Source of the DNA: Halichondria panicea | Lineage: Eukaryota > Porifera > Demospongiae > Suberitida > Halichondriidae | Direction of reading: 5' to 3' | Length of the DNA stretch: 64,000 nt | Assembly (NCBI RefSeq): GCF_963675165.1 | Contig: NC_087387.1 | Coordinates: 309,001-373,000 of the forward strand | Part shown: in pieces, positions 1-64,000 of the stretch | Numbering within the stretch: the stretch's first letter is position 1 | Layout of the letters: each line of letters starts with the position of its first letter | The notes under the pieces: model-generated | The model's input: the letters and a program-made list of their open reading frames with translations, nothing else | Told to the model about the DNA's origin: nothing | Databases searched by the model: none | Program-made: the position numbers and the translations under genes

Positions 1-149
1 TAAACATGTCCAATGGTATCAACTTACACGGCAGATTCTCACAACTTGACTGTGTATAACCTGTGCAAGAGAAATACATATCATCATTACATCATCCCAA
101 TCATTGTGGACCAGTACATAAACGCAATAGTCCTTATATACACCATATT

Positions 150-420
150 GACAGTTACATGTACAACGTTGAAAATGGTCTACACTGACAATAGCTATAC
201 TAACAATAACTTAATTAGGAATGAAAAGCTTTGTACCTGTATTGTGCTAATGTATTAACTACAGGGACCTCACCCAGGAGACTGCATGCATATATACTTG
301 ACAGTTACAAGGCTACATGTACTTATACTGATAGCTATATACAACAACATAATTAGGAATGAAAAGCTGTTTTGTACACGTATTGTATGTGTATTTAACT
401 ACAGGGACCTCCCCCAGGGG
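150..420. repeat. imperfect tandem duplication (~130 bases, two copies)
   Basis: Two neighbouring stretches share the same order of words: acagttaca, then attaggaatgaaaagct, then aactacagggacct followed by a run of c. One is at about 150-285 and the other at about 301-420. They lie 3' of the last visible exon of the Sema gene, so they are probably intronic. Nothing else was recognised in positions 1-438. Confidence 0.6.
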
Positions 421-438
421 ACAGACTAACTACTCTAC

Positions 439-3400
439 CTCAGTGCCACTGGCTGTAGCAGCCGTGTTCTCTCTAATGAACACAAAGTAGAAGTGGTAGT
501 CTTCAGGGCGGGGGGTCCCACCGGACACACTGAGTGCCTCCACTGTGGGGGGTATGTAGTCCGCACGATAGTAGTCCACAAACGTCACAGGTGCTGCGCG
601 CGCGTGGGTGTGTGTGTGTGTGTGTGTGGGAGGGGGTTGATCATTGCTTCTATACGAACATCAGTGTAATTACATAGGATAATTTGTTATGCAAACTAAC
701 TGAGGTCAGGTGATGCATGTACTTACATTTGAGCCATGACTCGTCTATTCTGGTGGTGATGTCAGTGACCACGCTCAAAGATCCGTTACTGGGAGATTGG
801 ACATTATAGAAGGCCATCTGATAGTCACGCCCCACTCCACGATTACCTTGGTAGAAACCAACACCAAAATACGTCGTAGTGTCTGCAGAGGGTAGGGGTC
901 AGGGGTTAGGGGTCAGAGGTCAGTTGAGGGGTCGATAATATACATACTGTGCATTTAAGTACACACCATAATATCGCATGTAATAAATTGATATAATTAT
1001 AATTATTAAACTAACTACAAGATCAAAAGGCAATCATCATAGGAAACTTACCATTTCGAATGAACTCTCCAAACCCTTCAAACTCAGGATAGTAACTAAC
1101 AATGGCGTTGGCAGCGTTCACCGGACCCTGTACAGCTGTGAGCATGTTGCTGGATACCTGTACACAGGAGGTATCAATTAAACTGGGAAGTGTACTTAAT
1201 GGTATGGGGACTCTTTCAGCTGCCATAGCTTGAATTCCGTGTAACCAATTTATGATTTTCTGAACGCTTAGAAAGAGACCTTTCAAATGGTACCATCAAA
1301 GTTCATATTTGAGGGAAAAAAGTATTTGCCAATTTAACGATACCATGGATTATAGCCCATGGTCCAAGGCCGAAATATGACAAATTAGGGCCTCAACCAA
1401 ATTTTGGATTGAAACACATCATTTGAAAGGTCTCTTTCTAAGCTTTCAGAAAATCACAAATATTTTGAAATTGGATCATCAAAACTAAAGTTATGGCTAC
1501 TGAAAGACAATCAACTACGATTGTACACAAACACCAGCTCTAATTACTAGACCAAATTACTGTACCATAAAAACACTCCATGGTCAATTGAACTTTATGA
1601 ACCCACCCATACTGTCAGCCATGTTATACTCACGTCAATAGTCATGCACTGCGGTGGTGAGATACTGGCCTCCGTCCCACACACGAGTACAAGGTTCGTT
1701 TCCATGGGAATTGCCTTGTACAATCTAATGTGGTTCTGACATGTGCGTGTCTACACGACACAGAGAGAGAGAGAGAGCAATGGATAATAAACACACACGT
1801 GCTGTTTGTTTGTTTGTTAAGTAACAAGCCACAGAAGGAAACAGCTGGCCAGGGTACATGTAGCCTGGTAAAGAGGGCATATGCATTGCCAGGTATACAG
1901 CTGTTAGACTTAATAAATTGATCAAAGCATTAAAATTTGGTATTATTAATAAAAGTTCGCTAATGAGCTATTGATATGCATGATGCCATAAAATACTTGA
2001 ACTTCTTGAGTACATGACCTGCTTGTCACCCACCCCTACAGTTGACCTTTGACCTCTTACCCGGTCAGCGCTGTTGACCATGAAGCATTGCTCTGTGTTC
2101 GCGTGTGTAGCATTCCACACCAACTCATCCAGACAGACCAGATTATTGCTCAGCAAGTAGAGCTTGTCCCTGTACAGTGAAGAATCGATACATTATACAA
2201 CTCACTCCCCATATTGTACCATCTCTCAAACCATATACAAGTATACAGTTGTTACAATAACCAGTGAGAGAGCGCTAAAGATACTCATGCTATGAAACAG
2301 CAGGGCATTATAAAAATCAATTTAAAGTACTGTTTGGTGTGATTGTGCTCAGCAGTTGTTTATAGCAGACTCTAATCCAACTAGTAGCTAGACACAACAC
2401 CACAATCACACCATGACTGTGTACACCAATACATTACTAATACATGCAGCCATTTATAAGCGCAGAAGTTGTGAGTTAATTGTAAGAGCCTAGAAAAGAG
2501 AGGTAGCTATTGCACATGATATGATATATACTTACGCTGCTCCAATGAGGATATTTCCAGCGCTAGCCTCGAAGTTGAGCTCACTGATAAAGTAGCTAAC
2601 ATCTGAAGGGAGTGTACAGGGAGAAGAGGGGCTGGCAGTGACGCTGAAATCAGGGAACACTACGCCATTAGCATCTGAGGAGGGGAGGAAGTGAAAACGT
2701 GACATGGCGTACCCTGTTTATAAGCTCTCCATTTCGGGGCTAAAAAATCCTGTTTATGGGTGTACTATTCGTATTTACATATGTACTACTGTAGTTGGAT
2801 TGTGTTGTGCGTTCCAGAATGGATACTGTATTCAGAAGCACGAACAAACACAATGAATGTGTTCAGTTACTTTGTAACCAGGAATGCATAAAACAGCCAC
2901 TCAAACATTTCCCGATACTGCCACAAGAATAACAATTCTTGGGAGTAAACACAACAAAAACCAAGTACAATATAATTATCACACGCACACACCCACACCT
3001 ACGCAGGTTTGTACCAGTACACAATCTACCCTCATACTATACAATATATACTCCCTTATATACATCAATGAGGGACTCAAGTTACAAGGGAACTAGTTGA
3101 ACAATACAGATCTTAGAGCATGCTTGAGAGATAATGTTTTGATAATAAAGTACCCCCCCCCCCCCCACACACACACACACACACAATGAGAGTTACACCA
3201 CACACACACAGTGAGAGTTACACCACATTATACGAGTGTGATTGATTGTTGTGGTGCTAGGTATACGGACCTATGACCTATGACCTTACGTTACACACGC
3301 AGACACTTGTATTTCATGCACCTATATAATACTTCTGTATGCACTTGTATGGGCCTAGCTCACAGCTTCAGCTACGTAACTAGAGTATACAAGTCCAAGC

Positions 3401-6400
3401 TAGTTCTTTGTGATAATTTCTACAAAAAATTGAACAGACACGCCTATCTTTACTCGGTGCATAGACTAGAGGCTGTGTCATGTGCACACACTATTAACAA
3501 CACATGAATCCCCTTCACCCCATTCATGCTTAAATATATTCATTAGTTCAGCTTGAGGGGTGATGGCCGCTGATGGGGGCACTAAACCACAGTACAACAG
3601 TATTCAAATATTAACCAAGGTGTGAGTCTCATAGCCTCAAGCCAAATAGCCAGACAAATTTACCATGTTAATTATATGACCTGTACCCACCAGTACAACA
3701 AGCAACAATGTTGTCTATAATGAAGCCTCCCTCCAACAAGACATGTTAACATGTATGATACAGCCTCCCTCCAACAAGACATGTTAACATGGGGCATGTA
3801 CAACACTAGTTCAAGTACACCCCCCTGGAGTATAGCACTGTAACTTAATACCCCATACACTGCGGAGTGTTGATTACACTATGTACTAGGAATGGTTGGT
3901 ACGAAATGTGAAACCATGATGTGATTTATTCATGATGGAACAGTTACAGTATTGCATCACAGTCACATCACTGACACCATGTTTGGAAGGTTAGAGGCTA
4001 CTGATGAATGGCTCGTGTGAAATGTCTTAAAGAAAGCTTCTTAAAAGTTGTTCAGAGTAGAAACAAAAGCTTTGTGCTTAAGTACATGTCATTGCTCTCT
4101 GCCGGGTGAGTATAATACAATACAGGCAGGAGTGCTCCTGGTACAAGGATAAGAAGTTAGAGCCCTAGATCACCAAAACTGGCTCATCCACAGAGCTAAC
4201 CAGAGAGCTTATAACAATATTCTATTATTAACTAAATGCTACACATCCCATGGTAACAATGTACCCACAATGCAAGTTACTCTAATAAAATTAATGTTAT
4301 TTCATTAGTGTACAAGTCCACAAATGATTAGCAGAGCCTATAATTATATTTGCAGCTTTCAGAGAGTAGCAGTACAACTAACTCCATGGGACACTTTGGC
4401 CACTAAAGGATGTAGAACAAGCCAGGTGGTCAGTCTCTCTCCCTACAGCTGGCCAGGCCAAGCTCAGAGCTTTCATAACACACAAGCCTTATTGACAATC
4501 ACTGGATTAGGGCAGGTGTGAGTATTTGATACGAAAATGGGAGCAGTTTGTTAATTGAGGGCAGGGATGGTTTGGCAAGAGTGCTCTGGCTAATGTGGGG
4601 GACTATTGTGTTAGCTAGGGGAGGGGAGCCAGGCCTTGCTCATAAATGAAGGGAGTGTCATTAGGAACTAGCCACTTCTTTGTTAACAAGTCACCCTACA
4701 CATTGATTGAGTTTCCAGTTGCTAAGTTTTTAATTGGGATTAGAAAGCAGTTAGTATCTATAGTGGGACTAGTATACACACATTCTCTATACAGGCCTTA
4801 GCAACCTTAGCAACCCCCACCACCTGGGCATACAGAGCAGCAGGCCTATCACTCCCCCACCCACAGAGGGCATGACTATTATTCATTATGACCTGTCTTT
4901 CATGACTGCACACACCATTTGTCAACACCCTATAGAGAAAGGTTTGTGTAGCTAATGACCCAGTGAATGGGTGCAGTAACCAACACCTCATTAGGGCATT
5001 CAGGCTCACAGGGAAATATGACAATCAATCTCAAGTGTGTAACAGAATGCCAAGTATAGGGTATACATAAACAATCAGTTAATTTTCCATTAAGGCAAGG
5101 GGAGAGAAACTAACAATGGGTTTTTGTACAGTGGAACAGTATTTTTCATTGCTAACTAAAGCTAGCAATATCACATCATTTATATCCCAATCTATAGTTA
5201 CTGGAACTACAGCTCATAGTTCCTACTACACAGCTTAGGTGTCATATCAAAACAAATTGTTCTAGGAACAAGTATCTTTGAAATTTCATAAGTTGCATGG
5301 TGTTACTAAGAGGAGGTAATACTAGTACATGTAGGTCTTGTGCTTGGTGCAGCAGAGTTCACGCAGAGCTACTAGGGGTCAACTGGAATGCTGGAATCAA
5401 AACACACTTCAACAACAGAAGCTTCTTTCCTCTGTCCCAAAACAGTATTCCATGTACATGTACATGTACAGTAAAGCCACAAACTGGTACCTTAATCATA
5501 TTATTATAGGCAATAAAACTGCACCTGTGGAGATGCAAACCTTGGAAAATGCCACAGGCCTATTTTAACAAGTTAATTTAATTTAATTTGCCCCACCAGC
5601 AGTTATTGACTTACTGCCACATGAGATTTTTATGCAGAAATCAAATCTCTCACTCACAGGTAGTAATCAAGGCTCAAGTACATTGTGTACTAGACTGTAT
5701 TAGAGTAACATGCACTCTCAGTACATGTATACTTGAGCCTTGTATCATAGCTGACAACAACAGTTTCCAAGTGGCTAGCTGCTAAACACAAACAATTCTC
5801 GGAAAGCGATACAATTCAAGCGGACGAAGAACAACAGCTACCTACCGTACACCCCCTACCGTACACACAATTACACGCACATTTCTATTGTCGTTAGCAC
5901 AACAAGTTTACCCAGTTCTGAACAGGTTACAAGTAGGAAATGTCGAGGATGGGATAGGTATGCATGCAATACAGTATTATATATAATAGCCGTGAGGAAG
6001 GGAAAAATCATACAGATCAGAAATCACTGACCTGAGCAAGTACACTATCAAAGAGCTACCAAATGCTGTGTCTACAAGAGTACTCATGAAGATAATTCTA
6101 ATTCTAATAAGTTGACAGACCATACACGGGCTGCTCTCTAAAGAAGCTGCATAAGTGTTTGTTTAGCAGTGACCCACACAGCCTTCGCTGTATACCACAA
6201 AGGGGTTTAAAGAAGCCACATATGATGAGCATCAAAAGAGTCAGAGTCAATAACGAGTATGCCTAGATCTTGTACTAGTAGTAATATTAAGCTTATAAAG
6301 CAAACCTTGTAGTAGGAATAGCAGCTAGTGCTTGGTTGATGGTTAGAAGGGAGGGTACCAGGAAGACTAGGTTGAAATAGAAAACAGGAACACATATTAT

Positions 6401-7909
6401 TACCTACTCGGAAGGTGTAGTGAGATATTACAGACACTCTGGGAATGTAGACACAGACACTGTGATGAGTACAATGTGTAGGTACACAGGTCATCCCTAG
6501 CTACTGTTACACACTGCATGCCCTCTGAGTAATTAAGTGGCCATAGATACTCTCATGCAATACACAGTATAATCATGAGTAAACAATCCAATGTATACTC
6601 AACTAACTGTAACTGTGTGTGCATTTAATTAGTGACTGAGGGTACATGTACAAGCAATTAGAAGCTCTTAAATTGTGATTTAATATACACTAATGCTGAA
6701 TACACAGCACTGACCTACACAGTGTGTAACTGAAGTCATCACCAAGAGAGGAAGGATAGAAGCCAGTGATTAGAGAGGGCCTATAAGGTATAGACTAAAC
6801 CCTCATAGTTCAATCTCCATGGCAGGATGGAGAGGTGTCAATCTACTGTAACAGCATTGCCTATAGGAAAGTCTAAGGAGCCATAGAAACGAACAATTAA
6901 GACTGCATTATTATAGTTTACACCGACATAGTGAAAGTTCCTTTTAAATTAGCTGCAGTTTGGCACCTGACAAATAAGCCTGAGGTAACAAAGAGGCAAC
7001 TAGTTCAATATGGCCTGGTACATCGTGAGACTATTGATGAGTGACTATGGAAACAAGGCTGACTATTAAAAATCACAACAGTTTGGAATAGCATCCCAAC
7101 AGCTGTAAAGGTATAAGGCTTCTGTCATTAAATTAAACCAAACCATGCACAACTCAATTAAAACCATAATTATATTAAAATAACACAAGGGCCTTGAGAA
7201 TGAGAGCACTAATATTGGACCACTAATATTGGACTTACATGTGCCAGGGTGTTTATGGTTGAGCTAACTGTATATTAATATAATAAATGGACAGGACAAA
7301 ACAAATAAATAAACAATTTCACACAATCTAAACAGGCAATGACCACATGTATTGATAGCATGCGATATTCACTGCTGGAGAATAGGACACTATAAATACA
7401 TGCAATTCAGAATAGGGGAGGTCACTGACCAACACAAACCTGCACCAAGGTAACCCATGCACTATAAAGCTTTGTACAGCTTTTTAGTTTCAAATTTGAA
7501 TTGCTCGTTAAAGAATCATTAGATCTGCAAAACATTCCTGTTAATGAAGAACCTTGTGGTAAAATTTACACTAGGATTACAACAGCTTTCCGATAGTTCC
7601 ACAGAATGTTGCAAAGTATTTTGCACCTTCTCTAGCTCTAGCTAGTTAATGTGACACACTTGATATTTAATTAACTACAGAGATATCTATATAAAATATA
7701 ATTATTTGCAGTGTTTGCATTTATACAGTGCATGTTCTGCTTAGACTATTGCAGGAACTATTAACCTACACCTATTTTAATATGCACTCACCACTGTAGG
7801 CGATGTTTGTGGCATCTGTTCTAATGGCATCATATCCACAGTGGGTATTTCTCAAGTGTAGTAGAGCAATCAGGAGGCTTAAGAGCAGCCGGCAATGGCT
7901 CCAGTTCAT
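439..7909 (-). CDS. plexin/semaphorin-like Sema-domain protein, 5' part (gene continues off the left edge)
   Basis: Seven coding exons read on the minus strand: 7909-7792, 2674-2536, 2169-2061, 1735-1634, 1157-1052, 882-727 and 593-439. All have GT-AG borders and compatible phases (295 codons). Exon 1 starts at ATG 7909 and encodes a hydrophobic signal peptide (LLLSLLIALL). The rest fits the first half of a plexin-type Sema propeller: GNILIGAADKLYLLSNN matches the plexin strand with the form V.VGA.N.LYQLS; ETNLVLVCGT and PPQC match the VACGS..QG.C region; TTYFGVGFYQG and HFYFVFIREN match the YF..Y and YFFF.RE strands. The last exon ends at a donor (GAG then GTAGAG), so the apparent TAG just beyond it is intronic. 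The expected role is a secreted or cell-surface guidance or adhesion receptor. The family call is mine from motif order; plexin and semaphorin cannot be separated without the missing C-terminal half. Intron 1 is 5.1 kb, far longer than the others. Confidence 0.75.
1204..1514. mobile_element. R-family foldback element (~310 bases) inside a Sema intron
   Basis: This is a single copy of a repeat that also occurs at 19.8-20.97 kb and 38.92-39.47 kb. Hallmarks are ggactctttcagc at one end, a central near-palindrome ccatggattatagcccatgg, and acctttcaaatg / catttgaaaggt in opposite orientations. Its ends are inverted relative to each other (both lead into a CCAAT-like word followed by a-rich sequence), as in a MITE. 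No ORF is present. Confidence 0.7.
3153..3212. repeat. poly-C tract followed by (CA)n microsatellite
   Basis: A run of about 14 c is followed by roughly ten ca repeats. A short second copy of the phrase acaca.tgagagttacaccaca follows immediately. Confidence 0.8.
3724..3791. repeat. short direct repeat, two copies of ~31 bases
   Basis: The phrase agcctccctccaacaagaca followed by tgttaacatg occurs twice in tandem, separated by a few bases. It lies in the first Sema intron. Confidence 0.8.
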
Positions 7910-8342
7910 GGCTACCAGTGTATCCAGTTGGTGGGGGCTAGAAGACGAGGCTTAGAAGTGCGAGCAGAGCAGAGAGACTTGCACATGAACTTGTTTCAGT
8001 GTTGTTTGGCCCGAGATTATTGTCAACGCCCATTATTACTGGGGGAGGGACACACATTTAACCACGCTCGATCACTAGAGTAGGACGAACGTCACAGCCG
8101 CCGGTAGTAAGTTGGCCACACCCACTTTATAAGGTTTGGCAGCACTTGAAGATTATCCTTCTCTAGCTCTATAACAGATTGACTGCATATGTGATATGTG
8201 AGGGTAAGTATACATTAAGTCTCTTGTAGCCAATGATCATGTGCATTCAGTTGAGCTGTTAAGTTGACATGACCTTGTACACATACACATGCACACACTG
8301 CAGGTATCTCCCACCATATATAGTACGCAAGTCGAGTCCACC
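7910..8342. promoter_or_regulatory. divergent promoter region between the Sema gene and the fucosyltransferase gene
   Basis: The two start codons (7909 minus, 8343 plus) are 433 bases apart and face away from each other, so both transcripts must start in this interval. On the plus side a donor-like gtgagggtaagtat near 8199-8212 and an acceptor-like cactgcag ending at 8302 suggest a 5' non-coding exon. The exact transcription starts cannot be seen. Confidence 0.5.
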
Positions 8343-9608
8343 ATGCCACCTGTCACCAAAAGACCTGGGAATCTTCTGAAATGCCTCGGTTTTGCTATCA
8401 TTATTCAAGTCGCTGTCGGTCTCATACTCGTTGCAAGTGCACTACTGAAAACAGAAACGAATACAAACACGCCTATCAAGTTGTGGTCACGAGAAGTAAT
8501 CACGGAGAACTTAGAAAATCGAGTACCCATCATTCGAGTTCCCTCAATTAAGTCCGCAAAAGAACCTTCACTACCTTCCTCTAAAAAGCCGTCAAAAATG
8601 CCGCTACTTGACAAACCTTCCGAGAAGATATCTATTTCTGAAACCAGCCCAAAGAAAAAGAAAAACAAACCTGATTTAAGTGACAGTGAACCGATAAAAA
8701 TTTTGCAGTGGACCGGTGGAAGAGGAGAGGGACCAGTGAAGAAATGTGATGTACCATGTTTCCACACGTCTGATAGAAGTGCTTCTACGCTCAGTACTGT
8801 ATCCGCCATTGTATTTCATATTCCCTCGTTTGGCGGTAATCCAAGATCTGCGTTAAATGGAAAAGCTAGTCAAGCTCTCACTGTTGCTTTATCCATGGAG
8901 TCGGGCGAATACTATCGACGACAAAAGGACTTATCGGATTACGATCTAACGGTTACGTGCAGTTTTGACAGTGACCTTCCCGTGACGTACTACGGATGGG
9001 ATTACAATCTGTTACTGGACGTGAGTGACTGGCCTTGGGAGAGAAGAGAACCAGCCATCGTATTTGTGGCAAAGAATTGCCATTCGAGGAATCGCAGAGA
9101 AACGCTCGTCAAGATGCTTCAAAAGTACGTGCGTGTCGATTCAGTTTCCTCGTGTATGAATAATCATCAATGGCCGCCGGATATCCCTCGATCAAATAAA
9201 GATGCTCTACAAAAACGATACCTGATGTATTTAGCAGCCGAGAACTCGATTGAAAAAGACTATGTGACGGAGAAAGTATACGGTGGTCTGATCAACGGTG
9301 CTGTTCCCTTGTATCTCGGTTCTCCTACTATAGAAGAATTTGTACCCACTCATTCGGTCATCCCAGTGCCGGCAGATTTCACCGAAGAAGATGTTAAACG
9401 GATTGCCGACATTGCTAAAACGATTATCGCTAACAAGACAGTGTACGAGGAGTGGATTGAGTTTAAAAAGCATCCTTACGAGGAGAAATTCAAGAGGAAG
9501 TTTGCTGTTGCTAACACTCACATTTGGTGTAGATTGTGTCGGAAACTTTATGCCATGAAGAATGGACTAGGATGGGATAAAGAGCTACAAGAAATTATAT
9601 TCGACTAA
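8343..9608 (+). CDS. GT10 family alpha-1,3-fucosyltransferase, Golgi type II membrane protein
   Basis: Single coding exon, 421 aa. I chose ATG 8343 because it sits in a strong context (ccaccATGc); the in-frame ATG at 8289 lies before a likely splice acceptor at 8302. Layout: short cytoplasmic tail, signal-anchor helix around residues 12-36, a lysine/proline/serine-rich stem to about residue 120, then the catalytic domain. Diagnostic GT10 sequence is DYVTEKVYGGLINGAVPLYL near residues 300-320, followed by the P.SVI strand. FVAKNCHSRN and VDSVSSCMNN match the N-lobe block of the FUT10/FUT11 and core-fucosyltransferase type rather than the Lewis type. The enzyme would transfer fucose from GDP-fucose to GlcNAc in glycan chains. 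Acceptor specificity cannot be told from sequence alone. The 3' end converges with INCENP, 380 bases away. Confidence 0.9.
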   Translation: MPPVTKRPGNLLKCLGFAIIIQVAVGLILVASALLKTETNTNTPIKLWSREVITENLENRVPIIRVPSIKSAKEPSLPSSKKPSKMPLLDKPSEKISISETSPKKKKNKPDLSDSEPIKILQWTGGRGEGPVKKCDVPCFHTSDRSASTLSTVSAIVFHIPSFGGNPRSALNGKASQALTVALSMESGEYYRRQKDLSDYDLTVTCSFDSDLPVTYYGWDYNLLLDVSDWPWERREPAIVFVAKNCHSRNRRETLVKMLQKYVRVDSVSSCMNNHQWPPDIPRSNKDALQKRYLMYLAAENSIEKDYVTEKVYGGLINGAVPLYLGSPTIEEFVPTHSVIPVPADFTEEDVKRIADIAKTIIANKTVYEEWIEFKKHPYEEKFKRKFAVANTHIWCRLCRKLYAMKNGLGWDKELQEIIFD

Positions 9609-9988
9609 TTTATTGTTAGAAAAAATCAGATGTGTAATCCTTGACATTCACTGCATGCAATATTATACATGCAACAATTTTGTACATGTTAGTTTGCCTT
9701 TATTATTCTCGACCCAATCACTGTGTATGTGTAATAATTATGTGTTGTGTTATAAGTCCGATGACTCATTTCTCCCTTTATAATTATTTGTATAGCAAAC
9801 ACTGAAACTGCTTTTTCCCCTTATTATTGAAAGATATAATTGAGAATACAATTATCAACACTATGATACAAACGGTGCTCGTAATTACAATCCAGTCACG
9901 ACCATTGCACCGAGGACACAAAGCTAGCTACAGTACAGTACATAACTTCAGCACACAATACATGTAAAATAAAAATATGACAACACAG

Positions 9989-12900
9989 TTAAACAATTCG
10001 GTTCTTTTTTAGAATAGGTGAGTTCCAATGTGCTGAGCTGGTTCGCTGGTAGAAACGCTGTCTCTTTCTCCGAAATATCTTCCCCAGGTTGGGATCTCGG
10101 AGAAGCTGCTCTGGAGGGAATATTTTAGCGATGTCAACTCTGTTCCTGTTCATGTCATCTTCTTGACTCTGCATCATGGCATTCAGGGCATCGGGGTGTG
10201 CCCACATGGGGAGCTCCTGCAAGGGATAAGGATAGTAAAATACATGTACATTATTGTTATAAAGCTCATGCATGTAGATCTACTGTAAGCTGGGTAACTG
10301 TGAAATTAGAAATGCTATAATTAGGTAAGGTACGCCCAGTAAAAAGCTTAAATTTGAATTGAATATGTACAGTGTAGGTAAAGGGTCATCACACAAACAA
10401 ACCTTCTTAGGGTCCTCATCGTCATCAGTAGAATCAGAGGCACTCAGATTAGCAATGTCGTAGTTTTCGTAGCCATAGAGAGGGTCGTTCTCTGCAGGCG
10501 TCATCTCATAGGATATGGGCGGGGCCTTGACAAGAGCAGGGGTGCCTGGCTCCTTGGTGAACGTAGAGTTGAGACGAGAGTCGGCCGGGCTCAGAGCTGT
10601 GGGGGGTGGCATCTGGGTACTACTGTAGTAGGCCTGCAACAGTCTGTTGGTGAAGAGAAATACGGTCATTCTATTTCTACAGTATTTTATTTCCATTTTA
10701 CATGTAAATCCATTCTATAGATATTTTTTAGTATCACTACTCAAAAGCAGCACACAGTGTGTACAATAGGAAACCATGCAGCTAGCAGATGTGTTGTGTT
10801 GCTTTACTACATGTAGCTCACTTGTTTGTTTTCTCACTGCTGCTGCTGTTCCCAGACTTCTCACCAGACTTGATCACATGACTGATCTTGGGAGTCATCA
10901 CGACAGGCACTTTGGCTGCAGTCACTCCTAGCAACTTCTCAAACTGTTTCAAAATCTCCGAGTGCTTGCTCGGTGCATTCTCGGCAGTACGAGCCATCAG
11001 TGTTTCGGCCACCTGCTGTTTTTGTACCTCCTCCTCTCGTTTACGCTTGAGCTCCTCTTGTTGCTCCTCCACTCGCTTGAGATAGCGATCGCGATCTTGC
11101 TTCAATTTCTCACGTCTTTTGATTCTTTTCTCTTCCTCCTACACACACACACAACACACACACTCATTCAGACACTGGTACAAACAATCCAGACAATAAC
11201 ATTGCTTTTACAAAGATTGCACGGCCCAAGAATTACAGAATGCAAGTGGACAACCAAGCAGCCATGAGTGTCAAAGGTAGCAATGAAGCAAGACATGTAC
11301 CAGTACAGTACCTCCATTTCCTTCCTCTTGGTGGCCAGCTCAGTCACCATTCTTCTCTCGTCCTCGAGCTGTTGCAATCTCTTCTTCTGTTGTTCCTCCT
11401 CTTGTTTACGACGAGCCTCGGCAGCCATCATACGCTGGGAGGGTAGGAACAATAACACACAATGAAAGTAATTTAAATGTACACATAATTATGTGTGTGA
11501 ATATTGCGATCTTCAAACTTTGCCATTATCTCTAGTGTAGCTACATGTACGAATCCAATGTACGTATGCTTGGAGGTTAGACTAGACATTTTTGAGGGAG
11601 TTACAATACCTCTTTGAGTTTCTTGTTTTTCTCTTCAATCTCCTTTGCTTTTTTGATGGTGACTTTCTTACTCGGGTCCTGGCTCTGCTGGCCCTGTACA
11701 AGTAACATGTACATTTGACGTACAGTTTTGAACGGAACAAACAGCTGAGGCTAATATTACATGTACACTTGAGATAGCAGCCATGACACTGTGCAGTTCA
11801 CTATACCTAGCCAATAAGTTACTAGGGACTGCAACAACCAACTACCCTCACCACACTGTACCTTAATCTTCTGTTTCTTCTCCTCCTCCTTCTGACGTAG
11901 TGCTGCCTGTTTCTCGGCCACCCTCCGCACACGCTCCTCTCTCTTCTTTATCTTCTCTATCATCTCCTGCTGACGCCGAGTCTTCAGGTCCTCTTGTCGT
12001 TTCTTGCCTTCTTTGTTCTTACGATGGAGCTTGTCGGCCAACTGAGCTTTTTTCTCCTGCACATTCAACAATAAAGATATAATTATGTAGGGCTTGCAAG
12101 TTAGTGTGATAGTAACCACAGCTACGTTACAAATTACCATGACTAGAAGCCAATAATGTTGATCATAATTATACATTTGCATACTCAATACTTACTTCAA
12201 CGGTTTCCACCTTCACTGGTGATTTCTGGGGTATGAACGAGAGCAGCTGATTGGTCCCCGCCTTGTAGACCACACCCTCCATGGGCGTATGGTGAGACTC
12301 ACTTAAAAATGTATAAGACCGAGTTTGGTTCTGTCTGAGGTTCGATTCCGTTCCAGAGTTAGAGCCATCAGTTCCAGTTCCATCTATACAAACAGAAGCA
12401 TACATGTACATTGTACAAGCACACAATCATTGCACACATTACACACGTACTCACATTGCACACAAGTGGAGTGTGTATACATACAAAGCACTGCCATTTA
12501 ACTCTGTAAGCATGTGCTACAAACGCCTAGGTGTACTAATAGTGTGAGGTGACTGTACACACACAGAGAGTTGTGTACACACACGTACAGCTGTATAAAT
12601 GATGGTACAAGTCTCACCTTCACCTGAGTCTCCTCCAAGGGTCTCCTGAGAGCTCTCGCTATTCTCACTGGAGCAAGTCCTCTTCCTGCCACCTCCATTC
12701 CATTCTTCCCCGGCCGACTTCTCCATGTAGCCTGAACGCAGCATTCTCTTACCCAACAACAACCCATCAGCCTCCACATCCTCTTCACACACTTGACCAC
12801 CATTCTCCATCGGATCAGCTGGCTCAGCTACATCATCGACATTAGGTAGGGGAGCAGGTGTGTCTGGCAGGTTTCGAGCACTGGCGTACGTGTTGACTAG

Positions 12901-15115
12901 GAGAGGTGTTTTGTGCGGGTCCGAGGGCACTGAGTGTGTTTTGGAGGCAGTTTGATTTGCCGGAGAGTGAACGGCCATCTTTTGGGGTGTTTTAGGAATC
13001 TTGGAACCCTTCTTCAGAGGACTGCCAGAACGTCTGTAGGTGGAACAAGTGTACAGATATACATGTACGATTAATTGATAGGTACTAAAATTACCCAATT
13101 GGCATGTACATGTACAGTGGGGCCAAATGCTGCAATTCTACGAAAGCTTAGGGCAGTATGTACACATAGATGCATGCCAACAACACTATTAATAAATCTA
13201 CAGCCTAGCATCAGTAAAATTGACACGCATGACATAATTTAGGTACATGTTATTGATTGCACGGAAAAGCATGCAGTAAGACTGCACATGTACTTCTAAA
13301 TGCGTAAATTGCATGTACTCATTATATGCATGTACTCACCCTCCACTGTTGAGCAGCTCAGTGAGAGAGACCAGCTTCCCACCATTACGAGATTGATACT
13401 CCTCCCTCAGTTTGAGCAGCGTGCGGGGGGTACCAGTCAGGTACGAGGGGGCACTAACGACAGGGGGGGCAGCGGGTATGGGGGTAACATCATTATCTGT
13501 CTCGGTATCACGACTGGGCAGTTGAGGCGTGGTGTTGTTAGCAATGGAGGGAGATGGGGTCAAGTTAGACACACAGGATTGGTACAAGGTCTCCGTAGAG
13601 GTGGCAGGTGAGAGGTGGTGGGCAGGGAACTGTGGGAGAGCTGGAACAGTGGCTTTGCTAGAGGCCTGGCCATCCACTGCCACTTCTACACAGAGGAAGA
13701 TCATACATAATTATGAATAAATACATGTAGATCAGCACAATAATAATATGATACTTTATGGAGCTCAAAGTTACACAGATTATTCCCGCATGAATTAGCT
13801 CACCTTCTGCTGTTGAACTCTGCTCCCTGAGTTCTGCTGCCCTGGTCCTGGGCCTTCCAGCACCTCCTTTCTTGCCTCCCTTCTTCCGTAGTTTAAGAGC
13901 CTTCCGTCGAGGGGGAGTAGGTTTGGCCAGAGACAACTCCACATCATCATCTCCAGGTTGACTCTCCTTGGAGGGGGTGGGTTGATGGGGGAGAAGAGAC
14001 GAACCGGTCGATTTGACACAGTCAGATTTTTCTAAAGTCAAGAGATTCGACATACTCTCGGTATCCATATCAGTGGCAGATTGTGATTTAAGTTCATTCT
14101 TTGAGAGAACAGCATCAGTTTGCTTTTCAGGAATCTCATCTTCGCCTTCAGAGAGGACAACAGTAGCGGGGTCACTGGGAACGGGAGTGTGAGATTTGGA
14201 CAGACGTATAGGGAGTTTATCGATTGAAACACGACATATGCTTCCACTACTGGTTCGACTGAGAGAGAGCTTCCTCGAGAGGTGATTGTCTTTGATTTGG
14301 ATGAGGTCATCCGAATCGATGCCAACAATCGAGGATCGGAGCATCAGAGGTTCGTGTTTAGTTGATTCTTCCATTTTCTGATTGACGCTTTTTTTCTGCG
14401 CCTCTTCTGTATTGCTCGCTCTTGTACGTCTTGTTCGTACGGTGGCTGGGGGTTCAGCTATAGTAACTGTTTTGGGTTGCTGTGTTTGAAGTCTAGTTGA
14501 TCTCCGTACAGACCGTTTGTCATCAGCAACTTCCTCCATGTTTTTCACTGGAGCATTCTTTCGACTGCCTCGAGTTTTTGTTTTCTTAGGGGCAATATCG
14601 ATGATGACAGGAGATGATTCCTTTTCTGGTATGTGGGCAATTTTCGACATGTGGTTTGAGTGGCCGGGCGTCTTGGTGGAGGGAAGGATGGGCACAATGC
14701 TGCTCCTACGAGGTGGCCTAGAGGGGGAGATAAAAAATGAACATACCTTGGTTTAACTAGGCATTTAATAACGTATGCTGTGTGTCCAATGTGTTTCAGA
14801 TACACAGCCTACCTTAATAATAGCGTGTGCTGTGTGTGTATTGTATAGGATCAATCACCTGTCTCCTGTGATCTTCACAAAGAACTGGTCAAAGATATTT
14901 GTGAGTTGAACACTGAAATCCTCAACAAGCTTTCGTCTCCTCTCACAAATGAGGGGCCAGTTGAAGCCTGGCTCCTTCAACCTCAGGTCCTCTCCATTCT
15001 TATAGAAAGCTCTTCTTCCCTTAGAAGATACCCCATCACGGCTCACATGTTTTTCTAGCTCTAGTGGCACAGAACTTCTTGAAAACCATTGTTCTCCAAA
15101 CATAGAGGAGGCCAT
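9989..15115 (-). CDS. INCENP: inner centromere protein INCENP, complete
   Basis: Eleven coding exons: 15115-14859, 14717-13804, 13685-13340, 13033-12618, 12383-12196, 12056-11862, 11693-11610, 11434-11312, 11138-10822, 10643-10403 and 10216-9989. They sum to 3309 nt (1102 aa) with every phase matching. The last exon carries the IN-box: LPMWAHPDALNAMM, then KIFPPEQL, RFYQRTSSAHWNSP; the TSS motif is the Aurora B phosphorylation site. Exons 6-9 (residues ~708-945) encode a long E/K/R/Q-rich single helix or coiled coil, as in other INCENPs. The N-terminal exon is the expected survivin/borealin-binding region but is weakly conserved. The protein is the scaffold of the chromosomal passenger complex at inner centromeres and the spindle midzone. 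It is longer than the human protein (~918 aa), mostly in the S/T/P-rich middle. It is divergent with LYAR (524 bases between starts). Confidence 0.93.
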
Positions 15116-15639
15116 CTTTGCTTTCTTGGATAGATCTAACCGTGAGCAGTAGTGAACTAAGAACTAACTAGCTAGCTAGCTACTTTAATATTTACATGTG
15201 TAAACATGTACCTTCATGTACATACAAGTAACATGATAGACTTTTTGAATCCACCAATCAGAATGAGCTAAGCCCAGTCACATGGAACTGTGAAAGAGCC
15301 CCGCCCCCACTCAAACTCGTCTTTTCTGCCTCCAATCCACATGGCCGTATGTTGGCAAAGTGGTTAGGCGTTCGGTTATAAATCGGTTGGTTGTGAGTTC
15401 GATTCCTGTCAGTAGCAAAAAGTTTTTCGGTTTAGCAAGTACTTTACAACATTAAACCAGATGAAAATATACATTAACAGATAGACCAGATGAAAAAACC
15501 AGATGAAAAAAAACATTGGTAAACCAGATCATAGATTGAAGAGTTAGATAAAAACACAAGGCCTCTTTTTCTTTTTACTACCTCCAAACCCACGTGGCAG
15601 CTTTTGTCCCATGAGAATACAGATAGCTACAGTTGTGTG
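15116..15639. promoter_or_regulatory. divergent promoter region between INCENP and LYAR
   Basis: This interval separates two outward-facing start codons. It contains a CCAAT-type word (ccaccaatcagaatg near 15253) and a GC-box-like ccccgcccccac near 15299-15310, both common in animal housekeeping promoters. It also contains a tRNA-like stretch, listed separately. No TATA box was recognised. Confidence 0.45.
15343..15420 (+). repeat. tRNA-like sequence with A and B boxes (tRNA relic or SINE head)
   Basis: The stretch has an A-box-like tggcaaagtggttaggcg and a B-box-like gtgagttcgattcc at about the right spacing for RNA polymerase III. The anticodon and T arms do not pair well, so it is unlikely to be a working tRNA. 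It sits in the INCENP/LYAR promoter interval and could be the head of a tRNA-derived SINE. Confidence 0.35.
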
Positions 15640-16744
15640 ATGGTTTTCTTCACCTGTAATGCGTGTGGAGCCTCTCTGAAGAAGAATCAAGTTGAAAAAC
15701 ACTATCAGAGTCAATGCAGAAGTTGTGAGGTAAGCAGCCACCAAGGAAATTTCTTTGACAGGCGAGTAGACTACACACGTACACTTCAAGCTCTATAAAT
15801 TATCATTCTCAGGTGCTCTCATGCATGGACTGTGGGAAAGATTTCTTTGGCAATGAGTATGCCTCACACACCAAGTGCATCTCTGAGGCTGAGAAGTACC
15901 AAGGTGCTCTGTTTGGTGGAGGAGGAGCTACCAAGGGAGAGAAGAAGCAAGAGGAATGGTTGGAGGTACGTACGTGTCAGACATCTTATATCAGCTTGTA
16001 TATCTCTGCCTGTGATTATTATTAAGCGTAGTATTACGTTATATAATATTATCGGTTTGGGATTCATTGCTGTATCTATTTGCCTGCAGAGAGTGAAGCA
16101 ATCGAGTTCTACTGCTAAAGTTTCTGGCCGAGTTGCGTCTCTGCTGGAAAAGATTGCTGAATATCCAAATGTACCACGCAAGAGAAAAAAGTTTGAAGTA
16201 AGTGATCAAATTTAAATCATTGGTTTATACAATTGTTCATTTGGGTATCATTTTCATGCAGAACTTTGTACGAAACAGTATTAATGTCCGTGACGAAACC
16301 ACATTATCTCAAGTATGGGACGCCTTCAATGAAGCAACCAAAGCAACTGCAGTACCGCCTCAGAGTAATGGCGACAACAAGACTGATCCATCACCCAACC
16401 CTCCAGCACATGATGACATAGCTAATGGAACAGAAGCTGACGATACACTCACAACTTCTACAGCTGTGCTTGAAGTCAGTGAACTAACAAAAAAGAAAAA
16501 GAAATCTAAGAAATGTCCAATGGAACTGGAAGATTTGTCTACAGAACAAACTTTGCAAGAAAACGACAGTGGAGATAAAAAGAAGAAAAAGAAAAAATCC
16601 AAGAAGCATGCTGAAAGCAAAGATGTTGTTGATTGCTGCCAGTTAAACGGCACTGTTGATATAAAAAAAAAGGATCGTAAACGAAATCATGGAGGTGAAG
16701 ATATTCAATTCAGAACTAAAAAGCCTAAAAGAACAGACTCTTAA
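15640..16744 (+). CDS. LYAR: LYAR-type nucleolar zinc-finger protein, complete
   Basis: Four coding exons: 15640-15729, 15813-15965, 16090-16197 and 16262-16744 (277 aa, all introns in phase 0). ATG 15640 gives the family start MVFFTCNACG. The N-terminal double C2HC zinc finger is complete: FTCNACGASLKKNQVEKH, CRSCE, SCMDCGKDFFGNEYASH, KCIS. The C-terminal part has a conserved VRDETTLSQVWDAF block, then lysine clusters (KKKKKSKK type) suited to nucleolar targeting. LYAR acts in ribosome biogenesis and growth control. It is shorter than human LYAR (~379 aa), mainly in the basic linker. No AATAAA is visible in the 181 bases before the next gene starts. Confidence 0.92.
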
Positions 16745-16880
16745 TTATTTGTGTAAGAAAAAACCATGCCTTTGTTTTTTTAGAGAGCTGCATACCAGCC
16801 CCACCTCTTATCTCCGGGGAAAACCCCCTGCGAAGGGTTGCGTATTCAAAAATAGGACTCGGACTGGGTAGACATTGAAA

Positions 16881-16917
16881 TAGCCTCGATTCCAAGGCGG
16901 TCTAAAATCGAGGCAAG
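16881..16917. repeat. short foldback of the CCTCGATT...AATCGAGG family, 9 bases before the AEBP2 start codon
   Basis: The sequence agcctcgattccaaggcggt runs into ctaaaatcgaggc, so gcctcgatt and aatcgaggc form inverted arms. The same design occurs at 24402-24446 and 34962-35010, and one arm occurs near 57815. Confidence 0.7.
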
Positions 16918-16925
16918 GGAGTACA

Positions 16926-18882
16926 ATGTCTAAGAAACTCAAGATAGATCTGGTGTGTAAATGGACTGGATGTTCTTCTGAGGTGAGCTACACTAGACAG
17001 CTGCTACCAGAGATCACGAGATCAGCGCTGTACTTGTCCCCCTGTACAGAGCACAAAGTTTGAGAAACCTGAGGACCTCTCACAGCATGTTGACGAGATC
17101 CATCTTGGTCCATGTGCCCATAACGACTTGTTCTTCTGTCAGTGGGAAGGTTGTAAAGTCTACAATAAGCCATCGTTCTCGTACTCCTGGCTAAAGAGAC
17201 ACACCAAAGAGAAGCACACTAAAGTATAACGTAATTCGGGCCGCACAAGTACAAGCACCACGTGTACATTTTGCTTATAATTATAACAACGGTATCATAC
17301 AATTCATGGTACTTAGTCACAACCGTAGTGGCGCTTTAATTCAGGCTTCTACTGTATCTTAATTACAACAAAATGATTATGTCTAGTGACTCAGCACATC
17401 TTATATTGGACTGCTGGGTAGGAGTGGTACAAGCATGGTGGAGAAGATGTGTTTAATATCCTTCATTCTCTCTCATGCAGGAGCGACCTAACAAGTGTCT
17501 TATGAACGGTTGCAACATGTCCTTCAATTCCGTTGACGCACTTCAGAGGCACATGATGAGGCACTTTGAGCGCACACCACCCGCCCCCGCAGTGAAGGCC
17601 GTCGTCCAATCAGATGCTCTGGATGCCCTTCCACCCGTGCCCTCTCCTCGGAGTGAAGAGGGTGCTATTAGTGACAGTGGATCGTCTGCCAGTAGTACGC
17701 ACAAAGGTGAGACTAAGTATGACACTCTTTACCCACCCTCTCCCCTTCTTAAGAGGATAAAATGCAACTGGCCTCATTTCCGTGGTAGCATTAATTTTAA
17801 TACTGTGTTTCCTGTTCAGGTGTACATAGACCCAGGAAAAGACATTCTCTGAAAGTGAGGATCTCACGACGCCATCTTTTCAGCTTCGTAAACAGTCAAC
17901 ACGAACCCATTGCATTTAACGGTGAGACGTGTGATACTAAACAATAATAAGGTGTTGCCAAGATACCATTTAACTTGCGTTTGGAATGTCACAATTAAAA
18001 GATGTATTTCATAGCGCTCTTTGAAAGGCGTATCCAATGATGTGCTTAGATCAGTCAGATCAAAATGTGCAGACTGTTGTGTTTTGTAAATGGACGATAC
18101 GTACAAACTTCAACGGTTACTGGTTGTCATAGGTGCCCATTTCCATGGCGAGGTGTTGGACCACAGAACAATGGATGTGATCAAACAAACAGTCAATGCT
18201 CTGGCATACACAGACACACGCTCGGGACAGCCCACCACCTGCTTTACCTTATATGGTCAGGTGAGCCTCGATGTAATCCAGGCCACACAAATTAAGCATC
18301 CTAATATTTCTATGTACTGATGTGACTCTAGACTTAGTTGAATGTTCTGATTGAATGAGGTGTCAGATGTAGCCCATATTTTACTGTACACACCAATATA
18401 AGAGTCATGTAAATGATACTACATGTTGGTAATATGAGAGATTTTGATTTGATTGTTTCCCAGGTGATTGGTAGGAGGAAGAGAGCAGCTGCAGAGGCCG
18501 AAGTGTTGGTCAGATGGAAACCACGATTGTAAGAAACCATAATCGTGTCATATCTTACATACTAATTACGTACACGTTTACTCTAAGTGCCATGCTCCAC
18601 TATGTAAACACAGTTTCTGACATGTACTAAATGATACATCTATCCTTGGTAACCTCTCTGCTGTTAGTAAAGAGTGTATAGAATGTAATATATAATGTGA
18701 CCCTCTTCTCCTCTTATCATGGCAGAATCTCCGACTGTTGGGTCCCTGTGTGCAGTTACAACCAACAGAGGGTGGTCTCCACTAACGAGCTCTCTACGGG
18801 GCAACTATCATGTATTGCCGAGAGCTGTTTCAGTGGCTCTGGTAGCAAGAATAGAAAAAATAAACGCAAACCTGGGAATTAA
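16926..18882 (+). CDS. AEBP2: AEBP2-like zinc-finger protein (PRC2 accessory subunit), complete
   Basis: Seven coding exons: 16926-16982, 17050-17223, 17481-17706, 17820-17921, 18133-18260, 18464-18528 and 18726-18882 (909 nt, 302 aa, phases match). There are three C2H2 fingers: CKWTGC...H.DEIH, then FFCQWEGCKVYNKPSFSYSW with HTKEKH, then CLMNGCNMSF with HMMRH. The second finger's GCKVYN.PS.S.SWL.RH is the signature of AEBP2/Jing. A basic stretch follows (RPRKRHSLKVRISRRH, the KRRRSL-like region), then a C-terminal domain with VIGRRKRAAAEAEVLVRWKP and SDCWVPV matching the vertebrate VIAKRK...LLLHW and PDVWV strands. AEBP2 helps Polycomb repressive complex 2 bind chromatin and DNA. The protein is compact, lacking the long acidic N-terminus of the vertebrate long isoform. 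It converges with the kinase gene (277 bases between stops). Confidence 0.88.
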
Positions 18883-19159
18883 TCACAGACCGAACGATAA
18901 TAATTATTAGACATAGTGACTATAAAAATATCCTTGAAAATATTTTCAGCTTTCTTTTAAATTTATATACAATCATGTTTTATACATAACATTGTTTTTT
19001 CAATAATTATTATGCCTTGGTGCTTGTAACATTCGTATTAAAAGGTATAATTATTTCATACTACACAATAATTATGAAGATGTGCTCCATGCATGAAAAT
19101 AATGTTCTTTGAGAGTCTATACAAAAAATATAATTATTGTGAAAGCCCTCCATTTCTTA

Positions 19160-22100
19160 TCAGTTTATCCATCTGAGTGCATTGCCTGCGATACTGCCAC
19201 CGCTGTCCGTAAGACGTTCCCTACTCGTTCGAATACCCCTCTCCATTTGGGGGACACCCCTGACCATAATCTCGTATGGGTACGACCCAAACTTTGTGTG
19301 AGATGCTATGCTCTCCAAAGTTGGGTTCATTTTGACATAGTAACTGTTCCCCATACTGATATATGACCCTTGTGGCATACTGTCGCCGGTCAAAGTGAGT
19401 TCGTCATGATGTGTTTCTGATTTAGCACATTCTTCAAAAAGGTTCTCAAAACTTCCAGCTGGTGTGTACTTGAGTTGGTTGACAATGGTGTCCAAAAGGG
19501 ACTCTTCGTTAGATCCAGCCTTGATATGGACCTTGTAGCGAGCGTTCCCGATTGTGGGTGTGCAGGATTCGGGTATAATGTAGCCGTTAAACATTTCGAC
19601 AATTTCGGTGAAAAGGGGGCGGTCTTCGGGATGCTGGAACCAGCAACGCTTCATGAGGTCATACCTACAGAGGACGGGGATGGTTTGGAATAGTTGTAGT
19701 AGCGGGTATATAGGATTGTACAGTACATGCTGCTAAGCTAGATTGTAGCAATTACATACATAGATAAGGTCTTTCAAAGGGCTACAAAATTAATTGTAAT
19801 GGAAAAAAGGAAAAATCACCATGGCCTCTTTAAACGACAATAACTTTAGAGCCATTGATGTAATGCCAAAAATTTTATGATTTCCTGAAAGCTGAGAAGA
19901 GATCTTTCAAATGATGTGTTTCAATTCAAACTTTCGTCAGAGCCCAAATTAGTCATTTTTCGGCCTTGGACCATGGGCTATTTATTCATGGTATCGCCAA
20001 ATTAGCAAATTTTTTTATCGCTCAAATATGAACTTTGATGGTACCATTTGAATGAAATCATGAACTTTTTGACACTGGATCCACGCAATGCAAGTTATGG
20101 CTGTTGAAAGAGTCCTCGAACCATTGATTGGAGGGGGGTTGAGTTAAACATCTTGCAACAGCCATAACTTTAGTTTCGTTGATCCAACAGCAAAACTTTT
20201 ATGATTTCCTGAAAGCTGAGAACGTTATCTTTCAAATGATGTGTTTCAATCCAAACTTTGGTCAGGGACCTAATTTGTCATTTTTCGGCCTCGGACCATG
20301 GGCTATAATCCATGGTATCGCCAAATTAGCAAATACTTTTATCTCTCAAATACGAAGTTTGATGACACCATTTGAAAGGTATTTTTCTGAGCTTTCAGAA
20401 AATCATAAAATTTTTGACATTGGATCCACTGAATTCAAGTTATAGCAGCTCAAAGAGTCCCCGAACCATTGATTAAATTGTGGAGGGGGAACATCTTTCA
20501 ACAGCCATTAACTTGAGTACCGTTCATCCAATGTCAAAAATATTCTAATTTTCTGAAAGCTTAGAAAGAGACCTTTCAAATGATGTGTTTCAATCCAAAA
20601 CTTCTTCGGAGCCTTAATTTGATATTTATAGCAGCTCAAAGAGTCCCCGAACTATTGTGGAGGGGGAACATCTTTCAACAGCCATTAACTTGAGTACCGT
20701 TCATCCAATGCTAATTTTCTGAAAGCTTAGAAAGAGACCTTTCAAATGATATGTTTCAATCCAAAACTTCTTCGGAGCCTTAATTTGACATTTTTCGGCC
20801 AATTAGCAAATTTTCTTATCTCTCAAATATGAACTTTGATGGTACCATTTGAAAGGTCTTTTTCTGAGCTTTCAGAAAATTGTAAAATTTTTGAAAATTA
20901 GGTCTACGTACGGAATGCAAGTTATGGAAGCTGAAAGTAGTCCCAAAACTGTTGATTAACATGTAGGGTTGCAGTTGAACATCTTTTAAGGAATTACTAT
21001 GCATTCTTTACATTTCGTCGCTGCATAGAGCAGGTCGTTTTAATCTCCTCCCCTGTTCCAGGTACTCGAGCATCTCGTGGTTGGTTACCGTGGGATACGG
21101 CGTTCTCCCCAGGCTGAACACCTCCCAGCAAGTTACCCCATACGCCCACTGCAAGAGGAATAAACAATTAAAGCTTGACTATTTTTAATTCTACCATGCT
21201 ATCAGAGCGGAAAGAGTATGTCACTTAAAACATTATCATGCAGTATACATGTATATAACATATAGCGGGTAATTTTCGTGGGGGCAAAATATTCGTGGTT
21301 TTTGTGGTTGGAGGTCTGACCACGAATATTTTACCCACGAATGAAGCGACCTTGCCTACCTTTACCTGCAGTGCAAGCTCCAACCACGAACATATTACCC
21401 ACGAAATGTCTTAATATTGCTGAACCACGAATATTTTGTCCCCCGAAAATTACCCGCTATACAGTACATGCATGTAAACAGAGCTATAGCATGCATGCAT
21501 GTACTCACAACGTCTGTTGCTTCATTACTGATCCTATCGTACAGACTCTCTGGAGACATCCACTTGACGGGGACCTTAGCGTTGAATCTCTGAATGTAGT
21601 AGTCAGTCTCGTAGATGTCCCTCGTGAGCCCAAAGTCAGCCACTTTAATACTGACATTCCTGTCCACCCTGCATGTTCATATAAAAGCATAATTCACAAA
21701 ATAATCTTCTGTAGCTACGTTCACACAATAATTGATCGGCTGAGGCATATAATTATTGTAGTTCGTTGCACACATAACAACATTCAGCACTCTGCATGAT
21801 CACTGATTCAACTCACATGCAGTTCCTTGCTGCAAGATCTCTATGTACTAGCTTCCTTGAGGCAAGGTACTCCATTCCTTTGGCCACCTCGTGACATATT
21901 CTCACCAGCATGTCATACTGAAGACCCTATAGTAGGTAAGTAAATGGATGCATGCTCCAGGAGTTTAACTGCACATTTCGCATGGATAACTAGTATATAT
22001 AGAGCATAACTCCATACCTCTGGATAGCCCGTGTCCGTTGATTTTGTAGCCACCTCTCGCTTGTTCTTGAGGAAAGTTCGCAGGTCTCCGTTCTCCATAT

Positions 22101-24332
22101 ATGGCAGTATGATGTAAGGGGAACTGTTTTTGTCCAGGCTTATACCAATTAGCCCAAGCACATTCGGATGATCGAAGCTATGCATCAGAGCACTCTCCTC
22201 TATAAAGTCCCGTATATTCTTGTAAGAATCTTGGACTTGAGTTTCTACGTGCATTGTGTGTGGGTGTGGTCGACACAATGAGACTTGTGTGTTTGTGTGT
22301 GTGTGTAGCTGGTGATAAAAGTGTAATGAGTGGACTGTATACCTTTGATCGTTTTAATAGCAACTTGCATCAAGTCTCCCCCAACAGTCCGAGTTCCATG
22401 AGAGTTCACTGACCTCGTGTACACTCCTCGATAGACACGCCCGAATGCTCCTATGAGGTGTCATGATAAAGTTACAGTGATACATTCTGTAAGAAACTAA
22501 CACTTCAATTAATAGCAAACAAACACGAAAGGAAATACCATTGCAGAACAACTTGATATGTCATCAACATAATAATTATGTTGCTTAGCTATCCTGCTAA
22601 GATTACTGTCTCGTCCTGTTTTTTATGCATGATTGTACACAGTAGTAACAAGTGGCAAACCTTGAGCAATTTCATCAGTGAAGCACAACTGTCTGAATGG
22701 AACAAGGATATCCCTCAAACTGTTACCAAGACGATCAGCGTCCTCGGAGAGTAGCTGGAACAGAGGCAATTCGTCATTTCTATCCCCACCGCTTTTCACA
22801 GACTCCAGTGGAACAACTTCTCGAAGTAGATAGTCATTACTGCTGTTCTCTCTCCTGCATGCAGAAGTTATATCAATAACTTAATGACTCTATAGATCTA
22901 CTTACATGTAACATGTGACTTGAAACGGATTTACAGCTGTCGGATTTGAATAGTTCATGGGCCTGAATGAACTTTGTCCTTGCTTTTTCTTCTTTCTACG
23001 GCAGTAAGCGATAATGGCGCAGAGTAGTAGTAGTAGAATAAAGGCTATGATTGCCACAGGTCCGACTGTTGCTACGGGGATGATCCATTCAAGTGGTAAA
23101 CTGTCTGTTTCGGGTAGAGTTTCAGCTGTAGCATTGATGTTCCCTGCATGTAGATGAGAGTAAAATATGCATGAGTAATGGTGAACACATGTTTCTACGT
23201 AATTATTGTAAGATGGCAGAGCACGAACATATACTCACCAGAAATGTTGAAGCATTCAAAGGAATCTGTCGTGTAATTAAACCAAATTGAAGATTGCGAA
23301 CCATTCTGACAATTTATATTAACGTGGAACGTATCCACCAGAGTTGTGGCACTCTCCAACATTTTAAACGTTTCCATACATTCTCCCTGAGTGACAAATT
23401 TACTGCACTCATCGGCACAAATGCCCACAGGGACCTCTCGAGAAGTATTACATCCTGGGTACACATAGTTACAAATGTAGGACATCACCACCTCTTCACA
23501 ATAGTCTGAGATACTTAACATTTTCACGTAATTTAAGAAACGTTGAAGATTGTCCTGAAGCTCAGCAAAATCGGCTCCATAATCAAAAAACTGACATTTT
23601 TTCTCCGAAATAACTGGGACACACTCACTAAAGATTATACTACGCACTGCCTCTTCGTAAGGAACACATCTGCAAGCGTGAGAATGTGAAGTATCTTTAT
23701 GCTACTAGTATTTCATCTCACACTGATGCGACACCTGCGTGATACAGGCTTGAGTGTCTTTATAGAGTGGGAGACAATAACGTTCCGTAGCTAGATCAGA
23801 TTATGCTGAGTTTGAGTACATTTAGCTATCAGTATGATACCACTGAATAAGCCACTTGAGCTTAGTCGAATATTAAAGCACTCCATGCACTACTTCTTAC
23901 TGCAATTTTGCAATTGTATACTATACCCATTTTACTGTATGAATAACGATAATATTATTATGTCCAAGTGTTAATAATTAAGTGGCAGGTTACAGTGATG
24001 TTTACCTTCCCTCAGTGGTTTGTAACAGGTCGTCAACACTGCTGCCTGACCCCTCTTCATTAGTGTTGTTACACTCCCATGAGCCATAGCAACATGTTGT
24101 ATGAACAATTGTCAGGAGCACTAGTATCACTAATAAGGGAAGAGCACAAGACACTTGAGTTTTATCACATTTTTGTTTACTATTAAAATTTGAGATAAGT
24201 GTATAATATAATTATGTAGATCTACAGGCTTTGTTCTGAGAAGCTAGAGTTTTAAGGACTCTGCTGTTGGTAAGATAACATTAAAGTGTTTAATCTATGA
24301 ACAGACTCACGTTTTGCTCTGCTCATGACCAT
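19160..24332 (-). CDS. receptor tyrosine kinase with cysteine-rich (Frizzled-like) ectodomain, complete
   Basis: Eleven coding exons: 24332-24311, 24129-24006, 23669-23239, 23143-22906, 22854-22661, 22450-22343, 22244-22018, 21926-21817, 21668-21509, 21148-21012 and 19664-19160 (2256 nt, 751 aa, phases match). Signal peptide at residues 1-22 ([10 protein letters not shown]). The ectodomain to ~residue 208 is rich in cysteines ([26 protein letters not shown]), resembling a Frizzled/ROR-type CRD. One TM helix lies at ~211-236, followed by RRKKKK. The kinase domain starts near 337 and is intact: [14 protein letters not shown], the alpha-C Glu in [18 protein letters not shown], activation loop DIYETDYY (YxxxYY as in InsR/Trk/ROR/MuSK kinases), [17 protein letters not shown]. 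The segment HPNVLGLIG...LPYMENGDL also recalls MET/AXL. The tail has two YxxM motifs (YVKM, YEIM), candidate PI3K docking sites. The subfamily is uncertain. The start codon lies ~143 bases from the edge of the giant foldback. Confidence 0.9.
19835..20965. mobile_element. cluster of R-family foldback elements in the last kinase intron
   Basis: Three to four adjacent copies, some truncated, of the ~310-base repeat also seen at 1204-1514 and 38.92-39.47 kb. Recurring words are tttcaaatgatgtgtttcaa, ttcggcct.ggaccatgggct and atggtatcgccaaattagc. Pieces 20500-20630 and 20660-20760 repeat one another closely, which points to local duplication after insertion. No coding sequence. Confidence 0.75.
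21260..21466. mobile_element. M1-family MITE (~207 bases) in a kinase intron
   Basis: Terminal inverted repeats: tatagcgggtaattttcgtg on the left and the reverse complement (cgaaaattacccgctata) on the right. The interior is shared with 53858-54064, including gaatgaagcgaccttgccta and the word ctttacctgcagtgcaag. The size is typical of a non-autonomous Tc1/mariner-like element; the second copy shows a TA target duplication. Confidence 0.8.
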
Positions 24333-24401
24333 CTTGAAGTTTGATATCTGACCAAGACAGCAACTTTGATGCGCATGTGCAAAAAACCAGTTTCCGCGGT
24401 A

Positions 24402-24446
24402 TCCTCGATTCTAGATCGCAAAGAAAGGACCTGGAATCGAGGCTAT
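24402..24446. repeat. short foldback of the CCTCGATT...AATCGAGG family, 70-115 bases upstream of the kinase start
   Basis: Arms tcctcgattctag and ggaatcgaggct are in inverted orientation around a short loop. It is placed just upstream of a minus-strand ATG (24332). Same family as 16881-16917 and 34962-35010. Confidence 0.7.
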
Positions 24447-24859
24447 TTCCGCGCGAGACACAATGGAAGTGTGCGCATGTAGGACCAGAAAGCCAGAAAT
24501 CGGAAAAAGCGGAAGTGAAGGTTAAATGAGTGGGCGTAGCAGGGCAATGCATTCCAAGGTTAACCCTTGACTTTGCGCAGATGTAATGAGATGCTCTTGC
24601 CTGATCACTCTACTAGTATGTTAGTAAGTAGAGAGCTGGCCAGCCTAGTTTTAAGAGTCAGGTAAGTAGACTCTTCATTGTCTGCAGTATAGAGCTAGCT
24701 ACTTGCACATGTCTGCAATAATTATGTCTGTACACTGAGCTAGATTTAGTATGATTATCATAATTATTTTAAGGTGTGTTAATTCAGCCAGTCACCTAAC
24801 TCCTACTTATACTGACTCCCCAATTTATTGTCCTGAGGTTATTTGGCTCTACTGAACAC

Positions 24860-26440
24860 GCCGAGCCACTTTTCTGACTTTCTGAGAGCCATGAATCATG
24901 GCTCTCAGAAAGTCAGAAAAGTCAAAAAAGTGGTTCGAGAACGGGAACTGGAATAATTATGTTCAGTCCTGGTCTATAGACAAGTATCAGCCAATAAGTT
25001 ATGTATACTGGAACTTGCTGAGAAACTTTTCTGACTTTCCGAGAGCAGTGATTCAATAACGGGAACTCTGAATATATTCAGTGGTACTCAAATTTACAAT
25101 GTTGAGGTTACTTTAATCGACTGGAACTTGCTGAGCAACTTTTCTGACTTTCCGAGAGCTGTGGTTCGTTAACGGGAACCCTGAAAAACAATATATTCAG
25201 TGCTGGTCTAGACATGCATGCAGATATCAGCCAGTATGTTGATATATATACTCAAGTTTACAATTCTGAGGTTACTTTAATCGACTGGAACTTGCTGAGC
25301 AACTTTTCTGACTTTCCGAGAGCTGTGGTTCGTTAACGGGAGCCCTGAAAAATAACATATTCAGTGCTGGTCTATAGACATGCATGCAGATATCAGCCAG
25401 TATATTGATATATATACTCAAGTTTACAATTCTGAGGTTACTTTAATCGACTGGAACTTGCTGAGCAACTTTTCTGACTTTCCGAGAGCTGTGGTTCGTT
25501 AACAGGAACCCTGAAAAACAATATATTCAGTGCTGGTCTAGACATGCATGCATGCTAATATCAGCCAATATGACTCTTCTGAGGTTACTTTAATCGACTG
25601 GGAACTTAATTGCTGAGCAACTTTTCTGACTTTCCGAGAGCTGTGGTTCGTTAACAGGAACCCTGAAAAATAACATATTCAGTGCTGGTCTATAGACATG
25701 CATGTAGATATCAGCCAGTATTTTATATAATTATACTCAAGTTACAATTCTGAGGTTACTTTAATCGACTGGAACTTGCTGAGCAACTTTTTTCACTTTT
25801 CGAGAGCTGTGGTTCGTTAATGGGAACCCTGAAAAATAATATATTCAGCATGCAGATATCAGCCAGTATTTGATATAATTATACTCAAGTTTAAAATTCT
25901 GAGGTTACTTTAATCGATTGGAACTTGCTGAGCAAGAACTATAGCTGAGAAACTTTTCAGACTTTCCGAGAGCAGTGATTCGTAAACGGAAACCCTGAAA
26001 ATATGGTCAGTGCTGCATGGTCTTAGACAAGCAGGTATCAGCCAATACGTTGATATGCCCAATTAAGATTGAGGTTACTTTAATCGACTAGAAATTGCTG
26101 AGCAACTTTTCAGACTTTCCGAGAGCAGTGCTTCGTAAACGGAAACCCAGAAAATATATTTAGTGCTGGTTTTAGACCAGCAGGTATCAACCAATACGTT
26201 GATACACTCTTCTCGGGTTAATTTAATTGACTGGGAACATGCTGAGCAACTTTTCAGACTTTCCGAGAGCATGCAGTGCAGAACTTGACCCTGAAAATGT
26301 TCAGTGTTCTTAGACAAGCATGTATCAATTAATACCTATATAATTATATACCCAAGTTTACAATTCTGAGGTTACTTTAATTGACTAGAACTTGTTGACT
26401 TTCCGAGAGCAGTGATTCGTAAACAGAAACCCTGAACATT
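24860..26440. repeat. left satellite array, about ten units of ~165 bases
   Basis: The unit contains gaggttactttaatcgactg, gaacttgctgagcaactttt, ctgactttccgagagc, ggttcgttaacgggaaccct and gcatgcagatatcagccagt. Units differ by small indels and substitutions and become more diverged towards the spacer. Orientation is opposite to the right array. Confidence 0.88.
24868..24922. repeat. near-perfect 55-base palindrome at the outer edge of the left satellite array
   Basis: acttttctgactttctgaga plus gccat is followed by gaatc and then the exact reverse complement, giving 25-base arms with a 5-base loop. The arm is also the core word of the satellite unit (cagaaagtcagaaaagt), so this is where two oppositely oriented satellite units meet. 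Confidence 0.85.
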
Positions 26441-29400
26441 TGTTGAAACACCCCTTAATATAAGGTATATTCTATACCATGCAGGATCCAACACAGTAAT
26501 GATACACAAACGATCTTCATTATTATTATAGTCAAGTCCAGTTATGTATATATTATACTCTACAGCTATACAATAATTATAGATGTAGGTATGGATATTA
26601 AGCAGGATGATAATTAATTATCATGAGGTAGGCAGTGCATGATGATGCTGCAATACTAGAGATGAAAAAGATATGAGAGTGAGTGAGGAATGCTTAGAAT
26701 GTGCTGAATCAGAGGTATACAGGCATAATTATAGTTACAACATATTAAACTGTCGATGTGTACATGCAGTGTGTTAATTACGTAATGGTTATGCTACGTT
26801 TATAGTTTTAGTTTTGTGGTATCGTGCCAGGCCAGTTTCTTAAAATAATTGTCCCCATATTGGAAGGCATGCAAGCATATCCCTACCAACGATCGGAGCG
26901 CCCCAATGATAAAGGCTTACTATACCATACACATATACCGTGACAATCTGTCAGTGGGTGAAATTGAAACCCATTAACCAACCAGAAAGAAAAGCGCATG
27001 TGTTGCGTACAGAAGAAAAAGGATGCCATCAAAGGGAGATTAAAAAGAAATTCGAGCATTAGAGGTGCAAAAATAATTATATCAATAGTTCTTGACTCAA
27101 CCAGAAAATCAAATTAAAGGAAGATTTGAGAAAACCATGCTTTAATAATTACGTCCAGTGCATTCAAGCAATCCTTAGCATCAAGTTCTAATGAGCATGA
27201 TAGACTATCCTGTAGACATATAATTTAGGTACAATTGCAAGTGGATAATGTCTTGCGCATTGATGTCTTTTCGAGGTATCTCATTTTGCACAAAGCAACA
27301 AAGCAATCAGCAGTTGCGTCTCCAGATTTTTTCGCTGATTTTCGATTTTTGTTAATTTTGGATTTCTGGTTCGGCTTGAGTGTGAAAGATGTTCTGAGTT
27401 GTGTGTGTCACTATGACGCTGAAAGTGAAAATTATTCGAAGCAGTGCTATATAATTATACTGAGACATCTCAATCCCAGCTAGGGCAAGGTAACTGCATG
27501 TATAAATTGTTTTATGCTGTAATAATTAACACTGTGCATTCTCTATATAATTATAATTAGCTATAACTGCAATGCATGCATGTGACTGTTTAATTTAGAA
27601 ACCAATAGATTCTGTGAGGTATGAAATCAGTTGATTGTATCTGCATGTACACATTGATGGTGTCCTGCATGCATGCATGTGTCCAATGAGAATTATTTAT
27701 AGAAGAATGAAGTTTGCTAATGTCTTCGTTCTTGATGTAATCTGCTGAAGATATCATGATCAGGTCATTTATGCATATTATATGGGAACATGCAGTTAAA
27801 ACATTCCAGTAGTTTTAAGCATCTAAATAGTGTCATACAATTTGTCTCACTTTTTCAAAACTCAGCTAGTGTATTTAAATAATTATATAGGGCATACTCT
27901 TTCAAACTGGAAAAGCTCTGTTACCTGTACTATGTGCATGCATGTGAATGGCATTACACACTATTGGTGAACTGATACTTATATGAAATGGCTGAGTGCA
28001 TGTTATATATGTACCCATGGCTATAACTATGCCATGGTATTATGTGAGATACCGTATACGTATTGTGCTAGAAATAATATACGAGCATATAAAATTATGT
28101 ATTTTGGCCAATTTTAAGGCTCCTATATAAAACGTTATGTGACATTTATTTATGCCGTTTCGTCTAGTATAAATGCCACGATTTCAATGGGAATTGTTCC
28201 CTGCATGCAGGCCTCTAATTAATTGTGCGATGTAATAATTATCATAACCGCTCGTATTAGTTAGTATATATCTCGCATTAATATAGCACTACGTTAACGG
28301 CAAGAGCATAAATAATATAAGAAGAGAAGAGTGTCGAACTACCAATACCTCTATGCACAAAACTGTGCACAAAGTAACGTGATATCCTGTCAATTGCGCA
28401 AGCTTGCGCACACATTACGCAACGCACAGAATTTGTTAGCAGTGAGTAAAGAGTGGAAGTGAAGAGGATCAACCCGACTATTGTCTCTATTTATGATTTT
28501 TGTGAAAAGATAGTCTTCTATCAGTGTGCAGTGAGCAGCTCTGAACGTTGAACGCGAACGAATATATAGCTAGAATCAGATGTCATTGTACATGCACCCC
28601 TAAAAACGTCACGGTTAACATTTTCTAGGAGATTACTAGTAAGTTTACAGTATACTTCATCACATGCGCGAGTCATGTTACTTTGTGCACATTTTTGTAT
28701 AGAGGTATCGGTATAGTTTTTCTCTGCTGATATATATTATAGGCATACATAATTATACATATCATGCATGCATATAATTATACTAGACTTTGGAATGAAG
28801 AATTTGTTCGTGTATACAGATTCCCTTGTCTTCTTTGATTATTCAATTTAGAGGTGATGATATAAAAAGAAAGAAGGGCTTGTCAATTAGTTGAGACCGA
28901 CAGACAGGCATCACTAATATGATGCCGCTGAGTATAAAACACATAATTGTAATGGACAAACACATAACATTATAGACAGATTATTAACGCTATAGCTATA
29001 GTTCTGGTAAGTTCTTATGCATGCAGTTCACCATACATCTGTCACAAGGGCATAGGTATAGTGGATTTAGAGAACAGCTTTTTGGGGTTGCTGCTAGAGT
29101 TTGTGCTAGCTATAGGTGCATGTGTGTCATAATCAATTTTAGGATCATGCAGGGATTGGTTTTGTAATTGCAGTTCTTCTATAGTTTGCATAGCTTGATA
29201 GTAGTGTATATTTCCTTAATCCATGCAAGTTTTTAACATTATGTCTTATTCCTTGGTGAACCAGTTAAGGACGCTGTTGTGGCCGTTGCATGTCTGTATA
29301 TACAATAGCTGATGTTGTCTGTTTTTAGTTCTATATAAACAGGCAGTTTTAACATATTGGGAGGCTTAGGGAGATGATTGGGTGGAAGTAGCTACTGCTG

Positions 29401-29523
29401 AAGTTATATAGCTTGAATTGTAAAAAAAGTTACTTGTGGATCAAATAGGCGGCTTATAACTATATATAGTTGGCTGTGAGAGAGAATAAAACCAAGAAGT
29501 GGCGGTTGGAGTATAGTTATATA

Positions 29524-29733
29524 CCTTAAGGTGACATATTTTCGCGTGTATTAATTTCTGCTATTTCTGCGAATGAGAGTAAAATCGCAAAAATTAGTAC
29601 TCGCAAATAATTGGCCGCTCTCTTGTTTAATGTATCCAGATCGACATTTCGCAAAAAATTATACCGCAAAATGTACAAAACTGTAAAAACGCAAACAAAT
29701 CTACCTGTGAAAATATGTCACCTTAAGGTAATA
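29524..29733. mobile_element. M3 MITE in the foldback spacer
   Basis: Terminal inverted repeats ccttaaggtgacatattttc and gaaaatatgtcaccttaagg bound ~205 bases with no ORF. The flanking ta on each side fits a TA target duplication. The interior has smaller inverted words (cgcaaaaattagta, gcaaataattgg). Confidence 0.75.
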
Positions 29734-31249
29734 AGGATTGGTTGATCCACTATACCGGCCTCTCTGGTGTATCTGTTAAAATATATAAATCTAGAATATT
29801 GCCCTATATATGTGTGAGGGAGGCTATCAGTTGGATAATTAAGTTTCAATCACACAATTAACATTTAACAGCCCCATATTAAAGCCTGTCTGGTATGTAT
29901 ACGTTGTATATATATATATATTATTATCTTGCTTTGTATGTCTACGGGATAGGGATAGTCCATGCATAATGCTCATTATATAAACTTGATGCTATAAAAG
30001 GATTGCTTGAATGCATTGGATGGTTTATTCTCAAATCTTCCTTTGATTTTCTGGTTGAGTCGAGAACTATTGATATAATTATTTTTGCACCTCATCTTTG
30101 CTAATGCCAGAACACTTCATGGAATCTCTTTCTTTGACAGACTTTTCGTCAATGGTTGAAACACCTGTGGCTTGGTGTATTTAATTATAATTATGGTGTA
30201 AAAAAATTATTGACATAATTATTCATTTTACATACTGACAGATTAATTGTCACGGTATGGTTACGGTACGGCCACGACAGTAGTAAGTCTTTTTTATTGG
30301 GGCTATCCAATCTTTGGTAGAGATATAATCATGCTTGCCTTCTGTAAGCAACATAAATTATACTGTGTGTCAGGAAGTGCTTGGATGCACCAGAATCACC
30401 TGCATTACAGCTATATATAGGACATATAATTATATATCTAGAGACGATGGTGTACAATCTACAAGCTTAACTATAACGATTATTATCTACTTGCAATATA
30501 GTTTATGTTGTAACTATATACGCCTGCATGTATTTATCCAGTGAGAGTTTTCCTCACTCTCTCTCATAACTGTCTTTCAATCGCAGCATCACATCACTGC
30601 CTATATACTTCATTGTCACTGCATGCTCGTCCATATACCTATTGTATATATAGGACTGGTGTAGACTACGTATATATACACTGCCAGGACTTGACTATAA
30701 TGAGGATTGTTTGTGTATATACTGTGTTGCATGGATCCTGGTATAGAATTTAGTCTACACCCATGACACACACTATATATATTATATCAAAATAATTATC
30801 AAGACAATACACAGTATACTATACATCTATTCAAGCAAAATCTATAGTAATTAGCTGCTGACAACACACTATATATAGATGCATGCATGGTCATGCAACA
30901 AACCAGGTACACACCAGTCTATCAGCCCAGCAAAATAAAATTATAATTATAGTATAGAGTCTATGTATAGTCCGTACACTTTGATTCAATCTCTATAGTC
31001 AGAACTCAATACAGTTTCTCATGATTGAATCTTCTGTCACGAACTTACTCAAAAGGCTATCTTTGCACTGAGCCGTGAATAATAATCTTGCATCTAGTGA
31101 AATTGTAATTACCATTTGAATTACTGCCCATGGAACGTCAAGAGTCGTTCTAGTTGAGTAAAGTAACAATAACTGAAGGTATGGATGGACTGACTGCCTG
31201 CATTGCTTGTCCGAGAAATGCTTTTTATGAATTACAGTTGAATCACTAC

Positions 31250-34200
31250 ACATGGAAAGTCTGAAAAGTTGCTCCAGGAAGTTCCATGCAGTCGATTAAA
31301 GTATAGCCTCAGAATTGTAAACCTAGGTATTATCAACATAATTATTGGCTGATACCTGCTTGTCTATAAGACCAGCACTGAATATATTTTCTGGGTTTCC
31401 GTTTACGAATCACTGCTCTCGGAAAGTCAGAAAAGTTGCTCAGCAAGTTCCCAGTCAATTAAAAGTAACCTCAGAAGAGTGTATCAACGTATTGGCTGCT
31501 ACCTGCTTGTCTAAGACCAGCACTAAATATATTTTCTGGGTTTCCGTTTACGAAGCACAGCTCTCGGAAAGTCAGAAAAGTTGCTTAGCAAGTTCCAGTC
31601 GATTAAAGTAACCTCAGAATTGTAAACTTGAGAATATATCACCATACTGGCTGATATCTACATGCATGTCTAGACAAGCACTGAATATGTTATTTTTCTG
31701 GATTCACGTTAACGAACCACAACTCTCGGAGAGTCAGAAAAGTTGCTTAGCAAGTTTACAATTCTGAGGTTACTTTAATCGACTGGAACTTGAGTATATA
31801 TCAACATACTGGCTGATATCTGCATGCATGTCTATAGACCAGCACTGAATATGTTATTTTTCTGGATTCACGTTAACAAACCACTGCTCTCAGAAAGTCA
31901 GAAAAGTTGCTTAGCAAGTTCCAGTCGATTAAAGTAACCTCAGAATTGTAAACTTGAGTATATATCACCATACTGGCTGATATCTGCATGCATGTCTATA
32001 GACCAGCACTGAATATGTTATTTTTCTGGATTCCCGTTAACGAACCACTGCTCTCGGAAAGTCAGAAAAGTTGCTTAGCAAGTTCCAGTCGATTAAAGTA
32101 ACCTCAGAATTGTAAACTTGAGTATATATCACCATACACTGGCTGATATCTGCATGCATGTCTATAGACCAGCACTGAATATGTTATTTTTCTGGATTCC
32201 CGTTAACGAACCACTGCTCTCGGAAAGTCAGAAAAGTTGCTTAGCAAGTTCCAGTCGATTAAAGTAACCTCAGAATTGTAAACTTGAGTATAATTATATC
32301 AACATACTGGCTGATATCTGCATGCATGTCTAGACCAGCACTGAATATGTTATTTTTCTGGATTCCCGTTAACGAACCACTGCTCTCGGAAAGTCAGAAA
32401 AGTTGCTTAGCAAGTACCAGTCGATTAAAGTAACCTCAGAATTGTAAACTTGAGTATATATCAACATACTGGCTGATATCTGCATGCATGTCTATAGACC
32501 AGCACTGAATATTTTATTTTTCTGGATTCCCGTTAACGAACCACTGCTCTCGGAAAGTCAGAAAAGTTGCTTAGCAAGTTCCAGTCGATTAAAGTAACCT
32601 CAGAATTGTAAACTTGAGTATATATCAACATACTGGCTGATATCTGCATGCATGTCTAGACCAGCACTGAATATGTTATTTTTCTGGATTCCCGTTAACG
32701 AACCACTGCTCTCGGAAAGTCAGAAAAGTTGCTTAGCAAGTTCCAGTCGATTAAAGTAACCTCAGAATTGTAAACTTGAGTATATATCAACATACTGGCT
32801 GATATCTGCATGCATGTCTATAGACCAGCACTGCATGAATATGTTATTTTTCTGGATTTCCGTTAACGAACCACTGCTCTCGGAAAGTTAGAAAAGTTGC
32901 TTAGCAAGTTCCAGTCGATTAAAGTAACCTCAGAATTGTAAACTTGAGTATAATTATATCAACATACTGGCTGATATCTGCATGCATGTCTAGACCAGCA
33001 CTGAATATGTTATTTTTCTGGATTCCCGTTAACGAACCACTGCTCTCGGAAAGTCAGAAAAGTTGCTTAGCAAGTACCAGTCGATTAAAGTAACCTCAGA
33101 ATTGTAAACTTGAGTATATATCAACATACTGGCTGATATCTGCATGCATGTCTATAGACCAGCACTGCATGAATATGTTATTTTTCTGGATTTCCGTTAA
33201 CGAACCACTGCTCTCGGAAAGTTAGAAAAGTTGCTTAGCAAGTTCCAGTCGATTAAAGTAACCTCAGAATTGTAAACTTGAGTATAATTATATCAACATA
33301 CTGGCTGATATCTGCATGCATGTCTAGACCAGCACTGAATATGTTATTTTTCTGGATTCCCGTTAACGAACCACTGCTCTCGGAAAGTCAGAAAAGTTGC
33401 TTAGCAAGTACCAGTCGATTAAAGTAACCTCAGAATTGTAAACTTGAGTATATATCAACATACTGGCTGATATCTGCATGCATGTCTAGACAAGCACTGA
33501 ATATGTTATTTTTCTGGATTCCCGTTAACGAACCACTGCTCTCGGAAAGTCAGAAAAGTTGCTTAGCAAGTTCCAGTCGATTAAAGTAGCCTCAGAATTG
33601 TAAACTTGAGTATTAAACATACTGGCTGATATCTGCATGCATGTCTATAGACCAGCACTGAATATGTTATTTTTCTGGATTCCCGTTAACGAACCACTGC
33701 TCTCGGAAAGTCAGAAAAGTTGCTTAGCAAGTTCCAGTCGCTTAAAGTAACCTCAGAAATTGTAAACTTGAGTATATATCAACATACTGGCTGATATCTG
33801 CATGCATGTCTATGGACCAGCACTGAATATGTTATTTTTCTGGATTCCCGTTAACGAACCACTGCTCTCGGAAAGTCAGAAAAGTTGCTTAGCAAGTTCC
33901 AGTCGCTTAAAGTAACCCCAGAATTGTAAACTTGAGTATATATATCAACGTATTGGCTGATATCTGCATGCATGTCTAGACCAGCACTGAATATATTATT
34001 TTTCAGGGTTCCCGTTAACGAACCACTGCTCTCGGAAAGTCAGAAAAGTTGCTCAGCAAGTTCCAGTCGATTCAAATAACCTCAGAAGAGTATATATTAA
34101 CATAATTATACTAGCTGATATCTGTATGCATGTCTATAGACCAGCACTGAATGTATTATTTTTCAGGGTTCCCGTTAACGAACCACTGCTCTCGGAAAGT

Positions 34201-34510
34201 CAGAAAAGTTGCTCAGCAAGTTCCAGTCGATTCAAATAACCTCAGAAGAGTATATATTAACATAATTATACTAGCTGATATCTGTATGCATGTCTATAGA
34301 CCAGCACTGAATATATTATTTTTCAGGGTTCTCGTTAACGAACCACTGTTCTCGGAAAGTCAGAAAAGTTGCTCAGCAAGTTCCAGTTGATTAAAGTAAC
34401 TTGAGTATATCAACATAACTTATTGGCTGATATACTTAATTGCTTGTATATAGACCAGGATTGAACATAATTATTCCAGTTCCCGTTCTATAATCATGGC
34501 TCTCAGAAAG
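31250..34510. repeat. right satellite array, about twenty units of ~165 bases
   Basis: This is the reverse complement of the left array unit: ggctgatatctgcatgcatg, agaccagcactgaatatgtt, ttcccgttaacgaaccactg, ctctcggaaagtcagaaaag, ttgcttagcaagttccagtc, gattaaagtaacctcagaat. Central units (about 31800-33900) are almost identical, which suggests recent expansion; edge units are diverged. There are higher-order patterns: units with tgcatgaatatgtt recur two units apart. The short ORFs inside are by-products of the repeat. Confidence 0.9.
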
Positions 34511-34961
34511 TCAGAAAAGTGGCTCGGGGTGTTTCAGTATATAGAGCCAAATAACCTCTGGACAATAAATTGGGGAGTATAAGTAGGAGTTAGGTGACTG
34601 GCTGAATTAAAAATGATAATGTTAAATTCATACTAAATTTAGCTCAGTGTACAGACATAATTAATTCAGTCATTGTGCATGTAGCTAGCTAGAGTCTACT
34701 GCAGACATGTGCAAGTAGCTAGCTATTATATCAAGTCTATACTGCAGACAATGGAGAGTCTACTTAAAACTAGGCTGGCCAGCTTTCTACTTACTTACAT
34801 AGACTAGTAGAGTGATCAGGCAAGAAGATATCTCATTACATCTGTGCAAAGTCAAGGGTTAACCTTGGAATGCATTGCCCTGCTACGCCCACTCATTTAC
34901 CTTTCACTTCCGCCTTTTCCGATTTCTGGCTTTCTGGTCCTACATGCGCATGCATGAGCTT

Positions 34962-35010
34962 AGCCTCGATTCTAGGCCGCCTTGTTCAAGCGGCCTGAAA
35001 TCGAGGCTAG
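34962..35010. repeat. short foldback of the CCTCGATT...AATCGAGG family
   Basis: tagcctcgattctaggccgc, a 9-base loop, then gcggcctgaaatcgaggcta. It is the best-paired member of the family and lies just outside the right edge of the giant foldback, about 600 bases before the next plus-strand start codon. Confidence 0.75.
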
Positions 35011-35555
35011 CATGAGCTTTGCTATAAATACACACAACACTTTTCCACGGGAACAGCTAGCTAGCTGACAGTATAGCTCTTACTGGTTTGTTTATTAGTT
35101 TTCAGAGGCTAGATTCCTTACTGAAATGTAAGTGGTTGAGTAGCCTTGCCACTACGACCCACTGAAATTAGGCCATTGACGTCATAAAATATCGACGTTT
35201 CTCTTCTAAGTATCAAAATTATTGATAGAGGGTAAACTGCATGTGCACAAGTTTTAGTTAGTAGTATTATAGACACGACTATTTTGCTTGTTCAGATGTT
35301 ACTATAGACTCAGCAATAATTCCCAAAATTAATATTATTATTACGGTTCAATAGCTGGGTACATCCTACATCCTGCTGATCCATAACCTGTTGACTATTG
35401 ATATTTAGCAGTTGAATGGCCTCAGTTTTGCTTTGACTAGACTGAACTCTGGGAACTGTGTATGACTTAATTTCACACTTACACAGTTTAGCTTTCTTTC
35501 CTGTAAAGTCAGCCCTTGTTCTATATGGCTGTGCATAACAAGGGATTCATTGCTG

Positions 35556-35565
35556 TATTTAAAAG
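35556..35565 (+). promoter_or_regulatory. TATA-like box of Cys-rich copy A
   Basis: tatttaaaag lies 51 bases before ATG 35607. The same box at the same distance occurs before copy B (41212-41221) and copy C (48362-48371), and the whole ~250 bases upstream are conserved between the copies. Confidence 0.55.
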
Positions 35566-35606
35566 GTTCAAAACTCTAGGTATCAAACAATTTCAAGCGA
35601 GTCGTC

Positions 35607-37908
35607 ATGACACCCACACTCTCTTTGCTCGCATTATGCAGTTCTGTGCTGCTCGTTCAAGCTCAATTCAACTGTCCGGACATTTCCGAAGTCTGTGACA
35701 GTAATCCCTGTACAAACGGTGCTCGCTGTCCAAGATTCCTCAATTCTGAATGCAGAGTGAACACTTGTGATGGAATATGCTCACCAATTTTCTTCTTTCG
35801 AGGACGCAATGTCACAAGTCGATGCGAAACGCTCCGAACATGTGTGTCGAGAAGATGTCCTCCTCGTAGGTCGCAGTGTGTTGATGAGGTAGTGGAGTCT
35901 TGCAACAGGAGAGGCCGGTGCAGACAGAGGCTTGAAGGAAGATGTATAGTACCTCCCACAACACAGCAACCCAATAGTAAGTCCATGCATGCATACTGCA
36001 CTGTATTGCATGATGCAGGCCCAACACACCACCCCCTACCATAAATAATTTGTTACGACACTTTAATTGTATATATAACCTTATGGGATTAATCAGTGCA
36101 TTAATTCACTTCTCCCTGCAGCAGTCTCAACTTCAGCCACTCCCCTACCAACTGACAGCACCCCCTTCACTACGTCACCAACAGGGAATCCATTTACTAC
36201 CAACCCTTCACCGACTACACCGACTAATTCTTCTTTATGTACCCAAGACTGTTCCAGTTTGGGTCTGCAGTGTGTTCCAATTTCGTCTACTGTAAATGGC
36301 GTAACTATAGTAACTGGGACATGTTTGTCACCGATTGGACGCAATTGTGAAGACATTGATTGAGCTGATAATCAAGAGTGTAGTATACAATCGTTTCCTG
36401 AGAGAAATATAACATTTTCACAATGTACTCCTTCTGATAATTCCACACAAATGATGACTATGTTCTCATGTGCAACAACACAATGCCCTGAGGGAACTGT
36501 GTGCATTGATTTACGTTCTGGAGACATGCAAGTAACGGGGATATGTTTAGCAACAAACTGTGCGAACACTAACTCTTGTCAGTCGGGTGATGTCTGCACA
36601 TTAGTTCCAGATGAATTTAGATTGGACAATATCAGTTCTGTCTGCGTTCCAGGTTCTGTTCAGTTCCAGCTTGGAACCGAGACGTGTGAGCAAAGTGATC
36701 GTGTATGTCCAAGTCGTACGATTTGTCAAGAAGTATTTCTTGATGACCTTCCTGGTACCATTTGTGTGCTTAGTCAACCTCCTGCGGATTGCAGTCAAGT
36801 TAACTGCAGAGAAGATGAAGAGTGCTTAGTAGTAACGTCTTTTGCTTCACGCTCTTCAGTTAGCTGTCTTCCGAATAACACTTTCCCTCTCCTCTTACAA
36901 ATTTTGGAATTCCTTGGTATAGTGGAAAGTTCAACAGCAACTCCTACTTCAGTTACCTCAACAGAATTACTTACAACCCTCTCCGGCACTCTTGTTCCAC
37001 CAACACCCTCGTCAAATACGAGTTGTCCCTTCACTTGCTCGTTTGGAACAACTTGTGAGTTTTTAAATGGATTCCCAACCTGTGTACAACCAACAACATG
37101 CACAGACGATTTTACTGCATTCTGTATGCAAACCGGTTCTGTCTGTCGAGAATCCAATGGCACATCACGATGTGTTTCTCCAAGCAGTTGTGAAGAACTA
37201 GCGACTGTGTCACCATGCCCTAATGGATCGCAATGTGTTGTAATACCTCCGTTTGTATTTCCAGGCCTTAATGATACCACAGCAACCTGCTTGCCTCTGA
37301 TTGGTCGTAGCTGTGAAGAGATAACTTGTAGTGAAAATGAAGTGTGCTTAGTGACAGAGCTAGCAGAGAGGGAATTGACAGCTGCTCAATGTGAACTATC
37401 CCGAAATGTAATCTCTCTTATACCTGAGACGTGTGCTACTCTGCAATGCAACGAGGGAAGCGTGTGTGTCGATCTACAGATAAATGGATTCCCTGTGACA
37501 GGTGCATGCCTAGAAACAAACTGTGGAAACAGTGGAAATAACACGGAATGTGATGGTGGTAGTAGGTGCATCGAGGTGCCTTCCGAATTTGAAATACCGG
37601 CAGAATCGTTGTGTGTTTCTTTTAATGTGGATCCTCAGCTTGGAACTCAGACATGTGCTGAAAATGGACGAGTCTGCGAGTCGTTCCAAGTTTGCAACGA
37701 GGCATTCATTAATGGTAGTATAATTGGTACGGCTTGTAGCCAGTTTTCAAGTATCATTGCTTCAACTTGCCAAGCCTCCATGTGTGAAGATGGTGAAGAA
37801 TGTATACTTACAACAGTTGAGGGCTTTGGGACAGTGCAGAATTGTTTATCTACCGAAGCTGCTGATACATCAGCAATGTTTTTTGAGTTTATTTTCGCAA
37901 ACATTTAA
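35607..37908 (+). pseudogene. Cys-rich modular secreted protein, copy A (in-frame TGA; likely pseudogene)
   Basis: Two exons: 35607-35976 and 36122-37908 (intron phase 1). Exon 1 encodes a signal peptide (LSLLALCSSVLLVQAQ) and an Arg/Cys-rich domain. The second exon starts with a Ser/Thr/Pro linker, then repeated modules with the spacing C-x3/4-C-x5-C (CATTQCPEGTVC, CSQVNCREDEEC, CEEITCSENEVC, CATLQCNEGSVC). TGA at 36361-36363 replaces the Cys codon of the CEDIDC motif kept as TGC in copies B and C. Translation would stop after 203 of 718 codons, although the frame stays open to 37908. This copy lacks the middle exon of B and C. The family is not recognised; the modules loosely recall follistatin/EB-type disulfide domains. 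It probably encoded a secreted or matrix protein. Confidence 0.7.
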
Positions 37909-38024
37909 TCACATTTTTGCATACCTCTTTTATGGTAGCTATACAAATACTGTTTCATTGTGCTTGCATGTATAATTAACATTCCTTCTGGATCATCACT
38001 GTATAGCTGTAAAGTGATGTATAT

Positions 38025-38243
38025 CGTATAGCGCGAAATTTTCGAGGCACTTATATTTCATGGATTGGCCTCTATGTTGCACAATGTTCGCGAAATGACT
38101 GCTTACTGGAAGCCACGCCTTTAAATCTTTGCACGTTATAATTCTAATTAAAGAACAATTTTCGTGTACTTAATTTTCGTGTAGGATTGCTAACCCACGA
38201 AATCTGCGAAAATTAAGCCCCTCGAACATTTCGCGCTATACGG
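38025..38243. mobile_element. M2-family MITE, copy in unit A
   Basis: Ends cgtatagcgcgaaattttcg and the inverted cgaacatttcgcgctatacg. It is located between the convergent Cys-rich and glycosyltransferase genes, and the same site is occupied in units B and C, so it was inserted before the unit was duplicated. Confidence 0.75.
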
Positions 38244-38311
38244 TATTATGTTTATATGCCCGGTCATAATTATAGCAGAAAACGGTCGTATACATGTGAG
38301 GATAACATTGA

Positions 38312-38919
38312 TTAACATACATCATGGTCAATATGCAGACCATTTAACTTTTCCTGTATACATACAGTATAATGCAAGTCACTAGCGGAGTATGTACTGT
38401 TGCTATGGTAATCTACAAATCTATCCACAAGAGCCTTCTGAAAACTTCCACCTCCAACAGTCAGTAGCAGTCTACCGTCAAACAGACTGGCTTCTTCGAC
38501 CAAAGAAACGAATCTTGCATTCGATGTATACGATGATGATCCATTGATATCCTGTGGAACGTATTCTGATGCATTAACAGTTAACATAGAGATCATTTTG
38601 TGTGCCTCCTCTTTGCAGTCTTTAGCGGGATGCCAGTGCCCTTGATACTGACAGGCATCAGTACCGTGTTCGCCAATGTCTTTGATAAATATTGTTCGAT
38701 TGAGTGGAATCTGCATCTTATTGGAGACTGCCTCTAGAAGCAGCTGAACTCTCCTCATGCAGCAGCTGTAAAAACCAGTTTGATTTGAACTGTTTGTATT
38801 CTTGTGTGAATTGAATGCAAACTCCAACAACTTCGCGAACCGAATGTGAACAGAAATGTAGTCGTTTGGTTTTAGTCTCTTGGATTTCACAAATTGAGCA
38901 GCTTGAGATTTTACTTGTC
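38312..38919 (-). pseudogene. glycosyltransferase-like gene, copy A (3' remnant)
   Basis: Only the C-terminal ~200 codons remain (KSKRLKPNDYISVHIR to the shared terminus HIDHD.C). Homology to copies C and D stops abruptly at ~38919 in the middle of an exon. The next bases belong to an R-family repeat, followed by a piece of acetyl-CoA carboxylase. There is no start, membrane anchor or N-terminal half, so it cannot make the full enzyme. Confidence 0.85.
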
Positions 38920-39470
38920 ATGTTTGAGAGATAAAAGAATTTGCCAATTTGGCGATACCATGGATAGCCCATGGTCCGAGGCCAAAAAATGTCAAATTTA
39001 GGCTCCGAAGAAGTTTTGGATTGAAACACATCATTTGAAAGGTCTCTTTCTAAGTTTTCAGAAAATTAGAATATTTTTGACATTGAATGAACGGTACTCA
39101 AGTTAATGGCTGTTGAAAGATGTTCCCCCTCCACAATTTATCAATGGTTCGGGGACTCTTTCAGCTGCTATAACTTGAATTCTGTGGATCCAATGTCAAA
39201 AATATTATGATTTTCTGAAAGCTCAGAAAAAGACCTTTCAAATGGTGTCATCAAACTTCGTATTTGAGAGATAAAAGTATTTGCCAATTTGGCGATACCA
39301 TGGATTATATATAGCCCATGGTCCGAGGCCGAAAAATGTCAAATTTAGGCTCCGAAGAAGTTTTGGATTGAAACATAATTATCATTTGAAAGGTCTCTTT
39401 CTAAGCTTTCAGAAAATTAGAATATTTTTGACATTGGATGAACGGTACTCAAGTTAATGGCTTTTGGGAT
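38920..39470. mobile_element. R-family foldback elements at a duplication joint
   Basis: About one and three-quarter copies of the ~310-base element (acctttcaaatggtgtcatc; atggtccgaggccgaaaaat; ttttggattgaaacacatca), in the same orientation as the Sema intron copy. It joins the truncated enzyme copy A to the acetyl-CoA carboxylase fragment, so it may have guided the rearrangement. Confidence 0.75.
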
Positions 39471-39585
39471 GTTTTGAGAGCCTGTTGCATTGCAATACCT
39501 CTCCAATGGTGTACTTACATTCATGATAACATCATGTGATAGACCTCCCTTAAAGCTACTGAATTGTACGTATTCCCTTGTGCAG

Positions 39586-40441
39586 ACTGTCTCTAAATGA
39601 TGCTTCCATTCCCATCCGTGTGTTCATCACCAGTGACAACGGTGTGTCTGTTCGTACACACATGTACAGGGAGGTGGAGAACCCACGCACAAAAGAGGTG
39701 TGGTCTAATGCATGTGATATGCTGTCATGTCATACCCCCACAGCTTGTGTTTGAGAACTACGACCAATCAGAATCAGGGTCACTGAATGGCCAGAAGGTC
39801 AATACCCCGTACCCCAGCAAAGACCACCTTCAACAGAAGAGATACATTGCTCAATCCATGGGAACCACTTATGTGTACGACTTCCTGGAGCTTTTCAGAC
39901 AAGTAACCCACACACTTCCCACACACTTCCCACACACTGCCCACACACTGTCCACACACTGGCTATGTGTGTACATTATTTAGGGAGTGATGAAACAATG
40001 GGAGCGCTACATTGGTCAGGTGCGGAGGTCAAGAGGAGATAAACTGACTCTACCAAACTATGACAAAGTGCTCAACAGTACAGAGCTAGTGTTGGATGAT
40101 CAAGGGGTGCTCAGAGAGGTCAATAGGGTCGCTGGCGAGAATGAGGTGTGTGTAGTGTAGTGTACTCTGACCCCTAAGCTATTCTTAGCGTTCCTTCAGG
40201 TTGCCATGGTAGCATGGCGTGTAAGTATGCTGACTCCGCAGTATCCAGAAGGCAGGGACATGATCATCATTGCCAATGATATCACGAATCAGATAGGGTC
40301 GTTTGGCCGGGCCCGAGGAGGACTGATTGTTCCAACAGGCCTCAGCTCTCAGCCGGGAGCAAGGAATCCCGAGACTCTACATTGCTGCCAACAGTGGGGC
40401 AAGGATAGGCCTAGCAGAGAAACTCAAGCAGCTGCTTGCAC
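39586..40441 (+). pseudogene. acetyl-CoA carboxylase carboxyltransferase fragment, decayed
   Basis: Four exon-like pieces (39586-39697, 39744-39902, 39984-40145, 40200-40441) with good splice borders encode part of the carboxyltransferase domain. Evidence is VFITSDNGVSVRTHMYREVE, then NTPYPSKDHLQQKR and AQSMGTTYVYDF, then ELVLDDQG, then [19 protein letters not shown] and [10 protein letters not shown], all matching animal ACC order. After GSFG the frame breaks: the expected [20 protein letters not shown] continues in another frame, and that frame also has a TGA. The fragment begins next to R repeats and ends exactly where the unit B duplication starts (~40442). It has neither a biotin-carboxylase part nor a 3' end. 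Confidence 0.82.
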
Positions 40442-41262
40442 ATAATACACTCGTATAAACACAGTATACTACAATCATGTGTAAGCTAAAAGTGCATTGT
40501 ACAATCAATTGTATGTACATTAAAATTATATGAACATAATTATAATTTTTGTGTATAATTATAATATAATTATATACACACACATACACATGCACACGAC
40601 ACCTATACACCTGTAATAACAATGAGAGGATATACCACACCTAAGAGGAGAATATATGCACCCATATATCCTCCGCTACCGTGGTTACTCCGAGGCGGAG
40701 CTGAGGGGTATGTAACCATGGTATTTTTACTGGTTTGTTTATTAGTTTTCAGAGGCTAGATTCCTTACTGAAATGTAAGTGGTTGAGTAGCCTTGCCACT
40801 ACGACCCATTGAAATTAGGCCATTGACGTCATAAAATATCGACGTTTCTCTTCTAAGTATCAAAATTATTTATAGAGGGTAAAATGCATGTGCACAAGTA
40901 GTAGTATAGACACGACTATTTTGCTTGTTCAGATGTTACTATACACTCAGCAATAATTCCCAAAATTAATATTATTATTACGATTCAATAGCTGGGGATT
41001 TTATACATCCTGCTGATCCCATAACCTGTTACTATTGATATATAGCAGTTGAATGGCCTCAGTTTTTGCTTTGACTAGCCTGAACTTTGGGAACTGTGTA
41101 TGACTTAATTTCACACATACGACAGTTTAGCTTTCCTTCCTGTAAAGTCAGCGCTTGATGATGGTGTGTATGACTGTGCATAATGCATGCATAACAAGGG
41201 ATTCATTGCTGTATTTAAAAGGTTCAAAACTCTAGGTATTAAACAATTTCAAGCGAGTCGTC

Positions 41263-43759
41263 ATGACGCCCACGCTCTCTTTGCTCGCATTATGCAGTTC
41301 TGTGCTGCTCGTTCAAGCTCAACTCAACTGTCCGGACATTTCCGAAGTCTGTGACAGTAATCCCTGTACAAACGGTGCTCGCTGTCCAAGATTCCTCAAT
41401 TCTGAATGCAGAGTGAACACTTGCGGTGGAATATGCTCACCAACTTTCTTCTTTCGAGGACGCAATGTCACAAGTCGATGCGAAACGCTCCGAACATGTG
41501 TGTCGAGAAGATGTCCTCCTCGTAGATCGCAGTGTGTTGATGAGGTAGTGGAGTCTTGCAACAGGAGAGGCCAGTGCAGACAGAGGCTTGAAGGAAGATG
41601 TATTGTACCTCCCACAACACAGCAACCCAATAGTAAGTCCATGCATGCATACTGTACTGTATACTGCATGATGCAGGCCCAGCACACCCCCTGCTATAAA
41701 TAATTTGTTATGACACTTTAATTGTATATAGCCTTATAGGGTTAATCAGTACATTAATTTACTTCTCCCTGCAGCCGTCTCAACTTCAGCCACTCCCTTA
41801 CCAACTAACAGCACTCCCTTCACTACGTCACCAACAGGGAATCCCTTTACTACCAACCCTTCACCGACTACACCAACTAATTCTTCTTTATGTACCCAAG
41901 ACTGTTCCAGTTTTGGTCTGCAGTGTATTCCAATTTCGTCTACTGTAAATGGCGAAACTATAGTAACTGGGACATGTTTGCCACTGTTTGGACGCAATTG
42001 TGAAGACATTGATTGCCCTGATAATCAAGAGTGTTTTATACAATCGTTTGCTGAAAGAAATATAACATACTCGCAATGTGCTCCTTTTTCTGACATTTTT
42101 CGAGTGATGCCCTCATGTGCAACAACACAATGCCCTGAGGGAACTGTGTGCATTGATTTACGCTCTGGAGACATGCAAGTAACGGGGACATGCTTAGCAA
42201 CAAACTGTGCGAACAGTAACTCTTGTAACACTCAGTTGGGGGAAGTTTGCACATTAGTTCCAGGTGAATTTGGATTTGACAATATCAGTTCTGTCTGCAT
42301 TCCAAGTTTTACTCAGTTTGAGTTCGGAACTGAAAGTTGCGAGCAAAGTGGTCGAGTATGCCCTGACCTTACAGTTTGTCAAGAAACATTTCTTAATGAC
42401 GATATTTTCGGTGCTTTTTGCATTGTTAACATACTTAACACGGATTGCAGTCAAGTTAGCTGCAGTGAAAATGAAGAGTGTGTAACAACCTCTCTTTTTT
42501 CTAGCTCTCAGAGTGTAGCTATCTGTACGCCAAACAGCATTATCCCTCTCCTCTTACAAATTTTGGAAGCCCTCGGTCTAGTGGAAAGTTCAACAACTAC
42601 CCCACCAAATAGTAAGTCCATGCATGCAAATTGTACTATATACTGCTGTAAGCAATGCAGACCCATCCCTTTGTGTGTAATATTGTTTTGTCTGGTAAAC
42701 ATAAATAACGTATTCAAACATGTATAATTATAGGGTTAATTAGATTTGCTTCTCCCTGCAGCAGTATCAACTTCAGCCACTCCCCTACCAACTAACAGCA
42801 CCCCCTTCACTATGTCACCAACAGGGAATCCATTTACTACTCTTGTTCCACCAACACCCCCGTCAAATACGAGTTGTCCCTTCACTTGCTCGTTTGGAGC
42901 AACTTGTGAGTTTTTAAATGGATTCCCAACCTGTGTACAACCAACAACATGCACAGACGATTTTACTGCATTCTGCATGCAAACCGGTTTTGTCTGTCAA
43001 GAATCCAATGGCACATCACGATGTGTTTCTCCAAGCAGCTGTGAAGAACTAGCGACTGTGTCACCATGCCCTAATGGATCGCTATGTGTTGTAATACCTC
43101 CGTTTATATTTCCAGGCCTTAATGATACCACAGCAACCTGCTTGCCTCTGATTGGTCGTAGCTGTGAAGAGATAACTTGCAGTGAAAATGAAGTGTGCTT
43201 AGTGACAGAGCTGGCAGAGAGGGAATTGACAGCTGCTCAATGTGAAGTATCCCGAAATGTAATCTCCCTTATACCTGAGACGTGTGCTACTCTGCAATGC
43301 AACGAGGGAAGCGTGTGTGTCGATCTACAGATAAATGGATTCCCTGTGACAGGTGCATGCCTAGAAACAAACTGTGGAAACAGTGGAAATAACACAGCAT
43401 GTGATGGTGGTAGTAGGTGCATCGAGGTGCCTTCTGAATTTGAAATACCGGCAGAATCACTGTGTGTTCCTTTTAATGTGGCTCCTCAGTTTGGAACTCA
43501 GACATGTGCTGAAAATGGACGAGTCTGCGAGTCGTTCCAAGTTTGCAACGAGGCATTCATTAATGGTAGTATAATTGGTACGGCTTGTAGCCAGTTTTCA
43601 AGTATCATTGCTTCAACTTGCCAAGACTCCATGTGTGGAGATGGTGAAGAATGTATACTTAGAACAGTCGAGGGCTTTGGGACAGTGCAGAATTGTCTAT
43701 CTACCGACGCTGCTGATACATCAGCAATGTTTTTTGAGTTTATTTTCGCAAACATTTAA
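41263..43759 (+). CDS. Cys-rich modular secreted protein, copy B (open reading frame intact)
   Basis: Three exons: 41263-41632, 41775-42611 and 42762-43759 (734 aa). Both introns are phase 1, so exon 2 is symmetric. The signal peptide is at residues 1-20 (LSLLALCSSVLLVQAQ), followed by an Arg/Cys-rich N-terminal domain. Thr/Pro/Ser-rich linkers then alternate with disulfide modules of the type C-x3/4-C-x5-C-x(10-16)-C; N-glycosylation sequons are frequent. There is no TM segment or GPI-like tail that I can see beyond the hydrophobic FFEFIFANI end, so a secreted or matrix protein is most likely. Exon 3 lacks the first ~260 codons seen in copies A and C: the linker NPFTT is fused directly to LVPPTPPSNTSC. 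It faces enzyme copy B tail to tail. The family is not recognised. Of the three copies this is the only one with no visible break. Confidence 0.75.
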
Positions 43760-43875
43760 TCACATTTTTGCATACCTCTTTTATGGTAGCTATACAAATA
43801 CTGTTTCATTGTGCTTGCATGTATAATTAACATTCCTTCTGGATCACCGCTGTATAGCTGTAAAGTGATGTACAT

Positions 43876-44110
43876 CGTATAGCGCAAAATTTTCGAGGCA
43901 CTTATATTTCGTGGATTGGCCTCTAAAAGCATTTCGTTGCACAATGTTCACGGAATAACTGCTTACTGGAAGCCACACCTTTAAATCTTTGCACGTTATA
44001 GCAGATAATTTTAATTAAAGAACAATTTTCGTGTACTTAATTTTCATGTAGGATTGCTAACCCACGAAATCTGCAAAAATTAAGCCCCTCAAACATTTCG
44101 CGCTATACTG
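43876..44110. mobile_element. M2-family MITE, copy in unit B
   Basis: Inverted ends cgtatagcgcaaaattttcg and cgctatac, in the same position between convergent genes as in units A and C. It has a few extra bases inside compared with A. Confidence 0.7.
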
Positions 44111-44180
44111 TATTATGTTTATATGCCCACGGTCATAATTATAGCAGAAAACGGTGGTATACATGTGAGGATAACATTAA

Positions 44181-45952
44181 TCAACATGCATCATGGTCAA
44201 TATGCAGACCATTTAACTTTTCCTGTATACATACAGTATAATGCAAGTCACTAGCGGAGTATGTACTGTTGCTATGGTAATCTACAAATCTGTCCACAAG
44301 AGCCTTCTGAAAACTTCCACCTCCAACAGTCAGTAGCAGTCTACCGTCAAACAGACTGGCTTCTTCGACCAAAGAAACGAATCCTGCATTCGATGTATAC
44401 GATGATCCATTGATATCCTGTGGAACGTATTCTGATGCATTAACAGTTAACATAGAGATCATTTTGTGTGCCTCCTCTTTGCAGTCTTTAGCGGGATGCC
44501 AGTGCCCTTGATACTGACAGGCATCAGTACCGTGTTCGCCAATGTCTTTGATAAATATTGAGTGGAATCTGTGTCTTATTGGAGACTGCCTCTAGAAGCA
44601 GCTGAACTCTCCTCATGCAGCAGCTGTAAAAACCAGTTTGATTTGAACTGTTTGTATTCTTGTGTGAATTGAATGCAAACTCCAGCAACTTCGCGAACCG
44701 AATGTGAACAGAAATGTAGTCGTTTGGTTTTAGTCTCTTGGATTTCACGAATTGAGCAGCTTGAGATTTTACTTTCGAGCTGAATGGTATTTGGGTAAAG
44801 GGTAGCACACAATGATGCATAGTTTTTGGATCTGTAAATGGTCTTGTAAATTTTCCTTGCCAGCTAACGAAAAGAACACTGGCATTTAGTTTGGAGGAGT
44901 CCAAGTAGTTTACTAAATGGTCCATAAGTTGAACTAGTGATAATGAAACGTCACGATTTACACAAAACACTTCTTATGGAGAATTTTTGGTCGTCAGTAA
45001 TCGTTCTGTTAAAATCTTTCTGCTGCTCTTTTCTTAGTACATCTTCAATGGCTGGTGTCAGCGATTTGTATGCTGTATCCGTGCAAGTAAGAATTGGTTT
45101 GTCTTTATTACTTGAAAAAATACTCTTTAAAGAGGAGTCCATTGTCTTGTGAATCTCCCTCGGTAGTACAAATATGTGAGGTGAAAAGTAAACAAAAATA
45201 ATGTTTCTAAAGGATTTTCTCAAGAATGAATCAATCAGACTTTGTTTATTGCCTCCAACACACTCGGTATATCTCTTGTGGAATAACTTCATGTCAAGAA
45301 GCTCTTGAATATCGATATAGTTACTGTCAGGATTCATTTGAAATCCGCTCATTCTCGAGTTTAGAACAAAAGGTTCTACACCTGTAAAATTCCATCTTGT
45401 AGATCTAGCTAGGGACAGAAATTCATTGTAATGGGCAAAAGCATTCGTAAACTGCTCCGCATACACCATTGATATCATGTATCGTTTAAAATCAACTTTT
45501 TCTACAGTAGTCTGCTCTTTCACTTTGACTACTTTGTTTGTTGACTGGCTTTGAAAACCCCATTTCGATTTTAGCGACAACAAAAGATGATTCTGCAAAA
45601 ACAATCAATGTACACTACCTCAACCTTTATAGTTATATAGTCACACAAGCACACGTACTGATAGACTGAATAACTTTTAATAATGGCCCTTTGGTTAACT
45701 TCTAAATAGTAGTGTAGCTAAATTTATATAGTCACAAGTGAAACTACTAAAAAATGGAGGCTATAGATAGTATATATATATATAGTTCTAGAATTAACCA
45801 ATTTATGTAGAAAATCAATTCTAGCTTACTGCAGTGACTCCAGGCCTGTAGGTCCGCAACAAGTTATTGTTCAGGTCTACTCGGAAATATATAACACAGC
45901 AACTGAACACTGTCAGCAACAGTAGAGTTGTGTAGACCCAGGAGAGTTTCAT
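44181..45952 (-). pseudogene. glycosyltransferase-like gene, copy B (two frameshifts)
   Basis: Exon 1 (45952-45830) encodes the signal anchor; exon 2 spans 45592-44181. Compared with copies C and D, the frame breaks twice. A 2-base loss near 44974 falls where C reads KFSIKEVFC and B reads KFSIRSVLC then stop. An 8-base loss near 44559 removes part of the codons for NRTIFIKD. A 9-base in-frame loss is also present near 45229. No full-length product is possible. Confidence 0.85.
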
Positions 45953-46034
45953 CGCAGAATTTATGGCTAAACCATAAATAATACGGCTAAACTACCAATA
46001 CATGTAGATCTAGTTGGCATGGCTTGTTGCCAAA

Positions 46035-46319
46035 CAGGATCCAGGAATTTTGAAATGGGGGGGCAGTGTTTGATTACTACCAATCTGACAGTGTAACTTT
46101 TCTGATCACGGATTGATTGATGACAGTATGACATACATAGTAGCAAGAGATAGCAGAAATGGATGAAGTCTTGCTCTTCAGCTTCAAAAGTCTACAACTA
46201 GAGATCGTCTGCTATTCTGCATGCTGTAATAATTCATTGCTGCTCTAAGCCACACCCACTTTGTGAGCCAGAAAGGGGGGGGCACATGCCCGTTGTGCCC
46301 TGCACTGGATCCGCCACTG
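46035..46319. mobile_element. hAT-like non-autonomous element present in unit B only
   Basis: The right end is ctggatccgccactg; the left end is a worn caggatccagg. Ends of the cagtggcggatccag type are common on hAT-like elements in animals (recalled, not searched). Unit C lacks the ~285 bases and reads straight across, which dates the insertion after the B/C duplication. A clean 8-base target duplication is not obvious. Confidence 0.55.
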
Positions 46320-46587
46320 GACTGTGAGTTTGTTGCCAAACCATAAATTAAAATCGTATAATTATACCGATATGTAAATAATTACCTTGCTGCGCATGCA
46401 CAACGGATGTCTATCTTCAACCACAGATACTGTACACTGTCATGCTGAGTGAAAACAGGAATATATCATATTCACAGTTGCTAGGATATGGAACTATGAC
46501 TTATAGCAAAAAGTAGTACACACATAAACACACACAACAGCCTTTATATAATAATTATAGTCTAAAAATTTTTAATGAAAGTTTCAA

Positions 46588-47596
46588 TCACTGTAGCTTC
46601 CTCAGTGCGTCTTGTAGGATGTCCACTTCATACTTGATATCGCTCACCAGGTTCTGCACTGAGCTCTTGTCCTTGATGATGTCCACACTCTGGGTGTAGG
46701 GGTTGTAACGCACAGAGAATGGCCGCGGGATTGTACGTGCAAATTCCCTATAGAGAGAAGAGAAACGAAGTATACAAATAAGGACACTTGGTCAGTAAAT
46801 GATATATTTAGATCCCATACATTTGAGTATATTTAGCAGGGAACTACAGCTATTATAGTACCGGTACTATATTATAACCTAGTATAAACAATACATGCAT
46901 GAGTGCATACAATTATGGGTACAGCATTGTTATCAGTTTTACACCTGGTACACAATGAGTAACAGTATAGGTATACCATATATATATAGCTGGTTATTTT
47001 TGTATGAGGGAAATTATACATGCATAATTATAACCAAAACAATTTCGGCCATACACAATTCCTCTTAGTCATAGATGCACAATGTATTGCAAGTGTGTGT
47101 ATGGTCAGCAGTACGGATATTACTGTAGTCACTCACATCAGCTTCTGTTTAGCATTTTCAAAGCTATTGGCCAAGAAGTAGACTGGTTGCATCTCTGTGA
47201 TGGGGTACTTCTGAAAAGAGGTTTTGAATGGATCGAGGGGACGCACATCAGGCTTGTCAGACAGGCAGTACTGCATGTGTGTGTGTGTGTGTGTGTGTGG
47301 GGGGGGGGTCTCAATTTGCAATAAAAATATGGAGCTAGCTTTATTTCGTATATAGAGGGTTAGGATTAACACAAGGTATATATACAACATACATGTCCAC
47401 ATCAAAGCTATGGAAGCTACCGGCACTTTAATGTGGACATGTGCACGTCAGTCATGTTTTAGGAATTTTGAGCACTAAAAATATCTCTCTCAGCTGATAC
47501 CTCCAACTCCCCAAAGGAGGAGAGTAGACCAGCTCCATATGCCTTGGTCTGCCCATTCTGCTTGCACAGACCAAACTCAATGGTAAACCAGTAGAG
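46588..47596 (-). pseudogene. PAH: phenylalanine hydroxylase, duplicated last three exons (5'-truncated copy)
   Basis: Exons 47596-47501 ([18 protein letters not shown]), 47270-47137 ([17 protein letters not shown]) and 46747-46588 ([18 protein letters not shown] to stop) match the main PAH gene exon for exon with equal lengths. They remain open. Upstream the copy ends in an intron at the duplication joint (~47660). The catalytic HxxxxH exon and everything N-terminal are missing, so no enzyme can be made from it. Confidence 0.88.
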
Positions 47597-48411
47597 CTGC
47601 AGGGGTGGTGGTGGTAAGAGAAGGATAAGGTAGGAGGGAAAGTGAAGCAGAAACAGGACACATTGCACACAATACACTCGTATAAACACAGTATACTACA
47701 ATCATGTGTAAGCAAAAAGTGCATTGTACAATCAATTGTATGTACATTAAAATTATATGAAATTATAATTTTTGTATATAATTATAATATAATTATATAC
47801 ACACACATGCACACGACGCCCATACACCTGTAATAACAATGAGAGCTATGTATAGGACTAAAAGGAGGATATGCACCGCATATATCCTCCGCTACCGTGG
47901 TTACTTCGAGGCGGAGCCGAGGGGTATGTAACCACGGTATTTTTACTGGTTTGTTTATTAGTTTTCAGAGGCTAGATTCCTTACTGAAATGTAAGTGGTT
48001 GAGTAGCCTTGCCACTACGACCCACTGAAATTAGGCCATTGACGTCATAAAATATCGACGTTTCTCTTCTAAGTATCAAAATTATTGATAGAGGGTAAGC
48101 TGCATGTGCACAAGTTTTAGTTAGTAGTATTATAGACACGACCATTTTGCTTGTTCAGATGTTACTATATAGACTCAGCAATAATTCCCAAAATCAATAG
48201 CTGGGGATTTTATACATCCTGCTGATCCATAACCTGTTGACTATTGATATATAGCAGTTGAATGGCCTCAGTCTTTGCTTTGACTAGCCTGAACTTTGGG
48301 AACTGTGTATGACTTAATTTCACACATACTATGGCTGTGCATAACAAGGGATTCATTGCTGTATTTAAAAGGTTCAAACTCTAGGTATCAAACAATTTCA
48401 AGTGAGTCGTC

Positions 48412-51400
48412 ATGACGCCCACACTCTCTTTGCTCGCATTATGCAGTTCTGTGCTGCTCGTTCAAGCTCAACTCAACTGTCCGGACATTTCCGAAGTCTG
48501 TGACAGTAATCCCTGTACAAACGGTGCTCGCTGTCCAAGATTCCTCAATTCTGAATGCAGAGTGAACACTTGTGGTGGAATATGCTCACCAACTTTCTTC
48601 TTTCGAGGACGCAATGTCACAAGTCGATGCGAAACGCTCCGAACATGTGCGTCAAGAAGATGTCCTCCTCGTAGGTCGCAGTGTGTTGATGAGGTAGTGG
48701 AGTCTTGCAACAGGAGAGGCCAGTGCAGACAGAGGCTTGAAGGAAGATGTATTGTACCTCCCACAACACAGCAACCCAATAGTAAGTCCATGCATGCATA
48801 CTGCACTGTACTGCATGATGCAGGCCCAACACACCACCCCCTACCATAAATAATTTGTTATGACACTTTATAATAGGATTAATCAGTACATTAATTCACT
48901 TCTCCCTGCAGCAATCTCAACTTCAGCCACTCCCCTACCAACTAACAGCACCCCCTTCACTATGTCACCAACAGAGAATCCATTTATTACCAACCCTTCA
49001 CCGACTACACCGACTAATTCTTCTTTATGTACCCAAGACTGTTCCAGTTTGGGTCTGCAGTGTGTTCCAATTTCGTCTACTGCAAATGGCGTAACTATAG
49101 TAACTGGGACATGTTTGCCACTGTTTGGACGCAATTGTGAAGACATTGATTGCCCTGATAATCAAGAGTGCTTTATACAATCGTTTGTTGAAAGAAACGT
49201 AACATATTCGCAATGTACTCCTCTTTCTGAAACTTTCATTTTTCGAATGATACCGTCATGTGCAACAACACAATGCCCTGAGGGAACTGTGTGCATTGAT
49301 TTACGTTTTGGAGGCATGCAAGTAACGGGGACATGTTTAACAATAAACTGTGTGAACAGTAACTCTTGTAACACTCAGTTGGGGGAAGTTTGTACATTAG
49401 TTCCAGATGAATTTGGATTTGACAATATCAGTTCTGTCTGCGTTTCATTTTTTACTCAGTTCGAGTTTGGAATTGAAACTTGTGAGCAAAATGGTCGAGT
49501 ATGTCCTGGCATTACAGTTTGTCACGAAGAATTTCTTGATGACGTTCTTTTTGGTACCTTATGCAATGTTAACCTACTTAACATGGATTGCAGTCAAGTT
49601 AGCTGCAGTGAAAATGAACAGTGTGTAATAACCTCTCTTTTTTCTAGCTCTCAGACTATAGCTGCCTGTTTCCCAAACAGCATCTTCCTTATCCTCTTAC
49701 AAATTTTAGAAACCCTCGGTCTAGTGGAAGGTTCAACAACTACTCCACCAAATAGTAAGTCCATGCATGCAAATTATACTATATACTGGTGTAAAGCAAT
49801 GCAGACCCATCCCTTTGTGTGTAATATTGTTTTGTCTGGTAAATATAAGTAGAGTATTCAAACATGTATAATTATAGGGTTAATTAGATTTACTTCTCCC
49901 TGCAGCAGTCTCAACTTCAGCCACTCCCCTACCAACTAACAGCACTCCCTTCACTACGTCACCAACAGGGAATCCATTTACTACCAACCCTTCACGGACT
50001 ATGTGGTAATCTGGTAATGTGATTTAGGAAATCACCAGAACCTTGGACTTGTAAACAGGATATTAATAGATGTAGAACCTTCTAGATGTTAGTGTAGTCT
50101 TGTACTAGTTTAATCTAGTAACTTCTTATTCTGGAACATTCTTACTGTTCTGTTTTTGTATAATTATTTGTGCACGTTTTATATCTATCAGAGTTCTAAT
50201 TATTTAAGTTATTGACTACAAGACATTACAGACTACACCGACTAATTCTTCTTTATGTACCCAAGACTGTTCCAGTTTTGGTCTGCAGTGCATTCCATTT
50301 CCGCTTACTGTAAACGGCGTAACTACAGTAACTGGGATATGTTTGTCACCGATTGGACGCAATTGTGAAGACATTGATTGCGCTGATAATCAAGAGCGTA
50401 GTATACTATCGTTTCCTGAGAGAAATATAACATTTTCGCAATGTACTCCTTCTGATAATTCCACACAAATGATTACTATGTTCTCATGTGCAACAACACA
50501 ATGCCCTGAGGGAACTGTGTGCATTGATTTACGCTCTGGAGACACGCAAGTAACGGGGACATGTTTAGCAACAAACTGTGCGAACACTAACTCTTGTCAG
50601 TTGGGTGATGTCTGCACATTAGTTCCAGATGAATTTAGATTGGACAATATCAGTTCTGTCTGCGTTCCAGGTTCTGTTCAGTTCCAGTTTGGAACCGAGA
50701 CGTGTGAGCAAAGTGATCATGTATGTCCAAGTCGTACGATTTGTCAAGAAGCATTTCTTGATGACCTTCTCGGTACCATTTGTGTGGTTAGTCAACCTCC
50801 TACGGATTGCAGTCAAGTTAACTGCAGAGAAGATGAAGAGTGCTTAGTAGTAACGTCTTTTGCTTCACGCTCTTCAGCTCACTGTCTTCCGAATAATACT
50901 TTCCCTCTCATCTTACCAAGTTTGGAATTCCTTGGTATAGTGGAAAGTTCAACAACTACTCCTACTTCAGTTACCCCAACAGAATTACTTACAACCCTCT
51001 CCGGCACTCTTGTTCCACCAACACCCCTGTCAAATACGAGTTGTCCCTTCACTTGCTCGTTTGGAACAACTTGTGAGTTTTTAAATGGATTCCCAACCTG
51101 TGTACAACCAACAACATGCACAAACGATTTTACTGCATTCTGTATGCAAACCGGTTCTGTTTGTCGAGAATCCAATGGCACATCACGATGTGTTTCTCCA
51201 AGCAGCTGTGAAGAACTAGCGACTGTGTCACCATGCCCTAATGGATCGCAATGTTTTGTAATACCTCCGTTTATATTTCCAGGCCTTAATGATACCACAG
51301 CAACCTGCTTGCCTCTGATTGGTCGTAGCTGTGAAGAGATAACTTGTAGTGAAAATGAAGTGTGCATAGTGACAGAGCTGGCAGAGAGGGAATTGACAGC

Positions 51401-51926
51401 TGCTCAATGTGAACTATCCCGAAATGTAATCTCCCTTATACCTGAGACGTGTGCTACTCTGCAATGCAACGAGGGAAGCATGTGTGTCGATCTACAGATA
51501 AATGGATTCCCTGTGACAGGTGCATGCCTAGAAACAAACTGTGGAAACAGTGGAAATAACACAGCATGTGATGGTGGTAGTAGGTGCATCGAGGTGCCTT
51601 CCGAATTTGAAATACCGGCAGAATCGCTGTGTGTTCCTTTTAATGTGGCTCCTCAGTTTGGAACTCAGACATGTGCTGAAAATGGACGAGTCTGCGAGTC
51701 GTTCCAAGTTTGCAACGAGGCATTCATTAATGGTAGTATAATTGGTACGGCTTGTAGCCAGTTTTCAAGTATCATTGCTTCAACTTGCCAAGACTCCATG
51801 TGTGGAGATGGTGAAGAATGTATACTTACAACAGTCGAGGGCTTTGGGACAGTGCAGAATTGTCTATCTACTGACGCTGCTGATACATCAGCAATGTTTT
51901 TTGAGTTTATTTTCGCAAACATTTAA
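48412..51926 (+). pseudogene. Cys-rich modular secreted protein, copy C (split by a solo LTR)
   Basis: Exons 48412-48781, 48912-49754 and 49906-51926, all joined in phase 1. It has the fullest architecture: N-terminal domain, middle exon and long last exon. The last exon is interrupted at 50002-50230 by an LTR that brings a stop codon a few codons in. Without the LTR and one target duplication, exon 3 measures 1787 bases, exactly the length of the copy A last exon. The frame after the insertion is open for more than 500 codons, so the insertion looks recent. Two possible splice escapes (donor in the first LTR bases, acceptor at its ttacag end) do not keep the frame. A truncated secreted product of the first two exons is possible. 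Confidence 0.72.
50002..50230. mobile_element. solo LTR (229 bases) with 5-base target duplication
   Basis: It begins TGTGGTAATC and ends GACATTACA (TG...CA ends with short inverted tgt/aca). It is flanked on both sides by GACTA (49997-50001 and 50231-50235). Copies A and B show the empty site, with sequence reading straight through. Five-base duplications and TG/CA ends fit LTR retrotransposons. No internal retroelement sequence remains. Confidence 0.85.
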
Positions 51927-52044
51927 TCACATTTTTGCATACCTCTTTTATGGTAGCTATATACAAATACTGTTTCATTGTGCTTGCATGTATAATTAAC
52001 ATTCCTTCTGGATCACCGCTGTATAGCTGTAAAGTGATGTATAT

Positions 52045-52238
52045 CGTATAGCGCGAAATTTTCGAGGCACTTATATTTCGTGGATTGGCCTCTACGTTGC
52101 ACAATGTTCGCGAAATGACTGCTTACTGGAAGTCACGCCTTTAAATCTTTGCACGTTATAATTCTAATTAAAGAACAATTTTCGTGTACTTAATTTTCGT
52201 GCGAAAATTAAGCCCCTCGAACATTTCGCGCTATACGG
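52045..52238. mobile_element. M2-family MITE, copy in unit C (internally shortened)
   Basis: Same ends as the copies at 38025 and 43876 (cgtatagcgcgaaattttcg / cgaacatttcgcgctatacg), but ~25 bases around the word ggattgctaacccacgaaat are missing. Confidence 0.7.
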
Positions 52239-52310
52239 TATTATGTTTATATGCCCACGGTCATAATTATAGCAGAAAAAACGGTGGTATACATGTGAGG
52301 ATAACATTGA

Positions 52311-54292
52311 TTAACATACATCATGGTCAATATGCAGACCATTTAACTTTTCCTGTATACATACAGTATAATGCAAGTCACTAGCGGAGTATGTACTGTT
52401 GCTATGGTAATCTACAAATCTATCCACAAGAGCCTTCTGAAAACTTCCACCTCCAACAGTCAGTAGCAGTCTACCGTCAAACAGACTGGCTTCTTCGACC
52501 AAAGAAACGAATCCTGCATTCGATGTATACGATGATGATCCATTGATATCCTGTGGAACGTATTCTGATGCATTAACAGTTAACATAGAGATCATTTTGT
52601 GTGCCTCCTCTTTGCAGTCTTTAGCGGGATGCCAGTGCCCTTGATACTGACAGGCATCAGTACCGTGTTCGCCAATGTCTTTGATAAATATTGTTCGATT
52701 GAGTGGAATCTGCATCTTATTGGAGACTGCCTCTAGAAGCAGCTGAACTCTCCTCATGCAGCAGCTGTAAAAACCAGTTTGATTTGAACTGTTTGTATTC
52801 TTGTGTGAATTGAATGCAAACTCCAACAACTTCGCGAACCGAATGTGAACAGAAATGTAGTCGTTTGGTTTTAGTCTCTTGGATTTCACGAATTGAGCAG
52901 CTTGAGATTTTACTTTCGAGCTGAACGGTATTTGGGTAAAGGGTAGCACACAATGATACATGGTTTTTGGATCTGTAAATGGTCTTGTGTATTTTCCTTG
53001 CCAGCTAACGAAAAGAACACTGGCATTTAGTTTGGAGGAGTCCAAGTAGTTTACTAAATGGTCCATAAGTTGAACTAGTGATAATGAAACGTCACGATTT
53101 ACGCAAAATACTTCTTTGATGGAGAATTTTTGGTCGTTAGTAATTGTTCTGTTAAAATCTTTCTGCTGCTCTTTTCTTAGTACATCTTCAACGGCTGGTG
53201 TCAGCGATTTGTATGCTGTATCCGTGCAAGTAAGAACTGGTTTGTCTTTGTTACTTGAAAAAACACTCTTTAAAGAGGAGTCCATTGTCTTGTGAATCTC
53301 CCTCGGTAGTACAAACACGTGAGGTGAAAAGTAAACAACAACGATGTTTCTAAAGGATTGTCTCAAGAATGAATTCATTGGATCAATCAGACTTTGTTTA
53401 TTGCCTCCAACACACTCGGCATATCTCCTGTGGAATAACTTCATGTCAAGAAGCTCTCGAATATCGATATAGTTACTGTCAGGATTCATTTGAAATCCGC
53501 TCATTCTCGTGTTTAGAACAAAAGGTTCTACACCTGTAAAATTCCATCTTGTAGCTAGGGACAGAAATGCATTGTAATGGGCAAAAGCATTCGTAAACTG
53601 CTCCGCATACACCATTGATATCATGTATCGTTTAAGATCAACTTTTTCTACAATAGTCTGCTCTTTCACTTTGACTACTTTGTTTGTTGACTGGCTTTGA
53701 AAACGCCATTTCGATTTTAGCGATAACAAAAGATGATTCTGCAAAAACAATCAATGTACACTATCTCAACCTTTATAGTTATATAGTCACACAAGCACAC
53801 GTACTGATAATAGACTGAATAACTTTTAATAATGGCCCTTTGGTTAACTTCTAAATACCGTATAGCGTGTAATTTTCGTGGGGGCAAAATATTAGTGGTT
53901 TTCGTGGTTGGAGGTCTGACCACAAATATTTTACCCACGAATGAAGCGACCTTGCCTACCTTTACCTGCAGTGCAAGCAGCTACCATGAAAATATTACCC
54001 ACGAAATGTCCCAATATTGCTGAACCACGAATATTTTGTCCCCCGAAAATTACCCGCTATACGGTAGTAGTGTAGCTCAATTTATATAGTCACAAGTGAA
54101 ACTACTAAAAAATGGAGGCTATAGATCTATAATAGTTCCAATTTATGTAGAAAATCAATTCAAGCTTACTGCAGTGACTCCAGGCCTGTAGGCCCGCAAC
54201 AAGTTATTGTTCAGGTCTACTCGGAAATATATAACACAGCAACTGAACACTGTCAGCAATAGTAGAGCTGTGTAGACCCAGGAGAGTTTCAT
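52311..54292 (-). CDS. glycosyltransferase-like type II membrane protein, copy C (intact; O-fucosyltransferase-superfamily-like)
   Basis: Two exons: 54292-54170 (41 codons, phase 0) and 53738-52311; 516 aa. Exon 1 is a signal anchor (LLLLTVFSCCVIYF), placing the domain in the Golgi/ER lumen. Features seen: YAEQFTNAFAHYN followed by VEPFVLN, a central NDYISVHIR with the H-x-R typical of the fucosyltransferase superfamily (GT11/23/65/68), many N-glycosylation sequons, conserved cysteines (YSCCMRR, DACQYQGHW), and a C-terminal EEASLFDGRLLLTVGGGSFQ resembling the GTGSSSF block that contacts GDP-fucose. The superfamily assignment is by motif only and could be wrong; the acceptor is unknown. It faces Cys-rich copy C tail to tail (~385 bases). 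A MITE (53858-54064) sits in its intron. Confidence 0.6.
53858..54064. mobile_element. M1-family MITE with TA target duplication, unit C only
   Basis: Ends ccgtatagcgtgtaattttc and gaaaattacccgctatacgg bound 207 bases. It is flanked by ta on each side (53856-53857 and 54065-54066). The matching intron of unit B has the empty site aaatagtag. The interior is nearly the same as 21260-21466. Confidence 0.88.
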
Positions 54293-54663
54293 CGCAGAGC
54301 TAAATCATAAATACTAATATCTATGGCTAAACCATAAATAATACGGCTAAACAGCAGTAGATCTAGTTGGCATGCAGTGTGAGTTTGTTGCCAATTAAAA
54401 TCGTCACTGACATTTCAATAATGCTAAATAATTACCTTGCTGCGCATGCGCAACCGATGTCTATCTTCAACCACAGATACTGTACACTGGGAGTGCAATG
54501 TACTGATGAGTAACTATGTGAAAAAACAGGAATATATCATATATACACAGTTGCTAGGATATGGAACTATGACTATAAATAATTATAGCAAAAAGTACAC
54601 ACATAAACACACACAACAGCCTTTATATAATTATAGTCTAAAAGTTTTTAATGAAAGTTTCAA

Positions 54664-55266
54664 TCACTGTAGCTTCCTCAGTGCGTCTTGTAGGATATCC
54701 ACTTCGTACTTGATATCGCTCACCAGGTTCTGCACTGAGCTCTTGTCCTTGATGATGTCCACACTCTGGGTGTAGGGGTTGTAACGCACAGAGAATGGCC
54801 GGGGGATTGTACGTGCAAATTCCCTATAGAGAGAAGAGAAACGAAATGATAATAGTATACAAATAAGGACACTTGGCCAGTAATGATATACCCATTTGAG
54901 TGTATTTAGCAGGGAACTATGAGCTATAGTATCGGTACTATATATTGCTCTGGGCTACAAACTACAACATTATACATTGTATTAATTGTCATTTACAAGG
55001 AGATACACATATTATATACATGCTAACAAGAACAATTTCAGCTATACACAATTCCTCTCTTATTAGTCATAGACGCATAATGTATTGCAAGTGTATGTAT
55101 GGTCAGCAGTACGGATATTACTGTAGTCACTCACATCAGCTTCTGTTTAGCATTTTCAAAGCTATTGGCCAAAAAGTAGACTGGTTGCATCTCTGTGATA
55201 GGGTACTTCTGAAAAGAGGTTTTGAATGGATCGAGGGGACGCACATCAGGCTTGTCAGACAGGCAG

Positions 55267-55327
<61 letters not shown>

Positions 55328-56065
55328 GGGGGGGGGGGGTCTCAATTTGCAATAAAAATATGGAGCTAGCTTTATTTCGTATATAGAGGGTTAGGATTAA
55401 CACAAGGTATAATACAACATACATGTACACATCAAAGCTATGGAAGCTACCAGCACTTTAATGTGGACATGTGCATGTCAGTCATGTTTAAGCAACTGTT
55501 AGGAATTTTGAGCACTAAAAATATCTCTCTCAGCTGATACCTCCAACTCCCCAAAGGAGGAGAGTAGACCAGCTCCATATGCCTTGGTCTGCCCGTTCTG
55601 CTTGCACAGACCAAACTCAATGGTAAACCAGTAGAGCTGCAGGGGTGGGGTGGTGGTAAGAGCAGGATAAGGTAGGAGGGAAAATGAAGTAGAAAATCAA
55701 TGACAGGACATTGCACACAATACACACACACACACACACACACACACAACACCTAAACGATCATACATCTATACTGGTAGTATAATTATGCACACACACA
55801 CGCTTAAAAATACTGCAAAGTGAGGAAATGAACTGACCGTGGCTAACTGTTGTACATATTCCTCAGGGGCTCCGAGGGAGGCCAGCCCAATCTCTTGTGA
55901 GAATTGAGCAAATGATGGGTCACAGAACAGGGGCACATGGCCGAGCAGTTCATGACAGACATCAGGCTCAGGGGTGTAGTTTGGCTTGGAGAAATGACGG
56001 ATGTACTGGGTCGAGTGGAACACACGGAAAGCCAGCCCAGCAAGGAAGTCACGCGAGGATAGTAG

Positions 56066-56100
<35 letters not shown>

Positions 56101-56732
56101 GAGGTTTCAAAATAAAATTATAAGAAAATAATAAATAACTTTTGGGTGGAATTGTGTCCACTGCTCATATTACTAGCTCAAACGGGATGCTCGCTTAATT
56201 TAATTTTAACATTTGATGCTAATTAAGTGTATTTTACGACACGGATTTACCAGAAACAAACGTACAAAGAAACTAGACAGTACAAAACCATACAGATATA
56301 GAAAAAGCAAACAGATGCTCGGCCTTGAGAGCCGAGAATGATGGGTTAAAGAGTCTTTAATGGTGCACCAACCCTCCCCATTCATCTGTTGCAATTGCAT
56401 TCAGAACTAAATAATGATTGTAAGCTATTCACTTGGGGCCATGCTGATTGTAAGCTATATTCACATTGGAGGTAATGCTGACATAAAGTATAGAACTTAT
56501 CTTAGACTTGATATTGGCTGCTGTAATACTTCAACTTAGCTTGCATGGCTATGTACTTGTGTAAACTAAATCTGACCTTGAGGGAGGCTTATCTTATAAG
56601 GCTGTATTGTCTGGGCCAGGTGGTTTTGTGGTGGTATATATCTGATAGTATATATCTGATAATTATGGGGATGGGTCTATGTGGTTCCTCTAGGTGGCAA
56701 GCACAAAACAATTATTAACCTCTAAATAGTGG

Positions 56733-56777
<45 letters not shown>

Positions 56778-56884
56778 TGTGAGCAGTAGTGGCTTTACTA
56801 GGTGGCAAGCACAAAACAATTATTAACCTCTAATTTTGGTTCTTAGAATTAGCATTAGGCATTAGTCAAAATAAATAGAGATGG

Positions 56885-56918
<34 letters not shown>

Positions 56919-59900
56919 GAGAGTCAGTAAGTAACCAAAGAGAAGCCAGTTGGTTTATTACTCAAGTATGGGTTATGTGTGTGTAGGAGAGTGTGTGAGG
57001 GTTTCAAATTATTATACTCTAATACCAAAATCAGATTACTCATCTCATACCGTACAGCAGGCAGTTGGGTGAATCAAGGTGAGGATCATTATTGTGACCA
57101 CCGTAGTTATACCCAGAGGAGGTCCGACATGCGTGCACTAATCTCTACAAGTTCAGTGTATTGATGTACATGTCATTTGCAGTCACGTGATAATGTTCAG
57201 GACAATACACTGCACTTGTAATATGTCAGACATCCTCTGGTTTATATAACTGCAGTGTACGTACCTTGGGCTGTGGTCAGACAGCTTGTGTTAGTACTAA
57301 ACTAAAGTCTATTTGGTTTGGATGTTTGTCATACCGATATTAATATTTGTACAGCTCAGGAGAGTGACATTGAACCTATTGTGCCAGGATTCTCTACTGA
57401 TACGAAAATATCCACATACAAAAATAACCCGCTATACGGTAGTTTACTCAATTTCAAAAATTCATTGGATTCCTTGTTAAAAAGCGCTTCTATCTATATG
57501 CTTTAGAGGTGATGACTCCAACCAAAAGTTTCCATATTAATCACATAAATGGCTAAATGAAGCCATAATTGACTACATAACTTCAGGCCAAACTCAACAC
57601 TAGACTTCCCTACTGATTCAGAAACCTGTGATCTTTATAGTTGCAGCTTTTACTTTTAGCTGGGACTGTTCCAGCACCACACAAGTACATACTTTTATGT
57701 ACCGTACCCTTGCGAAAATACGCCCACCCTTTTCTGCAAGAAGTCTAGGCTTATTAGGGGACTGGGCGTTTAATCGCGAACGGCGAGTTTTCATTCGAAT
57801 ATACGCCCACCCGCGGCCTCAAATCGAGGTTTACACTTTGCTATGCCAATTCGTATGAACATTTTATTGACAACAACAATGTTATAAACTAATGCATGAG
57901 TATGATTAAAGCATGACAAGAGAATGAACATGAAGAAGTGGACTCTGACTCTATTCGTTGCTTATTGATGTTAGCAGGAGTACATGAATAGGAGTAAGCA
58001 ACTACTATACAGCCCATACAAACGTGTTGTTATCTCACTGTGTCATGTCACGTCATACTACATGTGTGTAAAACGCCCACATCTCAAGTGGCCTACAACC
58101 ACAATCAAAACAGTGTGGTTAATTACATGCATTGTGCAAGCACACTTGGTAGAATAGGTCCAGGTAGCTAGCTCTTGCACAAAATGAAGAAAAGCAAAGA
58201 AACATGAACACAGCAAAGCAACTGTGATAGAAGTTGCCAAAAAGCTTGCTAGCATTGGTGAGAAAATTAACTGAAGAAGTAGAGAAGCTATACCACAACT
58301 AGAGATGTACCCTGAGAGAAAATAGGTTTTTAATCTAAGGAACAGGATGATGGCTTGGTGAAGCTTGCAGACCGCCTGTGCAATCAATACAAACAATTTT
58401 ACATCAAGTGTAGAGGCAAAGATGCATACTTAAATTTTCAAATTCAGTGGTACGATTTCCTACATTGCGTTGCATCTGGGGTAGAAATGAAGCTCTCAAA
58501 AGACTCACAAGTAATTGACTCAGACTATGAAGAAACTCCTACTTTTAATCTCTTGTTATATACTGCTATGTCTCTCAAGGTTGACGTTGTTTCCTCAGAC
58601 ACACAACTTGCTGCAAGTTGTGTGAGGAAACACAACTTGCTGCAAGTTGTGTGTCTGAGGAAACAATGTCAACCATTGCAAGTAAGAGATGGAGCAACTT
58701 TAGCAGCTTGTCACACCTCTAGTTTAGTTCTCTCTATACACGGTAACCCGGCACCACACACAATGCTAACTGCTTTGCATTGCATCAAACATGTTATTCA
58801 GTAAAGATTAGTTACCAATTTCATGGTGAACAGCCAATTCCGTCTTTTTCTAAGGTTAAGCATTCTCTAGATGATATTAGCTGAGTAGATCTAGATCTAT
58901 GCTATTCTCTAAGTCTTGTATATATATAGTTTCAGCCTAGCCTGCACATGCACTTGCACTCTTGTTGACAATTTCTGTGAGCCTACCATGCAGCCATACA
59001 TGGTCATGTGTACACAAAGTAACCACAGTTTACACTACTACAAGTGTTTGTGACGTATTGAGATAATAACGAATTTATATGGTGTACATAGTAGTTGCTT
59101 ACTCCTATTCATGCATGTACTCCTGATGTTAGATGTAGCAGAAACTTCTCGAAGGATGGTAGGTCATACTCCTACAGAGCAGCTATCAGGTGCTTTGTTT
59201 CAGAAAACCAAGGCAAGGTAACCAAAATTAGCCTGTGTGATAACTTTCTTGGACTTTGTGTTTTCCTTTCTCAGCATAATTATAGGACTACTTGTTCCCT
59301 GCATATACATCTTCAGGGGCAAACAGATCCATGCAGAGAAAGTTATAATGTCTGATCTTGGTCCAGCAAGGAGTATAGTCTTACTAGCTACTACCTAAAA
59401 CTTTCTTTCTTCACTAAAATTAATAGTGAACATGTGGCATTCAGCTACTGCGCATGCTCAACTTCTTATTCTGGGTGGGCTTATAATCGAGCGAAAATAC
59501 CCTCGTGCAAGAACTTCGAAGCAAAAGAGGGGATGGGCGTTTATTCAAGATGGGCTTATTTTCGCGAGGGTAGGGTATATGAATCTGAAATAGCAAGGGG
59601 CTAGTGTGTTCCCACTATAAACATAACAAGCACAGAGGTACTGTACAAGGGGCCAGCAAATAATAATTATGAAACATAGTTAGTTTCTGTACCTGCAACT
59701 GGTCTGAGCCTGAACCCAGTACATGATTGCAGGTATTGAGAGACCTCCTCCAGTTGGGGAATATTGTCCTCCCTGCAGTAAACACAGACAATAGTGTGTG
59801 TGGGTGTGTGTGTGTGCGTGTGTGCGTGTGGGTACACAGTAGGGTTATAAGTATACACAAAGAGCAAGCACACACTTTCAGCTTCAGCTCAAGTGTTTAG

Positions 59901-60425
59901 CCATGAACATACATGCAAGGATCAGTCAATAGCGTATATTCTTATGCTATAATCATATACATGTACGTACACTGCATACAAGGAGCACATGACTCTGACT
60001 CTTACACAGTGCTACTGCATTCAGCATAGTATACCTGAAGCCACAGTTCTCTTGTAGCAGTGGGAAGACATGGTTGTGCTCCTTGCAAGCGTGAGTAGGG
60101 AACAGCTTAATCAGCTCACAAAAGATGGTGCGCCTGTGGAAATATTGTTAATAAAAAATTATTGTCACTGTGTACTTAAATCTAAAATTGTACTTAGAAT
60201 TAGAATTAACTGTACGTACATGTACAATGATAACATGACATATCATATACACAGTCGGTAGTACACACACTGAAATATAATTTCAAACTTGAAAGATGTG
60301 CATTTTGTAGTTCCCAGGGAGATATAGATGTAAGTAAGTGTACTGATATTTAATATTGTAAAATGTACGCTCACCAGGTGTTGACCTCCTTGTCAGTGTA
60401 CTCCACATGAGGTATTGGCTCTCCA
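54664..60425 (-). CDS. PAH: phenylalanine hydroxylase (aromatic amino acid hydroxylase), last seven exons
   Basis: Exons 60425-60375, 60133-60035, 59772-59693, 56067-55838, 55636-55541, 55268-55135 and 54823-54664 (850 nt, phases match). They cover the catalytic and tetramerisation regions: [120 protein letters not shown]. The iron ligands are present: both His of HELLGH and the Glu of WFTIEFGL. The wording is closest to PAH rather than tyrosine or tryptophan hydroxylase. The enzyme converts phenylalanine to tyrosine using tetrahydrobiopterin and O2. The exons for the ACT domain and the start of the catalytic domain were not found up to 64000 and may lie outside. A 3.6 kb intron (56068-59692) contains microsatellites and a TIR element. 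Confidence 0.88.
55271..55340. repeat. (GT)n microsatellite with poly-G end, abutting a PAH splice acceptor
   Basis: About 27 gt repeats followed by ~14 g. On the minus strand this is a CA-rich tract directly before the acceptor of the exon starting at 55268. The matching tract in unit B (47279-47307) is much shorter. Other GT tracts lie at ~56070-56097, 56736-56774 and 56887-56918. Confidence 0.85.
57700..59577. mobile_element. M4 element, ~1.9 kb with terminal and subterminal inverted repeats
   Basis: Ends: taccgtacccttgcgaaaat (left) and, inverted, taccctaccctcgcgaaaat (right), both running into .gccca. Further in, aggagtacatgaataggagt (57976-57995) is inverted at ~59095-59115, with homology on either side. 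It contains a 149-codon ORF (58355-58804) that I do not recognise and no clear transposase motifs. It lies in a PAH intron. It is probably a non-autonomous DNA transposon or a decayed one. Confidence 0.6.
58579..58673. repeat. nested palindrome (~46-base arms) inside the M4 element
   Basis: ggttgacgttgtttcctcag plus acacacaacttgctgcaagttgtgt is followed after a few bases by its near-exact reverse complement ending aaacaatgtcaacc. Each arm holds the smaller palindrome acacaacttgctgcaagttg plus tgt. The 149-codon ORF reads straight through it. Confidence 0.85.
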
Positions 60426-60740
60426 CTATAGAGGAGAATAAAAATACAACACATAAAAACATTTTGGTTCTGCAAGTGATTTGGTAAAGATGGTTACAGT
60501 AAAAAGATGCTAACATAGTATTGTATTGAGTTAGTGAAAGTGTCGATCAGTGCTCTAGTTTACTTTTTTTGCATATCTAGATTATGGTATATCTACATCA
60601 ATTGTGTTTTCATTGAGATTAGTTATGCCTTGTATAATAATGTTTTGAATCACTGTATATGCATGCACTCACTTCCCCCCCCCCCTACTAGTACTATTTT
60701 GACTATTAATAATAATTATATACAAGGAGGATAACATTGA

Positions 60741-62425
60741 TCAACATACATCATGGTCAATATGCAGACCATTTAACTTTTCCTTTATACATACAGTATA
60801 ATGCAAGTCACTAGCGGAGTATGTACTGTTGCTATGGTAATCTACAAATCTGTTCACGAGAGCACTCTGAAAACTTCCACTCCCAACAGTCAGTAGCAGT
60901 CTACCGTCAAACAGACTGGCTTCTTCGACCAATGAAATGAATCCTGTGTTGGATTTATTGATATTCTGCGGAACGTATTCTGATGCATTAACAGTTAACA
61001 TTGATGTCATTTTATTCATCTCCTCTTTGCATTTCTTACCAGGATGCCAGTGCCCTTGATAGTGGCAAGAATCAGTACCGTGTTCGCCAATGTCTTTGAT
61101 AAATATTGTTCGATTGAGTGGAATCTGTGTTTTGTTGGAGATAGCCTCTAGAAGTAGTTGCACTCTCTTCATGCAGCAGCTGTAAAAACCAGTTTGATTT
61201 GAGTTGTGTGAATTGAATGCAAACTCAAATAACTTTTCGAACCGAATGTGAACAGAAATGTAGTCGTTTGATTTTAGTCTCTTGGATTTCACGAATTGAG
61301 CAGCTTGAGATTTTGCTTTCGAGCTGAACGGTATTTGGGTAAAGGGTAGCACACAATGATACATAGTTTTTGGATCTGTAAATGGTCTTGTGTATTTTCC
61401 TTGCCAGCTAACGAAAAGAACACTGGCATTTAGTTTGGAGGAGTCCAAGTAGTTTACTAAATGGTCCATAAGTTGAACTAGTGATAATGAAACGTCACGA
61501 TTTACGCAAAATACTTCTTTGATGGAGAATTTTTGGTCGTCAGTAATTGTTCTGTTAAAATCTTTCTGCTGCTCTTTTCTTAGTACATCTTCAACGGCTG
61601 GTGTCAGCGATTTGTATGCTGTGTCCGTGCAAGTAAGAACTGGTTTGTCTTTGTGACTTGAGAAAACACTCTTTAAAGACGAGTCCATTATCTTATGAAT
61701 CTCCCTCGGTAGCACAAACATGTGAGGTGAAAAGTAAACAACAACGATGTTTCTAAAGGATTGTCTCAAGAATGAATTCATTGGATCAATCAGACTTTGT
61801 TTATTGCCTCCAACACACTCGGCATATCTCTTGTGGAATAACTTCATGTCAAGAAGCTCTCGAATATCGTAACTGTCAGAATTTTGAAATCCGCTCATTC
61901 TCGAGTTTAGAACAAAAGGTTCTACACCTGTAAAATTCCATCTTGTAGCTAGGGACAGAAACTCATTGTAATGGATAAAAGCATTCGTAAACTGCTCCGC
62001 ATACACCATTGATATCATGTATCGTTTAAGATCAACTTTTTCTACAGTAGTCAGCTCATTCACTTCGACTACTTCGTTTGTCGACTGGTTTTGAAAACTC
62101 CATTTCGATTTTAGTGGCAGAAGATGATTCTGCAAAAAAACAATTGTAAGTACACAACCTCATATTAATTATATAGTCACATGTGCTCACATGTATACTA
62201 GATACACTGAATACTATATGAATATATAATAGGTTCTAAATAATAGTGTGGCTAATTTAGTTCTGTCTAGGGTTGAATTAACATAATTCAGATCTAGCTT
62301 ACTGTAGTGACTCCAGGCCCCTTGTTGATCCGCAACAAGTTATTGGGGTCTACTCTGAAATATATAGCATAGCAACAGAGCACTGACAGCAACAGTAGAG
62401 TTGTGTAGGCCCAGAAGAGTTTCAT
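60741..62425 (-). CDS. glycosyltransferase-like type II membrane protein, copy D (intact, most diverged)
   Basis: Exons 62425-62303 (41 codons) and 62129-60741; 503 aa. It has the same design as copy C: signal anchor LLLLSVLCCYAIYF, YAEQFTNAFIHYN, NDYISVHIR, EEASLFDGRLLLTVGSGSFQ and terminus HIDHDVC. It differs by short in-frame losses (a few codons after FAFNSH, and in the segment before TGFISLVEE) and scattered substitutions, so it is an older copy than A-C. No Cys-rich partner or MITE accompanies it; homology to unit C ends near 60725. It lies immediately upstream of the first visible PAH exon, on the same strand, possibly inside a PAH intron. Confidence 0.6.
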
Positions 62426-64000
62426 TGCAGAGCTAAACTACCAGTATACATATACATATACATATACATAATTATACATTATAATATATATTATACAGTC
62501 AAACCGCAATGGTTCCAGCACATGCTCCTCGTGGAGTTTTATTTTCTCATGAATATAATTATTAATGAGCTATTCGCAATTGCTTGCGCAAAAGTAGCAT
62601 TTTTTTATAACTCTCTTCCCTTTGCAGTTTGTTTCCTGCTTCCTGCACCAATCTATTACACATGGCAGGAACTAAATATAGCCACAAAGCCGCCACGTGG
62701 CTTTGCTTAGAAACTTCAACACAAACAAATTTAGACAAATTTACATGCCACAGCAAACTGAACTGACATTGCAAAAGTATGAGATGAATTTGAACATGTT
62801 CAGTGCTATCTTATAGGATTGATGAACATCTATATGTAATTGTTTTTCGTGTCGATCCATTGAGAGTCGAGAAATGCATCGTTGAAAATGCTGTATAAAA
62901 AACCACAAAATAGTACTAGTTGGAGAGATGTGAGCACACAATAAGCCACATTTTGTGTATTACATCCAACAGATGTCCTCCTCAATACATTCCAAGCATC
63001 GTCCAAATCAGTCGTGATGTACTTGAATTCTGTGTGGTACGAAAAATATGCTATTATTACAGGTCAAAAATTTTTTTAATCAGGAATTACCTGAACAGAC
63101 CATTGTATATGCTTACCCCACTGTAGAGAAGCTCAGCTAACCTACCCAGCTTATTTAGTATACCTAGCAAGTGGAATAAACCTGTAATGTTACTCATAAA
63201 TTATTCCTGAACATCCAACATTAACGAGCAACAGGTTAATTAATCTCACCATTATTTGCCACGTAATAGCGAGTTTTTAAGCATTTCTAAATGTTAGCAG
63301 CAGTGGGATACAGCCATTATTACTGTGGCTGTGGACCAGGGTGTACTTCTGGTCCATTTGCAGAGAGATTGCTGAAACGAAAGAGCCGGAAATTGAATTG
63401 GACTCAGACAGCGAAGACCAGTGACAGTGACAAGGAGAATATAGAGACAAAAGTCATCACTGGCCTGGAGTAAAAGACGAATTGATAGATATGCAAACAT
63501 GACTGAACATTTAACCATATATAATGTTTTAACTATGCTCTTTGTATTGTTTGCATACTATTTATGATATATTCACAATGTAGTGCCATCTACAAAAGTC
63601 AACTGACAAATTGTTGCAAAGAGAATACAGTTACAAAAATCTGCATACACTTAGCTTAATAACATTGGAACAGACTTATATAGTTAGAAGTTGTGTCCCA
63701 CCCGTAACAGACTAGCTACTCCATGTAAAAGCCCAAAATCATGTTTACAGGAATGGCAATTTTGGCTACATTACTCAACAAAACTTGCTTCAACTTGAAG
63801 TATACCCCTAATTTCAAACATATACTACAAAACCAACTTCAGTACTTACCTTTTGAGCTTTGAACAGCTTCTAACAGTGGTCTGGGTCTATGCTACACAG
63901 CTCTAACTACAGGGAGCTACTCACACAATGGCACCAGCTATTTGCTTCCGGACACGCCCACTTCCTGGAAAATAAACTTCTCGCATTTATTCCAGTTGCT
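62426..64000. other. no convincing gene; weak ORF and a possible minus-strand 5' exon
   Basis: AT-rich with a short (tacata)n run at ~62450-62470. A 60-codon plus-strand ORF at 63291-63473 (GYSHYYCGCGPGCTSGPFAE, then a basic stretch and SDSDKEN) has no recognised family and may be chance or the last exon of something. On the minus strand, aaaaggtaagtactg (63840-63854) is a strong splice-donor sequence that could end a 5' exon of a gene read leftwards. I cannot assign it. Confidence 0.35.

Follow-up and report, generated by a model that had tools for sequence, protein, structure and literature searches.

The region analysed is a stretch of 64,000 nucleotides from the sponge Halichondria panicea (positions 309001-373000 of contig C11 in an assembly of 131 Mb and 39 contigs). 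It is called the window here, and positions without a contig name are window coordinates. Self-comparison of the window revealed head-to-tail copies of one segment, and Self-BLAST together with alignments showed that this tandem array starts near 35.08 kb and runs past the end of the window. Similarity between units stops near 73.4 kb and the phenylalanine hydroxylase (PAH) gene of the last unit seems to extend to about 74.7 kb. The array holds three genes for a cysteine-rich protein (Cys-A to Cys-C), five copies of an enzyme gene (GT-A to GT-E) and four copies or pieces of PAH (PAH-B to PAH-E), in addition to a PAH-intron remnant left of Cys-B (Table 1). The copies are ~82-98% identical, varying by segment, and open and disabled copies are mixed within the array. 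No tRNA gene and no Rfam gene was detected in the window. A preliminary description of this DNA had reported three units (A, B and C) in which the Cys-rich and enzyme genes stand tail to tail, and a unit D with the enzyme alone; this layout was recovered, and base-level alignment of the units bore out both the tandem copies and their breaks. The presence of PAH in the unit as a third gene, the fifth enzyme copy (GT-E) and a Cys-rich paralogue on contig C12 are additions to that description.

Table 1. Genes, insertion and recombination junctions of the array (window coordinates).
Feature	Position	Strand	Remarks
Cys-rich gene A	35607..37908	+	Exon 1 35607-35976, exon 2 36122-37908; TGA at residue 204
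GT-A	38312..38917	-	Last 200 C-terminal codons only; inverted-repeat element 38918-39474 at its border
PAH intron remnant left of Cys-B	40436..40607	-	Match to PAH-E intron 71057-71213
Junction J1, first copy	40608..40727		PAH intron joined to Cys-gene upstream; limits approximate
Cys-rich gene B, open	41263..43759	+	Exons 41263-41632, 41775-42611, 42762-43759; 734 aa
GT-B	44181..45952	-	Exon 1 about 45830-45952, exon 2 to 44181; frameshifting gaps near 44975 and 44560
PAH-B	46603..47600	-	Last three exons only
Junction J1, second copy	47825..47943		Same joint as 40608-40727; limits approximate
Cys-rich gene C	48412..51926	+	Exon 1 48412-48781, exon 2 48912-49754, exon 3 from 49906
Solo LTR in Cys-C	50002..50230	+	5-bp target duplication GACTA at 49997-50001 and 50231-50235 (by eye)
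GT-C, open	52311..54292	-	516 aa; exon 1 54170-54292 (membrane anchor), exon 2 52311-53738
PAH-C	54679..60548	-	5'-truncated: without start and N-terminal exons
Junction J2	60549..60720		PAH intron joined to enzyme 3' flank; limits approximate
GT-D, open	60741..62425	-	504 aa; exon 1 62303-62425, exon 2 60741-62132; without Cys-rich partner

The states assigned earlier to the Cys-rich genes (a TGA in A, an LTR in C, an open B) were found again in the reading frames and the alignment. Cys-A was read as 719 codons, stop included, and its TGA sits where the other copies encode a cysteine. Cys-B consists of three exons free of internal stop codons. In Cys-C, the frame terminates at the LTR at residue 439, and another Cys codon is missing downstream of it; since a signal-like start, the N-terminal domain and one module are still encoded upstream of the stop, Cys-C may not be silent. 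Splicing of the LTR out of Cys-C as an intron was considered and rejected, as an exon starting after the acceptor-like AG found at the 3' end of the LTR would be out of frame (by reading). This LTR belongs to a repeat family with 23 matches in the genome, 8 of which, the window copy included, span the full query; two pairs among the full-length matches have a spacing of ~4.2 kb, as expected of whole elements. The paralogue on contig C12 is intact, encodes 711 aa and has a two-exon layout like Cys-A; the 18 kb around it contain no long match to the array besides the Cys-rich gene itself. Like secreted disulfide-rich modular proteins, the Cys-rich product has a signal-like start, a repeated Cys pattern and Thr/Pro-rich linkers; it differs from them in that it attains the cut-off of no Pfam family and that its profile found no match among solved structures. 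The secreted Cys-rich product proposed before stands. It is probably a protein built on a disulfide scaffold, with stable cysteines and a fast-changing surface.

The whole Cys-rich coding sequence, compared between C12 and B, gave an omega of 0.55, which is below 1 with p 3e-6. In module 1, omega was 1.04 for B vs C and 1.41 for A vs C exon 3, neither value being different from 1. In module 1, B and exon 2 of C keep 23 of 23 Cys columns and differ in 45 of the 205 other columns (Fisher p 0.005). Leaving aside the Cys-A stop codon at a Cys site, the module 1 cysteines are unchanged in 6 of 10 pairs, those without C exon 3; each of the 4 pairs that include this exon, which lies behind the LTR, shows a single change. 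All 32 Cys columns of module 2 are kept in 6/6 pairs, a conservation that is notable only where C12 is one of the pair (three pairs). The Cys-rich protein therefore changes fast on a kept cysteine scaffold. Positive selection on the modules was also considered and proved not to be robust. The comparison of M2a with M1a on all columns of module 1 in five copies yielded p 0.0016, with a single column above 0.9 posterior; two of these five copies come from broken genes, and recombination between copies violates the assumptions of the test. The value rose to p 0.046 without that column and the signal vanished (p 0.80) without columns 205-232; in module 2 the test gave p 0.47.

The breaks and open frames reported for the enzyme (A truncated, B frameshifted, C and D open) were likewise confirmed by alignment. 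The two gaps of GT-B are of 2 and 8 bases, and GT-E, outside the window, has a frameshifting gap of 1 base. GT-C and GT-D share a short membrane-anchor-like exon 1 followed by a large exon 2. Omega between them was 0.61 by ML (p 0.02 vs 1), 0.46 by NG86 and 0.66 by YN00, in agreement with weak constraint. The earlier reading of the product as a type II membrane protein held, and it may well be a glycosyltransferase as then suggested. The enzyme resembles the fucosyltransferase superfamily GT11/23/37/65/68 (PF10250) in its type II anchor, the order of its motifs and a weak profile match, and departs from it by scoring below the Pfam cut-off and by having no match to a solved glycosyltransferase. 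With Pfam O-FucT (PF10250), GT-D reached 17.5 bits and the GT-E fragment 18.1 bits (E 0.002-0.003) against a cut-off of 31.5; such E-values prove little, since L053, another member of the family, gave a match of the same quality to an unrelated Pfam entry (E 0.0034). No Pfam glycosyltransferase match was obtained for GT-C or the other family members scanned. Single-sequence and profile searches of solved structures returned no glycosyltransferase, only a few unrelated molecules, none of them with an E below 0.058. Alignment by hhalign to the O-FucT protein of the same genome was not significant, and a scan of viral contigs with the enzyme family gave weak matches or nothing.

Three motifs have been described in the fucosyltransferase superfamily, namely I (HxR), II (acidic) and III (S/T-F), according to PMC3522684. 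In the C-terminal domain encoded by GT-C exon 2, candidates occur in the same order (HIR 298-300, D354, SF 432-433), short motifs that are suggestive only. The O-FucT protein encoded on contig C8 of the same genome carries HIR 284-286, ATND 365-368 and TF 428-429; the spacing from H to S/T-F is similar in GT-C and in this protein (134 vs 144), whereas that from H to D is unlike (56 vs 84). In a nine-member alignment of the family, the R of the HxR-like motif, D-x-G, and G429, G431 and Q434 of GGGSFQ are invariant. The array copies share the HxR histidine with the C10:1.91-Mb and C2:7.63-Mb relatives; the aligned C7, C16, C4 and C10:3.87-Mb relatives lack it. Our opinion, formed on these sequence features, is that the enzyme is rather likely to be a glycosyltransferase of the fucosyltransferase superfamily. 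It would probably be a divergent type II enzyme of the Golgi or ER within the GT-B fucosyltransferase superfamily (GT-B not denoting here the array copy of that name).

Relatives of the enzyme outside the array were found at at least 11 loci (on C2, C4, C7, C10 and C16; entries L012-L015, L044, L053, L057 and L059) as scattered type II membrane proteins, mostly in long single frames. The enzyme is 16-26% identical to the aligned loci of its own family. As the members scanned reach no Pfam family cut-off, the family merits a structural look. A GT10 fucosyltransferase in a long single frame lies at 8268-9608 (+), ~26 kb left of the array (Pfam Glyco_transf_10, E 2e-29).

In the third gene of the segment, the catalytic-domain exons score above the Pfam cut-off for Biopterin_H (PF00351). 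The array copies are like phenylalanine hydroxylase in these exons, PAH-E also in N-terminal exon-like frames, and copies B, C and D differ from it by lacking the 5' exons. PAH-C and PAH-D begin within a 5' intron of the gene, and the part of PAH-C at about 56.1-59.6 kb is mostly without counterpart in PAH-D and PAH-E. Examination by eye revealed neither stops nor frameshifts in the aligned exons of PAH-B, PAH-C and PAH-D. The 5' exons are confined to PAH-E, in unit E just outside the window, as exon-like frames seen by eye at about 73.5-74.7 kb, some of which resemble the N-terminal ACT part of PAH. Judged on these frames, PAH-E appears open as far as it was read.

The recombination junctions are common to different copies. 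J1 is found at the left borders of both unit B and unit C, unit A having a different left flank, and J2 at the C/D and D/E boundaries, the latter beyond the window; the PAH intron in J2 is a more 5' one than that in J1. Two junctions common to several copies indicate growth of the array by serial unequal recombination, with several copies incomplete from the start. Their arrangement points to an ancestral order of Cys-rich gene, enzyme and PAH, multiplied by two kinds of unequal exchange. The lack of a Cys-rich gene in units D and E is due to the J2 breakpoint and not to decay. The last exchanges are recent: dS is 0.008 between GT-A and GT-C (200 codons), and 0.009 between GT-D and GT-E over 191 codons (0.014 over 352).

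The preliminary description had pointed out the reciprocal breakage of the two genes, each function surviving although no unit keeps both intact. Three units contain both genes, with one open Cys-rich gene (B) and one open enzyme (C) among them. By plain arithmetic, the chance that these fall in different units is 2/3, so that the reciprocal breakage carries no weight; the pattern is weaker still when the intact C12 copy is counted. Other Cys-rich loci among the matches listed are on C12, C3 and C2. The enzyme-family loci listed are on C2, C4, C7, C10, C11 and C16, with none on C3 or C12, and on C2 some 127 kb separate the Cys-rich locus from the nearest of them. The matches listed thus gave no sign of a conserved linkage between the enzyme and the Cys-rich gene, units D and E being unpaired as well.

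These observations bear directly on the adhesion or self-recognition system raised earlier as a possibility, taken here as an enzyme-substrate pair under selection for turnover, in which the type II enzyme would glycosylate the Cys-rich modules and the pair would diversify. The two genes are indeed tail-to-tail neighbours in three units, and the known protein O-fucosyltransferases modify small folded disulfide-rich domains (EGF, TSR, EMI; PMC11949838). The module 1 omega near 1 between B and C with cysteines kept, and the M2a result on the full module-1 alignment, point the same way. This support is offset by the dependence of the M2a signal on a few columns, by its absence from module 2, by the chance expectation of 2 in 3 for the breakage and by the lack of a partner gene, among the matches listed, beside the Cys-rich genes on C12, C3 and C2, as well as in units D and E. 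We found no good evidence for a recognition system and little that favours one, and regard the functional pair as unlikely. It is a shade less likely still that the enzyme and its relatives form an expanded fucosyltransferase branch that has not been described before and acts on small disulfide-rich modules, those of the neighbouring Cys-rich protein among them, the array continually making new enzyme-substrate combinations by unequal recombination.

A different origin of the breaks would be an assembly artefact, in which haplotypes of one heterozygous locus were joined end to end and the breaks are allelic differences; this had been named as a possible refutation of the tandem duplication. 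Allelic divergence in highly polymorphic marine invertebrates may reach the range of the array copies, and their ~82-98% identity could overlap with it. A diploid, however, has two haplotypes, whereas all five enzyme copies stand in tandem on a single 6.8-Mb contig; moreover, each of the two different junctions is common to two boundaries, and units D and E keep PAH but no Cys-rich gene. Given the five tandem copies and the shared internal junctions, such an artefact is improbable. Least credible of all, to our judgement, is gene conversion in which broken copies act as donors into open ones and create variants. The divergence between Cys-B and Cys-C does vary by exon (dS 0.05 in exon 1, 0.11 in exon 2 and 0.03 in module 2), as exchange between copies would give; the same mosaic is expected from ordinary unequal crossing-over, and the array has only one open Cys-rich gene.

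We therefore favour ordinary birth-and-death evolution of a tandem array through repeated unequal recombination (probability about 0.85), in agreement with drift after duplication, the second option of the preliminary description. One ancestral segment with a Cys-rich gene (+), an enzyme gene (-) and a PAH gene (-) would have been multiplied into a young tandem array by repeated unequal recombination, the breakpoints of which truncated PAH copies. Other copies were broken by point changes, the LTR insertion and the inverted-repeat element, leaving the open genes scattered: Cys-B, GT-C, GT-D, PAH-E as far as read, and the C12 Cys-rich paralogue. We infer a birth-and-death process with redundancy, in which the need for its own function would preserve each gene in some place.

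The chicken BG region (PMC4046983) is reported as an example of a birth-and-death tandem gene array formed by unequal crossing-over. The sponge array is like such arrays in its tandem copies, shared junctions and off-array relative, and in having truncated and point-mutated copies beside open ones. It differs from them in that its segment holds three unrelated genes, so that different genes are lost from each copy. Gene families normally expand and contract in this manner, and the array is not a new kind of system. No published account of such a locus was found among the literature matches listed. The locus offers a worked case of a three-gene segment multiplied with each copy incomplete in a different manner, for which adaptive reciprocal loss is unnecessary. 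It is also a caution that, where units are few, complementary pseudogenes should not be taken for a system.

Several other features were observed around the array and elsewhere in the genome. Left of the array, blocks of a 164-166-bp satellite-like repeat lie in opposite orientations at 25085-26400 and 31254-34400. The inverted-repeat element bordering GT-A (38918-39474) belongs to a family of elements with inverted-repeat parts, also present at about 1198-1507, 19830-20960 and 77431-77726. Frames at 22902-23701 (-) gave a weak, sub-cut-off match to the Fz domain together with a transmembrane-like stretch, and 19160-19732 gave a weak kinase match. Silicateins carry Ser in place of the active-site Cys. 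Among the 77 cysteine-protease matches in the genome, the active site was inspected in 11, and a Ser for Cys replacement was seen in one, a cathepsin-L-like frame on contig C9 (L032, C9:2570213-2570782) that matches cathepsins better than silicatein.
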